Below the pieces are notes generated by a model. The model was not told the origin of the DNA. It saw only the letters and a program-made list of their open reading frames with translations, and did not search any database. A stretch of DNA of 64,000 nt from Symbiodinium natans (taxonomy: Eukaryota > Sar > Dinophyceae > Suessiales > Symbiodiniaceae): positions 647,001 through 711,000 of the forward strand of contig CAJNDS010002202.1 of NCBI GenBank assembly GCA_905221605.1, read 5' to 3'. Positions 1 to 64,000 of the stretch are shown here, one piece after another. A program made the translations under genes and the position numbers. The stretch's first letter is position 1; every line of letters begins with the position of its first letter.

Positions 1-20
1 TTATAAAGGAATCTGACACA

Positions 21-238
21 AAATCCTATTTGGGGGTCTATATTGAGGATACACAGGAGTAACCTAAGAATAAGAAGGGTACCCTTTTTTGGCTTACAGG
101 TTATTGTCACTGAAGCCTAAACCCAAAACAAATCCTATTTGGGGGTCTATATTGAGGATACACAGGAGTAACCTAAGAATAAGAAGGGTACCCTTTTTTG
201 GCTTACAGGTTATTATCACTGAAGCCTAAACCCAAAAC
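21..238. repeat. 109-bp tandem duplication of a mobile-element end
   Basis: Bases 21-129 and 130-238 are the same unit with one difference (TTATTG against TTATTA). The unit contains GAGTAACCTAAGAATA and AAGGGTACCC, shared with scattered copies at 4302, 20886, 40927, 52626 and 63706. Confidence 0.85.
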
Positions 239-303
239 AAGGAATAAGGGCCTGCTCTGGGTCCTAGTATATACATGAAGTTATGCCCGTGGGATTTTTG
301 AAG

Positions 304-362
304 CCCTAAACCCTAAACCCTAAACCCTAAACCCTAAACCCTAAACCCTAAACCCTAAACCC
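304..362 (-). repeat. CCCTAAA array
   Basis: Eight units of telomeric repeat. The following 120 bp are unique, then an inverted-repeat element starts at 482. Confidence 0.95.
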
Positions 363-481
363 GAAATTAAGGGCACCTCATTGGGGTCCTGATTAGAAGC
401 AGCATCCCTTATTTTCGTAAACCCCATAAACAGGAAGTTAGGCATACAGCCCGTAAACCGCGGGGGAATAAGCCTCTAGGC

Positions 482-584
482 TTGGGATGTTTTCCCCTGC
501 ACAACCAGTCCTTAATAGGGATTCTGGTGCCCCCTATTTATACTCCCTTTTCGGGAGATGTTAGTATAAGGGGGAACATCCCAA
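482..584. mobile_element. MITE family 1, copy a
   Basis: Inverted ends TTGGGATGTT...AACATCCCAA; inside them AACCAGTCC on the left and TTAGTATAAGGGGG on the right. Non-coding. Other copies at 6242, 12847 and 10041. Confidence 0.7.
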
Positions 585-633
585 CTCTATAGGCAAGGGT
601 GGGAGCGTCCAAGGCACTGAGACGTCGAGGTAG

Positions 634-687
634 ATGCGCTTGCCGTCCATGTCTCTCGAACGCAAGACGGACCTCGGCATGTTGGGC
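634..687. other. Exon-like island, strand undecided
   Basis: Unique sequence just before a TTTAGGG array. + reading: GTAG|, 18 codons MRLPSMSLERKTDLGMLG, |GTTAGAG. Minus reading: RDMDGKRIYLD between GAG|G and GTCTCAG. Not assigned to either gene. Confidence 0.3.
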
Positions 688-694
688 GTTAGAG

Positions 695-784
695 TTTAGG
701 GTTTAGGGTTTAGGGTTTAGGGTTTAGGGTTTAGGGTTTAGGGTTTAGGTTTAGGGTTTAGGGTTTAGGGTTTAGGGTTTAGGG
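695..784 (+). repeat. TTTAGGG array
   Basis: About 13 units, one short by a base. The 785-1020 stretch after it is unique non-coding sequence. Confidence 0.95.
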
Positions 785-1022
785 CTTAGGTACAGCATAT
801 GGCTCAGGGCTTAAATTGGCACTTAGCTTGTAAGAGCCTGGCTGAGAGTCGAGGCTTTCTACTTTATCCCAGCTTATGGGGAGTGGATGAGTGGAACCCA
901 ATGAAAACCTTTGTACAGTAGAAGCCAAAAAGTTGGAAACTCAACAGCCTCAATCCCTAAGAGTAAAGTATAGGGAATCCCAGCACTCTTTGAACTTAAA
1001 AAGGTTTCCAACTTTTTGGGGT

Positions 1023-1135
1023 AAACCCTAAACCCTAAACCCTAAACCCTAAACCCTAAACCCTAAACCCTAAACCCTAAACCCTAAACCCTAAACCCTA
1101 AACCCTAAACCCTAAACCCTAAACCCTAAACCCTA
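1023..1135 (-). repeat. CCCTAAA array
   Basis: About 16 units in one run. 1136-1566 is unique sequence with short repeat scraps near 1235-1280. Confidence 0.95.
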
Positions 1136-1566
1136 GAATAGCATCATGTACTACCAGAAGCAGCACCCAAACCCTACACTTCACTCCCGCAGCAGTGTTT
1201 AGGGTTTGGGTATGAAACCGAGGATGGCCCCTAAGTAGGGTTTAGGGTTTAGGGCTTAGGGTTCAGGGTTTCGGGTTCAGGATTCCTGAATATGATTCTC
1301 TTAAACCCAGCAAGGGAAAATAGAACATGTCCCAAAGGCCTACAGAAAAAAAGAGCCCATAAACCTGCAAGTATGTCTGGTCATGCCGAGAGGCAGATGC
1401 TGAACACCGTCCTCGGGCTTCTCTTCTGAGAACTCGATCCTTGATGTCGCTTGGTGTTCGGAGCTAGGGTTGACGGGGTCACTGAACCCCTACAAGACTT
1501 GCCGCAAAAAGAAGTCCATGCTGGCAACGAGTGGATACCCCGGAACACCCAGTGCAATCATTTCCA

Positions 1567-2040
1567 TCATGTATGTAGCTGAAATCTAAATGACCCGTTT
1601 ATAGAAGCATCCCATAAAGACAGAACTGTAGAAACCAACGCTGCAAGTTGAATTTTCCAATCCTGATCTTGGAACTTGTTCATGTCCTGCTTGGTGCAAT
1701 TGCATCTCCAGCAAATGAAGCCCTTGCTGGACCAGGAAGGAAAGTCCAGCACTTCCTTGTAAGCACTCCAGTCTGCTCTGAGCTCTGCCAGGCAACCCTT
1801 GACCCCGATAACTTGTCCCTGTCCTTTTTTCTGTACCAGTCTGGGAACTGGGACCCGTCGTGGCGAGCTACCGGAAGAATTCCCGAAGCCAAAGCTTTGA
1901 AGCTCCAGACCGCCACATCGAAAATGTCTTCATCGGTTGTCTTCTTTGCTTGAAAAATCTTTCGGATAAAGACACAAGGGCAATCGCATGGTCTTGCCGC
2001 AGAGCAAGTTGAGAGTCACTGTTTCCAAGGACTTACCCCT
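1567..2040 (-). pseudogene. Decayed dinoflagellate multicopy protein fragment
   Basis: Three minus-strand frames in succession give protein-like sequence: LNLLCGKTMRLPLCLYPKDF, then VAVWSFKALASGILPVARHD, then LAELRADWSAYKEV followed by GFICWRCNCTKQDM and a stop. At least two frame changes are needed (near 1955 and 1810), so this is a broken copy. The Cys-x2-Cys block after WSAYKEV resembles a large repeated protein family I recall from Symbiodinium, possibly transposon-derived. No telomeric repeat interrupts it. Confidence 0.5.
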
Positions 2041-2159
2041 GTCTGAGTTGAAGGGTACAAACCATAAACCCTAAACCATACAGCCATCCAGATGCCCACC
2101 AGAGGGTTTCTGCATCATTCATTCCCCAAGTCCCCTAAAACTCGGAAAGCCAAGGCCCT

Positions 2160-2680
2160 GAAGCCTTAACCCGAATCTTAAACCCTAAGCCCTAAACCCT
2201 AGACCCTAAACCCTAAACCCTAAACCCTAAAACATCATGGTCTGTGAGCTGCTATGCATATAGGGGGGACTCAACGGGGCGATAACTTCAAAAAAACGAC
2301 CAATGAACAAATGGATGATTCAGGGTCCAGGGTTTGGGTCTTAGGGAATCCCAACGCCCAAAACCCCTACGCTGTAGGCCTGAACCCCAAAGGAAGCCCT
2401 ACACACCTTGGAAGCCACAACACCCTAAACCCTAGAAGTCCTTGGGCCTTACAACTCCTTTAGGCCCCAAACCCTGTACTTCTAAGAAACCCTAAGCCCT
2501 AAGCCATAAGCCCTAAACCCTAAAACCGCAGCCCTAAACCCTAAACCCTAAACCCTAAACCCTGAACCCTAAACCCTAAACCCTAAACCCTAAACCCTGA
2601 ACCCTGAACCCTGAACCCTAAACCCTAAACCCTAAACCCTAGCCCTAAACCCTAAACCCCAAAACCCCAAAACCCTTTAC
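2160..2680 (-). repeat. Degenerate CCCTAAA region
   Basis: Mixed CCCTAAA, CCCTGAA, CCCTAGA and CCCTAAG units with unique breaks at 2231-2487. No gene seen. Confidence 0.85.
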
Positions 2681-2747
2681 AGCCTCAAAGCCCTAAGAGC
2701 CAGACCCTGGGATGCCAACCGTTGTGTGCCGTAGCAACCGGACCAAG

Positions 2748-2823
2748 GGTTTAGGGTTTAGGGTTTTAGGGTTTAGGGTTTAGGGTTTAGGATTTAGGGC
2801 TTAGGGGTTAGGGGTTAGGGTTT
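2748..2823 (+). repeat. TTTAGGG array
   Basis: Ten or so units with TTAGGGG variants. 2824-3119 is unique, with a poly-C run and no gene recognised. Confidence 0.9.
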
Positions 2824-3119
2824 AGGGGAACCCTAGAAATCCTCCCCCACCCCCCCCACAAACCCCCGAAGCCCTCGGTCGGATGAATTCTCTGGCTGCA
2901 AGCAGAGCGACGTGCGCCTGGCGGCAGGAAACTGGAAGGTTTTTTGTTAAAATCATTTAAGGTTTAGAACCGGATTAGGGCCTTATGAGCTCAGCCGATG
3001 GCGAAGCTTCAGCATTTGGAGGTTTAGGGGTTTAACGGTCTTAGGGGCTTCGCGGCGTGGGCTTTTATGCAGGGATTCGGGGTTTCGGGTCCGTGCAGGT
3101 GCTGATACATAGAAGGAAA

Positions 3120-3447
3120 ACCTAAACCCTAAACCCTAAACCCTAAACCCTAAACCCTAAACCCTGAACTGGTTCTCTAGGGTTTCTTTAAGGTTTTTGG
3201 CTTTGTTGAGGCCTTTAAGGCTTCCAGGGGTCTTTTTAGGGTTTTGGGTCGGGGGAACTCTGGGGCTCAGGAGCACACTAGGCTCTGAGGCTTAGGAGAT
3301 TAAGACCCTCCACCCCTAAGCCCTGGAATCTAAACTCCAAACCCTCAACCCTCAACCCTCAACTCTGAAACCTAAACCCTAAACCCTAAACCCTAAACCC
3401 TAAACCCTAAACCCTAAACCCTAAACCCTAAACCCTAAACCCTAAAC
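3120..3447 (-). repeat. Two CCCTAAA arrays with a short unique break
   Basis: Units at 3120-3166 and 3371-3447; between them about 200 bp of G-rich, T-rich degenerate sequence. Confidence 0.9.
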
Positions 3448-3517
3448 GCAAAGTCGAGGACTCTTCACAGTGCTTAGGGTGAAGGGCGACAAAGGATTCG
3501 GAGCTCTGCGCGGAAAT
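3448..3517. other. Exon-like island, strand undecided
   Basis: CCCTAAA array on the left, TTTAGGG-like sequence on the right. Minus reading ISAQSSESFVALHPKHCEES ends at C|GTTTAGGG; + reading includes LRVKGDKGFGALRGNL. Both are open. Confidence 0.3.
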
Positions 3518-3712
3518 CTTAGTTGCGGGTGGGGTCTGGGGTAAACTTTAGGGTTAAGGGTTTAAGGCTTGGGTTTAGGGTTTAAACCAGCAAGACCCCA
3601 GGCCGTGAACTCTAAAACCCTACAGCCCTTCTTCCCCCTCCCTCCCTAAAACCCTAAAAGCCAACATCCTAACACCCTAGAACCCCAAGACCCATGAACC
3701 CTAAACCCCAAA

Positions 3713-4037
3713 CCCCAAATCCCAAACCCTAAACCCTAAACCGTAACCCTAAACCCTAAACCCTAAACCCTAAACCCTAAACCCAAACCCTAAACCCTAA
3801 ACCCTAAACCCTAAACCCTAAACCCTAAACCCTAAACCCTTCCCCCCTCAACCCCTACACCCCTCCAACGTGCAGCCGTGCCACAGGGTCGAAGGAAAGA
3901 GGATGGCTTCAATCCAGAAGCCTCAGCGCTGGTCCAGGCGGCTGTAAGGTTGGGGTTGAGGAGTTTAGGGTTTAGGGTCTAGGGTCTAGGGTTTAGGGTT
4001 TAGGGTTTGGGGTTTAGGGTTTAGGGTTTAGGGTTTG
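3713..4037. repeat. CCCTAAA array, island, TTTAGGG array
   Basis: CCCTAAA at 3713-3838 and TTTAGGG at 3965-4037 bracket the island 3870-3943. A clear example of the flanking polarity. Confidence 0.9.
3870..3943. other. Exon-like island, strand undecided
   Basis: Lies between a CCCTAAA array (3713-3838) and a TTTAGGG array (3965). + reading: GTGCAG|, RKEDGFNPEASALVQAA, |GTAAGG. Minus reading: TTACAG|, AWTSAEASGLKPSSF, |GTTGGAGG. Confidence 0.3.
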
Positions 4038-4114
4038 CCTGGCCTTTAAAACTGGGCTGGGCGGGGAGGAGGGGATGCTGGAAGAGGCTCCGTAACCCTA
4101 AGCCCCAAACCCTA

Positions 4115-4240
4115 CTTGGAGGTTCAGGGTACTGCTGACCCCCAATTATAACTGTACTTCTTAGGGTTTAGGGTTTGGGGTTTCGGGTTTGGGGTTTAGG
4201 GGTACTTCTAACCCCCAATTAGAACTGTATTTACAAGCCT
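4115..4240. mobile_element. MITE family 4 copy split by telomeric repeat
   Basis: TACTTGGAGGTTCA start; two near-identical direct segments (ACCCCCAATTATAACTGTAC and ACCCCCAATTAGAACTGTAT) lie either side of a TTTAGGG tract at 4163-4200. Confidence 0.55.
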
Positions 4241-4827
4241 CCTGAGTCGGAAATAAGTAGACTTGGGGCTATAAGTCCTTATGAACCTCCACCAGATCCG
4301 GGAGGAACCTAGGAATAACAAAGGGTACCCTTCTTGGTTTTAAGGTGATTATACGGGAAACCCAACCCTAAAAAAGGAAAAAAAGGGCCTACCCCCGGTC
4401 CTAGTTCCAAGTAAAGCCTCGCAAGAGGCTGCAGAAAGGCTGTTCACTCTCACTCAAGCTGCCAAGGACTCACTCCATACCCCATAGACCCAAACGATTG
4501 AACCCTAAGCCCCTCTCGAGGGTTGGGGTTTAGGGTTTTGGGTTCAGCGTTTAAGGTTTAATTAGGGTTGAGGGCTTAGGGCCACAGGTGACCGAGACCC
4601 CGGCAGTTCACCCTGAAACCTCAACCCCAACTCACGGCAAGGGGCCCATGTAGTATCTGCCCTCCGTGTGCACCGTCGCCATGTCCACTACCCCTGTCAC
4701 CTGGCGAGTCCTAAACCCCAAAACTGTGGGTGCAAGGTTGAGAGCTAGGGTTAGGGTTTAGGCTTTAGGGTTTAGGGTTCATGGTTTAGGCTTTAGGGTT
4801 TAGGGCCAAAGCGTCATGCGGGGTTCC

Positions 4828-5093
4828 CAAAAAATCCCGACGACTTGAGAATTTTTAGAGGGCTTGGGGGGACTGTGAGGATGCTTTCATCAGGTTAAGG
4901 TTCTGATAGCCCAGTATCCCTCTTACAACAAAGGCACCCTTTTTTGGGTTGGCTATTTTTTATGGGAACCCACAACCAATAAAAAAAAGGTAAAAGGTAC
5001 CACTGGGCTACCAAGCAAAAAACTCCCGACGACTTGAGATCTTTAGAGGGCTTTGGGGGACTGTAAGAAGGTTCTCATCAGGCTAAAAGGTTC
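4828..5093. repeat. Direct 75-bp repeats flanking a MITE
   Basis: 4828-4911 and 5017-5093 share ATCCCGACGACTTGAGA-type sequence through GGACTGT...TCATCAGG. Between them lies an inverted-repeat element 4917-5012 (TAGCCCAGTA...TACCACTGGGCTA). 5100-5800 after this is degenerate telomeric sequence with no gene seen. Confidence 0.65.
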
Positions 5094-5915
5094 AGGTTTC
5101 AAGGTCTAGAGGGTCTAGGATTCAGGGCTTATGCCTTGCTTTGGGTTTACCCGAGTTGACGTAGACCCCCCCCAAGTGCTCGCACGAACTCTACGTGACA
5201 TGCCAGGAGCTCAACCCTAAACTTCCCTAGCAACCCTAAACCCTAAACCCGAAACCCTAAACCCTAAACCCTAACAACCCTAAATCCACAAACCCCCAAA
5301 CGGCTCTGTTGCGGAACCCTTGATGGGGCCTGAGAACTCCGGCACCCTCTATCAACCCCCTAAACGCTGGAAAGCACTCTATAAGCCCCCCAAACCCCCA
5401 CAAATTCCCTGCAAACCCTAAACCCTAAACCCACTAAACCCTAAACCCCATAGATCCCTAAGAACCCTGAACCCTAGACCCTAAACCCGAAACTCCCTAC
5501 ATCCCTGTGAACCCTACATTCTTTTGGGAAGCCAGGCCAAGGCGCCGTATTCTTGGCCTCTATAAACAACCCTACATATACTTCTAACCCTTAACCCTAG
5601 ACCCTAAACCCCAAACCCCAAACCCAAAACCCAAAACCCAAAACCCTAAACCCTTAACCCTAAACCCTAAACCCTAAATCAAAAGAAGGCCAAGGCGCCG
5701 TGTTCTTGGCCAGCCCGTAGTTCAGCCGCGTGACCTCCACGAAGGACAGGGGAAAGATCCTGGGAGGACGATGGGTTTAGGGTTTAGGGTTTAGGGTTTA
5801 AAGGTTTTGGGGGGGTTTCAGGGGTTCAGGGTTGTAAGGTTTAGGGCTTCAGGGTTTGGGGGTTTGGGGGTTGGTTTAGTGGCTTCAAGGCACCTTTTTG
5901 CGGTTGAGGGTATGA

Positions 5916-6197
5916 CCGCTTTCCGGAAACTTAACTTTCATGACACTGGTCCGGAGAACATTGTTTTCGTAGAAAAAGTCAGGAACATTTATTCACATGG
6001 TCCCAAGGTCGCAGGCGAAACGGGAGGGGCGTGCTGCAGCGCTTTTTAATCTTCTTGAAACTATCAGAGAAAGCATTGCTATCATCAAGCAGAAATCAAG
6101 TCATCAACATGAATACCAAGGAGATCCATCAATGATTGGGGGGCTATGTTCAATAGAGCTTTCCATATCCGCCTCGAACTTCGTGGCATATCTTTAG
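5916..6197 (+). pseudogene. Possible decayed coding fragment
   Basis: An AT-richer stretch free of telomeric repeat. One + frame gives FRKLNFHDTGPENIVFVEKV up to about 6045; an overlapping + frame continues with LFNLLETIRESIAIIKQK and stops at 6195. A single frame change would link them. No family recognised. Confidence 0.25.
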
Positions 6198-6241
6198 GGC
6201 TCCACGGCCTAGGGTGCCGTGCTTTAGGGTTCTGATAAAAC

Positions 6242-6454
6242 TTGGGATGCTTCCCCTTATACTAACAGTCCCCAACGAGCCCAATATTGCCTAATTAAGG
6301 AATATTCCTGAAATCATATAGGGATCCTTAATATGATTTAAGGTATATTGCTTAAGTAAGCAATATTGGGCTCTTTGGGTCCTCTATAGGGATGATCATA
6401 CCTCCCTATTGTACTCCCTACTAAGGATTGTTAGTAATAAGGGGAACATCCCAA
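6242..6454. mobile_element. MITE family 1, copy b, with a nested palindrome
   Basis: Outer ends TTGGGATGCTTCCCC...GGGGAACATCCCAA. A second inverted repeat sits inside at 6277-6373 (GAGCCCAATATTGC...GCAATATTGGGCTC). Confidence 0.7.
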
Positions 6455-6882
6455 CTCCCAGCCCTTCAAAGGGCCCGAAACCCGAAACCCGAAACCCTAA
6501 ACCCTAAACCCTAAACCCTGAACCAGATGGTTAAAGACAGAGGGTAGGGGGACCCAAGGCCCGAATCAACCCCTCAACCCACGAAACCCCCGACCACGCA
6601 CTCCGAATCCTCACCCCAAAGCACTCCAGGCAGGGTTTAGGGTTCAGGGTATAGGGTATAGGGTTTAGGGTTCAGCGTTTAGGGTTTAGGGTCTTATAGA
6701 GTTTGCTTCCACCAGCTGGAGATGCCCTCATGTAGATGATTTCCCCGACTCCCTCAACCCGGAACCCCCAAGAAACCTATAACGCGCCACTGAAGCCTCT
6801 CAAGCCCCCCTCAAGCCCCCTAAAGCCCCTAAGCCTAAATCCTAAGCCCTAAGCCCTAAACCCTGAACCTTGTAAACCCTGA

Positions 6883-7212
6883 CCCTAAACCCTAAACCCT
6901 AAACCCTAAACCCTAAACCCTAAACCCTAAACCCTAAACCCTAAACCCTAAACCCTAAACCCTTGCGAGGCCATGTCGCAGTAGGATGAAGACGAACCAG
7001 AAGACCGAGCAGCAAGCACAGCAAAAGAGCTGCAAGGGAGACCTCAGGACTTCTGAACGAATTAAAAGAAGAACAAGCAAAGGGTTTAGGGTTTAGGGCT
7101 AGGGCTTAGGGTTTAGGGTTTAGGGTTTAGGGTTTAGGGTTTGGGGTGTAGGGCTTAGGGTTTAGGGTTTAGGGCTTAGGGCTTGGGGTTTAGGGTTTCG
7201 GGTTTTGGGTTT
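6883..7212. repeat. CCCTAAA array, island, TTTAGGG array
   Basis: CCCTAAA 6883-6962 and variant-rich TTTAGGG 7081-7212 bracket the island at 6961-7052. 7213-7498 is unique C-rich sequence. Confidence 0.9.
6961..7052. other. Exon-like island, strand undecided
   Basis: The minus strand has a long pyrimidine tract before TTCAG| and a very hydrophobic reading (SVFWFVFILLRHG), a possible membrane segment. The + strand reads DEDEPEDRAASTAKEL and then stops. The hydrophobic reading may just be the antisense of an acidic one. Confidence 0.3.
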
Positions 7213-7498
7213 AGGGCCTAGGGAATGCGAAAAAAAACCCAAAAGCCAAACCACCTGAGCCCTCAACTCCCAAAAACCCAAAACCCGACTGAAACCCCAA
7301 ACAGTATAGCCAGTATATGCAGCACTTCACGGAACTGAGACCTAAACACCCCAATCCCAAAGCCTAAACCCTTGACACCACCCCAAACTTATCGACGTAG
7401 ACCCTACGCAGCAAACCCTACGCCGTAGATCCTCAAACCCCAAAACCTTAGACCCAAACCCAAGACTCTCATACCCTACGATCCCTTGGTAGCCCAGC

Positions 7499-7635
7499 AA
7501 CCCTAAACCCTAAACCCTAACCCTAAACCCTAAACCCTAAACCCTAAACCCTAAATCCTAAACCCTAAACCCTAAACCCTAAACCCCACGCCCACCCCCC
7601 CCCCCCCCCCCAAACAAAAAAAAAAAAAAAAAAAA
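7499..7635 (-). repeat. CCCTAAA array ending in poly-C then poly-A
   Basis: Twelve units, then about 18 C, then about 20 A. The same order occurs at 39540 and 56928. Confidence 0.9.
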
Positions 7636-7650
7636 CTCAAGTGACGTTAC

Positions 7651-7708
7651 GCAGAGCCGCTTCGGAGCCACCTCCTCTAGGCGCGTGTCGAACCGAATCA
7701 CGCCCATC
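7651..7708. other. Exon-like island, strand undecided
   Basis: Minus: CACCAG|G, MGVIRFDTRLEEVAPKRLC, |GTAACG. +: ACGCAG|, SRFGATSSRRVSNRITPIL, |GTGGGGTTTAGGG. A block of the same size with splice-like ends on both strands. It could be a later EEP-like exon on the minus strand. Confidence 0.33.
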
Positions 7709-7718
7709 CTGGTGGGGT

Positions 7719-7772
7719 TTAGGGTTTAGGGTTTAGGGTTTAGGGTTTAGGGTTTAGGTTTTAGGTTTTAGG
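7719..7772 (+). repeat. TTTAGGG array
   Basis: Lies on the right side of the island 7651-7708. 7773-8092 is G/T-rich decayed repeat whose ORF is an artefact. Confidence 0.9.
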
Positions 7773-8092
7773 GGTTTAGGGTTCAGGGCTCAGGGTTGAG
7801 AGATTTAGGGTGTAATGTGTTGTGGCTTCAGGGTTTGGTGCTTGGGGCTTTGGGCTTAGGCTTTGGGGCTGGGGTTTAGGGTTTAGGGTTCAGGGTTTGG
7901 GGTATTGGGGCTTGCAGTTGTTTGGGGTGCGCCCTCATAACAGTTCAGGGATTCAGGGCATAACTTGGGTGGTTTGGGGGTTGAGCAAGTTTATGTGTTT
8001 TTTGGGGCTCAAAAGGTTTAGGTGTTGGGGTTGGGCGTTTTCCGTTCCAGCAGACATTGGTCTGGGGGTTTGGTGTTGAGGGATTGCGGCTA

Positions 8093-8402
8093 CCCTAAAC
8101 CCTAAACCCTAAACCCTAAACCCTAAACCCTAAACCCTAAACCCTAAACCCTAAACCCCAATCCCTTAGGGCCGGATGCAAGGCCCAGGTCTTACTTAGT
8201 CTGGGGCCCTAAACCTACTCCTTCGAGGAGGGCTGTTGTTAACAGACCCCAGGAGGGAACTGATGCTTGCGGTTTTAGGGCTCCGGTGGAGTCTGTTTGG
8301 GGTTTGGGGTTTAGGGTTTTTAGGGTTTAGGGTTTAGGGTTTAGGGTTTAGGGTTTAGGGTTTAGGGTTTAGGGTTTAGGGTTTAGGGTTTAGGGTTTAG
8401 GG
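8093..8402. repeat. CCCTAAA and TTTAGGG arrays around a unique segment
   Basis: CCCTAAA 8093-8158, unique 8160-8300 with a short inverted repeat, TTTAGGG 8313-8402. Confidence 0.9.
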
Positions 8403-8709
8403 CTGGGTTTAGGGTTTCGGGTTTCGGGTCTAGGGGTTCGGCCCCTCCCGGTTCCTCCCCGTGCCCCCGTGGGCAACGCTCAGTGCTCCCACAGAAGCCT
8501 GAGATAGAAAGTGCCCCTTCTCCTCCCCCCCCCAACCCCCCCGCACTCCCCTGAGAACTGTCTTCCTGGGTGCCTTGTAATAGGCTTCTACAAGGGTTTA
8601 GGGTTTAGGGTTTGGGGTTTAGGGTTTAGGGTCTCTTTCTGTATCTCTCTACATGTGAACTCGGGTCGAGCGGGCTGATACTTGTATCTTGCCAAAGCCA
8701 GGCATCTTT

Positions 8710-8943
8710 TCAAGATGTACCTGCGAGCCCATCTGACCAGAACAGTTCTCGGGCGACAGGTGTGCACAGCCCACGAAGAGTCTTCATATTGTCTTCGTCC
8801 AGGAAGTTGGCCACGTGAACCGAATTTAACCAGCTGAGCGTCTCGTCGTGTAAGTGCTGCAGATAGTGCAGCTTCGGCCGGAGCTTCCAGAGAAGCGGCG
8901 GTTTGTCAAGCGACGCCGAGGCCAGGCTTTGACACATCAGCAA
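8710..8943 (-). pseudogene. Fragment of a dinoflagellate repeated protein (RPKLH..DED)
   Basis: An open stretch of 77 codons containing WKLRPKLHYLQHL and ANFLDEDNMKTLRGLC. The RPK-H and DED motifs recall the C-terminal part of multicopy dinoflagellate proteins. There is no complete gene around it; telomeric mosaic lies on both sides. An exon of an intact gene cannot be excluded. Confidence 0.42.
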
Positions 8944-9255
8944 AAACTCTCAGCAGCGAACAATCTTGTTTCGCCTGTCTTGAGAACCCCTGAAACCCAA
9001 AACGCTAAACCCTAAATGAAATCTTAAACCATTGCGCCCTTCGAACCCCCAAAATCTCCCTGACAGCTTGCAAAACCATAGCAATCCCTAAACCCGGAAC
9101 CTTAAAGCTTAAACCTAAACCCTAAACCGCACAGGACTTTTGCTTGAGGACTTAAGGGGGTGGCGATCTTAGAGTTTAGGGCTTCTACCTTCAGAACCCC
9201 CAAAACCTGCCTGTTGTTTGGCCCTGAGCATATACACCGCTTATGGGCTTCTTCC

Positions 9256-9393
9256 CCTAAACCCTAAACCCTAAACCCTAAACCCTAAACCCTAAACCCT
9301 AAACCCTAAACCCTAAAACCCTGAACCCTGAACCCTGAACCCTGAACCCTGAACCCTGAACCCTGAACCCTGAACCCTAAACCCTAAACCCTA
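9256..9393 (-). repeat. CCCTAAA array with a homogeneous CCCTGAA block
   Basis: About nine CCCTAAA units, then eight consecutive CCCTGAA units (9319-9375), then CCCTAAA again. The block points to local amplification of one variant. Confidence 0.92.
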
Positions 9394-9430
9394 CACAACA
9401 CGTAGGTTTGGTGTTCTTTTAAGATAGGGC

Positions 9431-9512
9431 TGAGGGATTTTCCGTCGCGCCCAAAAATCCCCGAGAAGTCGGCGCCTGGCTCCGTCCAAGAGTTCAAGAG
9501 CCGGCGGAGCAC
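9431..9512 (-). CDS. EEP-like gene, exon 19 (last recognised)
   Basis: Acceptor CCTCAG|G. Encodes VLRRLLNSWTEPGADF and an open continuation (IFGRDGKSL). Its phase 0 matches exon 18. The donor is unclear (GC at GCCCTATC assumed). Later exons should carry further catalytic motifs but were not recognised. Confidence 0.42.
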
Positions 9513-12500
9513 CTGAGGAAGGGTTTAGGGTTTAGGGTTTAGGATTTAGGGTTTCGGGTTTAGGGTTTAGGGCTTAGGGTTGGGCTTAGCTTGTGCTCCA
9601 GATACAGAGGTCACACCTGAATCGCTTTCTAGGTGCTAGAGTCATCAAGGAATAGCCAGGGCACCGCTCTTTTGTTGCAAGGGGTTGAGAAGGGAACCCG
9701 ATGCAGCCCTCATTTTAAGGTCTTCCATTTAAGGGTTTGTGGGTCTACTTGGAGATTCAGGTTCATGGTACGTATTGTAGAACTGTACTTCTAACTGTAC
9801 TTATAACCATGCTAGGGCACTTAAGGGGCTTAACAGTGGATTAGAAGTGCAGTTATAATTGGTTGATTAGTACGATGAACCTCCAAGTCCCCTAAACCCT
9901 AAACCCTAAACCCTAAACCCTAAACCCTAAACCCTAAACCCTAAACGCTTCACAACAGCTCTCGCATCCCGGGCGCAGCTCCGCAGAAATCGTTGTGCCA
10001 AGGATTCACTGCGCTTGAGCGCTGAAAATGGCGGCGGAAGTGGGCACAGTCCCTAATAGGGATTATGGAACCCCAGGACTGTTAGTATAACCCTAAGGGT
10101 CCATGTACCTTATAATTATATACTTAGACCAAAAAGTCCTTATATAGGAAGTACTTTAAGGCCCCAAGTATTCCATATTTAGGTACATGGACCCTTAGGG
10201 TAAGAGGGAACATCCGAATCTTCGGGGTGTTGTGAGGCTTCAAGGCTGAGAGGCTTGTATAGATATCAGGGAGTCCAGGGCTCAGAAGAGGCTCAGAGGC
10301 TTATATGTTGCAGGCGCGCCGGCTGAGGCCGTTTGGGTTCTTAAGGTAGGGCATGGGGAATCTGCATGGGGCTCTGTGGGACCTCCAACAAACCTTGCTG
10401 TGAGCCCGAAAAAACTGCATGAACACTAGTAAGCCCTAGAGAGCCCTTTGCCCCCAAGGCCTACACCCGAACCATGAAACACTAAAGTTCCTCAGCAACA
10501 AAGCGGTTTAGGGTTCGTTGCTTCATACCCCAAATATCCCAATAGTTCCCTAGGGCCCTTTAAGAACCCGCTGTGAAATATTCCTGAATATGATCTTATT
10601 CAACCCCAATAAGGGCAAATATGAAATACCACAATGGCGCATAAAGCCTAAGACTCAAGCCTTGATACTCTCCCTAAACTCTAAACCCCAAACCCTTCAC
10701 CCCAAACCCTAACCCTGCACCCCAAACCCTAAACTCTAAACCCTAAACCTCTCTCACATATATAACTTAAACATTGGGGAGTTACTGGGCAAGGTCGCCG
10801 TTTTACTGGGCAAGGTCGCCGTGTTACTGGGCAAGGTGGTTTTAGGGTTCAGGCCCCACCCTGGGCTGGCTTTAGGGTTCAGGCCCCACTCTGGGCTGGC
10901 TTTAGGGCCCTAAACCCTAACCCCTAAAACCCTGAACCCTAACCCCTAACCCCTAAAACCCCAAAAAGATTACTTCCATCATCCTCGGGCCCGTTGCCAC
11001 CTCTTCCGGCGATGAGAAGATGTCCCGCCGGAGACTGCAGCTTTCTTAGGGTTCAGGGCTTAGGGCTTAGGGCTTGGGGTTTAGGGTTCAGGGTTTAGGG
11101 TTTAGGGTTTGGGGTTTGGGGTTTAGGGTTTAGGGTTTAGGGCTTAGGGTTTGAGGTTTAGGGTTTGGGGTTTAGGGTTTGGGGTTTAGGGTTCAGGGTT
11201 AGATGTCTAGGGCTTAGGAAGACTTCGAAACCACGGAATCCCCCCCAAAGCTACCAAGTACAGAATGGCAGAGCTTAGGGCGGGGTCTTTGGAGTTCCGA
11301 CTTCACGTGCCACACAGGGTTTAGGGTTTAGGGTTTAGGGTTTAGGGTTTAGGGTTTAGGGTTTAGGGTTTAGGGTTTAGGGTTTAGGATTCGACTTCAC
11401 TATCGACTCCTCATCCTCTACCGCGTCTTCCAGATTTGCTGGGAGACTCGCGGTCTTTGTCGATGTCATCCCCACACAACTGAAACCATAAACCCCAGAA
11501 ACCCCAAACACCCGACCCTAAAGCCCAAACTCCAACCACCCCCACCCCCCCCCCCCTCCCCTCCAAACCCTAACCCCCAAACCGCAAACCACTAAACCCA
11601 ACATCCAAGTCCCCAACACCCTCAACCCTAAACCCTAAACCCCCAACCCCAGAACCCAAAACCCTAAACCCAAAACCCCTAAACCCAAAACCCCACACTC
11701 CTACTGGGTGCCCGACAGCATGATGGAATTCTGTGCCCGCTCGCTGCTGAAGCTCCTGGGGGGTTTCGGAAATTGGGGTGCCTTATGGGGGGGGGGGGGG
11801 GGGGGGTCGCTTTTTCATAGGGGGGGGGGGGGGGGGCGTGCTACTATTTGGGGTCTATTTTGGGGGCTAAACCCTAAACCCTAAATGCTAATTAAGCTCA
11901 CCCTAAATGTTCGTAAACCCTCTCCTTGGAAAGCATCGGAGGGGTCGGCTTACTAGGGAACCAAAGGTTCAGGATTTAGGGTTCCCAGGGATTGAGGCTT
12001 TAGGGTTTAGTGCTCTGGCGATTTTAGGGTTTAGGAGTCAGGGTTCCCAGGGGTTGAGGGTTCAAGGTTAGGATTTAGGGTTCCCAGGAGTTGAGGGTTT
12101 AGGGCTTTAGGGTTTAGGAGTGTGTTTAGCGTTTCGGATTTGGTCCCAAGGGGTTTAAGGTTTAGGGTGAAGCTTCGGGTTTAATTAGGGCTTAGGGTTT
12201 GAGGGCTTAGGGTTTTTGGGGTACTCACCAGACTACGGAGTTTGGGGTATCAAGTGTTGCGAGCATCTTCCTACAACATATATCACCTCCCGCGGGGCCC
12301 AGAAGCAGGGTGACATGGCTGAGCCCTATATGGAAGTTTACGATCTCAGGGGTACCTTTTTGGGGTCCTTATATCCTAAGGGGATCCTACTATTTGGGGT
12401 CTATTTTGGGGGTCCTCGACTTTCCCCGAAAACTTCAGCACCTGAAACCCCAAACACCCCCAAACCCACCCTCAGAGCCTTGACACCCTCATTGTCCCTG

Positions 12501-15500
12501 TGTTTTCGCTTGGAATTTAGGGATTTGAGCTACTTCATAGGGCATAGGAGTTCCCCAAACCATAAATAGCCATAAACCCTAAACCCTAAACCCTAAACTC
12601 TAAACCCTAAACCCTAAACCCTAAACTCTAAACCCTAAACCCTAAACCCTAAACCCTAAACCCTAAACCTACCTACCATGTACTGCATTCCCCCCCGTTG
12701 GCGCCTGGGAACGACGATGTGGTGGCTCGCCGTGTACTCCTTGCGCCTTATTCTCGTGGGGCCATGCTATGGCAGAAGACATACGTCTCTGTCTTAAACC
12801 ATCTGGTTTCGGGTTTAGGGTTTGGGGGCCGTGAAGGGTTTAGGACTTGGGATGTTCAGTCCTTAATAGGGATTATAGTAGGGGTGCTATAATCCCTATT
12901 CAGGACTGATAGTATAAGGGGAAACATCCAGACCCTAAGCCCCAACGCCCTGAACCCCTCTCCCTAACACCCTAAACCCTAAACCCTAAACGCTAATCCC
13001 CAAACCCTTCTCCCTAAACCCTAGACACCAACAAGGGAACCCTCTGTCAGTCTGTCCTTGCTAAACAGATCTATGCTGGCTTCGAAGGAGTGATGGTTTA
13101 GGGCTCAGCGATTAGGGCCTACCCAAAGGCTCCTATGTAGTACCTTCTTGGGGTAGTATATTAGAATCCCCTGCAACTAACCAAAGAAGGAACTACATTG
13201 GAGCCTTTGGGTAGCTTGGCTGCACTTAGCAGGGTAGCTATAAATTTAATTTTTAGCTACCTTGTTAAGGAACCCAATAAACCCAAAAATGGTAAAGATG
13301 TAAAGTTACAGTAAAGCACCACAGAGTAACTAACCCAAAAAGGAACTACATTGGAGCCTTTGGGTAGGGTTGAGGATTTGGGCTTGGCCGCACTTAGGAG
13401 GGTAGCCAAAAAATTAAGACTTTTAGCTGCCTTATTAAACCCAATAAACCCCAAAAAGGCTAAGGATCTAAAGTTACAGTAAAGCACCACAGAGGGTTGA
13501 GGATTTGGGGTGTAGGGTTTAATTGAGCTCGATGCTTGGCTGAGCATGAGGCAGCAGCGCGAGGAGCTCCGAGCCGGCCTTAAAGGCAGAGGATGCTCTG
13601 GGCTGGGAGGTTAGGGTTTAGGGTTTAGGGTTTTAGGGTTTAGGGTTTGGGGTTTAGGGTTTTAGGGTTTAGGGTTTGGGGTTTAGGGTCTAGGGTTTAG
13701 GGTTTGGGGTTTGGGGTTCAGGGTCTAGGGTTTAGGGTCCAGGGTGAACCTGCAAGCCCCCCCCACTCCACTAGGACTAGCTCAAGGAACCTTTTTAACA
13801 GATCATTACAATGGTTTCTTCTTCATCATTCTGTAGAGCAGTTTTTCATTTATTGGGCTTCCTTCAGCAGTTCCTAGCCAAGAATACCCTGAGTCACATA
13901 GAGGCGTAGCCGGCCCGAGATTGGTCCGGACTTTGGTCCATCCATGCCGGACATTTTACTTGGGATTTGCTGGAGATATCATGAAACGTGGCCGTGCACA
14001 AAGAGAAGTGATTCATGATGCGCACCACTCCAGATAAGGCCGTAAGCGCACCTAACCTAAAGCTCCATCTGAGAGTGGCACGGTTTGAGTCTCTTAACCC
14101 CAAATGATGGTACAGAGGGGAGGGTGGTCCCTAGCCCCCAAATGTTGGGGAGAGGTTCGAGAGTACAAGTACAAGAGAGTATGAAGAAACGAACCCTAAA
14201 CCATTAACTATATACCAAGCAAGCCGTACAAGGGTTCTTGAAATCCTGGTTCCTTGCTGCAAGGTTTTTTGTGAGCTCATTGTACTGCAGCACAACCCTA
14301 AATCCTCAAACGGCACTCTCGGTCGAAAACAGAACGCCCAAAAGCCCAAGAGCCTCCTGCAAGAAGAGCGCGTCGGCGTCCTCTTCAACCGAAAGCTTTA
14401 CCCTACGGCCTGAACCCATCTAGCGTTGTGTCTGGGGGCTTTTGCCCTCCTCGTTTCGATACCTTGTCGTAGGAAATGGCTCCTATTCCGAAGTCAAGAT
14501 GGAAATGGCCAGACCTCCCTAAATGATGGTCCCTCGCTGGGCCCCCTAGATAGATTGACCCTGGATATCATACCTAGAGGGTCCACTTCATAGTACCAAA
14601 AGCCCCATACATCATGTAGTGCTTTTGGGGAACATATTTTTGCAATCGTACAAAAGCGCGAACCTCTGGGAGAAGTACCCCAAAAGGGACCACGACTTTA
14701 AGAGCCCATAAATACGTTCGGGCCCTACACCCTAAACCCTAAACCCTAAACCCTAAACCGTAACCAACCGAGCTAAAGTGAACCCCAGGAGATATACTAA
14801 GCCGTAGCAGGAATATCGGCATCAGGATCCTTGTGTTCCTGCATTTTGGTAAAATCCATGCCTGAGGTTCCCTTGCTGGGTGTTAGGGTGTTCGGGTGCT
14901 AGGGTGTTAGGGTGTCAGGGTTCTAGGGTTCTAGGGTTTAGGGTTAGGGTAGGGTTCTGATACCTTGTATATCGTCTCCCCAACCCTGCTCTGTAAAGCC
15001 AGTCCACCCCCTCAGAAATCCGCAGACGACCGGCTTGCGGGGGTGCCCAGACGTCTTAACCAAGCTCCAAAAATATCATGAGTCCTGCAGAGCACAACAC
15101 AGCCACACGGTAAACTCCAAAACGTTAAAACATCCTCTATCCCCATACCCCAAAAGGTATACCAAAGGGAATCCCAGCTCGAATCATCCTCAAACCATGT
15201 TCAACTTTCTGGAGTTTACTGCAAAGCTGTAGCCACATACCAGGCTAAACCCTAAACCCACATACCAGGCTAAACCCTAAACCCGAAATCCTAAACCCTA
15301 AACCCTAAACCCTAAGCCCTAAGCCCTGAGCCCTAAGCCCCCCCCAAACCCGCTCAAAGCGTCCTTGTAGGTCCCCATCAAGATGTCTTTGATGAGCGAG
15401 CTCTTCTTGCCTCAAAGGCTTAGGGTTTGGGGTTAGGGTTTCAGGGTTAGGGTTTAAGGGTAAGGGTTAAGGGTTAAGGGTTAAGGGTTAAGGGTTAAGG

Positions 15501-18500
15501 GTTAAGGGTTAAGGGTTAAGGGTTAAGGGTTTAGGGTTTAGGGTTTAGGCCTTGAACCCCCCTGCATCCGAAGGATTTTGGTAGTTCTCTAAATTGGGGT
15601 CCCTGGTGCGGCTCCTTGTAAAACGGTGCTTTACTAAACAGGGGGGCCTGCAAAGGGAACCTGGTTTAGAGTTTAGGGTTTTGGGGTTTACGGTTCAGGT
15701 TCAACCTTCGACCTTACTGCTTACCAACTCTGGGCCCTAATAAGCCGTAAACTGCAAAGAAAAAACACTAGAAACCAAGCGCTCGACATTCCTAAGCCCG
15801 AAGCCCTAAACCCCAATCCATAAACCCCAAACCCAAGCCCTAAACCCACCCTCTAAGCCCAAGAGGGGATTCTGGCTCCTCTGAAGCTGAGCCGCTGTTG
15901 AGCGAGGTGCATATCCTTAGCCAAGCAGCTTTCTTGGTTGCTCTTTAACCCCCCAAGCAAAGTTTAACTTTTAGCTCCCTTAATATGAATACGAGGAACC
16001 CCAAAAAGTACGAAGTGATAAAGTTGTAGTACAGTCCCACTTCATCGCCACTGACTGTGAAGATAGCCGTTTCAGGGTTTCAGCCTCGCTGCCTGGAAGG
16101 TGAAGTTTAGGGTTTGATGAGGGTTTAGGGTTTAGGGTTTAGGGTTTAATTAGGGCGCAGGGCTTAGGGTTTAGGGTCCCTAAACCCTAAACCCTAAACC
16201 CTAAACCCTAAACCCTAAACCCTAAAGCAACATGCAAAGTACTCTAACCGGGTTGTGTAATAGAAAATACGTATCCTTATTTACTCATGTTATGGCTATA
16301 AGTTACCCTAAACCCCAAACCCTAAATCCTATACCAAAAGGAGGCCCAAAAACCTTAAAGTTCATCCGTTGGCCAAGTAAGTGTACCAAAACCCAGAAAG
16401 ATATGAGGACTTACGGAAGTAGGGGACCTTTAACATGGACCGCAGATATTGGGATTCCCTTAGAATGAGGACTCCAACAAACAAGGAACCGCAATTGCGG
16501 AAACCACCCTATGCCCTCAACAGTATACCCCGGGCCCCGAGCATTCACCGCGAAAACCCTTTAACAAACCCGGAACATGAACCCTAACATCCACCCAAAA
16601 TAGCCAACCTCCTGAACATTAAGCTCTAAACCCAAAACCCTAAACCCTACCCAAAGGCTCCAATGTAGTTCCTTTTTGGGTTAGCTATAGGGGATTCTAG
16701 TATACTACCTCCAAAAGGTACTACATAGGAGCCTTTGGGTAGACACTAAACCCTAAACCCTAAACCCTAAACCATAAACCCCAAAACCCAAACTTCCTGG
16801 GAAAGCGTCTCGCGGCGAAGGACTTCCCAGTTGGCACCCCCTTTCTGCTGCATCAGGCCTTGGAGCAATGCTTGCTTGGGGCTTTGGGGGTTTAGGGTTT
16901 AGGGTTTAGGGTTTAGGGTTTAGGGTTTAGGGTTTAGGGATTGGGGTTTAGGGTTTGGGGGTTTAGGGGTTTGCACACCTCTCATGGCCAAAAAGCCCCA
17001 ATGCCCAAGCCGGGGGGGCACAAAGTCTAAACCGCAAACGGATCATTCGGGCAGCTCGGGGCTTTCCGGGGTCAAAACATTGCGACGTTGAATTTGGGCT
17101 TGTTTCTAGCGAATGGGCTCTGCAGTTGTTGGGGCTTACAAGGCAAAGCCCTCCTAGTTATAATATTATGAGCAGAGGCATAAGGGTTGTAAGAACCTTA
17201 GTTAGTGCTTGGTACAGTAGGGGGGGGGGGGTTCCCTCCTTGTAGGGTTTGCAAGGTGTAGCCCGAAACCCTAAACCCAAACCCTAAGCCCCTAAACCGT
17301 AAACCCGACAGTCCGAGCCAGGCCACGAATCAAGATCGCGTCGAAGGCCCCTTGCAAGATCAACCTGCGGTTTTGCGACGTCCATAAACAGGGTTTAGGG
17401 TTTAGGGTTTAGGGTTTAGGGTTTAGGGTTTCGGGTTTAGGGACGCCCCCAGACCCCTAACCCTAAACCCCTGAAGCCCTGCAAACCCTGTTAACCCTAA
17501 GATCCCTGCAAACCTCATAAACCCTACAACCCCTAGGAACCCTATAAACCCTCGAAACCCTGAATCCTACAAAGTCAGTATAGAGTCTTGAAGCCAGAGT
17601 CCCTAAACCCTAAGCCCCTAAGCACCTAAGCCCTAAACCCTAAACCCTAAACCCCAAACCCCAAACCCAAGGGGCCCTGAAGATCGGTTCGCCCTTTATG
17701 GTCCTATTGCGCAGCTTCAGGGTTTGGGGTTGATGGTTTAGTGTGCAGGGTTTACGTGCCCAACTCCAAAACACTGAACCCCTGAACCCTAAACCCCAAA
17801 CCCTAAACCCTAACACCCCGAACCCGAATTCCCGTGTATGTCCAGCGATGGTGAGATTCCAACAGGCCATGCTGCCCTCCAAGCCTTCTAGCAGAGTTCC
17901 GAAGAAACCGTGTAGGGTTTAGGGTTTAGGATTTAGGGTTTAGGGTTTAGGGCTTAGGGTTTATAGGGTGAGTGTTAGGATTTAGGGCTTTGCGTATATC
18001 TATCCCTGAACCCCCCCTCCCCCCCCCCAACAGCACACTGCAGCGTGAGGAACTGCAGGGGGATGCTCGCTGCTTCCTCCTCCTCACCTCGGCGGAACGG
18101 TCGCCTATTGATTTCTTTAGGGTTTAGGGTTTAGGGTTCAATTCTGGCTTACGGTTTAACAAGGGTTTAGGGTTGAATTAGGGTTTAGGGTTTGGGGGTC
18201 TAGAGTCGTTTCGTCTTATTTATTTATTCAGATCAATGTAAGAGCAAAATCTTTGTATACCGCTGATTGTGCTGAAAGATATTCCTGTCAAGATAGTAAT
18301 ATAGACATGTCAAATAATGGTTTTGTGAAAGAATAAGACAAATTGCTTAAGGTTATCTTCATACGGTTAAAAACTTGGGCTTTTGAGTTTAGCGTTAACG
18401 AGATTAGAGTAGCTACTATTTTGGGGCTCCTGCTTCATTTGCCCAGTTAGGGTTACTTGGTAGGCCAGTAACCATCTTGTACTGCGGGGACCGATGTTGT

Positions 18501-21500
18501 TGGTTGGTTACTTTTTCAAGGAACCATGAACCAAAAAGATGGGTGAAGGGCACCACTAGCCTAAACCCTAAACCCTAAAACCCTAAAACCCTACAACCCT
18601 CAAACCCTAAACCCTAAATCCCTAATCCCTAAACCTGGATAGGGTCATAAAGGTGTACTTGGAGGTCCATGGTACTTACTAACCAATTATAACTGTGCTT
18701 ATAGCTGTACGTATAACCATATATTACCCTAAACCCGAAACCCCAAACTCAAAACCCTCAACCCTCAGCCCTAACTATTAAATAGGTACCATGAACCTCC
18801 AAGTAGGATGAGTGCTAGGTTGGGCGTGGGTGGAGAGTAAGGGTTTAGGGTTTAGGGTTCAGGGATTTTGAGGTTCAGGGTTTAGGGTTTAGGGTTTAGG
18901 GTTTATGGTTTGGGGTTTAGTGCTTAGGGCTAGGGGCTCAAGCCTTAAGCTGCATTGCGAGGCGCTGATCGCAGGGTACTTGGCCTTTCGGATCTTCTGC
19001 AGAAGGCTGTGCACTTTCCTCGGCAGTGCGGCAGACACCGGTCTGAGGTTCCAAGTACCCTAAACCCTAAACCCTAAACCCTAAACCCTAAACCCTAAAC
19101 CCTAGACCCTAAACCCTAAACCCTAAACCCTAAACCCTAAACCCTAGACCCTAAACCCTAAACCCTAAACCCTAAACCCTAAACCCTAAACCCTAAACCC
19201 TAAACCCTAAACCCTAAACCCTAAACCCTAAAACCTAAACCCTAAACCCTAAACCCTAAACTCTAAACCCCAAACCCTAAACCCTAAACCCTAACCCTAA
19301 ACCCTAAACCCTAAACCAATGGACCGGGAAGAGCGTATATCCCGCAACCCCCAGCAAATCAGAGAATGCTCCTCCTGATTATGTCTTTGAGGATCTTCGC
19401 GAAAGCTCTACAACTCAATCTGCTTCTCAAAGCTATCTGAGTGTGTTGACATGTTGGGGCACACAACCCCTATACACCCCTACCTAAACCCTAAACCCTA
19501 AACCCTTAACCCTAAACCCCAAGGTAGTGAGGCGGAGGATCTTTGGCCCCTTGCCGTCCACCTCCACATCCGTGTGGAAGAAGAAGTCGATCCACTTGCT
19601 GAACCAGACCTCTACTAGCTTGTGGGTTGGGAGGTCTTGGGTTGATAATTATGTTTGTTTTTCCTTGGAACTTTTATTATGTATTATTATTATTGTTCTT
19701 TTTTTATTTTTATTTTTTTTTGGGGGGGGGGGGGGGGGGGGGGGGGCAAACCCTGTAACCTGAACTCTAAACCCTAATCTAAACCCGAAGCCAGGAACCC
19801 CCTAAACCCTGAAACCCGCAAGCCTGGTCACCGGCTAGGGCTCCTACACAGGCAAATCCCGAGATTTGAGCTACCGCGTAAGCGCATTGAGCCCTGTGGG
19901 GTTCAGGGTTCAGGGGGAACTTGGGCGTTTCGGGGGCTTTCAGGCTCAACTTTGGTGCTTTCAGGTTAAGAGCGTTGATGGGTGCTGAAGGGCTTTGGGA
20001 GTCAAAGGGCTTCTGGCGGTTAGGGTTCAGGGTTTCGGTTGGGTGTTCATTAGTTGAATTTGAGTTTTTTTGGTTTTGAGGGTTTAGGGTTCTTGAGTCT
20101 AGGGGGCTTAGGGTGCTGGTTGCTTTTCTGCGTTAAATCCCCTAACAAATGGGGACACTTGTCTACCCCTTGTACGCCCGTTTGAAACCCCAAAGGCTGA
20201 AACTTCGGGACCCTTTGGTAAGGGGCCAACCATATTCAGGGACCATGCAACTACCCTTCGAGAGATTCATATGACTCTACCTTGGACCCCAAAGTTTGTA
20301 CCCTCGCGCTTGGGACCCCCTTTTTTCAAATAATCCCTCAGGAAATATAAGGGCCCTTTGAGACCTCAGACTACACATGGCCAATATGCTTCCCACTCCT
20401 TGCGCAACATTGGGGGCGGTGGTGGGTGGAGGGCGTGAATTGTCGGGGGAGGGGTTTCAGAGCCTGCCACCCCTAAACCCCTAAATCCTGAACCTCGAAG
20501 TTGCCAAGCCCTAAGCCCCCTAAACCCCAAAAAACCCAAAAAACCCAAAAAAAAACTCAAAAAAACCCTAAACCCCTAAACCCCTAAACCCCTAAAACCC
20601 TAAACCCCAAACCCTAAACCCTAAACCCTAAACCCTAGACCCCAAACCCTAAACCCTAAACTCTGGCCTGCATGGATCCCAGCTCCTCCGGAAAGCAGTT
20701 GATCACCGTCGGCCTGGCACGTCGACCACTTACCTTCCCAAACAACCATGATACGCCCTAAACCCTAAACCCTAAAACCCTAAACCCTAAACTTTAAACT
20801 CTAAACCCCAAACCCTAGACCCTAAACCCTAAGCCCTAGACCCTAGACCCTATACCCTAAACTTTCTCACTCCGACAGAATATTGGACTCAGGAGTAGCC
20901 TAAGAATACACAAGAGTGCCCTTCTTGGCTTTGAAGAGGGTTATAGGGACACCCGCCGGAATCCCTTGGGCTTTAGGGCTTAGGGTCTTCGGGTGTGGGG
21001 CCTAGGGTTTAGGGGGTTTCGGGCTGCCTACTTTCGGAGGCTTTAGAAATTAAGTCGGGTTCAGGGCTGTATGGGTTTCAGGGTTGAAGGTTCAAACCCT
21101 AACCCTGGCCGAAATTTGCAATGCTCTTCGGGTTTAGGGTGGGTAAGCCAATCATCCCTAATTGCCTCTAAGGCTTCCCCCAAAAGCCCTTCAAACACCC
21201 CCCCCCCCCAGCCTCCCTGAAAACAGACACCTGAAGCCCTATAAACCCTTCTCATCCCCTAAACCCTAAACCCTAAACCCTAAACCCCAAACCCTAAACC
21301 CTAAACCCTAAACCCTAAACCCTAAACCCCAAACCCTAAACCCTAAACCCTAAACCCAGATTGCCCTTTACCCTCAACGCCCCCACAGGTTGCCTGTAGG
21401 CACGCCCACCAGAGGCGAGCTCCTTGGCGGGCTGCAAGGGCTCGAGGCTTCGGGGGGGGGGGGGGGGGGGGGGGGGGTGGGGCACGGCAAACCCTAAACC

Positions 21501-24500
21501 CTAAACCCTGAACCCTAAACCCTAAACCCTAAACCCTAAACCCTGAACCCTAAACCCTAAACCGTAACCCTAAAGCCCTCAACCCTAAACCCTGATCTTC
21601 AGGCGAGGGATCTCCAGGGCTGCAGGGTTTAGGGGTTTAGGGTTTAAGGTTTAGGGTTTAGGGTTTAGGGTTAAGGGTCCCTAAGAGTTTATTATGGGTT
21701 TATGGGGTTAGGATTTTCGGGAGACAAATCGGGTTCTGGTGTAGGTTCTAAGGGTCCAGGGCTTTAGGGCGTTTAGGGGGGTTTAGGGGGGGTGCAGGGC
21801 GCTACGGTGTCTGGGGGTTTGTGGTCTATAAGGCCCAGTCAGCGTTGAGCGTTTAGACCTTGGGCGCAGCCAGCCGCTTGCCAAGCCAACTTGGCTGCAC
21901 TTAGCAGGGCAGCTATTAGTAAAGAAACCCAATAAACCCAAAAAGGCTAAGGATGTAAAGTTACAGCAAAGCACCACAGAGCCAATTGCCTGACTTGAGG
22001 GCACGCAGACGCCCTCACGTCCATCCTCGTCCTTCTAAGGATGGATCATTCTTGAACTTCTGGTTTGGGCAACTTGTGTCGCAGAAAAGCTTCATCCATT
22101 AGTAGCCCGGGCGGAATCTGCTCAGGGCATTTGGGCCTACGTCTCAGCCCGCAACGTCTGCCACGTCGACGTAGTTCTCTTCCTTGCGCTCGAGCAAGAT
22201 CTTCAGGTCAGGCTTCTCGTGTCTGTATTTCCTTTCTGGGACCTGCAAAGTGAACTCCGCAAGGCCAAGTGTCAGAACTCATACCAGATCTTTCCCAAGC
22301 TATGCTACCCACACACAGCTGCTTGAGGGTTCTATGTGACAGCGCCCACTTCGAATCTATGGCTCGGACTCAATTTTACGCACACTGCAAAGTCAGTAGC
22401 TTAAGGATCAAGAGGGCCCTCTGTGGGCCGAAAAGAAAGACCGCGGGTGATATGGCCAGGGAGGAAGCCTCCACTGATTTCACAGCTCCCAAAACTCTTT
22501 CTGGCCATTCACCGATGTTTCACGGTCCCGGCATCTCGGCGCTCAGCCCGCTCTTCAAGCCTTTCGGTTTCGGCAACTAACTGGTATGTCCCTTTTTCTA
22601 AGAGCTTCTTTAGGGCCTCAGCGTTGCCTTGAATCTTTGTGAGGGCATCTACAATCATGGCTTGATGCTCAACCCAGCGGACTTCGGCGCCTACGCCATC
22701 CATTCTCTCACGAGCTATCGCCAAGTCCAGCGCGGTGTACTTGTCTTGGGCCAGCGAACCCTCCTTTCGGAGGTTGTCGTAGAGCGACTTCGCATCCACA
22801 ACTGTCAGCGAATCTTTGAGCGTGTGATCTGCCTTGGCACTCTGCAGCACCAAATCGGCCTGGGCTTTGGCGTTCTCTTTGAAAACTTCGAGGCTGAACT
22901 TCTCCTGGATCAAGTCATTCCAGATTGCTTTCGCCCACAGAAGATCTCCTAAACCTTTGTTGAGCGATTGAGTCTCGGCGGCCAAGGTTGAGTTCACTTT
23001 TCTTCTCAGCTTTCCGCTCTTCCACCAGACCAGCGAGCAGGTAGCTTCGTGCCCCTGCAACATGTCCTTGTGGAATGCTATGACTCCCAAGGCCCCCTGG
23101 GTGGAGCCGTCGCTGTAGTTGGTGAAGCTTGCATCCGTGACCACGCCCCATCTCAGGTCCTCACACTCTATTGGGAAGTAGCGCAAGGTGAGGTCTGGCC
23201 AAGCGCGCACCTTATTGATGCACTGGTTCAGCTCGAGAATGTCCTTGATCTTGAGCGTGCTCGACTTGGATGCCATTATGCTGGCTCCAGCGGCGGCATC
23301 TGGACGACACTCCTTGGCGGCCCACGCTAAAGATCCTACGGCACCTCTGAACTTGTTCTTCTCTTCCTCTGTCGCGTCCGCCTCGGGGTGAGCTCTGCGT
23401 CCCTTTTCCAGACTCACTGGCGCCATTCTTTCGGACACGAACTTGCCCATGTCTATGCAGACGGTGTAGTCGCTCAGTTGTCTGATGCGTCGCCCGTTGA
23501 ATGTCGTGCCATCCAAGAGCTGCATCAACTGCTTGAATTTTCCGAATTTAAAGCGCTCGCGCAGTTTTGCCAGCTGAACTTCATGATCTCGGTTGCCAAA
23601 GCACAGCAAGTCATCGATCTCTATCACTATGATCCCTTCAACGGTGCCCTCTAAGTATTTAACGAAGATGGTTGGGTCTAGCCTGCTTTGCTTGTAGTTC
23701 AAGTCCTTCACGATGTAGCTCTTCAGCGTCTGGCGCCAATGTATGGGACCATCCATGAGCCCGTAAACGCCGGCCACCACTTCGATGATCTGTTCTGGGT
23801 CCATGTTCGGTAGACCCCCTTTTGGCTGCCTCACGTAGAGCTTGCCGCCTGGTCTCAAGAGAGGGTCCGACTGGGTGAAGGCTGCTTTCAGGTCCCCGCA
23901 GGACCCCCTCAGCTTCATACTTGCGGCCAGCTGCAAAACCACTTGCAAGTTCTGTGTCGTGACCGTCGGGCTGTATCTTTCCAAGTCCAGAGCATCGGGA
24001 TCCATGTCACCTCGCACGCAAAAGCGAGACTTCTTTGACGGTGTCTCGCCAATCTGTTCCCCGGGCTTCAGCCTTCGGACCATTCTTGACCCGATCACCC
24101 GGTTCAGCTTGCCCTGCGACTCCAGCTCCTTGAGGACTCTTCTCGACTCCTCCACCGACAGCACCTTCATCGCGCCGGAACTTTCTATTTTGCTCCACTC
24201 TTCAGCGTCTTGTAGTCGCCAGGCTGGCCACTCCTCTTCGGGAATGTCGGCCTCGCTTACCTCATCCGTCGCCACCTTTTTCATGACGAAGGTCTCGGCA
24301 TTGAGGACCATGAACGTATACGCTTCGGTCGTCTCCACGTCAAAGTTGGGGACCTCTTTCGACGTTACATGCTTCAGGTTCCTTAAGGCCTTCTTGGTGA
24401 CATAGAAGTCGGTGAAGCCTTTCCATTTGGCCTTCAGATCTCGCTGGGGTTTCAAACTCTTCCAATCGTCCTCCACTTCTTGCACGCTTCCATCTTTCAT

Positions 24501-27500
24501 CTTCGCCATCGTCTTCCTCTCTCCTGTGAGATCTTCCAGCTTGACTGGCAGCCTCGTCGTCTCCCAGGGTGTGCACATCGCGCTGCGCCAGCGAACGTGA
24601 TGCCTTCTCAGGACGCCCAGGGCCGGCTTTAGCTCCCAGGTGTCACGCTGCACTTCGCTTTGTCGCCGAGGTGGAACTGGCGTCGGTCCTTCTTCGAACT
24701 CATCCTGGCCAACGGGCGAGTATGGGTTGCCCGGCTCCTGCTGCCTTCTCGGGGGAGGTCGCACCGGCTCGTACCCGGCGCTGCTCTCCGCCTCTGCTAG
24801 CCTGCTTGGCGCTCTTGGGGGAACACCGTCCAATCTCTGGCTCTGCACCGCGGAGTCCACAGCTGCGCGTAGTCGTTCTTCTCGACCGGGAGCTTCAGGA
24901 ACGGGGAGTTCGGGAACCTCTATCTCTGCCTCGGGCTCCGGCGCTGATGCTTGCCTTGCTGGCTCTGCTGGGACTTCTGGCACTGGAGTTTCTGGCAGTT
25001 GCGCTGGATCGGGAAGTTCTTCTGGCGGAATAGGTATAGGCACCACGGGCGTCTCCGGCTCGTCAATCCTCACTCGGGGTAGCCCTCGATGTAGGCCTTC
25101 TGCGCTCACTTCATCTTCGCCAGCTTCGCGAACTATGGCTCCTCGGGAAACTCCTGGTGGAAGTGGGTCGCCCGTGTGGTCCTCGATTAAACGACTGCTC
25201 GACTTCTTGAAGCGCTCCTTTAGGTCTTGGAACACTTCATGCACAGCTTCCACTCCGCGAACCTCCTCCGACGTGGCCTCCCGCACGTGCTCGTTGCAGA
25301 CCTTCCAAAGTCTGCCCAACACATTGACGTAGCAGTTCGCTCCCTCAGGCATCAAAACGACGCCTGGCCCGACCCAGTTAGGCTTAAGCACACCTTTATC
25401 CTTCCACGACCGCCAAATGTAGACGATCTCTCCCGGCTGAAAGGTTCGGTGCACGCGATTCCTGGCTCGGAGAGCGTGCTTAGCCGCTTCGGACAGGTTG
25501 GTCTCCACGAACGCCTTCTGGGCAGCCCTGCGCGCTGCCAACACTCTTTCCACCTCCTCACCGTGGTTCACCAGCGCGGGGTCAATGGCATCGTCCGACA
25601 TGAGCTCCCCATTGGTCCGCGCTGTCTGCCCCAGCATCCTTTGAGCTGGAGAAAAGCCGGAGCGATTGAAGAGGCGATTTTTGGCTGCTTCCACCTCACG
25701 TGTCAGCAACCTGAGGTCATCCTCTGAGCACGGAGGATTCTGCCACTTCGCCTTTTCCATCATCTGCTTGAAGAGGCCGCCATGCCTTTCACAGCGCCCG
25801 TTCTGGTGTGGCGCCCTGGCCCCAATAACGTGCAGAAGCACGCCTAGTTCCGCGCATCGGTCTCGAAATTCGCCCAAGAACTCTCGCCCTTGGTCCAGAA
25901 GGAGGATCTGTGGCATTCCTAAGAAGCGCCCCCACGTTCTGGTAAAGGCCGCCCACACACTCACGGGCTCTTTGCTTCGTAGCTTTTCCACCATCTGGAA
26001 GGAGGTGCCCAGGCAAATCATGTTCAAGTACCAGTTCTGTCCGGAAGCATCCCAATTCGGCATCTGCAAGAGGTCGATCGCGACCACGGTGTTGGGCGCG
26101 TACGACCTGGGCACCATCGCCGGCCTATGCGCCTTCGGAGTTCTACTGGCAGCGCAGGTAGGACATCTGAAGCTGTCCTTCGCCCAACGCCATATCCTGT
26201 CTGGTGTTCGGCTCACCTTCAGAGTTCGCACCAGATCCGCCAAGCTGGGGTGTCCCAAGTTTCGATGCAGCTTCATCACTGCCTCCTTTTCTTGTCTTGT
26301 AGGCTCACCCACCGGGACGACCGAGTCTTCAGGACGTTCGTCCACTGTGTCCATCGGGCGAAGGTCGAGCTCGTCGAAGATGTCCTGCTCTGCGACCTCT
26401 CCGGGGAAGCACTCGAGGTTATAGTCCATGATTGCCCCCTCCGCTCGGGGCGGCTTGCCCTTCGCCATGGCATACTTGACTGCGTCCTTGAAGTTTGTGA
26501 TCTGGTACTTCTTGCGGTATAGCAGGTAGGACGCGGTGCCTTCTGAAGTGGCCTCCTTCAGGTTCTTCAAGCCTGATGACAGCGGCCCCAAGGCACTGAT
26601 TACGAAGCCACGGCCCTTCCTCCACTGATGTCTCGCGATGCGACAAGCCAGCGACGACTGCTCCGACGCCACCTTGTTCATGTATATTACTTTGGGACCT
26701 TGGCTCTCGATGTCCTTCCACACCGCATTCTGGTTGACGCCCTTTAGGTCTATGGTCATGGCGTCAACCCCGGCACTAGCCCCCACGAGGTAGTCCAGGA
26801 TCTGATCAGACTTCGCCTTGTCGATCTTGGTCTCGTCGCTCTGGTGCTCCAAGTACAGCTCGGGCTCTTTGACCACCACATAGACCTCCTCGTCTTCCAG
26901 GCTGTGCAGGCCCTCCACGTCCTGCCGGTCCATTCGCTGCAGGACACCATTCTTGGAGACCACCACAAAGTCGTCCAGGAAGGGAAGAGGCTTGGCCATC
27001 CAACGACGCACCATGTTAGGCGTAGCACTTTGCAACACTCGCGTTCCATCCCACGATCTGATGTTCTGGCCTACGTTCACATTCCTGCCAGCTGCTGCGC
27101 CACTTGGGTTCGTTGGGTCATCATGCGCGCGTAGAACTGGTTCACCATGTCCGCCGCTTGCTTCATCGTGGCCACGGCTTGCTCCCAGTCGCTCTTGGTT
27201 TCTCGCAAGGGCAGCGTGTTCGCTCGATGTCGGGTCTCCTGCTCGTAGCGCTGAACTCTCTTGAACTCGGAGACCATTGCCTGCACCTGGTTCGCGGTAG
27301 TCGGGTCCATCTCGGACAGGTGAGCCTCCATTGCGGTCACGTTCTCCACCGCCCTCTCGAACTCCAGGTACTCGCCCTCGCGCAAGTCCAGCGTAGTCTG
27401 CAGCTCGTCGCTCCTGGCGCGCTCGTCCGCCAGCTGCTGCATCAGGTTTCCCATCTCCACCTGGTGCTTCTGGGCCATTCGCTTCTCTTGTTGTTTCAGA

Positions 27501-30500
27501 GCGTTCTCCGCCAGGTTGAGGGTCTTCTCCTTCGACTGGTTCACGGTCTCCACTGGTCGGCTGAGTTTCCATCGAGCCTTGCACAGGTTGCAGTGGAACC
27601 AGTTCATGTGTCCATTGCCTCCTCCTTTGAGCTGCTGAGCTGGGTGAGCACAGCGGCCAATCTCTTGAGTCGGCACGCCTTTCACCGAAGCCAACTGTTC
27701 GGGCCTCTCGCCTTCCAGGTAGTTCTTGTAGATCTGGCCCCTGCTGGTAGCCGAACTTGTAGTCAAGGTCGCTGGCGAAGTGGTATCCGTAGGGCTGGGC
27801 TGCTGCTGCGACTCTGGCCCGGGAAGAGAGAGCCACGGTGACACCACGGTTTGCCAGTATCCCCAGGCCAGCAGCGAGCAGAGTTTGTCCAACAAAACCC
27901 GCCAGTTTCGGACGGCGAGCCTTGGCCGGCTGACGGGATTCCGCACTAGCTGCCATGGATTCCGCTGCCGCCCCTGCTGCTGCTGCAGGGCTCGCGAAGC
28001 TAGCATAGGCCTCGGACTTAAGAGTCTTGGGCGATCTTGTAGTCTTTGGTCTCGAGCCAAAAACCTGCCCAGTGCGAAAGTCGGACTCCATACGACGCCC
28101 TGCACACGCGGAAGGCATCACCCAACCTTCAGGACCAAAGTCAAGCACATCCACAGCTGCGTGCCCTGAGGGAAGAGTCGTCATGTTGCACTCTCCGTTC
28201 ACTTTGCTGAAGGTGATCTTGTCTTTGCTTAGGTCAATGACTGAACCCAAGGCCCTCAAGAGACTAACCGGCAACAGCAACGGCACGTCTTCGGCTACGA
28301 CTGTCAGCTCAAGCACTCCTGGAACTCCACCGAGGCCGATGGGAACTTCGCACACGCCGACTGTTTTTGCTGCGCCTCCAATGCCGCGTGCCTGGGTGGC
28401 CTTGTCCGTCCAGCAGCCTTTTAGGCCTAGGGGCCTCAAAAGGTCCAGCAAACGAAGAAGGGCCGGACGACCCACCAGGCCTTCCTGAGCCGCAGTGTCC
28501 ACCAGGCCGTGGCATCCCTGCGTAGTCACTCCCACGAAGAGCTCGCCCGCCATCGACTCGCCCGGCCTGTCGTTGAGGAACTGGCCGAAGGACAAGAAGG
28601 TGTTCGCTCCACCAGACCCGGCATCCATTCGGCCGGCCCAGTAGAAGGACCCTCGGCTTGCTCCCGGGCCCGACGATGACGAAGAGGTAGTCAGCGATGG
28701 CCCCGCTCGGTGCCTACACTCCTTGCTCCAATGCCCGACTTCTCCGCAAGCCCGGCATCGAGTCCTAAGCTTGAGCTGCTCTATGTGCACTCTTCGTGAC
28801 GTAGGCGACCCCTTCCATGCCGAGCCGCCTTTGCCGAAGGACTTGCTGCTCTGCTTGCCGGTGTTCTTGCCGTCCTTGTTGAAGAGCTTCTTGCCCCCTT
28901 TCTTGCCAAGGTTCGGCTGGTAGTACTGCCGGCCCTTTTGCTGTTCTTTGAGCTGCTGCCGAACATGTTGGTACGACGCCAAAGCTTCCATGACATCGCC
29001 TTCCTCGTACACCGCGTCCAGCTCGCCGTCTTCTAGGTACACGTAGTTCTCGTCTTCTTCGTCTTCCGCCTCCAGGTAGAACTCGGGCTCGCCATAGTGC
29101 TCGTGGTTCTCGTAGTACACCTCCTGGCCTTCGCCCTCTTCAGTCTCCGTCCAGAGCATCGCCTTGGACCCGGAGCTGCTCGAGTTGATGCGGTCAAGTC
29201 GCCTTAGGTTGGCGATCACCACATCCTTGGTGTAGTCGCCAGCCAACCACGTGACCACACGGGACTCCAGCTCTTTGTCCAAGTTCGCCTGCCGGAACAG
29301 CAAGTATCCGGCAGCCTTCGCCGGAAGGTCCACGCCCTCGGCTTTGAGCTCCGCCAAGGCATGCGACGCGCGCACCAGGTAATCCGGGATGGACTCCTTG
29401 GCACCTCTAGCCTGGCCATAGAACACGCCCTCCATGGCCCTCGGCAACGCTGTCTCCACATACGGCTTAAAGTTGTCGTTGAGCACTTTCATCACCGTCT
29501 TGTAGCCGTCCGCATGCTGGAGCTCGGCCAGCGTCAAAGACGACACCGCCTCCCTTGCTGGCCCTGTGAGAGCTTGAACCAGCTTGATCGCCCTCTTCTC
29601 CTTGGGAATATCCGTCGTGGCCTCCCACAGCTCAAGATCTCGAAGCCAGGTCTTGAAAGAGACCTCTGGAGTGGAACCGTTCCAAGAAGGTGGGGGATCT
29701 CTATCTCGGTAGACATATCCTCCAGGATCGCCTGAGGACTGTCCTTCCGAAGTAGATGGCATCTTCACTCACTCGCTCTTGTAGATGTCGACGTGGCTGG
29801 GCTCGATCAGATACGTCACCACCTTCCCGCGGCTGATCGGTTAGAAGGCGAGGAGGGAAACAGCAGGCCCCTGGGACCGCCGGCTGCGACGCCACACACG
29901 CCGCCAAGAGCCACGCAGGCTCCGCTGCCAACTGACAGCGCCCACTTCGAATCTATGGCTCGGACTCAATTTTACGCACACTGCAAAGTCAGTAGCTTAA
30001 GGATCAAGAGGGCCCTCTGTGGGCCGAAAAGAAAGACCGCGGGTGATATGGCCAGGGAGGAAGCCTCCACTGATTTCACATATGTCTTGAAGATTCAGAG
30101 ATTAGGGTCTCTTTGTTTCAAACGCAGGGAGCAGCTGATTTTATGGACTTGATGCATTCGAGACTTCTGGAGGCTTAGATTGGCTTACGGGAGTAGGGTG
30201 CAGGGTTTTTTGGGGTGTTCGATTGCCAACCTCGGAGTTGTTTGCAAAGAAAGGGGCGAAGGCTTCTGGGCAGAAAAACCGTTGCAAGGCCACTGGGCCT
30301 GCAAGGCAAGGCTTTTAAGGCCTAAACCCTAAACCCTAAACCCTAAACCCTAAACCCTAAACCCTAAACCCTAAACCCTAAACCCTAAACCCTAAACCCT
30401 AAACCCTAAACCCTAAACCCCTGAACTATGTAAGGCTGAGACTTTGTTGGCACAGGGTATTACGGTTTACGAGGCAATGAAGGGGTGTTAGAGTGTCACA

Positions 30501-33500
30501 GGGTTTGTTGAAAGTCTCACAGGGTTAAGACTCGTACCCCTAAAGTTGGAGCCCTGAAAGTTCCCCTTAGTCTACTCCAACTATGGCGCTTCTTTTACAT
30601 TCAGGATCTTTAAAAGGGGTCCCCTAAACCCGAGGGTACAGCCTCAGGGCTCCAAGGCGCAACCCCTAGGATGTAGGGGTTGGACATCTAATACAGGGGC
30701 CTCGGAAAGTAGATTCGAGTGCTGGGAGTTATTATAGACTACTTATAGGGACCCCAACAAAACACCATATTCGACTCGGCTAGTCATTTTCTAGCCCTGA
30801 ACCTTCAAGCAACCCTAAACCGAAACCCGAAACCTATACTGAACCCTATATACACCCTAAACTCTAAAGTAGGGCTTGGAAACGTACGCCCAGTCGGGTC
30901 TTTTGAGGGCCAAGGCTCGATGGTGTTGGTGACGCGATCTGGCATGCTCGCAAGGCCTCGAATCGCGGCTTTATGGATTTAGGGATTTAGGGATTTCGGG
31001 TTTAGGGTTTAGGGTTTGGGGATTTAGGGTTTAGGGTTTAAGATTTAGGGTTCAGGGTTTAGGGATTTAGGGTTTAGGGTTATAAAGTTTAGGAATTAGG
31101 ATTGATTTAGGGTTTGGGGTTTAGAAAAGGGCAGATTCGTAACTCAGAGTACCCGTAGAAACAGCCCGTAGCCTCGACATAAGGGTAAACATGCAGTTGT
31201 TGGAGCAAGTTGAAGGTTTTTAAGGGTTTATGCTTATAGGTTCTGCTGCATGCTGGTATCCCTGACCCCTGAAACCCTCCCCAAAACCCTTAAATCAAAC
31301 CTAAACCCTCAACCCTAAACCCAAAGCCCAGAGCGCGAAGCCCCGCAGACCCCTAAGTCCTAGATCCAAAATTAAGGACACCCCAAACCCCAAACCATGT
31401 GATGTATGAAGGGAAGCCAACCACATGAAAAGAGCCTAGATGAAAGTCCTGAGGTGGGTCAGCCCTACACCCAAGACCGAAACCTGGACCCCAGACCCTA
31501 AACCCAAACCCCCAAGGCTCCAAAGACTCTTATCGTAAGCTTTTCGGGCCCAGAGGCCTTATTATAACAGGATTTTTTGGTCTAAACCCAAAACCCTAAA
31601 ACCCAAAACCACAACAGCTCTGAAGCGTCTGAGCTGCGCTTCTTGCCAATCGTGGCGTCCCGGAGGAACTGCGACACGATCCGCCGAGAGCCTCGGCACA
31701 GGTGGGGGGGGGGGGGGGTTTAGGGTTTAGGGTTTAGGGTTTAGGGTTTAGGGTTTAGGGTTTAGGGTTTAGGGCTTGGGGTTTAGGGTTTAGGGCTTGG
31801 GGTTTGGGGTTTGGGGTTTGGGGTTTAGGGTTGTCATTGTGAGGTTTTTGTAGGACTTTGGGGTCGGGCAGCTGGGAGCTGTGCAAGGTGCCCTAGAGGG
31901 TTTTGAAACCCTGGGAACCGTATCAGGGTTTAGGGTTAAGGTTTAGGGAAGAAGGTAATCATGAAACATCAGTTTCTCAGCATCAGGTTTCAACGCCCTC
32001 CCCAAATCCCTCCAGTCTACCTATGGTATCCTCGGTCCAGGGTTGCAGGTTGGTCGCTAAACCCTTGAAGGGTTTAGGGCTGAGGGTTCTGTAGGGATTT
32101 GGGCTTTGGGGTCTAGGATTTCACCCTGAACCCTAAACCCTAAACCCTAAACCCTAAACCCTAAACCCTAAACCCTAAACCCTAAACCCTAAACACCCTA
32201 TAAACCTCAAGAACGAAAAGGCTGACGATCGTCTACGATCCCTCCCTAAACCTAAACCCTCTATGAGCCCTAAGCCCTAAACCCTGAACCCTAAACCCTA
32301 GCCCTAAACCCTACACCCTGAACCCTGAACCCTAAACCCTAAGCCCTAAGCCCTAAACCCTGAACCCTGGACCCTAACAAACTACGCACAGATCGCCGCG
32401 GAGAAGCGGTATTCCGGCCAGAGCTTCTCCACAGCATCCACCTCAAAGCGGTTCAGGGTTTAAGGCTTTAGAGTTCCCCCCACCCCAAACCCTAATCCCT
32501 AAACCTTAAGCCCTAAACCCAAGACGTGATACCGGGGCCTTGGGCCCTGAAAAAGAGGCAAATTCGGTTCAGGTTTCAGGTTTCTGGGATTCAGGGTTCC
32601 GGAGTTCGGGTTGGGGTCCGTTAGGGTTTTGGGTCAGCTATAGGGTTTAGGGTTTAGGCCTTAGGGTGTAGGGTTCGAGCTCCATATCACAGGAAGCACC
32701 CAAAAACCATGAAGAGCCCGAGCCCTGCCAGAAAGGATGCCTGAACTCCCCCTAGCCACCCCTGAATGCCCGCCAAAGAGCTTAAGAGAGAGGAGACGAG
32801 AGAGAAAGCAAGAACGAACGAAATAGATAAAGAAAGAAAGAACGAACGAAAGAAAGAAACAAAGGAAGAAAGAAAGACCCATGTCGTAGCTTTTTGGGGG
32901 GGGGTAGCAAACTAGAACCCCCTAGAACTAACGCCCAAAAGGATCTACAGAATGAGCCTTCAGGTAAACTCTTGATAGCTCAGACCCTCAAACCCTAAGG
33001 GTCCATGTACCTAAATAGTACATACTTTGGCAATACAGCGGTTGCCACATAATAGCTTTAATTCCCGGATATATCGTGTACAAGTACATGGACCCTAAGG
33101 GGAAGCTAATTACTCCTTAATCCCAATAAGGCCCCGGCGCCCCCCTAAACCCAAAAACTTAAACCCTAAACCTTAAACCTAAACCCTAAACCCTACACCC
33201 TAAACCGGAAACCCTAAACCCTAAACCCTAAACCCTACACCCTAAACCCTAAACCCTAAACCCTAAACCCTAAACCCTAAACCCTAAACCCTAAACCCTA
33301 AACCCTAAACCCTAAACCCTAAACCCTAAACCCTACCCTCGGCCTGCTCGAGCCCCGCTGCGCGCATCTGAGAGGTCAGGGTCTGGAACATGGACTCCTG
33401 GGCTTAGGGTTTAGGGTTTAGAGTTTAGGGTTTAGGGTTTAGGGTTTCCGGTTTAGGGGTTAGGGTTTAGGGTGTAGGGTTTAGGGTTTAGTAGGCTTCG

Positions 33501-35514
33501 ACAAAGTATATAGATAAATATAAGTATATATATATATATGTATACTGGGGGTTTAGGGTTTAGGGCTACTAGACAACCCACAACTTTCAGTTGAGGTTTA
33601 GACTTCAGGTATTCGACCCAAGGATCCCCTAAACCCTAAACCCTAAACCCTAAACCCTAAACCCCAAACCCCAAACCCTAAACCCTCTGTGTTTGTGTGT
33701 GTGTCGCCCTTTGTGATCATAGCCACCTCCACATCGGAGCAGCCTCTCCTAGAATGCCGAGCGACCGTGAAGACCGAGTGGAGCGGCACGTCATCCTCAC
33801 CTGGGGCCCCGAGCTTTTGCCAAACAGCTTCGGAAAGGTTGAGGATTGAGAGCCCTAAACCCTAAACCCCTAACCCCTAAACCCTAAACCCTAAACCCTA
33901 GGATGGAGGTTTTAGGGGCTTGAAAACTTTAGTCGGCCACTCCCTACGTCAGGCTGTTGGGGAAGAGGGGGGGGGGGGGTGTGTTGAGGTTGCACCGCCT
34001 GCCCAAAAAGGCTTGAATGAGGTTTAGGCAGAGGCCTCGAATCTTCTCGGGTCGCAGACACAAGCTCAAACCCAGAGCCCTCAACGGTTTAGGGTTTGGC
34101 TTTTAGGGTTCAGGGTTCAGGCTTTGGGGTTCTAAGCCCCAAAGCCGAACATTTCCATACCTTGAGCCAACACATAATGGACATTCATTGGGCTTACATC
34201 CGCGCGGGTTCTTGCTAATAAATCCTTTGTTTTGGTTTAGTGCTTCTTATAGGCAACCTTTCTCCTGCACCCCCGAAGTGCACGTACTAACAGACGTTCG
34301 GCAAAATGGCGGGTACACAGGCAAATATTCTGAGAAAAATCATATACTTTACAGGTCGGGGTGGGGGTTTTAGTTTTTTGGAATAGGGTTTAGGGCTTAG
34401 GGCTTAGGTTTAGGGAACAAGCCTAGACCGTACTACTAGAATCCCTATGAAGCCCAAGACCAAGTGAGTCTTCTTCAAACAAGGATATACCTCTCAAACA
34501 CATGGCAGGTCGTTCTTGTATGAGCTGAACCCTGAACCCTAACCCTCTTGAAGATGTCTAATTCCACACCCCCAACCCTAAACCCCAAAGCCTAAACCCT
34601 AAACCCTAAACCCTAAACCCTAAACCCTAAACCCTAAACCCTAAACCAGCTTAAGAGGTATCCCTGAGCTTGGGATCCCGGCCAGGCTCCACGATGAACT
34701 TCTCAACCGACTCCATCAATGCTCGGTATTCGGCTGACGGGTGCGTGATCCAATACCTGGCACTAGGGTTTAGGGTTTAGGGTTTAGGGTTTAGGGTTCC
34801 TTTCAATCACATTCTTCTTGTCAATGTTTACCGCACGCATAAATAAGATCTGTGTTGGCATGCGAAGACTATATTGCTATTATATACGCGGACATACGAA
34901 AAGCAGTACGCTTTTAGAGCCCGCGAACGCAGTGAACCAAATGCTGAAACAAGACTAGGATGGACACGGCATGAGTCCGCAGGGGGAGATCGCGAGCCCC
35001 AGATCAGAAAAAAGCGCCAAAACACCCTAGACCCTTATCCCTAATTTGGTGGCTCAGTGACCGATCGTCTAGTCAGGGTACCCTCTTTGAGATTGGTTTC
35101 ATTAAAAAGGGAAATGTGAACCCAAAAAAGGGGGAAAGTGCAAGACCCGAAACCCTGAACCCTAGACCCAATCCCTAAACCACCCTAAACCCTAAACCCT
35201 AAACCCCGAAACCCGGCTATGAAGGTGAACCGAAAGGATACCACTGGGTGTCCAAGGGGTTTAGGGTTTAGGGTCTAGGGTCTAGGGTTTTGGGTTTAGG
35301 GTTGGGATTCTTGGCGATGGCGGGGGATGAACGGAATTGTTGTTTGGGTCTGGGGTTGTGGGTTTCAGGTTCTCTGGACGAAGCTTAGTTTAGTGTTTGG
35401 GGCTTTGGGTTAAGTGCCCAGCGCCAACCCTACAACGAACTTGCGGAGATGCTCGAAGGGATTGTTGTTGACGGCCGCCACATTCCAGCTGACGGCACGT
35501 ATCCGCACACCATC
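9431..35514 (-). CDS. EEP-like protein gene, 19 exons recognised (partial)
   Basis: Gene-level entry for the exons listed separately. Order, strand and reading phase agree across most joins. The clearest is 35453/34756: exon 1 ends ...CCC TTC GA and exon 2 starts G TAT TGG, giving NNNPFEYWITHPS. Others give IGKKRLASMPDRVTNTI and TYKDADALFLQEA. A WN motif near the start and a LQE motif in the middle are hallmarks of endonuclease/exonuclease/phosphatase domains; the late motifs (a GDxN-like and an SDH motif) were not found, so the 3' end is missing or unrecognised. About 1.06 kb of exon spreads over 26 kb. Inferred donors are about 6 GT, 9 GC and 3 GA; acceptors are mostly AG followed by G, although I used that rule to choose sites. 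The first coding exon was not identified. Introns are telomeric repeat, MITEs and the copia element. Function beyond EEP-like is unknown. Confidence 0.6.
9748..9887. mobile_element. MITE family 4 copy without a telomeric insert
   Basis: CTTGGAGATTCAGGTTCATG...GATGAACCTCCAAG; TA on the left, TC on the right. A CCCTAAA array (9892-9947) follows. Confidence 0.65.
9957..10021 (-). other. Exon-like island between EEP-like exons 18 and 19
   Basis: TTTTCAG| then LKRSESLAQRFLRSCARDAR (or RSSAVNPWHNDF), then |GTTGTG. Exons 18 and 19 join in phase without it, so it may be optional or unrelated. Confidence 0.25.
10041..10216. mobile_element. MITE family 1 copy interrupted by MITE family 2
   Basis: Outer sequence GTCCCTAATAGGGATT...GACTGTTAGTA and GAGGGAACATCC is split by the element at 10091-10200. 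Confidence 0.7.
10091..10200. mobile_element. MITE family 2, nested copy
   Basis: 110 bp with perfect ends CCCTAAGGGTCCATGTACC...GGTACATGGACCCTTAGGG and a TAA duplication at 10088-10090 and 10201-10203. Confidence 0.82.
10746..10905. repeat. Short copy of the ACTGGGCAAGGTCGCC repeat plus a 31-bp duplication
   Basis: Three units of the 21-bp repeat (10781-10838) preceded by about 35 bp homologous to 48832-48870; then a 31-bp unit (AGGCCCCACCCTGGGCTGGC) in tandem. Confidence 0.8.
10974..11044 (-). CDS. EEP-like gene, exon 18
   Basis: Acceptor CCCTAAG|A, made by a variant telomeric unit. Encodes LRRDIFSSPEEVATGPRMME; phase-0 donor GTAATC. Its start is uncertain by a few bases. Confidence 0.45.
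11048..11386 (+). repeat. Two TTTAGGG arrays
   Basis: Variant-rich 11048-11213 and uniform 11319-11386. Between and after lies unique sequence; 11388-11475 is open on the minus strand (DDIDKDRESPSKS) but unassigned. Confidence 0.88.
11793..11836. repeat. Two poly-G runs
   Basis: Poly-G separated by about 14 bp; then a 28-bp segment (CTACTATTTGGGGTCTATTT) repeated at 12388. 11870-12570 is mostly decayed repeat with no assigned gene. Confidence 0.85.
12576..12668 (-). repeat. CCCTAAA array with periodic CTCTAAA variants
   Basis: The variant CTCTAAA recurs every few units, suggesting a higher-order repeat copied as a block. Confidence 0.9.
12705..12739 (-). CDS. EEP-like gene, exon 17
   Basis: Acceptor CGCAAG|G. 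Encodes EYTASHHIVVP; GC donor GCGCCAAC leaves AG. The exon between this and 10974-11044 was not found. Confidence 0.48.
12847..12930. mobile_element. MITE family 1, short copy
   Basis: TTGGGATGTTCAGTCCTTAA...GACTGATAGTATAAGGGG; palindromic centre CCTATTATA-type. Confidence 0.65.
13122..13211. mobile_element. MITE family 3, 90 bp, TA duplication
   Basis: CCCAAAGGCTCC...GGAGCCTTTGGG with TA on both sides. The same 90-bp length occurs at 16650-16739; a right half recurs at 13333-13374. Confidence 0.8.
13215..13326. repeat. SINE-like repeat, copy 1
   Basis: Begins CTTGGCTGCACTTAGCAGGG, ends GTTACAGTAAAGCACCACAG. No inverted ends. Related copies at 13383, 21891, 43174 and 61274. Confidence 0.7.
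13383..13494. repeat. SINE-like repeat, copy 2
   Basis: Second copy in a local duplication that also carries half of MITE family 3. Confidence 0.7.
13561..13597 (-). CDS. EEP-like gene, exon 16
   Basis: Acceptor GCCCAG|A. Encodes SSAFKAGSELL; a phase-0 GC donor (GCGCTGC) joins EYTASHHIVVP. Read through, it stops at TAA 13519-13521. Confidence 0.45.
13613..13745 (+). repeat. Variant TTTAGGG array
   Basis: Units with an extra T and GGGG variants in a repeating order. 13746-14345 is unique and mostly unassigned. Confidence 0.88.
14346..14380 (-). CDS. EEP-like gene, exon 15 (LQE motif)
   Basis: Acceptor GAAGAG|G. Encodes DADALFLQEAL. The Gln-Glu pair in a hydrophobic-LQE context is the metal-binding Glu motif of EEP nucleases and phosphatases. 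GC donor GCTTTTGG leaves GG, in phase with 13597. Confidence 0.56.
15364..15405 (-). CDS. EEP-like gene, exon 14
   Basis: Acceptor GGCAAG|A. Fourteen codons, KSSLIKDILMGTYK. A phase-0 GA donor (GACGCTTT) joins DADALFLQEA of the next exon. Confidence 0.48.
15421..15550 (+). repeat. Array with a homogeneous TTAAGGG block
   Basis: About nine successive GGGTTAA units (15463-15530) between normal TTTAGGG units. 14400-15300 is unique with no assigned gene. Confidence 0.9.
16650..16739. mobile_element. MITE family 3, second 90-bp copy
   Basis: CCCAAAGGCTCC...GGAGCCTTTGGG, TA on both sides; inserted in CCCTAAA sequence. Confidence 0.8.
16794..16858 (-). CDS. EEP-like gene, exon 13
   Basis: Acceptor TCCAAG|G. 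Encodes LMQQKGGANWEVLRRETLSQ plus Glu; phase-0 donor GTTTGGG, one base off the repeat unit. The + strand has an equally open reading (RLAAKDFPVGTPF), so strand rests on gene context. Confidence 0.48.
16889..16975 (+). repeat. TTTAGGG array on the acceptor side of EEP-like exon 13
   Basis: As read on the minus strand this is the CCCTAAA 3' end of an intron. Confidence 0.9.
17324..17364 (-). CDS. EEP-like gene, exon 12
   Basis: Acceptor CCGCAG|G. Encodes LILQGAFDAILIR; a GC donor (GCCTGGC) gives DAILIRG-LMQQ with the next exon. A GT donor lies 14 bases on. Confidence 0.48.
17394..17440 (+). repeat. TTTAGGG array on the acceptor side of EEP-like exon 12
   Basis: Seven units, about 30 bp from the exon. 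Confidence 0.9.
18039..18087 (-). CDS. EEP-like gene, exon 11
   Basis: Acceptor GCCGAG|G. Encodes EEEEAASIPLQFLTL (the first Glu pair spans GTGAGGAG). Donor GTGTGCTG. The start could be one AG further in. Confidence 0.52.
18461..18563. mobile_element. MITE family 5 copy
   Basis: TAGGCCAGTAACCATCTT...AAAGATGGGTGAAGGGCACC then ACTAGCCTA. 18190-18460 before it is AT-rich unique sequence. Confidence 0.55.
18658..18803. mobile_element. MITE family 4 copy with a telomeric insert
   Basis: CTTGGAGGTCCATGGTAC...GTACCATGAACCTCCAAG with TA on both sides. Its middle (about 18724-18776) is degenerate CCCTAAA sequence, absent from the copy at 9748. Confidence 0.75.
18966..19018 (-). CDS. EEP-like gene, exon 10
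   Basis: Acceptor GCCGAG|G. Encodes KVHSLLQKIRKAKYPAI. A GC donor (GCGCCTCG) gives KAKYPAIS-EEEE across the join; a second GC 17 bases on is possible. The upstream intron contains the longest uniform array of the window. Confidence 0.52.
19059..19317 (-). repeat. Longest uniform CCCTAAA array (about 259 bp)
   Basis: About 37 units with a few variants. It fills much of the intron between EEP-like exons 9 and 10. Confidence 0.95.
19518..19609 (-). CDS. EEP-like gene, exon 9
   Basis: Acceptor GTAGAG|G. Encodes VWFSKWIDFFFHTDVEV and 13 more residues. The donor is GG|GTTTAGGG: the telomeric repeat supplies the GT. It leaves two bases, in phase with exon 10. Confidence 0.55.
19700..19746 (+). repeat. 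Poly-T followed by poly-G
   Basis: T-rich run then about 25 G; the reverse complement of the C-run/A-run order at 7588. 19750-20580 is unique and decayed repeat with no gene seen. Confidence 0.9.
20540..20660 (-). repeat. CCCTAAA array at the donor of EEP-like exon 8
   Basis: Mixed CCCCTAAA and CCCTAAA units running up to the GC donor of exon 8. Confidence 0.9.
20668..20713 (-). CDS. EEP-like gene, exon 8
   Basis: Acceptor TGCCAG|G. Encodes PTVINCFPEELGSMQ; GC donor GCCAGAG, after which the intron goes straight into TTTAGGG (minus reading). First exon downstream of the copia insertion. Confidence 0.55.
21255..21590 (-). repeat. Two CCCTAAA arrays and a poly-G run
   Basis: 21255-21354 and 21490-21590, with about 27 G at 21451-21478. 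20760-21250 is decayed repeat. Confidence 0.9.
21891..21981. repeat. SINE-like repeat, copy 3
   Basis: Slightly shorter copy: TTGGCTGCACTTAGCAGGGC to GCAAAGCACCACAGAG. Confidence 0.7.
22144..22242 (-). other. Exon-like island beside the copia insertion
   Basis: TTTGCAG|G then VPERKYRHEKPDLKILLERK, ending at TGA 22144-22146: 32 codons. It lies in the same EEP-like intron as the copia element, about 95 bp from its left LTR. The + strand is open for about 95 codons without an ATG but is Leu/Phe-rich, as expected of an antisense of Lys/Glu codons. Confidence 0.33.
22333..22336. repeat. Target-site duplication, left copy (TATG)
   Basis: TATG directly abuts the left LTR and recurs at 30081-30084. 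If the LTR is taken to start one base later, the duplication is TATGT, the 5 bp usual for copia integrases. Confidence 0.75.
22337..22484 (-). repeat. 3' LTR of the copia element
   Basis: This 148-bp copy is identical to the one at 29933-30080. On the minus strand it begins TGTGAAATCAG and ends CGCTGTCA. The ORF stop is only 24 bp away. The polypurine tract next to it is weak (a short GGGAG run). Confidence 0.93.
22509..29762 (-). CDS. Copia gag-pol polyprotein
   Basis: A single ORF of 2,417 codons from the ATG at 29762, which has an AAG ATG C context; an upstream in-frame GTG at 29768 is not a likely eukaryotic start. Residues 1-330 are gag-like with an acidic stretch near 205-265. A CCHC knuckle has Cys336 and Cys349 as its ends. 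The protease motif is LVDTAA (Asp422; DTAA instead of the usual DSG/DTG). Integrase has H1166, H1171, C1200, C1203 and D1230, D1290, E1325. Reverse transcriptase has D1957 and the IDD pair D2050-2051. RNase H residues are D2210, E2263, D2323, D2372. The stretch at 27085-27740 (about residues 675-893) looks out of frame: a different minus frame there gives coiled-coil-like protein, so two compensating 1-nt indels are likely. The core enzyme motifs are all present. Confidence 0.92.
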   Translation of the reverse strand: MPSTSEGQSSGDPGGYVYRDRDPPPSWNGSTPEVSFKTWLRDLELWEATTDIPKEKRAIKLVQALTGPAREAVSSLTLAELQHADGYKTVMKVLNDNFKPYVETALPRAMEGVFYGQARGAKESIPDYLVRASHALAELKAEGVDLPAKAAGYLLFRQANLDKELESRVVTWLAGDYTKDVVIANLRRLDRINSSSSGSKAMLWTETEEGEGQEVYYENHEHYGEPEFYLEAEDEEDENYVYLEDGELDAVYEEGDVMEALASYQHVRQQLKEQQKGRQYYQPNLGKKGGKKLFNKDGKNTGKQSSKSFGKGGSAWKGSPTSRRVHIEQLKLRTRCRACGEVGHWSKECRHRAGPSLTTSSSSSGPGASRGSFYWAGRMDAGSGGANTFLSFGQFLNDRPGESMAGELFVGVTTQGCHGLVDTAAQEGLVGRPALLRLLDLLRPLGLKGCWTDKATQARGIGGAAKTVGVCEVPIGLGGVPGVLELTVVAEDVPLLLPVSLLRALGSVIDLSKDKITFSKVNGECNMTTLPSGHAAVDVLDFGPEGWVMPSACAGRRMESDFRTGQVFGSRPKTTRSPKTLKSEAYASFASPAAAAGAAAESMAASAESRQPAKARRPKLAGFVGQTLLAAGLGILANRGVTVALSSRARVAAAAQPYGYHFASDLDYKFGYQQGPDLQELPGRREARTVGFGERRADSRDWPLCSPSSAAQRRRQWTHELVPLQPVQGSMETQPTSGDREPVEGEDPQPGGERSETTREANGPEAPGGDGKPDAAAGGRARQERRAADYAGLARGRVPGVREGGGERDRNGGSPVRDGPDYREPGAGNGLRVQESSALRAGDPTSSEHAALARNQERLGASRGHDEASGGHGEPVLRAHDDPTNPSGAAAGRNVNVGQNIRSWDGTRVLQSATPNMVRRWMAKPLPFLDDFVVVSKNGVLQRMDRQDVEGLHSLEDEEVYVVVKEPELYLEHQSDETKIDKAKSDQILDYLVGASAGVDAMTIDLKGVNQNAVWKDIESQGPKVIYMNKVASEQSSLACRIARHQWRKGRGFVISALGPLSSGLKNLKEATSEGTASYLLYRKKYQITNFKDAVKYAMAKGKPPRAEGAIMDYNLECFPGEVAEQDIFDELDLRPMDTVDERPEDSVVPVGEPTRQEKEAVMKLHRNLGHPSLADLVRTLKVSRTPDRIWRWAKDSFRCPTCAASRTPKAHRPAMVPRSYAPNTVVAIDLLQMPNWDASGQNWYLNMICLGTSFQMVEKLRSKEPVSVWAAFTRTWGRFLGMPQILLLDQGREFLGEFRDRCAELGVLLHVIGARAPHQNGRCERHGGLFKQMMEKAKWQNPPCSEDDLRLLTREVEAAKNRLFNRSGFSPAQRMLGQTARTNGELMSDDAIDPALVNHGEEVERVLAARRAAQKAFVETNLSEAAKHALRARNRVHRTFQPGEIVYIWRSWKDKGVLKPNWVGPGVVLMPEGANCYVNVLGRLWKVCNEHVREATSEEVRGVEAVHEVFQDLKERFKKSSSRLIEDHTGDPLPPGVSRGAIVREAGEDEVSAEGLHRGLPRVRIDEPETPVVPIPIPPEELPDPAQLPETPVPEVPAEPARQASAPEPEAEIEVPELPVPEAPGREERLRAAVDSAVQSQRLDGVPPRAPSRLAEAESSAGYEPVRPPPRRQQEPGNPYSPVGQDEFEEGPTPVPPRRQSEVQRDTWELKPALGVLRRHHVRWRSAMCTPWETTRLPVKLEDLTGERKTMAKMKDGSVQEVEDDWKSLKPQRDLKAKWKGFTDFYVTKKALRNLKHVTSKEVPNFDVETTEAYTFMVLNAETFVMKKVATDEVSEADIPEEEWPAWRLQDAEEWSKIESSGAMKVLSVEESRRVLKELESQGKLNRVIGSRMVRRLKPGEQIGETPSKKSRFCVRGDMDPDALDLERYSPTVTTQNLQVVLQLAASMKLRGSCGDLKAAFTQSDPLLRPGGKLYVRQPKGGLPNMDPEQIIEVVAGVYGLMDGPIHWRQTLKSYIVKDLNYKQSRLDPTIFVKYLEGTVEGIIVIEIDDLLCFGNRDHEVQLAKLRERFKFGKFKQLMQLLDGTTFNGRRIRQLSDYTVCIDMGKFVSERMAPVSLEKGRRAHPEADATEEEKNKFRGAVGSLAWAAKECRPDAAAGASIMASKSSTLKIKDILELNQCINKVRAWPDLTLRYFPIECEDLRWGVVTDASFTNYSDGSTQGALGVIAFHKDMLQGHEATCSLVWWKSGKLRRKVNSTLAAETQSLNKGLGDLLWAKAIWNDLIQEKFSLEVFKENAKAQADLVLQSAKADHTLKDSLTVVDAKSLYDNLRKEGSLAQDKYTALDLAIARERMDGVGAEVRWVEHQAMIVDALTKIQGNAEALKKLLEKGTYQLVAETERLEERAERRDAGTVKHR
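29919..29930 (-). other. Primer-binding site of the copia element
   Basis: Two bases inside the 5' LTR the minus strand reads TGGCAGCGGAGC. TGG pairs with a tRNA CCA tail. The rest resembles the acceptor stem of eukaryotic initiator tRNA-Met (CTCTGCT-A-CCA) with two differences: a T-to-C change in the stem and the discriminator base. The primer identity is inferred. Confidence 0.55.
29933..30080 (-). repeat. 5' LTR of the copia element
   Basis: Identical to the left copy over all 148 bp. It should hold the element's promoter and the start of its RNA, but I see no clear TATA box. At 148 bp it is short for a plant copia LTR. Confidence 0.93.
30081..30084. repeat. Target-site duplication, right copy (TATG)
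   Basis: Matches 22333-22336; the next base, T, may belong to the duplication. Confidence 0.75.
30321..30420 (-). repeat. CCCTAAA array
   Basis: Fourteen units just right of the copia element, in the same intron. 30421-30885 is unique with no assigned gene. Confidence 0.95.
30890..30956 (-). CDS. EEP-like gene, exon 7
   Basis: Acceptor TTCGAG|G. Encodes LASMPDRVTNTI and 11 more residues. GC donor GCGTACG, or GT one base on (GTACGTTT). The following intron is about 10.2 kb and contains the whole copia element. Confidence 0.56.
31638..31691 (-). CDS. EEP-like gene, exon 6
   Basis: Acceptor GCCGAG|G. Encodes RRIVSQFLRDATIGKK. A GC donor (GCAGCTC) leaves one base, completing an Arg codon with exon 7 to give IGKKRLASMPDR. 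A poly-G run and a TTTAGGG array precede the exon on the acceptor side. Confidence 0.56.
31706..31829 (+). repeat. Poly-G then TTTAGGG array
   Basis: Fourteen G followed by about 16 units; acceptor side of EEP-like exon 6. Confidence 0.92.
32129..32375 (-). repeat. CCCTAAA arrays with variants
   Basis: Uniform 32129-32193, degenerate 32277-32375, leading into the donor side of EEP-like exon 5. Confidence 0.9.
32390..32441 (-). CDS. EEP-like gene, exon 5
   Basis: Acceptor TTTGAG|G. Encodes VDAVEKLWPEYRF and a few more residues, then GT donor GTGCGTAG. It ends in phase 1, which fits the start of exon 6. Confidence 0.5.
32786..32878 (+). repeat. Purine-rich tract (GAAA/GAAC)
   Basis: About 90 bp almost free of pyrimidines. 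Read as minus it is a long pyrimidine tract; its ORF is an artefact. Confidence 0.85.
32993..33101. mobile_element. MITE family 2, second copy
   Basis: CCCTAAGGGTCCATGTACC...GTACATGGACCCTAAGGG; centre differs from the nested copy. Confidence 0.75.
33178..33334 (-). repeat. CCCTAAA array at the donor of EEP-like exon 4
   Basis: About 21 units, the 5' part of the exon 4-5 intron when read as minus. Confidence 0.94.
33341..33397 (-). CDS. EEP-like gene, exon 4
   Basis: Acceptor CCCAG|GAG. Nineteen codons, ESMFQTLTSQMRAAGLEQA. Donor is GA (GAGGGTAGGG) in phase 0, or a GT four bases on. The next intron begins at once with a long TTTAGGG array (minus reading). Confidence 0.52.
33766..33795 (-). 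CDS. EEP-like gene, exon 3 (30 nt)
   Basis: Encodes DDVPLHSVFT exactly in phase 0 between AG|GAT and a GT donor (GTCGCTCG). Very short, and chosen because it joins exon 4 as VFTESMF. The surrounding open stretch 33684-33854 could be a longer exon instead. Confidence 0.4.
34569..34646 (-). repeat. CCCTAAA array at the donor side of EEP-like exon 2
   Basis: Ten units about 15 bp from the exon; TTTAGGG at 34767-34797 lies on the other side. Confidence 0.93.
34663..34756 (-). CDS. EEP-like gene, exon 2
   Basis: Acceptor TGCCAG|G. It encodes YWITHPSAEYRALMESVEKF and runs on to a proposed GA donor (GATACC). An in-frame TAA follows if it is read through. The join to exon 1 restores a motif I recall from dinoflagellate proteins of this type. 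CCCTAAA lies on one side and TTTAGGG on the other. Confidence 0.62.
35453..35514 (-). CDS. EEP-like gene, exon 1 of those recognised
   Basis: Sixty-two nt after acceptor GCAAG|G, ending at a GC donor (GCATCTCC). It encodes SWNVAAVNNNPF; the WN motif is typical of the first strand of EEP domains. It ends two bases into a Glu codon completed by the next exon. The + strand is also open here, but that reading matches nothing I know. Confidence 0.62.
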
Positions 35515-36253
35515 CTTGCTACCCCGCCAGCGATGTTTTCAGGTTTGGAACTCCAAATTTCGGGGTTTAGGACAGGCGCCTATGAGCTTCATGACCAATA
35601 CCCACAAGGGCCTAGATGCCCTTGATCTGATGTCCGGTGACCCTCCATCCCATCATCATCCCTCACGCAGGAACCAGATGAATAATGAGGGCTATGTGGA
35701 AACAAACTTCTATGTGGCTAGGACCAGGAATTTCCACCTAAAGGGTGCTGAAGTATGGGCCCTTGGGCTATGTACGGCTTGCAATATTTCAGGGCCCGTG
35801 TCTTTGAAGTCTGAATTCTCTCGGCTCGTGCCCATCTGGAGACTTGCAATGAAGAGAGAAAATCTACGAGCCCTAAACCGAAATGACAAGACCTCTAGAT
35901 TACAAAGCTCAGGGATCCCTAAAGAATAGAGAGAAGCAACATCACATCATTGCAACGCCCCAAAACCCTAAACCCCAAACCCCAAACCCTAAACCCTAAA
36001 CCGGGATGCCTAGCTCTCCCTAAACGACACCCAACACGTACCTTAAACCCTAATCCTTACAGACCCTAAAGCAAGAATACCCTTATAGCAATAGCCTACA
36101 CACAGTTGCGAAAACCATGGGTTCCTAAACCCTAAACCCTAAACCCTATAAACCCTTGGGGAACTTTAAGGGCCGGGTGTGACCTTAGAACCTTATCCCC
36201 CCCGCCCCACCCCGTAAACCTTACAGCCGCACTTGTATCGCTGGCTTCCCTAG

Positions 36254-36347
36254 GGTTTAGGGTTTAGGGTTTAGGGTTTAGGGTTTAGGCTTTAGGGTTT
36301 AGGGTTTAGGCTTTAGGGTTTAGGGTTGGGTTTAGGGTTTAGGGTTC
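36254..36347 (+). repeat. TTTAGGG array
   Basis: About 13 units with CTTTAGGG variants. 35545-36250 is unique; its + strand ORF is not supported. Confidence 0.9.
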
Positions 36348-36468
36348 AGGGGTTTCAAGGTTCAGGGTTTAGGTTCTTCGGGCTTTAGGGGCCCAAGGCT
36401 TCGGGCGCAGCAAAAAAAAACCCTAAACCCTCAAAACCCTCAAAACCCTCAAAACCCTAAACAAAAGC

Positions 36469-36542
36469 CTTGCATCAAAGCATCTGTGCTGGGACCTCCT
36501 GAGAAGGCTGCCTGGTTGCAAAGGGCGCTGGTTTGGCCTTGT
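36469..36542. other. Exon-like island, strand undecided
   Basis: Minus: CACAAG|G, about 23 codons, |GCTTTTGTTTAGGG. +: TCAAAG|, SVLGPPEKAAWLQRALVWPC, |GTAGGG. Upstream of EEP-like exon 1; could hold its N-terminus if minus. Confidence 0.28.
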
Positions 36543-36977
36543 GTAGGGTTTCGGGGGTTGGGGTCTAGGGTTTAGGGTTTAGCTTGGCCAGAGCGTTTCG
36601 GGAATGAATGTGCCAGAATGCCTTGCTTACGCACAGACATGGTGGTCACGGCGTTTAGTGCTCCCGGGCTTGCAACAAGGGTCCGTAAGGCTCCAGGAAT
36701 ACCGGGTTAGGCAAACTCGAAAAGCCTAATTAAACTGAAAACGGTAGCTAAACCCTAAACCCTAAACTGGCCCATTGGAGTAGGTGCGCCTCAGTGGAGA
36801 GCACCGCCGCGGATCCATCCGGTGAGAGGGTTTAGGGTTTAGGGTTTAGGGTTTAGGGTTTAGGGTTTAGGGTTTCGGGTTTCGGGTTTAGGGTTGGCCC
36901 GGAGGTGGTCTTGCAAGCGCCGGGATACCTCAGCCTCCATGGCGGACGCGGAGTTAGGTCCGGAGAAATGTAGCTCT

Positions 36978-37086
36978 CCCAAGATCTTCCAAAACCGCTT
37001 AACTAAGGAATTATACCCTAAATTTATACTAAGCTTATTATGAAATTGGGTACATTCCTTAACTAAGGGGTTTTGGAAGATCTGGG
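36978..37086. mobile_element. 109-bp inverted-repeat element
   Basis: CCCAAGATCTTCCAAAACC...GGTTTTGGAAGATCTGGG with TTAACTAAGGAA arms; a strong hairpin. Single copy in the window. Confidence 0.75.
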
Positions 37087-37894
37087 TTGGAGCCTGTCGA
37101 ACGGAACTTCGGCTGTCAAGACATGAAGTCTGGCAGCGATAGGTCGCCGAGGGCCCGGATCGCAACCCGGACTTCTCCCTGCTTTGGAGTAGACCCTGGC
37201 AAAAGAAGTATACACTTTTTCGGTAGAAGTAGCGATAATCGGAACCCAGAACCAAAGAAAGGTATCAAAGTATAGTACTCCAAAACCCAGTTTCTTCACC
37301 TCCGGACCGCAAGACTTCCCTGCTACCCTGGCCCTTCAGACTTAGTAAGTAGGGCTAGTATAAGGTGGATTCTGGGATACCAGGTAGACTTACTAAGCCA
37401 CAACGGCTAAACCCTATATAAGCCCTAAACCCTAAACCCTAAACCCTAAACCCGTTTACATGCGAGGGCCAGGCTGGCTGTAGGGTTTCGGTGCACACAA
37501 TTAATTGTCACTAGAACAGCCGCACAGAATCCCGAAAGAGTCCATGAAACATAGCAGAGGGAGCCTCACAAAAGAACAAGGGGGCTTAGGGTTTAGCATC
37601 CCACTCCCTACATGCCCAATGCCCTACTTTGAGGTTTAGGGTTTAGGGCGGTTTAGGGTGTCAAGTTCAGGGTTTAGAGTTTCAGGGTTCAGGGTTCAGG
37701 GTTCAGGGTTTAGGGTTTAGGGTTTAGGGTTTTCACCCCAAACCTCAGTTGACAACAAGACTGAAACAAAACCAAACAGGCCTAAGGAAGCCCAAAACAC
37801 CCTTCAGAAAGCCCCCTGAAGGCCTAAAGCCACCGAAAAAACAACCTCTCCTTCACACACATCGTAGAACCCTGAACCTGTCGCGGCATCTATC

Positions 37895-38405
37895 CAACAT
37901 TTCGCGGGGCATTGTGAAAAACGTTCACGGGCATTATTGGAATTTTCGCGGGCATTTGTCCAAAACTTCTCAGGCATTTCTCCCGATACTTGGCGGGCAT
38001 TATGCAAAACATCGCAGGCCGTATCCAATTCCTCATAGGCATTACCGAAATCCTCGTGGGCATTCATGCAAAACCTTGGCGTGCGTTCGCCAAAATGTTC
38101 GCAAACACTATCCAAATTTCGCTGGCAGTATCCAAACTTCGCGGGCATTATCCAAATCTCCGTGGGCATTGTGCAAATCTTCGCGGGCACGATCCAAATT
38201 TCCTGGCCATTCTCCGTTTTCGCATGCATTCATCCCAAAAAAATCCGCAGTGTCCAAAAACCCACGCACACTTATCCAGATCTTCGCGGGCATTTTCCAA
38301 ATCTTCGCGGGCGCTCGTCCATTAATCCCAATTGTTGCGTGCATTCTATTCAAACTTTTGCGGGCATTCTCCAAAGCTTCGCACGCATTATTCAGATTCT
38401 GGACG
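37895..38405 (+). repeat. Degenerate 21-bp tandem repeat, about 23 units
   Basis: Consensus near TCGCGGGCATTATCCAAAT(CT). As 21 is divisible by 3, all frames on both strands stay open and give heptapeptide repeats (such as FAGIIQI); I do not count these as genes. Confidence 0.85.
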
Positions 38406-39208
38406 TCGCGTTAACTTCGTTTCTGAAATTAAGCTCCAAGGTTACTCATAGCTCAGCCAACCAAAAACTCGAGGGCCTTGAGGTTCCGTTCTAACGAAAA
38501 CCTAAATGCATAGCTAAACCCCCAAACTGGGCCCCAAACCCAAAACTCTAAGCCCACTTCAAGACCTGCAACAACCGTAAAAGGAGCCTAGCTGGGCCAC
38601 CCTGAAACAACCCCAAAACTAGCCTATCTGCAGCCCAAACCCCAATACCAAGCCGATCTGGGCCAACAACCTAAACCCTGTACGGCAGGCAAACCCAATT
38701 CCAAGCCCCTAAACCCTTAAACCTGGCCCTAAACCCGAAACTCCAAACAGGGTGCAGGCTAAACCAGCTCAAAAGACAGCCGAACCCCCCAAAAAAAACC
38801 CTATCTGGCCCAGATAGGGTTGCTTGGCTGACAAAGGACAGCCAGCCCCAATTCCAAGCCCCCAAACCCTTAAACCCACCCAACCCAAAGCCCAAAACTC
38901 TGAAGAAAAGCAAGCCATCAGGGCCAGAAAAAAGGCCAATCCAGCCAAAGCGAGTGTTTGTGGAGGGTTTGGGTCCTAGGGCATGTTGGTGGCTAACCAG
39001 GTGCTTAATTTAAATGTGGCTCGAGTTCGGATTTCTGACGTCACAAATGTGGCGCTAGTTTCAAATTGACGTCTCTGACGTCACTATCATTTTGTACAGT
39101 TTAGGGTGACCAGAAACCCCTAAACCCGAACCCTAAACCCTAAACCCTTAACCCTAAACCCCAAACCCTAAACCCTAAACCCTAAACCCTAAACCCTAGA
39201 CCATAAAC

Positions 39209-39261
39209 CGCTGGGAGCCTGAAAGGCGTTGGTGGCGAAGCCAAGCGCCCCGCGGAAGCCC
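39209..39261 (-). other. Exon-like island
   Basis: GAGCCAG|G, GFRGALGFATNAFQAPS, |GTTTATGG. CCCTAAA array on the donor side, TTTAGGG on the acceptor side. Unassigned. Confidence 0.28.
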
Positions 39262-39539
39262 CTGGCTCCGAATTTGGGGGAGTTCGATTTAGGGTTTAGG
39301 GTGTAGGGCTTAGGGTTTAGGGTTTAGGGTTTCGGGTTTAGGGTTTAGGGTTTAGGGTTTTCGGTTTAGGGATTCGGGTTATGTCTTCAAGCTCTCAGGC
39401 GACTCATTCGCGAAGAGCCTCGCAACCTGGAATCGGTGTTGGAACAGACCCACTAGCCGCTAGGGGTTTAGGGTTTAGGGTTTAGGGTTTAGGGTCTCAG
39501 TAGTAATAATCAAAGCGATAATATTACAACCCCCTACCA

Positions 39540-39660
39540 CACCCCCCCCCCCCCCCCCCCGCAAAAAAAAAGAAAGATAATAATAATATATGATAATAAA
39601 AGAAAAATAACAAATAAACACATAAAACATAATGAAAAATAAATAAATAAACAAATAACA
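39540..39660 (-). repeat. Poly-C, poly-A and AAT-rich tract
   Basis: About 18 C, then A-run, then AAATAA-type repeats. 38410-39120 before it is unique C-rich sequence without an assigned gene. Confidence 0.88.
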
Positions 39661-39854
39661 AAACAACCCTGAACCCTAAACCCTATAAACCCGAGATACT
39701 TCCTGCTTCCTAGCCCTAAACCCTAAACCCTAAACCCTGAACCCTAAACCCTATAGACCCGAGAAGGCTTGAGGTCTTTAGGCCTCGGGCTTGAAAACCC
39801 CACGGGGCTCACCCTTAAACAGGCCATTCCTTCTCGCGCGGTTTTGGGATGCAG

Positions 39855-39949
39855 AGGTTTAGGGTTTAGGGTTTAGGGTTTAGGGTTTAGGGTTTAGGGT
39901 TTAGGGTTTAGGGTTTAGGGTTTAGGGTTTAGGGTTTAGGGTTTAGGGT
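39855..39949 (+). repeat. TTTAGGG array
   Basis: Thirteen uniform units. 39950-40500 is unique and decayed repeat. Confidence 0.95.
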
Positions 39950-40526
39950 CTCAGTAACCCTAAACCCTAGACCCTTAAAACACAAAGTTTGGCTTCAGAC
40001 GCCTGGAATTGGTCACTCTAGGAGTCGGAATACGTACAAATCGTGTTCCCTTATGGCCCCTACAGAAGTCTACCCTTCATCACTCCCCGAAAACCCTATT
40101 CTAGCTAATGAGGTCCCCCACTATTACCCTAAACCCTAAACCCTAAACCTAAAATCATAATTTCTTGCGGCCACTTAACTCGACAATTCTAACCCCCAAA
40201 CGCTTCACCTCAGGGCAGACCCCTGACACCCTTAGCATCCCTAGACCTTCCACCCCAAACCCTAAACCATTTTAGGGTTTAGGGTTTAGGGTTTAGGGTA
40301 GCCATAATAAGTATAGTATCGTACTCATCGTCGTTTTGCCATGACCTGGAAAGCAAAGCGCAACCTACTGCACATCCAGGTCCTGAACCTTCAACCCTAC
40401 ACTCACCAGCGATAAACCCTAAACCCGAAACCCTAGGCCTCAAACCTGTCGGGGAAGAGCCAAAACAAACGACCCTAGCCCTAAACCCTAAACCCTAAAA
40501 CCTGTCGGGCAACTGCCAAAACAAAC

Positions 40527-40649
40527 CAGCAAGGCGCCCGGGAAGTGCCAGCGGCAAGGCCCAGTGCAGCACGCGTCCCATGGCTTCGGGCCCTTGAGAA
40601 GCTGTCGGCTCTTGCCGAGCGGGCGCTTCTCCGCTGGTTTGGGGATGAG
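40527..40649. other. Exon-like island, best single open block on + strand
   Basis: + strand 40530-40649: AACCAG|, exactly 40 codons including LRALEKLSALAERALLRWFG, |GTTAAGGGTTTAGGG. The minus strand is also open (EKRPLGKSRQLLKGPKPWDA). Stands between the two minus-strand genes; could belong to a + strand gene. Confidence 0.35.
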
Positions 40650-41780
40650 GTTAAGGGTTTAGGGTTTAGGGTTTGGGGTTTGGGGTTTAGGGTGTGAGTA
40701 TGGTCTCCAACATATGAGCTCTTGAGATAAAACTGCAAGCGTCTGAGCCTAAACTGAGGGATATGCACCCAACCTCTTGGACACACAGGCGCCTCTCGTG
40801 CACACACCACCTGGACCTAGGGTTTAGGGTTTAGGGTTTAGGGTTTATAGGGTATAGGGTTTAGGGTTTCGGGTTTAGGGTTTCGGGTTTCGGGTTTAGG
40901 GTTTAGGGTTTAGGGTTAGGGTGACCCAAGAGTAACCTAGGTAAAGGGGAGAATAAGGGAACCTAGACACAAACAACAAGGTAATCAGGGCCTGCTCTGG
41001 GCCTTGGCAGCTTCACTCTGAGCCAATATGAAACCCATTCATTTTCATGTTCCCTGGCGCGGATTCAAAACGAAACTTAGAAAGGAATTCCTTAAAGGGA
41101 CCAATCACTTCCCCCTACATTGTGACACCACAAGCTGTCCGGACGAAAAACTAGCATCAAGGGTGGCAACATTTGACGGCTTGTCCGAAGGCCTGAACGT
41201 CTGGTAAAAACTGTTTAAATTAAGGGGAGTTCGAGGGAAGGGATGGTGAGCACCAAGAACCCGAAAAACCTAAAACCTACACAGAAAACTTGAAATCTAA
41301 ACCGACTCAGGTATTGGGTTTTAGGTTTGCGGCACCCTGCACCCTCAACCCACCCTAAACCCTAAACCCCAAACCCTAAAACCTAAACCCGAAACCCTAA
41401 ACTTGGCCCTAAACCTTAACTGAACCCCGAATCCCAAGCCCCAAATAACCCCCAAACTCTGGATATGTGCCCTTCACTGGGGAAGCCTTGTAGCCTGAAA
41501 TTCCCAGAAGGGCCCATACTTCGGAATAAGGGACCATGTAGCTTCCCTTAGAACAAGGAGGCACCCATGAAGGGCTGTTGGGGATTTAGGGGGGGTAGGG
41601 TTTAGGGGTTTAGGGTTTAGGGGGCTCAGGGGATCTAGGGGTCTTAGGATTTAGGGGCTTCGGGTTTAGTTTGGCAAGGGTGCGGATTTCAGGAGTTCGC
41701 AAACCCCCCTCCCCCTCCCCGCCCCCAAACCCTAAACCCTAAAACCTAAAACCTAAAACCTAAACCCTAAACCCCGTCAC

Positions 41781-41847
41781 CAAGAACGACTGTCTTCCGC
41801 ATCTTTCGCCGAGGGCACACGGAGAAGTTCCGAAGCTCCCGAACGAC
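41781..41847 (-). other. Exon-like island
   Basis: CCCTAAAG|G, where the repeat supplies the AG, then VVRELRNFSVCPRRKMRKTV, |GTGACGGGG. Unassigned; lies between the two recognised genes. Confidence 0.3.
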
Positions 41848-42478
41848 CTTTAGGGTTTAAGGTTTAGGGTTTAGGCTTTAGGCTTAGGGCTTAGGGCTTA
41901 ACTAGGGTTTCGGGTTTAGGGTTTATGGTTTAGGGTTTAGGGGGATTTAACGATACAAGGTGCCTCCTTCCCTCATTCTCTACTCGTGAACCAGCAGGTC
42001 ATTGAGTTGTAATTGCTGGCAACGTGTCTCGGACACTTGCCCTCTCAGTTTGCTGGCTCTTCGTAGGGGCTTGGGAGTTTAAATCTAGGGTTTCGGGTTT
42101 AAGGGTTTGGAGTTTGGGGTTTAGGGCTTGGGGTTTTGGGTTCAGGGTCATGGAAGCTTTTCCACCACCAATCTACCCCAGATATAACAAAAGGGAAGCC
42201 CCCGCTTCTCTAAACCCTTTTCGGAAAGCCCTGCAGGAGCTGAAGCATCCCTACCAGGATAAAAAGAGCTCAACATTGCCCAAGTTGATAGGGTTTTAGG
42301 GTTTAGGGTTTAGGGTTTAGGATTTAGGGTTTAGGGTTTAGGGAAATTGTCTAAACCCTAAGAAAGCGAGCTCTACGCGAAGAGCCAGCAAGTCAGATGT
42401 GGATACAACGCCGGCTTGGCAGGCACAAGGCTGCGGCCAAGGGCCGTTTCCAGAGCGTTGTCTTGTTGAGCATAGAAA

Positions 42479-42655
42479 CCCTGAACCCTAAACCCTAAAC
42501 CCTAAACCCTAGACCCTAGACCCTAGACCCTAAACCCTAAACCCTAAAACTTAAACCCTAAACCCTAAACCCTAAACCCTAAACCCTAAACCCTAAACCC
42601 TAAACCCTAAACCCTAAACCCTAAACCCTAAACCCTAAACCCTAAACCCTAAACT
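42479..42655 (-). repeat. CCCTAAA array with a CCCTAGA block
   Basis: About 25 units including three CCCTAGA in a row. The stretch 40905-41770 before the neighbouring island holds MITE scraps and decayed repeat. Confidence 0.93.
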
Positions 42656-43173
42656 AACCCACCCGGCGGCTCCAAGAAAGTGACCTATGGCTAGTTTGGG
42701 CTAGTTGGAACCCGGGGGATTGCAAGGCGTGATAGGGACTCATGCATTGTGCGGTTTAGGGTTTAGGGTTTAGGGTTTAGGGTGTAGGGTTTAGGGTTTA
42801 GGGTTTAGGGTTAGGGGTTTCGGGGTTTAGGGTCATGACACCTAAACCCTCAACCTCTGTTTCATCCCCGAAGCCGAGAAGCCCCTGCAGCCCTCAACTT
42901 GCAACACCCGGCGTCCGAACTTCTCACCCAAACCCTGCAAAGCTAAGGCGCAGCCCTCTAAACCCTAAACCCTAACCCTAAACCCTAGCCCTAAACCCTA
43001 AACCCTATGGCCCTAAACCCTCAACCCTAAACCCTAAACCCTGAACCCTGAACCCTGAACACCCTCCCCTCCCAACCCTAAACCTGAGTTCTAACAATTC
43101 CTGCGGAAAACGAAGCCCGCGGGACCTTCTACACCCTCCTTCGCACGGGGGTTCATGGGTAGCTCACCTTGAC

Positions 43174-43284
43174 TCGGCTGCTCTTAGCAGGGTAGCTATA
43201 AATGAAATTTTTAGCTGCCTTCTTAAGAAACCCAATAAACCCAAAAAGGCTAAAGATGTAAAGTTACAGTAAAGCACCACAAAG
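43174..43284. repeat. SINE-like repeat, copy 4
   Basis: CGGCTGCTCTTAGCAGGGTA to GTTACAGTAAAGCACCACAA. Confidence 0.7.
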
Positions 43285-43751
43285 TTGAGAACCTGCAGCT
43301 CCACGTCCATCAAGTTAAAAGAGTCGAGGGTTTAGGCTTTAGGGTTTACGGCTTGGGGTTTAGGGTTTAAGCCTACCACAAGAAACCGTCTTTTCGGCTT
43401 TGACTAGAACGCCCTGTGTAGGTGTCTTAAGCAACCTACCCAAACAAGTAGGCTTTGGGATGTTTAGGGTAAGCCATAAAACCTTGCTAAAAGCCTTGCC
43501 GGCCTGGTATTTGAATAGTCGCAAACTTGATAAACACCCTAAAACCTAAACTCTAAACCCTAAACCTTAAACCCTAAACCCGAACTCTAAACCCTAAACC
43601 CCTAAACCCCTACTTGACAAGAGCCCTGGGGTTTGGAGGTTTAAGGTGTTCGGTGGAGGCTTTAGGGTTTAGGTCTAGGAGGAGCGGAGCAACCCTGTGA
43701 CGCCACATGTTGTGGACAAGCTAAAGCCTAGGAACATGCATCCTATAGTAT

Positions 43752-43840
43752 CCCTAGGGCTCCAAGTACACAAATAATACCTACATTGGGGTCTAAAGTC
43801 AGTAAATAATACCTACTTTGGGCTATTCGGAGCCTTAGGG
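43752..43840. mobile_element. MITE family 6, 89-bp copy without telomeric insert
   Basis: CCCTAGGGCTCC...GGAGCCTTAGGG; two internal AAATAATACCTAC segments. Collinear with 57588-57697 except for 21 bp. Confidence 0.82.
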
Positions 43841-43910
43841 TATGGGGCTTAGGAGTTGGGGTTCAGGGGTTTAGGCTACAGGGTCATAGCTACCTTCTAG
43901 TTTGCCTGGG

Positions 43911-44014
43911 TAGCCCAGCAACCACATTATCATAAGGGCACCCTTTTTTGGGTTGGTTGTCTTTAGAAGGGAACCCATAACCAAAAACAAGGGTAAAGGG
44001 TAACACTGGGCTAC
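43911..44014. mobile_element. MITE family 5 copy
   Basis: TAGCCCAGCAACC...GGTAACACTGGGCTA with the AAGGGCACCCTTTTTTGGG palindrome. No telomeric repeat inside. Confidence 0.75.
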
Positions 44015-44129
44015 CATGTTGCAAGAAACCCTGCCAACAACTACCCATGTATCTCCCCATTCTCAGGAGAACATGGCATCCATCTTCTCCAAGAGAGCGC
44101 GCGCCTTGGACAACACAAGGGGCTTATGA

Positions 44130-44285
44130 CAGGGCTTATGGATTAGGGATTAGGGGCGAGGGTTTAGGTTTGGGGGTTAGGGTTTAGGGTTTAGGGCGTA
44201 GGGCTTAGGGCTTAGGGCTTAGGGCTTAGGGCTTGGGGTTTAGGGTTTGGGGTTTAGGGTTCAGGGTTCAGGGTTTAGGGTTTCG
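44130..44285 (+). repeat. Variant TTTAGGG array
   Basis: Runs of CTTAGGG then GTTTGGG variants. 44290-44740 is unique with a short palindrome (CTACTGAGTACTGAGTAG). Confidence 0.85.
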
Positions 44286-44742
44286 GATCCAGTGGTTACA
44301 GGATGGGGCTCATATGCCTCACCATGAGTAGCACGGCAACCGAACAGTTCAAAGTCCTAAGGGCCAACCAGAAGACAGCCACGTGGTCCCGTAATCTGGG
44401 CCCTTAAGTGGGGACCCCTTATATGCCCCGTATATAACCCTACATTACCCAAGGGCCCATACTTCAGAACTCTGTAAAGGCGGTAAGGAACCAATTTCAG
44501 GGACCGTGTAACTACCCGTAGACAAGCAAAGAAAAAGGTATCCTACGTTGCTTCCCGAGATGCCCTAAACTTTGCACTTGAAGTATGTACTTTGCAAGTC
44601 CCGCAGAAGTCCGAACTTGAGGGTCAGGATGGGGACTTAGGGCTTACCTGTGACCTTATAATGTAGCCACAGCTTTAAGGGATATACCTACTGAGTACTG
44701 AGTAGGGGGTACTTGCTACTAAGCTGCTGTAGGTAGATAGGG

Positions 44743-45051
44743 TCTAGGGTTTAGGGTTTAGGGTTTAGGGTTTTAGGGTTTAGGGTTTAGGGTTTAGGGT
44801 TTAGGGTTTAAGGTTTAGGGTTTAGGGTTTAGGGTTTAGGGTTTAGGTTTAGGGTTTAGGGTAGGGTTCAGGAAGTTTGGGGACTGCCAGTTTGAGCTCG
44901 AGGTCTGGGTTGGTGGCAGTCAATCCACGGAGGCGTGATGCAAGGCACGCTGCTTGGCTGCGCGCAAAAACCCTAAACCCTAAACCCTAAACCCTAAAAC
45001 CCTAAAACCCTAAACCCTAAACCCTAAACCCTAAACCCTAAACCCTAAACC
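44743..45051. repeat. Inverted telomeric arrays forming an intron-sized hairpin
   Basis: TTTAGGG 44743-44864 and CCCTAAA 44969-45051 enclose a 104-bp loop. As a minus-strand intron it starts G|GTTTAGGG. Confidence 0.85.
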
Positions 45052-45105
45052 GCAGCATGAAGTCGTCTTTATTGAGCAGGGTTCCTTGTCGAAAGAGCCC
45101 TGTGC
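45051..45105 (-). other. Exon-like island before a hairpin intron
   Basis: CATAAG|G, LFRQGTLLNKDDFMLR, then G|GTTTAGGG with 11 repeat units. Another minus frame (LDFIEEHIHKAQGSF) is open slightly upstream. Could be the exon after ATP-grasp-like exon F. Confidence 0.33.
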
Positions 45106-45301
45106 CTTATGAATGTGCTCCTCGATGAAATCGAGTTGGCCTCAACTTGCCTGTTTAGGGTTTAGGGGTTGTTTAGGGTTTAGGGTTTAGGGCATAGGCT
45201 TTGGGGTTTAGGGTTTAAGGATTAAAGCCGTTAGTTCTGGAATACTTCGACGCCAAGCCCATCCGAGCTCCAGCAACCCCGGGCGAAAACCACTCTAGGG
45301 G

Positions 45302-45535
45302 TTTAGGGTTTAGGGTTTAGGGTTTAGGGTTTAGGGTTTAGGGTTTAGGGTTTATTACCCCTACACAAAAACCTGAACCCTCAACCCTCAACCTCCAACC
45401 CTAAACCCTCAACCCCGAAACCCTAAACCCTGGGCCCTAAACCCTAAACCCTAAACCCTAAACCCTAAACCCTGAACCCTAAACCCTAAACCCTAATTAA
45501 ACCCTAAACCCGAAACCCTAAACCCTAAACCCTGA
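45302..45535. repeat. TTTAGGG array then CCCTAAA array
   Basis: 45302-45353 and 45431-45535 with variants; the second runs to the donor of ATP-grasp-like exon F. Confidence 0.9.
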
Positions 45536-45537
45536 AC

Positions 45538-45605
45538 CAGCTCTCTTCTTCTCCAGGCCCCCCTGCGCGCTTCTTTGGGATGTCAAAGCTCAGGTCTCCC
45601 CCGAC
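45538..45605 (-). CDS. ATP-grasp-like gene, exon F
   Basis: Acceptor CGCCCAG|G, phase 0. Encodes VGGDLSFDIPKKRA and then Gly/Glu-rich residues. The donor is GTTCAGGG, leading into TTTAGGG; a GC donor after KK is also possible. Confidence 0.5.
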
Positions 45606-48600
45606 CTGGGCGTTCAAGGTTTAGGGTTTAGGGTTTAGGGTTTAGGGTTTAGGGTTTAGGGTTTAGGGTTTAGGGTTTAGGGTTTAGGGTTTAGGGTTTA
45701 GGGCTTCGCGATTCGGGACCCCAATAAGGTACCCCTCATTCCGGAAACCCCCGACCTCAGAGGAGCTGCAGGCTTTTTGGGGGCTTGGGGGCTTACGGTC
45801 TTAGGGTTTGGGGTTTAGGGTTTGGTGTTTGGGGTGTAGGGTTTAGGGTTTGGGGTGCAGGGTTCAGGGTTGAGGTTTAGGGTTTAGGTTTAGGGATTGG
45901 GGTTTAGGGTTTTGGGGCTTGGGGTTCAGGGTTGCAGGTTCAGAGTTTGGGGTTCAGGGTTTGGGGTGTATAGGGTTTGGGGTTCAGGGTGCCCCAGGAA
46001 CGGTTTTTCCGCAGGTTATTTCAAAACCCTATGAGGCGCTTCGTGTTCGGGCCTTAGGGTTTAGGGACTCCTAAACAAGATTGCCTTGGCACCATTGTGT
46101 AAGGATCCCTAAACCCTAAACCCTAAACCCTAAACCCTAAACCCTAAACCCTAAACCCTAAACCGGTTACTTACCAGGTCGTCAACTGCCATCCAGACAG
46201 GCCCTTTGACCTCCGGCTCTCGAGCCGCGGCAACCGGGGCTTAGGGGCTTAGGGGTTTATAGGGGTTTAGGGGTTTAGGGGTTTAGGGGTTTAGGGGTTT
46301 AGGGTTTAGGGTTTAGGGTTTAGGGTTTAGGGTTTAGGGGTTTGGCATCCCGCAGACTTCTATTAGAACCGATGCATCCCACGCAGCGGATGTTCATCGC
46401 GCCGGCTTCGGTCAGGACGCTGTGCGTTTGGGACCTTTCAGCTTGCCCACCCTGACACGGTGCCTAACGAGAAACGAAAATTTCCAAAAGAATCCGGAAA
46501 AAGAAACTCCACGCAAATCCACGTTTTTTAGGCCTCACATACGCCTTTGACCCAGCGAACTTGAGCTTTGTTTCCAGGCTTGGGCAGCTTTGCCAGCACC
46601 ACTTCGCCAAACGCACACAGGTCTCCTGTGTAGTTGTAGTCGGTGCCGTTCATAGCACGGAAAGGAGTGCACCCGTCGCTGTTTTTGGGTAGGGTTTGGG
46701 GTGTTGGGGTTCAAGGGTTGAGGCGTGTGTGTTTTGTTGGATTAAGTGGCTTAGGGCTCACAGGGTTTAGGGTTTGCAGGGGTCAGGGGTTCAAGGTTTA
46801 GGCTTTAGGGTTTGGGTTTTAGGGCTTGGGGCTTTCGAACTTTTGGGTTCTGCAGCCCTTCCAAGCCCATAATTGGGGTTGTGCAGATGCCGACTGACCC
46901 CAATCCCCCAAACCCGATTTCTTGACTAGGGTTTAGGGTTTGGTTTAGGGTTTAGGGTTTCGGGCTTCGGGCTTCGGGTTTCGGGTTTACGGTTTGTAGG
47001 GCTTGGGGGAAGCTGCCTTCATGTCTATTTCCTCGGCCATAGACCCTAAATAAAAGACACCAACCTCAAACACAAGCACCGGTCTACTCTGGGCAAGCCC
47101 TGAACCCTGCGAGCCATAAATCTAGGAGTTATACCTGGGAGTCTTCGGGGGGTCCCTTTTTCAAGATCACTACGGGAAAATAGTCCCTTTTTCGGGAACT
47201 AAGGGCCACCCGAAACCCTAAACCCCAAACCCTAAACCCTAAACCCCCCGTAAAACCCTACAAGGGGATCCCGTTTCACTCCTCTCAGCCCCACGCGCGC
47301 GGGTTCACCTCGAAGATACAAATGCTGCCGTCGGCCCGCAGCTTGTAGTTGAAGTTGCAAATCCCGCCTTCTTGCTTAGGGTTTAGGGGTTTAGGGGTTA
47401 GGAGTTAGGGGTTTAGGGGTTTAGGGGCTGAGGGGTTGAGGGGTTTAGGGTTTGGGGTTTAGGGTTTAGGGTTTAGGGGTTGGGGTTTGGGGATTGGGGT
47501 TTGGGGCTCATTCGGGAGATCTAGGGTTTAGGGGAGGGGTTCAAGGCTGAGAGTGCGGTTTAAGGTTGAGGGAGGATTGAGGATGTAGGGAGGTTAGGGG
47601 GGAGTTGCAAGTGTCCAGGGTTTAGGGTTTAGGGTTTAGGGTTTAGGGTTAGGGTTTAGGGTTTAGGGTTTAGGGTTCTCCAGAGCTGATCGAGGGCAGG
47701 GGGAGGTTGCTGTTTTGTGGGCTGTCGGGCTTTGATTTGATGGCTGAGGCTGTTGGGGTGTTGCATTACCCTAAACCCTAAACCCTAAACCCTAAACCCT
47801 AAACCCTAAACCCGAAACCCTAAACTCTAAACCCTAAACCCTAAACCCTAAACCCTAAACCCTAGTGGGGAAGTGAGGGTTTCGGGTCGAAGCCTTTCAG
47901 GTTTGGGCTTGAGGTAGCGGGGGAGTTTGGGGTTGAGGGTCGGGGGTTCAGAGTTGAGGGCTGTAGGGTGTCAATTGAAGGGTAGGTGTGTTTCGTCAAG
48001 CAATACCATAAGCACGGCAGCACACCGGATCTCAACCCTAAACCCTAAACCCTAAACCCTAAACCCTACACCCTAAACCCTAAACCCTAAACCCTAAACC
48101 GCCTAAACCCTCAACACACAAGCCTGGCCAAGATAAACTAGACATGCCCAAGCCCTCTGGATTGGGGGGTACCTTTGGGGGTAAAACCTCAGGGGCACGA
48201 TGATGCGAGCTAAGGTTTACGGTTAAGGGTTAAGGGTTGAGGGTTAAGGGTTGAGGGTTGAGGGTTGAGGGTCTAGGGTTTAGGGTTTAGGGTTTAGGGT
48301 TCAGGGTTCAGGGTTTAGGGTTTCGGGTTTAGGGTTTAGGGTTTAGGGTTTAGGGTTTAATAAGGCTGTTTAAGGTTTAGGATTTGGGGTTTAGGGTTTA
48401 GGGTTGAGGGTTTAGGGTTTAAGGCTGTTTAGGGTTTAGGGTTTAGGGTTTAGGGTTTAGGGTTTAGGGTTTAGGGTTTAGGGTTTAAGGTTAGGCTAAG
48501 CTGTCGGCTGAAGCCCACGAGGAACTTCTCCATGATCTGCAGGTGCTCAGCCTTTGGCTTAGTTAATTATAGGGTTTAGGGTTGAGGGTTTAGGGTTTAG

Positions 48601-51600
48601 GGTTTGGGTCTAGGGTTCTTCAGGGAGGGGGGGTTCAAGGGGGGTATGTAACCCAAGCTTCCCTGACGCTCCCCACTCCTCCCTAAACCGGAGCCGCAAA
48701 TGTTGAAACCCTAAACCCTAAACCCTAAACTAAACCCTAAACCCTAAACCCTAAACCCTAAACCCAAACCCTAATTATACACCCTAAACCCTAAGCCCTA
48801 AGCCCTAAACCCTAGACCCTAAAAAGTAACCCTAAACCTCTCTTTCATATATATTTTAAATGTTAAGGAGTTACTGGGCAAGGTCGCCGTTTTACTGGGC
48901 AAGGTCGCCGTTTTACTGGGCAAGGTCGCCGTTTTACTGGGCAAGGTCGGTTTTGGTCAAAAAATCGACCTGCCCAGTAAAACGGCGACCTTGCCCAGGA
49001 AAACGGCGACCTTGCCCAGTAAAACGGCGACCTTGCCCAGTAAAACGGCGACCTTCGGTCACAAAATCGACCTTGCCCAGTAAAACGGCGACCTTGTCCA
49101 CCAAAACGGCGACCTTGCCCAGTAAAACGGCCGTTTTACTGGGCAAGGTCGCCGTTTTACTGGGCAAGGTCGCCGTTTTACTGGGCAAGGTCGCCGTTTT
49201 ACTGGGCAAGGTCGATTTTTTGACCAAAACCGACCTTGCCCAGTAAAACGGCGACGTTGCCCAGTAAAACGGCGACCTTCGGTCACAAAATCGACCTTAC
49301 CCAGGAAAACGGCGACCTTGCCCAGTAAAGGCCTCAAGGCCGGGTGTGGCTTGTGTTAAGTGCTTGGTACTACGGCGTGATTGGTGCATCCGAAGAGAAA
49401 ATAAGTAACCTTCTATTTTCTTAATGTTATGGGATTCTTTGGGCGGGTGGGTTTTTTCCGTTGCCTAGATACAATGCTGGCCTGGTAAATGCTCGAACTT
49501 GAGATGCTGAACCCTAAACCCTAAACCCTAAACCCTAAACCCTAAACCCTAAACCCTTAACCTGCGGTTTCGGGCTGCAGGGTTCTTAGAGACGTCTATC
49601 CTGCCGGTAAACGTGTCCGGCTGCTTCGTTGCGTTTGATCAAGCCACAGGCTGAAGATGTAAGAGCACTGAATAACCCTGCAGGTTTAGGGCGTAGGGTT
49701 GAGGGTTTAGGGGTTAGGGTTGAGGGTTTAGGGTTTAGGGTTTAGCGTTTCGGGTTTAGGTGCCGCAAGCCGGCGTCTGGGCTTTGGACCTCAAGTCCCC
49801 TGCAAACCCGGAAGCCCTAAACCCTAAACCCTATACCCTAAACCCTAAACCCCAACACCAGAAACCCTAAGCCCTCAACCCACACGAGGGAGGCCCGCCC
49901 CTAAATCTATAAGGCCTCCAACCTTAACCCTAAGTAAACCCCGGAAACCCTATAAACCCTGTAAACCCGATAAACCCCATCTGCCCTATAAACCCTATGA
50001 ACCCCTGTAACCACTGAAAATCCTATAACCCTATACACACGATAAAACCTCCAAACCCCTGTAAACACTGCAAACCCTAAGCCCTACACCCTCTCCTTAT
50101 AAACCGAAGGATGGTTTGTTTGTTTGGGATGCTTGGAAGTGGCCAAGGGCCCCAAACCCTTTAAGTTGCGGATAAACGCGAAAGTTTTAGGGTTGATTAA
50201 GAAGGCCACACAGGACAGGATGGACAAAGAACAGCCGAAACCCTAAACGTCAAGTCCTGAACCCTAAACCCTAAACCCTAAACCCTAAACCCTAAACCCT
50301 AAACCCTAAACCCTAAACCCTAAACCCTAAACCCTAAACCCTAAACCCTAAGGACAGGCAAGCTTCCGGAACACTGCGGAGCTCCTGGTCTACCAGGCGC
50401 ACGTGTGGCCAGACCTCGGGTTCAGGGTTTAGGGTTTAGGGTTTAGGGTTTAGGGTTTAGGGTTTAGGGTTTAGGGTTTAGGGTTTAGGGTTAGTCGCAG
50501 CGTGGCCCCACCCAAGTTACGCCAGAGACCCGAAAGCCCGGAAAAGCCCTAAACTGCCAACCTTCAAGCCTCAACTCTCAAGCCTAAACCCCTAAACCCC
50601 TAAACCCTGCCCTAAACCCCAAACCCCTAAACGCCTAAACCCCTAAACCCCTAAACGCCTAAACCCCTAAACCCCTAAACCCCTAAACCCCTAACCCCCT
50701 AAACCCCTAAACCCCTAAACCCCTAAACCCTACCCTAAACCCTAAACCCTAAACCCTAAACCCCTATAAACCCTAAACGCATAAACCCCAAAACATTCAA
50801 ACCCAAGCCCTCAGGAGCCCCCCAGGCCCGCCTAGTAGGGGACGAAAGGAGAGACCCCCATTTATTTAGGGTTTAGGGTTTAAGGTTTAGGGTTTAGGGT
50901 TTAGGGTTTCGGGTATATAGCAGGGGACACAAGTTAAGGGCCCATACTTCGGATCCCCTATTGGTAACAAACATGCCGCGGCTTTAGGGACTCGGTTCAG
51001 GGTTTAGGGTTTAGGGTTTAGGGTTTAGCCTTTAGGGTTTAGGGTTTAGGGTTTAGGGTTTAGGGTTTAGGGAGAGTTCAAAGGTTCGCAGCTTCCTCTC
51101 CTGGGCCACGATGTGATGCCGCAGCTTCCGTGCTTTGATGGGCTCGGTCAGAATTAAGACCGTGGGCAAGCCCCCTTTGTCGAAGACAGCCGTGCTGAAG
51201 CTGGCAGAGGCCATCCACTTCCGCGACCTCTTGGCACTGGGCCAACTGTTCCCACTTGCGTGCCTGGCTGCCCTGGCGGTCCACGCTGTGGTCTGGCAGA
51301 ACAGTTGGGTTGTCGTCAAACTCGGAATCTGGATCACACTCCCTTAGCCTCCCCCCCCCCCCCCCCTAACCCTAAACTCCTAAGCTCCTACACTCCAAAC
51401 TCCTAAACTCCTCAACTCCTGAACTCCTGAACTCCTAAACTCCTAACCCCTGAACTCCCCCCCCAAAATCCTGAACCCTAAACACTAAACCCTGAGCCTA
51501 AACCCCAAACCCTAACCCCCCTGGGGGGGAAGGGAAAAGTGCACCCCAAGCCCATCCGAAACCCCAAGCCCCAAACCCCCAAACCCCCGACGATGCCCAA

Positions 51601-52089
51601 AGCAAAACCTAAGCCCTAAACCCCAAGATCTTCCATCGAACTTAACGCTAAGAGGCACAGAGTTTCCTGCAAACGCAAAACTCTAGGTTTAGGGTTTCTA
51701 GGGTTTGTAGGGTTTGTGGGGTTTGTAGGGTTTACAGGGCTTATAGGGATTATGAGCTGTTTACAGGTCTCCAGGATTTTGGGGTTTACAGGGTTGCGGC
51801 TTAGTGTTTAGGGCCCAGGGGGGCCTAGCTTCTGCTACACAGAAGGTGGGTATAAGTGGGTTGAGGGCATGGGGTTTGGGGTTTGGGGTTTGGGGTTAAA
51901 CCCTATAAACCCTATAAACCCTGTAAACCCTATAAACCCTATAAACCCTATAAACCCTATGAAACCCTCTAAAACCCTATAAACCCTATAAACCCGGTAA
52001 AACCCGATAAAACCGCCGTGCCCATCAGCACCCCTGGGACTCCGCACATACGACTCGAGGGCATACTGATACCGGATGCCAGCCCAGTC
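45538..52089 (-). CDS. ATP-grasp-like protein gene (partial, six exons)
   Basis: Gene-level entry. In minus-strand order: DWAGIRYQYALESYV (52.0 kb), FSTAVFDKGGLPTVLILTEP (51.1 kb), VWPHVRLVDQELRSVPE (50.4 kb), AEHLQIMEKFLVGF (48.5 kb), GICNFNYKLRADGSICIF with EVNPR (47.3 kb), VGGDLSFDIPKKRA (45.6 kb). The E-V-N-P-R segment with a following glycine-rich turn is the metal-binding end of ATP-grasp ligases. Phases agree at 50364/48551, 48509/47367 and 47297/45605. The substrate is unknown and both ends of the gene are missing. Introns again carry telomeric arrays; the 47297-45605 intron also holds a retroelement fragment. Confidence 0.5.
45619..45704 (+). repeat. TTTAGGG array at the acceptor side of exon F
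   Basis: Twelve units about 13 bp from the exon. Confidence 0.93.
46110..46340. repeat. Arrays around the cassette-like island
   Basis: CCCTAAA 46110-46163 and TTTAGGGG/TTTAGGG 46243-46340 bracket the island 46175-46239. 45705-46105 is decayed TTTAGGG-like sequence. Confidence 0.9.
46175..46239. other. Exon-like island inside the E-F intron
   Basis: Minus: CCCCTAAG|, AREPEVKGPVWMAVDDL, |GTAAGTAACC, the best consensus GT donor in the region. +: ACTTACCAG|G, VVNCHPDRPFDLRLSSRG. The EVNPR/VGGDL join skips it, so it is a cassette exon, belongs to something else, or is chance. Confidence 0.33.
46365..46681 (-). pseudogene. Retrotransposon polyprotein fragment
   Basis: Minus strand 46681-46531 reads GCTPFRAMNGTDYNYTGDL, then CAFGEVVLAKLPKPGNKAQ and VRWVKGV; after a broken stretch 46450-46365 reads VLTEAGAMNIRC. 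This is the layout of the region after the integrase core in dinoflagellate LTR-element polyproteins. It is clearly degraded and lies in the intron between ATP-grasp-like exons E and F. Confidence 0.48.
47297..47367 (-). CDS. ATP-grasp-like gene, exon E (EVNPR motif)
   Basis: Acceptor AAGAAG|G. Encodes GICNFNYKLRADGSICIF followed by EVNPR. Phase-0 GC donor GCGTGGGG. The + strand here is also open, with a good pyrimidine tract before an AG, but the join to exon F supports the minus strand. Confidence 0.55.
47375..47862. repeat. Telomeric mosaic next to exon E
   Basis: TTTAGGGG-rich 47375-47480, TTTAGGG 47623-47674, CCCTAAA 47767-47862; unique loop 47680-47765. Confidence 0.9.
48228..48490 (+). 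repeat. TTTAGGG and GGGTTGA arrays
   Basis: GGGTTGA/GGGTTAA block 48228-48265, then two uniform arrays with a repeated AAGGCTGTTTA separator. Confidence 0.9.
48509..48551 (-). CDS. ATP-grasp-like gene, exon D
   Basis: Acceptor CCAAAG|G. Encodes AEHLQIMEKFLVGF; a GC donor (GCCGACAG) leaves one base, completing Ser before GICNFNYK. Confidence 0.5.
48871..49329. repeat. 21-bp repeat arranged in alternating inverted blocks
   Basis: Unit CTGGGCAAGGTCGCCGTTTT(A). Four forward units, spacer TTTTGGTCAAAAAATCGA, about six inverted units, then four forward units, the reverse-complement spacer, and inverted units again. It can fold into very long hairpins. ORFs here are artefacts of a period divisible by 3. 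Confidence 0.9.
50254..50492. repeat. CCCTAAA and TTTAGGG arrays around ATP-grasp-like exon C
   Basis: CCCTAAA 50254-50350 (14 units) and TTTAGGG 50426-50492 on the two sides of the exon. Confidence 0.93.
50364..50414 (-). CDS. ATP-grasp-like gene, exon C
   Basis: Acceptor CCCGAG|G; seventeen codons VWPHVRLVDQELRSVPE; phase-0 GC donor GCTTGCC. CCCTAAA array on the donor side and TTTAGGG array on the acceptor side (+ strand reading). Confidence 0.5.
50592..50760 (-). repeat. CCCCTAAA (8-bp) variant array
   Basis: About 17 units with an extra C, some CGCCTAAA, then normal CCCTAAA. Confidence 0.9.
51001..51071 (+). repeat. TTTAGGG array
   Basis: Ten units directly left of the possible exon B. 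Confidence 0.92.
51075..51227 (-). CDS. ATP-grasp-like gene, possible exon B
   Basis: Open minus frame with FSTAVFDKGGLPTVLILTEP after a possible AG|G at 51228. A second minus frame is more protein-like upstream (51230-51330, DSEFDDNPTVLPDHSVDRQG), so there may be a frameshift or two exons. Boundaries are poor. Confidence 0.3.
51898..52012 (-). repeat. CCCTATAAA (9-bp) variant array
   Basis: Telomeric unit enlarged by TA, about 12 copies, ending at exon A. A related GTAGGGTTT 9-bp run is at 51694-51760. 51340-51690 is C-rich decayed repeat. Confidence 0.9.
52014..52089 (-). CDS. ATP-grasp-like gene, exon A
   Basis: Acceptor AGTGAG|G. Encodes DWAGIRYQYALESYVRSPRG and beyond. The donor may be GTTTTATC, where the 9-bp variant array begins. 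Low similarity; kept for order and strand. Confidence 0.38.
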
Positions 52090-52621
52090 CTCACTGCCCG
52101 GTGGCCACGGTTTAGGGTTTAGGGTTAAGGGTTAAGGGTTTTAGGGTTGAGGGTTCAGGGTTTAGGGTTTCGAGCCCAGGGATTAGGGTTTAACGGTTTA
52201 AGGGTTAAGGGTTCAGGGTTCAGGGTTTGAGGTTTGGAGTTTAGGGGATGGACTACGGCTTCGGGTTACATATCCGGTCGCTCTTGGGGCTGTGAGGGAT
52301 TCTGGATCGAAGAAGAGCCCTGTGCTGATCCCTGAGGAGCGAAGTGCCGGTTCGGTGATGTAGGGTTTAGGGTTTGGGGTTTGGGGTTTAGGGTTTAGGG
52401 TTTAGGGTTTAGGGTTTAGGGTTTCGGGTGTGGGGTTTAGGGTCTTTTTTGTGGCCTGAAGTACTTGAAGCTGGTGGGATGCTGAGCCACTCCCTGTTCG
52501 ATAGTCCTCGACGCAAGGTTTAGGGTTTAGGGTTTAGGGTTTAGGGTTTAGGGTTTACGGTTTAGGGTTTAGGGTTTAGGGTTTAACGGATCTGAGTTGG
52601 GAGTTTGGGAATGAGCAAACT

Positions 52622-52800
52622 CTTCTATACCCAAGAGTAACCGAGGAACAAAAAGGGTGGCCTTTTGTTGGTTCTAAAGGGCAGAATCATAAGGGAACCC
52701 AAACCCTAAACCCTAAACCCTAAACCCCGAAACCCCTAAACCCTAAACCCTAAACTCTACATCAAAAAACAAGGAACAAGGGCCTACTCTGGGTCCTAGC
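52622..52800. mobile_element. Inverted-repeat element with a telomeric insert
   Basis: CCCAAGAGTAACCGAGGAAC...GGGCCTACTCTGGGTCCTAG; about 60 bp of CCCTAAA units sit between GGGAACC and ATCAAAAAAC, where other copies have none. Confidence 0.65.
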
Positions 52801-52993
52801 CATATGTTAATCCCTGTTCCCCTAGGAAGAAAAAAGGATCCTTTTTGTTTATATATAAGAAAGCCCATAACCCAAAAAGTAAAAAGGATCCCTAACACTG
52901 ATTTAGATATACAAGTGCCACACTCCCTAGAAAGAACTGGGAAGCTACAGACTCCTCTGTACAGAACAGGGTTCTAGGGTGGAGACTCGTGTA

Positions 52994-53092
52994 GGATTTA
53001 GGGTTTAGGGTTTAGGGTTTAGGGTTTAGGGTTTAGGGTTGAGGGTTGAGGGTTGAGGGTTTAGGGTTTAGGGTTTAGGGTTTAGGGGTTTT
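52994..53092 (+). repeat. TTTAGGG array with a GGGTTGA block
   Basis: Fourteen units. 53095-53370 is unique plus CCCCTAAA scraps. Confidence 0.92.
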
Positions 53093-53373
53093 TGCAGGTC
53101 CTGGAGATCCTTGTGTTGGGGAGGCACCTCCCCCTACCCACTCCCACCCCCGTACCTTGAGATCCGAGGCTTACGGGACTAGGGTCCATAGGGCTTTGTG
53201 ATTCTAAAACCCTAAACCCCTAAACCCCTAAACTCCTAAACCCCTTAACCCCTAACCCTAAACCCTGAACCCTACACCCTTTATAAAATCAAAAATAAGG
53301 GCTTAGGGCATCGCCACTTTTGTTGCTCGCAGCGTGCGGCTGGGCCAAGCCAGGTGCGAACACAAACCTTCTG

Positions 53374-53612
53374 AGGGTTTAGGGTTTAGGGTTTAGGGTT
53401 TAGGGTTTAGGGTTTAGGGTTTAGGGTTTAGGGTTTAGGGTTTAGGGTTTAGGGTTTAGGGTTTAGGGCGAGTGGTCTGCTATATAAGGGGTTTAGGGCT
53501 TTTAGGGCTTCAGGGAGCTTAGGGCTTTTAGGGTTTGGGGTTTGGGAATTATGCGTTTAGGGTTTAGGGTTTAGGGCTTAGGGTTTAGGGTTTAGGGTTT
53601 AGGGTTTAGGGC
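53374..53612 (+). repeat. TTTAGGG arrays
   Basis: 53374-53468 uniform, 53550-53612 with CTTAGGG variants. Confidence 0.93.
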
Positions 53613-53776
53613 CCCTTTAAACTCCTATGTTAAACTGCAGAGTCAGGGGTTCTCATGGCAGCCAGAAACGGGTTCGGGGCTAGGGGTTCGGGGTTCAGGG
53701 TCTAGGTCTAGGGTGTATAGGGTTTAGAGAACTAAACAATAAACCCTAAACCCTAAACCCTCAAATTGCCTGACAG

Positions 53777-53851
53777 TTGGGGGTGTGCCGAGAAAGGGCG
53801 TGGATTGCGATCTCCCCGAACTTGCGGCTTTGGGCCCAGCGGAGGGTGCAC
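53777..53851. other. Exon-like island, strand undecided
   Basis: +: CCTGACAG|, RERAWIAISPNLRLWAQR, |GTAAGACG. Minus: open through KFGEIAIHALSRHTPNCQAI. Flanked by CCCTAAA left and TTTAGGG right. Confidence 0.3.
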
Positions 53852-53864
53852 GTAAGACGATTTA

Positions 53865-54006
53865 GGGTTTAGAGTTTAGAGTTTAGGGTTTAGGCTTAGG
53901 GTTTAGGGTTTAGGGTTTAGGGTTTAGGGTTTAGGGTTTAGGGTTTAGGGTTTAGGGTTTAGGGTTTAGGGTTATTGTTTAGGGTTTAGGGTTTAGGGTT
54001 TAGGGT
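53865..54006 (+). repeat. TTTAGGG array
   Basis: About 19 units, with one break. 54010-54530 is unique with short arrays. Confidence 0.93.
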
Positions 54007-54672
54007 TCGTTCCTCCCTGGTCATGGATCAAAGTGCCGAAGTCAGCTGCCACTCAGTACTCCTGCACTGAAGGCCTGGACAGTTTGGGGGAGCTTGGCTT
54101 CAGACCGGCCATTCGAGTGCAAACTGCCGGAATACCCAGAACCCTCCCCCTCCCCTCCATATAACCTCCCTAAACCCTAAACCCTAAACCCTAAACCCTA
54201 AACCCTAAACCCTAAGCCCTAAACTGGCCCTCAACCCTCAGCCCTGAACCCTGCGGTTTGGGGGCCCGCAGGCCGTCGCAACGCGCGGTTTGGGATCCTC
54301 CGGTTGACACAACACTACAAGAGAGAACTTACGAAGAAGCCAATCGGGTTTAGGGTCTAGGGTTTAGGGTTTAGGGTTTAGGGTTTAGGGCTTAGGGCTT
54401 AGGGTCCAACCAAGCAACCTGCACATTGATAAACAGAATCACAGAACTGAGTCCATGAGCTGTTGGGCGGCTAAGCGTTTTCAGTCCCCAACTGATCATT
54501 GACAGCGGCAACACTCTGTTAAACCCCAAGACTTAAAACCCTAAACCCTAAACCCTAAACCCTAAACCCTAAACCCTTTGTTGAACCCCAAGACCTAAAT
54601 CCTAAACCCTAAACCCTAACCCCAAACGGGCTTTCAGGGCTTCGAGTTCAAAAGCCTTCGGATGCTCCTGCC

Positions 54673-54760
54673 CCTAAACCCTAAACCCTAAACCCTAAAC
54701 CCTAAACCCTAAACCCTAAACCCTAAACCCTAAACCCTAAACCCTAAACCCTAAACCCTA
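54673..54760 (-). repeat. CCCTAAA array
   Basis: Thirteen uniform units. 54770-55390 holds short arrays and unique islands only. Confidence 0.94.
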
Positions 54761-55689
54761 AGGGGCCTGGAGGTGTCTAGCTTCCTAAGCCCGAAGTCCT
54801 ACACCCGAAGCCCCCAAAAATGAGCCCAAACACCCCGAAGCCACTTCTACCCTCCTGGAGAGGGTTTTAGGGTTTAGGGTTTAGGGTTTAGGGTTTAGGG
54901 TTTTCCCCCCCCCATGCCCCCAAAAAACCTTGGCATCTACACTTAAGCCGTCCCCGGCAGCTGCTGTCTGCCAGGCGTCATGCTGCCAGCGATGTGGGAA
55001 ATCCTCCCAGAAACGTTTAGAGTTTAGGGTTAGGGTTTAGGGTTTAGGGTTTAGGGTTTAGGGTTTAGGGTTCAGGGTTTAGGGTTTAGGGCCCAGGATT
55101 TAGGGTTCGGGTTTGGGAACCTGCAAAGCATGGACACAGCGAAAGCAGCCCCCCCGGCGTGCAAACCCTAAACCTTAAGCCCCTAACCTCTTAACCCCTA
55201 AACCCTAAACCCTAAAGCCTAAACCCTAAACCCTAAACCCTAAACCCTAAACCCTAACCCCTAAACCCCTAACCCCCCAACCCCGAACCCACTTTAAGCT
55301 CCGCTCAAAGAGCCCTCCGCTGCAACATGGGATGCTCCGGGGCTTGCTGATCCTGACACCCTAAACCCTAAACCCTAAACCAGGGTTCAGGGCTAATGGT
55401 TTTCGGATCATGCTTTTTTGGAAAGGTGGATGGGCGGCATCCCTACCAAAAGGTCATGCAACACCCGAAGCCTTCACATCGTGGCCACATGGCCAAAAAC
55501 TTAACGTTTAGGTACCTCATTAATCCGAAAAAAGACAAAGGAATTCAAAGGGTACAGCAAAGAACCGCAAGGATATGGGGAGTTAATCCGAGACTATGGG
55601 CGATTTCCGGTTGCTAACCTATACGGGACATGCTGCAATAGACCCCCTTCTGATGAAGCGCGCAAATGGGACCCAAACTGAAAAAACAG

Positions 55690-56003
55690 ATAGTCAGACA
55701 CTCAGCAGGTCAGACACGCAGACGCTCCAGATCTACTTACAGTCCAGAACATTGAATGTCTGACCGTCTGACAATCTGAGTTTTCTACGTGTCTGAGTGT
55801 CTGAACGTCTGTGTATTCCAAGTGTCTGAATGTCTCAATGCCTGATGCTCCGACTGTATGAGCTTTCTGGGTGTCTGTGGTCTGACTGCCTGACCCACTG
55901 ACTGTTTGGGAATATCTAAGACCCTGAATGGCTCAATGTTTGAGTTCTCTGAGCGTTTGAGTGTCTGAGTGTCTGAGGGTCAGACTGCCTGAGTGTCTAC
56001 TTT
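55690..56003 (+). repeat. GTCTGAGT-type 8-bp minisatellite
   Basis: Degenerate 8-bp unit TGTCTGAG over about 310 bp, starting with its reverse complement (CTCAGACA-like). 55396-55620 before it has an ORF of unknown value. Confidence 0.8.
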
Positions 56004-56096
56004 GCGGTGAACTGATATCCTAAACCCTAAACCCTAAACTTTAAACCCAAAACCCTAAACCCTCGAATCCCCAGCCCATGCTCTGGCCTCTGGCAA

Positions 56097-56134
56097 GTCT
56101 TCGTCCTCGTCTTCGTCCTCGTCTTCGTCCGTGC
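56097..56134 (+). repeat. TCTTCGTCCTCG 12-bp repeat
   Basis: Three units. 56140-56810 is decayed telomeric sequence. Confidence 0.85.
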
Positions 56135-56810
56135 CGAGTCCATAGGTCGTAATCCGATCTGGGGAAGTCTGTAACACCCCCCCTAAACCCTAAACCCTAA
56201 ACCCTAAAGCCTAAACCCTAAACCCTAAACCCTAAACTCTCGGGCTTGTGATTTAGGGTTTGGGGTATAGGGTTTAGGGTTTGGCCTACTACAACCCTTA
56301 ACCCTAAGCCACACAGGGTTTAGGGCTCAGGGCTACTAAAACCTCAAGCAACCCTAGGGTTTAGGAATTAGGGTTTATGGTTTCGGTCTACCAAAACCTT
56401 CAACCCTCAACCCAACGAAACCCTAAACCCTAAACCCTAAAACCTAAACCCCCAAGCCTAAACCCTAAACCCTAAACCCTAAACCCCAGGAGATGGCACT
56501 GCGAGTCTCGAGCCTGACAGTTTCGACTGAAATTCGCGGAGGTCCTCCTCGCTGGCCATGCGGCCCTTAGGTTTCAGAGTTTAGGGTTTAGGGTTAGGAT
56601 TTAGAGTGGAGGGTATTTAGGGTTTAGGGCTTAGGGTTTAGGGTATAGGGTTCAGGGCTTAGGGTTTAGGGTGTAGGAACGCAAAACCTACTTTTTTGTA
56701 GGTTTTGACTACAAAGCCCTCTGTGGAATTCTTAGGTAACATACAAAGAAGCTAGGGCTTAGGGTTTAGGGTTTAGGGATTTCTTGGGTTTGTGACGAAT
56801 CTTGCTCGGT

Positions 56811-56958
56811 CGCCCAGAAGCCCAGGATTAAAGGGAGCCATTTTTGTTGCATATATAGAGGTTTATAAGGGAACCTAAACCCCCCTAAACCCCCCTAAAC
56901 CCTAAACCCTAAACCCTGAACCCTAAACCCCCCCCCCCCCCAAAGCAAAAAAAACAAT

Positions 56959-56996
<38 letters not shown>

Positions 56997-57016
56997 GAAT
57001 AAGGGTACTACTGGGC
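56811..57016. mobile_element. MITE family 5 copy filled with telomere, poly-C, poly-A and AT repeat
   Basis: CGCCCAGAAGCCCAGG...GGTACTACTGGGCA ends; the centre (56880-56995) is CCCTAAA units, a C run, an A run and (AT)n. Confidence 0.7.
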
Positions 57017-57587
57017 ATCTGGGCTGTGACTGTTGCCCGGAAAATAGCTTAGGGCTTCGGCATGTGAAGGTCGTCAGGACTTGAGCTTAGAGTTTCCAGA
57101 AATGTCAGACGTTTAGGGTTTCGGGTTTAGGGTTGTTTAGGGTTTAGGTTTTAGGGTCTTACAAACATCGCGTCGTCGTGTTCAACCAACCCATCCACCA
57201 CAACGCAAAAGCAAGCTCTTGTCGCAGAGTTGCTCCCCGCCGAAAGCCTAAACCCAAGCCGATACTTACACGCGCGTTTGCAAAACGGAGGGCGCTCGCA
57301 GGCAATGATCTGTCAGCTGGAGATGTGCTCAAGTTTCGAGCCCAGGGTTGGGGGCCTCAGGGTTCGATGATGAGGGTATGCAGTGCTTCGCTCAAGCTTT
57401 TTGCCTATAGGGCTTGAGGTTTAATTACGGTTTAGGGGAAAATGACCACCACCGCCGAGCTTCTCGAAAGTGTGCGGACGGGTTCCACGCACAGCGGATG
57501 GTGCGGCAGCATACTTTGAGCAGTTTGCCATCTACCTTGGCGTCACTGGCACCCTACTTTGGAGAACGAGGCCTTCGTTGCCCTAAA

Positions 57588-57697
57588 CCCTAAGGCTCCA
57601 ATTATGCAAATAATACCTACATTGGGGTCGAAAACCTAAACCCTAAACCCTAAAGTCTGCAAACAATACCTACTGTGGGCTATCTGGAGCCTTAGGG
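57588..57697. mobile_element. MITE family 6, 110-bp copy with three telomeric units
   Basis: CCCTAAGGCTCC...GGAGCCTTAGGG. Collinear with 43752-43840 apart from a 21-bp insert (GAAAACCTAAACCCTAAACC plus C) before TAAAGTC. 57700-59600 is otherwise decayed repeat. Confidence 0.85.
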
Positions 57698-59601
57698 AAA
57701 CCCCTAAACCCTAAACCCTAAACCCCAGAGCCCAAATCTCACAACCCTAAAGTCCTACCTTGTATCCCCACCAGAACCCGTGGCAGCCACGGACAGATGA
57801 TCCTACAATTTGGGTTAGGGTTTGGGGTTTGGGTTTAGGGTTTAGGGTTCCAGCAGACCAAGCAGCCCTGACACCTACATCTGAGGCCGGCGCGAGATGG
57901 TTTAGGGTTTAGGGTTGAGGGGTTCTCCTTCCCGTCACGCAGGAGTTTCTGAGAATGCGAAACCGTCGGGAACCTATGCAAAAACTGGAGCTGATGGACG
58001 CTTCACCAATCACTGGGAGGAGGGCCTTCTTGCACCCAAGCCTGAACCACCCTAAAACATAAACCCTGGGCAAGTGGATGCAACTTTGCGCTTGCGCCTC
58101 AGGCTATTAAATCTACGTTCATGTGTGGCTGTTCTAAAGTAGCGTCCCATGAAGGTTGAGAGTTTGGAGCTTAGGCTTGAACAAAAACCGTGCGCTCAGG
58201 ACTCCGGCGAGAGGACCGCACCCTAAACCCTGCGAACTGTAAACCCTAAACCCTCAGCCCTAAACCCATAAACCCTGCAAACCCTAAACCCTCAACCCTA
58301 AACCCATAAACCCTAAACCCTCAACCCTAAACCCATAAACCCTGCAACCCTAAACCCGGCTGCGCCGAGGTGCCATTTGCTTGGCGACCTTGTTGAATCC
58401 CTTGCCTGCACTCGGTGGAGAGGGGAGGGGTTCGGAACACCAAGAGCCCTAAACCTAAACCCTGAAGGTTTAGGGTTTGGAATTTAGGGTTCAGCGTTGA
58501 ACACCCTCAACCCTGAACCCTAGATCTTGGATTAGATGGGCGCAAAGCTAACAGACTAAGGCTCATGCAAGGGTCAGGTCGTTCGCTGGCCTCTTGTTGA
58601 ACCCCTAAACCCTACACCCTAAACCCTAAACCCGAAACCCGAAACCCTAAACCCGAAACCCTAAACCCTAAACCCTAAACCCAACCTAAGGAGTGTCGTT
58701 TTAGGGGCCCAAGCTTTGAGTCACTCGCACTCTACACGCAAGAAGCCCTGAAGCCTACACTCTAGGTGTTCTACCCTTGGACCCTAAAGGTTGTACCCTC
58801 AGGCTTGGAAGGGGCCCTCCTTAAGGCCCTTAAGGCTATACTCCCCTTAGAACTAGGGTTTAGGGTTTAGGGTTTAGGGTTTAGGGTTTAAGGTTTAGTT
58901 GGTTGGGTCTGCTTTCAGGCGCAGCGTCTACTTGTCGTTAGTTACCCTAAGCCCTATAAGCCCTAAACCCCATAAACCCCCCTGCATCCGTCCATCTGCC
59001 TGTCGCATTGCACGCAGAGGACCGAGCGGCGTCTTTACCGTTCGCAGTGGTCACACTAAACCCTAAACCCTAAACCCTAAACCCTAATCGTCTAGTTGTT
59101 GATCTTCCACAGTGCTTTAGGATTCAGGGCTTAGGGTTTTTCGGCCAAAGGGCCAGGGGCCGATGCTCACTGCCTGTTAGGGTTTAGGGTTTAGGGTGTA
59201 GGGTTTAGGGTTTAGGGTTTAGGATTTACGGCTTAGGGCTTAGGGTGTAATGTTGCACCCGCAATATTCTAGGGGGCCGCTATTATGAAAAGTTTTCCGG
59301 CTATTCAGGATCTGGACCCTCTGTTTTGGGGGTCCGCAATAATGAAAAGATTTCGGGCCGGGCCTGTTTTTTTCAAATGGTTTTTGAGTCAAGTTCCCAG
59401 ATCCCAAACTAAGAAGAGAGCTCATTTCTCTGCCCCCCCCCCCACCCCCCCCCCCGACTGTTTGGGGCCTTTTTTTTATTCAGGGTCGCGACTGTTGAGG
59501 GGGGGGGGGGGGTAACTTATTAAAGCAGGTCCAACATTAGGGTTTAGGGTTTAGGGCTTAGGGTTTAGAGCTGGAAGGTTCATAAGTTGAGGACCCGTTT
59601 G

Positions 59602-59695
59602 AAGACGGAGAATCAGGGAGCAGCTGCTTCCACGAAACGTTCCGCATGCTTGGAGGTTATGCTGAAGGACCGATCCCCAAAATCTGCGATTTGGG
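59602..59695 (+). other. Exon-like island
   Basis: GTTGAG|G, reading EDPFEDGESGSSCFHETFRM and on, ending at GG|GTTTAGGG. TTTAGGG arrays on both sides. Unassigned; the minus strand was not convincing. Confidence 0.28.
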
Positions 59696-60033
59696 GTTTA
59701 GGGTTTAGGGTTTGGGGTTTAGGGGTACAGTTTCGTACTTGACTTTGATAAGGCGCCCGAGAAACCGCGGCTCAAGTATGGTAACGAAACTCAGGCTCCG
59801 TCCTTTTACAAGAGCCCTGAACCCTTACAACCCCAAACCCGCTTGCAAGGGCTTAGGAATTGGGATCCGTGCTTATATAGGGCCGCAGAAACCACTAAGG
59901 ATCCTACCATTGGGGTAGAAGGGCCCCTACAAGCCTAGGGGGATTCTGGAAAACCATGTTTGTAGACTCCTTATTGCTTCTGCTTAAACCCTAAACCCTG
60001 AACCCTAAACCCTAAACCCTAAACCCTAAACAC

Positions 60034-60116
60034 TAGCTTAAGCGGTCGGTACTCGGCCTCGATGAGAGCATGACTCGCTGCCGGCCTCAACGACGGCACA
60101 GTCGGCCATACAGAAC
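60034..60116. other. Exon-like island, strand undecided
   Basis: Minus: CCGCAG|G, SLRPAASHALIEAEYRPLKL, |GTGTTTAGGG. +: CTTAAG|, RSVLGLDESMTRCRP and on. Flanked by CCCTAAA and TTTAGGG. Confidence 0.28.
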
Positions 60117-61273
60117 CTGCGGAGGGGTTTAGGGTTTAGGGCTTAGGGTTTCGGGTTTAGGGCTTAGGACTTAGGGTTTGTAGGGTTGAGGGGGTTTGGG
60201 GTTCGGGGTTCGGGTTTGGGGTTTAGGGCTCCCTTGGGCCCCCGACGTTAAAAGGCAACAGCCGAAGCAAACCAAAAGACGATGAACCCGATCCTATTGC
60301 AGTCTTTGGTTTGGGGAACCCTAAACCCTAAACCCTAAACCCTAAACCCTAAACCCTCAGAAACACTCTGCACAATTCTCTGAGAAGTAGGCAGGGCGTG
60401 AATTTTACACGAGAGCCTGCGAGGAGAAAAGCCCCAAAAAACCTCTAACCCCCAAACCCTAAACCCCCCAACTAGAATCCTTAAGCCCGAAACCCTGTAA
60501 ACTCGAAATCCTGAACCCTAGAATCCTAAACCCTCCGCCCTGCCTGTGGTGATAGTCCTGCTGGGCTCTTTCTCCCTGCGCCACAGGTTTAGGGCTGAGG
60601 GTTTAGGGTCCGGAGTTCGGGAAATCGGGCTGAGATGTCCAAAAGGGGCAGGTAGCCCTAAACCCTAAGCCCTAAACCCTAAACCCAACTTGTTCCCCAA
60701 TGGTCTTCGCACTCCCTGAGACGCAACTTCCAAACCCTAAACCTCACTCCACTAAGGATCCTTCAGGGTTTAAGGTTCAGGGTTCAGGGTTCAGGGTTTA
60801 GGGTTTAGGATTTAGGGTTTAGGGTTTCAAGTTTTAGGATTTAGGGTTAGGGCTTCGGACTGATGGATCAATCCGCGCCCTGCACCGCTTTCAGGCCTTG
60901 GGGTGGGCACATGGGCACGGCATGGAAAAATAGGAAAGATCTATTTTTCACCTAAACCATATATATATATATAATACATATATCCCTAAACCCTAAACCC
61001 TAATCCCTACACCCTAAGCCCCAAACCCCATACCCTAAACCCCAAACCCGAAACCCTAAACCCCAAACCCTAAACCCTAAGCCCTAAACCCCCAGGCGAA
61101 GGAATCCCAAAGGACGCTTTGCCTCACCCCAGCCCGAGAAGATCTCCCAGGTCACATTCGGCCCGCCGCGGGTCGCCTCGGCAGCGTCTTGGCCTTGGGT
61201 TTAAAGACCAAGAACCTTCCAGCCCCCTAGAGAAAAGAGGAACAGTCACAAGGATCCTCAAAAACAAACTTGG

Positions 61274-61363
61274 CTTGGCTACCTTAGGAGGGTAGTAAAC
61301 ATTAAAGCTGCCTTATGAGAAAAAAAGAAGCTCAGGATCTAAAGTTACAGAAAATCACCACAA
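61274..61363. repeat. SINE-like repeat, copy 5
   Basis: Most diverged copy: GGCTACCTTAGGAGGGTAGT to GTTACAGAAAATCACCACAA. Confidence 0.6.
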
Positions 61364-61368
61364 ATAAA

Positions 61369-61622
61369 CCCTAAACCCTAAACCCTAAGCCCTAAACCCT
61401 GAACCCTAAACCCTAAACCCTAAACCCTAAACCCAAAACCCTAAACCCTAACTTGGGGACCATTATCCTTGATTGACTTCGTGAAGCGAGATTGGAAGAC
61501 TGGGGATTTTCCACAGCTCATAAGGACAGCTCGGGGCTTTGGCCCTAAACCCTAAACCCTAAACCCTAAACCCTAAACCCTAAACCCTAAACCCTAAACC
61601 CTAAACCCTAAACCCTAAACCC
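61369..61622 (-). repeat. Two CCCTAAA arrays
   Basis: 61369-61450 and 61541-61622. 60120-61270 contains short arrays, an ATATAT run at 60958 and no assigned gene. Confidence 0.92.
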
Positions 61623-61672
61623 TCAGGTTTGTTTGGCATGAAGGGTTTAGGGCTGAGGGAAATTGGAGGAAC

Positions 61673-61733
61673 CCGCCGAGCGAAGACCCCAGCGACTCCT
61701 GCACCCCTTGGGAGCGCATGTTTCACATCTTCC
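61673..61733 (-). other. Exon-like island
   Basis: CCCACAG|G, EDVKHALPRGAGVAGVFARR, |GTTCC. A CCCTAAA array lies on the donor side and a TTTAGGG array on the acceptor side. Confidence 0.3.
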
Positions 61734-62146
61734 CTGTGGGGTTTAGGGTTTAGGGTGTAGGGTTTAGGGTAGTCGTAAAAAGCAACTGAGTGTCCCAGCA
61801 TCTTGGGTTGATAGGGGTTGGGGGTCAAGTAGTTCGGGGGATCAGACGTTCCATTGAAATACCGTGAGACAGTTTCAGTGCAAACCGAAGCAAACCCTAG
61901 ACCCTTGATACATGAAATAAACATATTGGTATGGATGCGGTTTCTTGTGCTCCTGGGTTTGAAGGGTACCCGAAAAACTAGCGTGTGCCAGGAGTGTGGG
62001 TTTAAACGCGATGTCCCAAGCCTCCCATGTGGCTCATTTGATCCAAGCGTCCCCTCCCCTGACTAAACCCTGAACCCTGAACCCTAAACCCTAAACCCTA
62101 AACCCTAAACCCTAAAGCCACACGATCCCCGACGGGAACTCCAAAC

Positions 62147-62231
62147 CTTGAAGCCAGGCACCGGAAGCTCCATGTGATATGCTCCACACTTTGTGTCGCA
62201 GGTGTGCTTGTGCAACCTTGCCAAAGGATTC
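62147..62231 (-). other. Exon-like island
   Basis: CCCTAG|G, where the repeat variant supplies the acceptor, then NPLARLHKHTCDTKCGAYHM and on, AAG|GTTTGG. All three minus frames are open. Confidence 0.3.
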
Positions 62232-62958
62232 CTAGGGTTTAGGGGTTAGGGTTTAGGGTTTAGGGTTTAGGCACTAGGTTTTTGGGAACTCGTTTTTGTA
62301 GTTTCTTTCGACAGAACCCCGTTTAGGGTTCACGGTTTGGAGTTCAGGGTCGAAGAACCCAAAACCAACTCGTTTTGGAGTTCTTACGGTAGAAACCCCT
62401 TGTAGGGTTCCTAGGCAGAACCTAAATCGGTGTTGGTTGGTGAGGTGTACAGTACCTTGAACCCTTGAATCCTGATACCCTTAAACGCTTAAACGCAAAC
62501 AGTGTGACACTGAACCCTCAAACCCCAAAATGCTTAAACGATAGAAGTACCTCCTATATAGAGTTTCTATACTCCCCTTAGAACCTTAATTTAAAAACGA
62601 ATCTAATATCCTCTTGGGTTTTATATAAACAAAAAAGAAAAAATGTATCGAGGGGGATACAGGTTTGGGGCCCGCGCATATAAACCCTAAACCCTAAACC
62701 CTAGACCCTAGACCCTAAACCCTAAACCCTCCCCTATAACCCTGAACATGGACCCTTTCGGGAACTGGATCCGAGAGAGGAGAGGATCAAACAACAGCCC
62801 AAGCGGTCAATGCTTGAACCAGGGGCACGGCACCACCAGAAGCTTTGTTTGGGTTTTAGGGTTTGGGGTTTAGGGTTTAGGGTGCAGGGTTTTGGGTTTC
62901 TTGGGATCTAGGGCTAGGTTTAGGTGCAGAGTTTTAGGGGTTTGGGGTTTAGGGTGTA

Positions 62959-63065
62959 CCTTAAGAACCCAAAACCTACTTCTCAGTAGGCTCTTCTTAC
63001 AAGCCCTTAGAGGATATTTTAGGTAACCTACCAAAAAGTAGGTTTTTGGGTTCTTAAGTTTAAGG
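62959..63065. mobile_element. Inverted-repeat element with TA duplication
   Basis: CCTTAAGAACCCAAAACCTAC...GTAGGTTTTTGGGTTCTTAAG with TA on both sides. Related sequences at 43366, 56671 and 62271. 62430-62950 is unique, no gene seen. Confidence 0.7.
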
Positions 63066-63321
63066 TAGGGTTTAGGGGCTCAGGGTTTAGGGTTTGGGGT
63101 TCAGGGTTTAGGGTTCAGGGTTTAGCCTGGGAGCGTTGAACGGCGACGCAGGGCTGTTCTCGGGTTTATAGAGTTTAGGGTTTAGGGTTTAGGGGTTAGG
63201 CTGTGCTAATTGTCGGACACCCCGCAAAAAGGGGGACTACAATGTTCTGCAGACTTGAAGAGGCTCGCGTTACATTGGATGTTTGCCTTTTTGTGGTGTA
63301 GGGCAACCCTAAACCCTGGGC

Positions 63322-63421
63322 TGCCCAGTAACCTAGGCTTAAAACGGGTGCCCTTTTTGCTTAAAGGGGTTTATAAGGGAACCGAAATCCCCAAAAAAGG
63401 GAATAAGGGTGCTACTGGGCA
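63322..63421. mobile_element. MITE family 5 copy
   Basis: TGCCCAGTAACCTAGG...GGTGCTACTGGGCA. The final 550 bp of the window hold one more related copy (63706-63800) and short arrays. Confidence 0.65.
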
Positions 63422-64000
63422 TCCTAGAACCCGAAGCCAAAAGAAGCAACACTACCTTGTAATTCTGTCTTTGCGAGAAGCCATTCCTGCATTTTGTGTG
63501 CAAACGTCGGCAAGTGCTCGTTGACATACCTGACAATCAGCGTCTAAACCCTAAACCCAAACCCACCTTGCAAACCTAAAACCTGAAAACTTAAACTCTA
63601 GACCCCAACTCAACTAAACCACACAACCCCTAGTCAAACCATAAACTCATTAAACACCCTTTAGATGTCTAGATCTTCCAATGCGTCCTAACACACTAGA
63701 CCCAGGAGTAGCCTAGGAGTGAACAGGGTGCCCTTTTTAGTTTTACGGGGATTACAAGAGAACCCCAACCCTAAAACAAGGGGAAAAAGAGCCTACGACG
63801 TACGAGAATGGCATGATGTTTGTTTGTGGGGTTTAGGGTTTAGGGTTCAGGGTTTAGGGGTGCTCTTAATCATTGTATACTTTCCTATCAATCGCGTGTG
63901 GGCCGACAGGGTTTCTAGGCTCGCGGGGCTTACAGGGTTGAAGGGGTTCATATACGCGCTTCGGGCGTACAAAGTGTAGGAAAGGTTTAGGGGTGCAGGG

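Follow-up and report, generated by a model that had tools for sequence, protein, structure and literature searches.

Telomeric repeat within the predicted introns of two Symbiodinium natans genes

What is telomeric repeat doing in the interior of a contig? TTTAGGG is the dinoflagellate telomere unit (PMC11453091), and arrays of it fill 33% of a 64,000-nucleotide stretch of the Symbiodinium natans genome (the window; 647-711 kb of a 1,464,712-bp contig). The window is internal to this 1.46-Mb contig and is therefore no chromosome end, which agrees with the reading made from the sequence beforehand; a chromosome-end telomere was also rejected on the presence of both array orientations, which alternate in 210/352 adjacent array pairs in the window plus flanks. 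The arrays are interstitial telomeric sequence, that is, the telomeric unit at non-terminal sites.

Two genes in tiny exons

The original prediction held that two minus-strand genes run through tiny exons set among the arrays, and spliced alignment bears this out. Gene A has 20 recognised exons here (10991-35529) whose in-frame join gives 306 aa, and gene B has 6 (44069-52089) joining to 94 aa; exon lengths are about 20-77 nt in both. All exons listed here were placed by spliced alignment, except the tentative first one, which was found by eye.

40502..40581, minus strand: tentative gene A 5' exon with start codon, in a C-to-G gap (see below), signal-peptide-like, MGRVLHWALPLALPGRLAGLFWQLPD
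35453..35529, minus strand: gene A exon, WRGSKDGVRIRAVSWNVAAVNNNPF(E)
34683..34756, minus strand: gene A exon, (E)YWITHPSAEYRALMESVEKFIVEP(G)
33766..33800, minus strand: gene A exon, (G)EDDVPLHSVFT, outside search query
33344..33397, minus strand: gene A exon, ESMFQTLTSQMRAAGLEQ
32408..32441, minus strand: gene A exon, VDAVEKLWPEY(R), outside search query
31638..31691, minus strand: gene A exon, (R)SRRIVSQFLRDATIGKK(R)
30919..30956, minus strand: gene A exon, (R)LASMPDRVTNTI
20668..20733, minus strand: gene A exon, VSGRRARPTVINCFPEELGSMQ
19542..19609, minus strand: gene A exon, VWFSKWIDFFFHTDVEVDGKGP(K)
18966..19018, minus strand: gene A exon, KVHSLLQKIRKAKYPAI(S)
18054..18087, minus strand: gene A exon, EEEEAASIPL(Q), outside search query
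17327..17364, minus strand: gene A exon, LILQGAFDAILI(R)
16810..16858, minus strand: gene A exon, LMQQKGGANWEVLRR(E)
15896..15915, minus strand: gene A exon, ICTSLN(S), 20 nt, outside search query
15364..15410, minus strand: gene A exon, KKSSLIKDILMGTYK
14354..14380, minus strand: gene A exon, DADALFLQE
13553..13578, minus strand: gene A exon, AGSELLAL(L), outside search query
12705..12746, minus strand: gene A exon, RKEYTASHHIVVP(R), outside search query
11717..11755, minus strand: gene A exon, SFSSERAQNSIM(L), outside search query
10991..11034, minus strand: last gene A exon recognised in the window, LRRDIFSSPEEVAT
52048..52089, minus strand: gene B exon, DWAGIRYQYALESY
50367..50414, minus strand: gene B exon, VWPHVRLVDQELRSVP
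48509..48551, minus strand: gene B exon, AEHLQIMEKFLVGF
47297..47367, minus strand: gene B exon, GICNFNYKLRADGSICIFEVNPR
45567..45605, minus strand: gene B exon, VGGDLSFDIPKKR
44063..44104, minus strand: last gene B exon, ARALLEKMDAMFS then TGA at 44063-44065, outside search query

With the retroelement described below left out, the gene A alignment scored 830, against a mean of 75 and a maximum of 96 for 24 shuffled profiles; with it included the score was 831, while 4 shuffles gave 95-119, the reversed profile 106 and the plus strand 98. Gene B, aligned over 43.5-53 kb, scored 341 (24 shuffles: mean 45, maximum 61). All 26 exons are open and the reading frame is preserved over the 24 junctions; the eight exons that were absent from the search queries (7 in gene A, 1 in gene B) close gaps, ordered and in frame. 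The joins put forward in advance, NNNPF(E) (35453-35529) to YWITHPS (34683-34756), GKK(R) (31638-31691) to LASMPDR (30919-30956), TYK (15364-15410) to DADALFLQE (14354-14380) and FEVNPR (47297-47367) to VGGDL (45567-45605), are all present on the minus strand, correctly ordered and phased. The leftward limits had to be moved: we found no homologue for a gene A exon reaching 9431 (segment 9394-9519), and gene B, thought to end at 45591, extends left to its last exon at 44069-44104 and the stop.

Dinoflagellate homologues do contain the joined motifs, so the absence of any such homologue, named beforehand as telling against the exon chains, did not occur. The joined gene A exons (homology E 3.5e-68) are 69% identical over 303 aa to a Durusdinium protein (P0001), which its source names endonuclease/exonuclease/phosphatase-like, with PF26695 as the source's precomputed domain, and 88% identical to P0031 across 264 columns; P0031 is a 380-aa frame whose contig, at 1271 bp, has no room for introns. 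In a tree, gene A falls near or within Symbiodiniaceae. Gene B (E 8.6e-27) matches a metagenome protein (P0121) at 92.6% over 94 aa, ungapped; this protein has precomputed ATP-grasp and PPR domains and a contig without room for introns, and its C-terminal end coincides with the gene B stop. By sequence similarity, gene A is thus a predicted protein of endonuclease/exonuclease/phosphatase type (similarity across the domain) and gene B a predicted PPR/ATP-grasp protein (similarity across the C-terminal ATP-grasp part). A Pfam scan of the first hand-joined version of gene A matched no family, and that of the first hand-joined gene B, which included wrong pieces, gave ATPgrasp_Ter at no better than 0.064.

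Gene A resumes some 100 kb leftward, where its conserved C-terminal exons occur in order on the same strand of this contig (contig positions 545634-543448), so that window positions 1-10990 would be inside gene A unless the contig is misjoined. We were not able to recognise the N-terminal PPR part of gene B in 52.1-64 kb or in the next 10 kb. Another source numbers the two genes consecutively (g17185, g17186), and its two proteins resemble Durusdinium ones. We consider it close to certain that both genes are real and divided into tiny exons by array-bearing introns, with the splicing itself read from homologues.

Amount and polarity of the arrays

Arrays were called by wraparound alignment to the 7-mer with a score of at least 30; maxima in the shuffled window and in the copia element were 15-22.

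1..64000, both orientations: interstitial telomeric arrays, 244 after merging (124 CCCTAAA and 120 TTTAGGG, reading the plus strand)
22337..30080, minus strand: Ty1/copia-type LTR element, inside a 10-kb gene A intron
33398..33765, minus strand: example intron, with donor, 79 nt, a TTTAGGG array, a loop and a CCCTAAA array a few nt from the acceptor

None of the 1,198 exon bases lies in an array, and every one of the 24 verified introns contains TTTAGGG/CCCTAAA arrays. Arrays make up 6-60% of each (median about 31%), so the introns are laced with telomeric repeat and not wholly made of it; the original description of introns built from telomeric repeat holds for its presence and overstates its share. 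Likewise, the view that the repeat is mainly intron material fits these introns and must be qualified by an array density that is about equal, 32-37%, between and outside recognised exons. Array length varies widely (median 70, maximum 600). In 18 other stretches of the genome the telomeric share averages 13% (range 0-49%), and dense arrays occur in 3 of the 7 contigs matched with one tRNA-synthetase family; other genes of the same genome are intronless or array-free, and several gene matches have no arrays around them.

The introns also hold much other sequence, including the 7.7-kb retroelement. This element has two identical 148-bp LTRs, a 2419-aa open frame with matches to RVT_2, rve and zf-CCHC, TATG at both flanks and no telomeric base among 7,756. 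The gene A join at its intron leaves 2 homologue residues unaccounted for.

On the sense strand TTTAGGG mostly follows the donor and CCCTAAA mostly precedes the acceptor, often 2-30 nt from the splice site: where the nearest array is within 60 nt, it is TTTAGGG in 18/22 donors and CCCTAAA in 18/21 acceptors. Exons lie inside C-to-G gaps (CCCTAAA to TTTAGGG) in 15/26 cases vs 20% expected (p 2e-5, treating exons as independent), and 15 of the window's 79 such gaps hold a recognised exon. C-to-G segment lengths peak at 60-120 nt (55% and 52%), and, across the two flanks and the 18 stretches, these segments are richer in GC than others (p 6e-6). A CTAA[AC] motif stands no more than 55 nt from the acceptor in 15/24 introns vs 253/2172 AGG sites overall, a statistic that depends partly on arrays sitting close to acceptors. 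Since 11/26 exons lie outside any C-to-G gap and 9/24 introns have no CTAA[AC] near the acceptor, neither rule is strict.

Donors are GC in 14 introns, GT in 5 and GA in 5, and acceptors are AG|G in 23/24; the alignment favoured GT/GC/GA with AG, and GT above GC, while a G after the AG was not favoured. These predicted borders fit dinoflagellate-type spliceosomal introns. They differ in this from euglenid nonconventional introns, described as lacking conserved borders; RNA structure draws the intron ends close there, as the stem predicted here might (PMC4770533, PMC6221363).

Possible origin of the arrays and role in splicing

The best explanation overall, to which we give a probability of roughly 55%, is that the arrays derive from break repair, are excluded from exons, and are tolerated or used by the spliceosome. 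As to origin, telomerase-assisted repair with head-to-head rejoining is a reading we hold at somewhat under even odds. Telomerase would add TTTAGGG to each 3' end at a DNA break; with both ends extended, a rejoined break would read TTTAGGG...CCCTAAA, head to head, with filler between or none. Selection would remove insertions from exons, leaving CCCTAAA-exon-TTTAGGG units, and the ordinary dinoflagellate spliceosome would excise the array-bearing introns with their GC/GT/GA donors and AG|G acceptors. In the window plus flanks, direct junctions (within 10 nt) are head to head vs tail to tail in 16 vs 6 cases; in the 18 other stretches the counts are 18 vs 4.

Mammalian interstitial telomeric sequences are reported absent from exons and present in introns, and are thought to be inserted at double-strand breaks with telomerase (PMC2246262, PMC7215372, PMC6410037); in human, introns hold 31% of them, a share that chance could account for (PMC7215372). 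The arrays described here resemble them as short internal arrays of the organism's own telomeric unit; as reported, the mammalian ones are scattered loci, whereas here they are dense, in all verified introns, close to splice sites and polar. Head-to-head telomeric blocks also mark chromosome fusion scars (PMC6410037), which are single points; within these genes, by contrast, short arrays number in the hundreds and recur at intervals of a few hundred bases. Literature searches found no description of introns laced with telomeric repeat.

That the arrays help splicing is a more tentative suggestion, with the odds against it. CCCTAAA beside an acceptor may be harmless or useful because it is AG-free and C-rich and offers, at a suitable distance, repeated copies of CTAAA(C), which resembles a branch site, while TTTAGGG there would present false TTTAG|G acceptors. 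Paired arrays may fold into stems, drawing the intron ends together.

Splicing could also have made the polarity by itself, with arrays arising or growing anywhere and CCCTAAA favoured before acceptors as branch site and AG-free C-rich tract, and TTTAGGG after donors for its GGG runs, which are intronic enhancers in other organisms; inverted pairs would be retained because the stem aids intron definition. We regard this as rather unlikely. In its favour, CCCTAAA lies within 11 nt upstream of 9/26 exons, leaving little space for a different branch site, CTAA[AC] stands 17-37 nt upstream of the acceptor in 14/24 introns, and the sole intron folded (33398..33765) has a long predicted stem between its arrays (-150.5 kcal/mol, z -8.0). 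However, direct head-to-head junctions are favoured even without an exon between, and TTTAGGG arrays contain GT and TTTAG|G, so that avoidance beside donors would be expected rather than preference.

A mobile introner with telomeric terminal inverted repeats, its ends being TTTAGGG...CCCTAAA, might have made or enlarged the introns, which we consider quite unlikely. Introners with inverted repeats near both intron ends, hairpins and non-GT donors are known from Amoebophrya and other dinoflagellates; they are copies of families, and those of Amoebophrya have inverted repeats of 8-20 nt and direct repeats of 3-5 nt (PMC7789003, PMC11453091). Direct repeats of 6 and 7 nt do flank 2/24 introns here. 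Yet the other 22 have border repeats of 0-4 nt, the arrays run to tens to hundreds of nt with widely varying lengths, and self-comparison of the array-masked window (60 matches) found short elements at unrelated places and no interior family common to array pairs.

Endonuclease-lacking Penelope-like elements attach to telomeric repeats, and a retroelement of this kind, with a telomerase-like polymerase, may have deposited the arrays; alternatively, telomeric fragments may have been captured at breaks. The latter has already been named as a possibility (PMC2246262); the window's sole recognised long element, however, is copia-like and array-free, and we think either route improbable. That the locus is decayed or misassembled and its exons relics is very improbable indeed: the distant gene A exons and missing gene B N-terminus would fit, but the open exons, the preserved frame, the strand and order of the C-terminal gene A exons and the consecutive numbering with Durusdinium-like proteins argue against it.

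Returning to break-repair arrays used by the spliceosome, a stronger form, in which telomeric repeat is now a working part of the lineage's splicing code, is speculative and unlikely. Head-to-head arrays made by telomerase would then create or enlarge introns and also define them: branch site and C-rich tract would come from the CCCTAAA side, the donor would be marked by the TTTAGGG side, and the stem would pair the ends. A large fraction of the genome's exons would lie in units about 100 nt long, flanked by telomeric repeat.

Meaning for dinoflagellate genomes

The locus raises the question of how telomeric repeat spread within genes, and whether it helps splicing or merely survives it. The 13% share would amount to roughly 100 Mb if the 18 stretches, which were not drawn as representative, were so. 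Such genes may escape gene finders, and telomere FISH, telomere-length estimates and TTTAGGG end-calling may mislead in such species. If transcripts confirm the introns, telomeric repeat would make up a large share of the genome, inside genes and adjoining splice sites, and two questions would become testable: whether dinoflagellate introns are built by telomerase or by telomere-like repair, and whether telomeric RNA sequence serves as a splicing signal.

Exons and homologues of two minus-strand genes

Two genes can be followed through small exons in the window:
10991-35529, minus strand: gene A, endonuclease/exonuclease/phosphatase-type, 20 exons, with a retroelement in one 10-kb intron
44069-52089, minus strand: gene B, PPR/ATP-grasp, 6 exons

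Initial exon pieces of both genes were chosen by eye from known motifs, joined, and used as search queries. The gene A query matched dinoflagellate endonuclease/exonuclease/phosphatase proteins (best E 3.5e-68, among the best 120 of 724 proteins at E <= 0.001), which is the outcome sought by the original prediction in proposing this comparison. The gene B query matched PPR/ATP-grasp proteins (best E 8.6e-27; 22 proteins at E <= 1). A Pfam scan of the hand-joined exons returned no family for gene A.

To lessen the effect of hand-picking, we used protein-to-DNA spliced alignment with profiles of homologues, a procedure blind to telomeric repeats. Gene A had 32 listed exons, of which 20 were retained as collinear, and gene B had 23, of which 6 were retained; eight of the retained exons were absent from the hand-made queries. 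On the matching part of each profile, gene A scored 830 (mean 75, maximum 96 in 24 column-shuffled profiles) and gene B 341 (mean 45, maximum 61, likewise 24); with the retroelement kept in, gene A scored 831 versus 95-119 in four shuffles. The earlier view of this region as two minus-strand genes of tiny exons is thereby upheld.

The joined proteins measure 306 aa (gene A) and 94 aa (gene B). Gene A is 69% identical over 303 aa to its Durusdinium homologue P0001, with a single 2-aa gap that falls at the retroelement-bearing intron. Gene B aligns ungapped to its metagenome homologue P0121 (92.6% identity, 94 aa), and its stop codon lies in the same place as the end of that protein. Gene A is also 88% identical over 264 columns to P0031, a 380-aa homologue on a 1271-bp contig; since this contig leaves no space for introns, P0031 would be either the transcript of a relative or a processed copy from one. 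A tree built from 30 proteins joins gene A first to P0031 (100/99) and then to Effrenium, Durusdinium, Cladocopium and one unnamed row (99/96); Polarella lies outside this group, which puts the organism among dinoflagellates near or within Symbiodiniaceae. Judged from sequence, the exons of both genes are real.

The remaining candidates were discarded. Eleven listed gene A exons left of 10991 show near-chance similarity (score 64, where four shuffles gave 45-58 and the plus strand 52.5; with the left flank included, 84 versus 51-70 in three shuffles), so that the originally predicted left limit of 9431 (piece 9394-9519) was not retained as an exon. A 6-nt gene A exon listed within the copia element was dropped, as were 17 upstream gene B exons, whose N-terminal profile scored 107 versus 49-64 in three shuffles but with the true exon 52048-52089 contributing to that score. 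Pieces of the hand-made queries near 11.46 kb, 51.1 kb and 49.6 kb were lost in the spliced alignment.

Telomeric arrays and other repeats in the introns

Arrays, detected by wraparound alignment to the 7-mer, make up 33% of the window. They are absent from all 1,198 exonic bases and from the copia element (7,756 bases); their share is 26% in gene A introns (retroelement counted in), 52% in those of gene B and 32-37% in the three regions left over. The proposal that the introns are built from telomeric repeat is borne out in that all 24 contain at least one array, but the arrays occupy only 6% (retroelement intron) to 60% of an intron, with a median of about 31%. A chromosome end is ruled out by the presence of both array orientations and by position, the window (647001-711000 of the 1,464,712-bp contig C1890) lying far from either contig end, as had been predicted.

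Several other repeats were found. The retroelement of gene A is a full-length copia-type element (22337-30080; long open frame 22509-29768, minus strand) with no telomeric sequence inside; its LTRs are identical over 148 bp, indicating that it is recent. Two kinds of short repeat occur in introns and intergenic DNA:
6271-6379, 36979-37086, 13119-13214, 16650-16739, 10090-10201, 12856-12909: short fold-back MITE-like palindromes
13215-13327, 43173-43285, 21890-21981: dispersed ~110-bp element, the later copies matching the first at 76-91%

Two of the palindromes, 13122-13211 and 16650-16739, match at 90% when one is inverted. Palindromic blocks with the core TTACTGGGCAAGGTCGCCGT occur in both orientations at 48871-49329 and 10782-10843, 38 kb apart. 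A degenerate 21-bp tandem repeat (37881-38211) lies in an array-poor stretch between the genes, and a 109-bp unit is present twice at 21-240, the copies agreeing at 99%. Long G runs (19722-19746, 21452-21482, about 11788-11836) in some cases adjoin telomeric arrays. Inside a gene B intron is an open piece, SDGCTPFRAMNGTDYNYTGDLCAFGEVVLAKLPKPGNKAQVRWVKG (46540-46690, minus strand), which we take to resemble a retroelement polyprotein.

Splice sites, array polarity and possible origin

Acceptors read AG|G in 23 of 24 introns, and donors are GC (14), GT (5) or GA (5). GC and GA donors are put at 25-74% of introns in Symbiodiniaceae (PMC11453091). Our alignment favoured AG acceptors and GT, GC or GA donors, with no reward for G after AG nor for GC above GT. 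The branch-site-like motif CTAA[AC] occurs no more than 55 nt from the acceptor in 15 of the 24 introns (14 at 17-37 nt) versus 253 of 2172 AGG sites on the same strand, an enrichment that partly restates the proximity of arrays to acceptors. Nine exons have a CCCTAAA array no more than 11 nt away, which makes a separate branch site between array and exon unlikely. One intron, when folded, gave a long predicted stem joining its two arrays (-150.5 kcal/mol, z -8).

The arrays have a marked polarity. Of the arrays that are nearest to an exon and no more than 60 nt from it, read on the gene strand, 18/22 on the donor side are TTTAGGG (p 0.002) and 18/21 on the acceptor side are CCCTAAA (p 0.0007). 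Fifteen of the 26 exons lie between CCCTAAA (left) and TTTAGGG (right), where random 45-nt intervals would do so in 20% of cases (p 2e-5); the other 11 are exceptions to a strict rule. The lengths of these C-to-G segments, unlike those of G-to-C segments, cluster at 60-120 nt, both in the window with its flanks (58/106; G-to-C segments 32/104) and in 18 other stretches of the genome (38/73; G-to-C 15/76). Among arrays at most 10 nt apart, head-to-head joins outnumber tail-to-tail by 16 to 6 in the window and flanks (p 0.03) and by 18 to 4 in the 18 stretches (p 0.002). GC content is higher in C-to-G than in other segments of like length (0.578 vs 0.525, p 6e-6, 18 stretches and two flanks; 0.551 vs 0.512, p 0.001, window minus known exon gaps), as would be the case if exons that escaped recognition lay in many of them. 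The idea that each C-to-G gap is an exon was rejected, as only 15 of 79 in the window hold a recognised one; codon-usage scores separated exon gaps from other gaps weakly.

We propose that telomerase would extend the 3' ends at a break with TTTAGGG. If both ends were extended and then rejoined, the plus strand would read TTTAGGG then CCCTAAA independently of gene direction, and selection against exonic arrays would leave CCCTAAA-exon-TTTAGGG. Such rejoining would account for the observed polarity and for the surplus of arrays joined directly head to head, and filler of any length at the junction would give the wide spread of G-to-C distances. Telomerase-assisted break repair is the published model for mammalian interstitial telomeric sequences (PMC2246262, PMC7215372), and the effect of intronic telomeric repeats on splicing has been named as worth testing (PMC7215372).

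A serious rival is that splicing drives the polarity, and it may act together with break repair. Less likely is an introner with telomeric ends: no family of interiors common to array pairs was found in the window with arrays masked. Dinoflagellate introners with inverted repeats have been described (PMC7789003), and introners are reportedly treated by Roy et al. 2023, as cited in PMC11453091.

Extent of the genes and of the arrays

The C-terminal part of gene A was not recognised in 1-10990 or in the adjoining 10 kb beyond the window. A whole-assembly search placed parts of it at 543-546 kb of C1890, on the same strand, where an alignment listed six rows; two were discarded and four retained as exons (DANTHELKVDGK, AHVLEFEELYNSLGLE, ACWGKVAPDLYTTFNARTY, QPQLNKAAKSSELHSKGDRNPKD; score 257 versus 32-35 in four shuffles), two of them in a C-to-G setting. 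Gene A would therefore have a length of 139 kb or more, with positions 1-10990 inside it if the contig is correctly joined. Some 55 residues between the two exon groups were not located in the sequence covered by alignment, up to 546 kb and from 637 kb onward. The N-terminal exons of gene B were not found by N-terminal profile alignment in the window or adjoining 10 kb. In another source the homologues of both genes, each close to Durusdinium proteins, are numbered consecutively (g17185 and g17186), which suggests that the genes are neighbours there too. Genes A and B are probably not fragments.

Contig C1744 carries another member of the gene A family (329534-331009), an intronless frame of 516 aa that shares 43% identity with P0001; its matched stretch is free of telomeric arrays. 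The 18 other stretches (171 kb together), taken non-randomly at 20-30 kb of contigs chosen by number from an assembly of 759 Mb and 2543 contigs, are 13% telomeric (range 0-49%, the highest being on C1890); a family scan of one sampled locus gave nothing informative. Ten matches to the tRNA-synthetase family PF00133, on seven contigs, have a telomeric share of 19-50% at four loci (on three contigs), 1-6% at two and 0 at four. Many of 133 kinase matches are single long open frames, and intronless genes are common in this genome. The array-free PF00133 loci and single-frame kinase matches rule out that all genes are telomere-laced.

Earlier work reports interstitial telomeric sequences in human introns (PMC7215372) and, in yeast and hamster cells, introns into which telomeric repeats had been placed experimentally (PMC6410037). 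In the open-access literature searched, we found no description of a genome with introns laced by telomeric arrays. The arrays described here are an extreme form of interstitial telomeric sequence, in their amount, their position and their polarity. The 18 stretches, the PF00133 loci with and without arrays and the single-frame kinase matches indicate that telomere-laced introns probably occur widely in S. natans but not in every gene.
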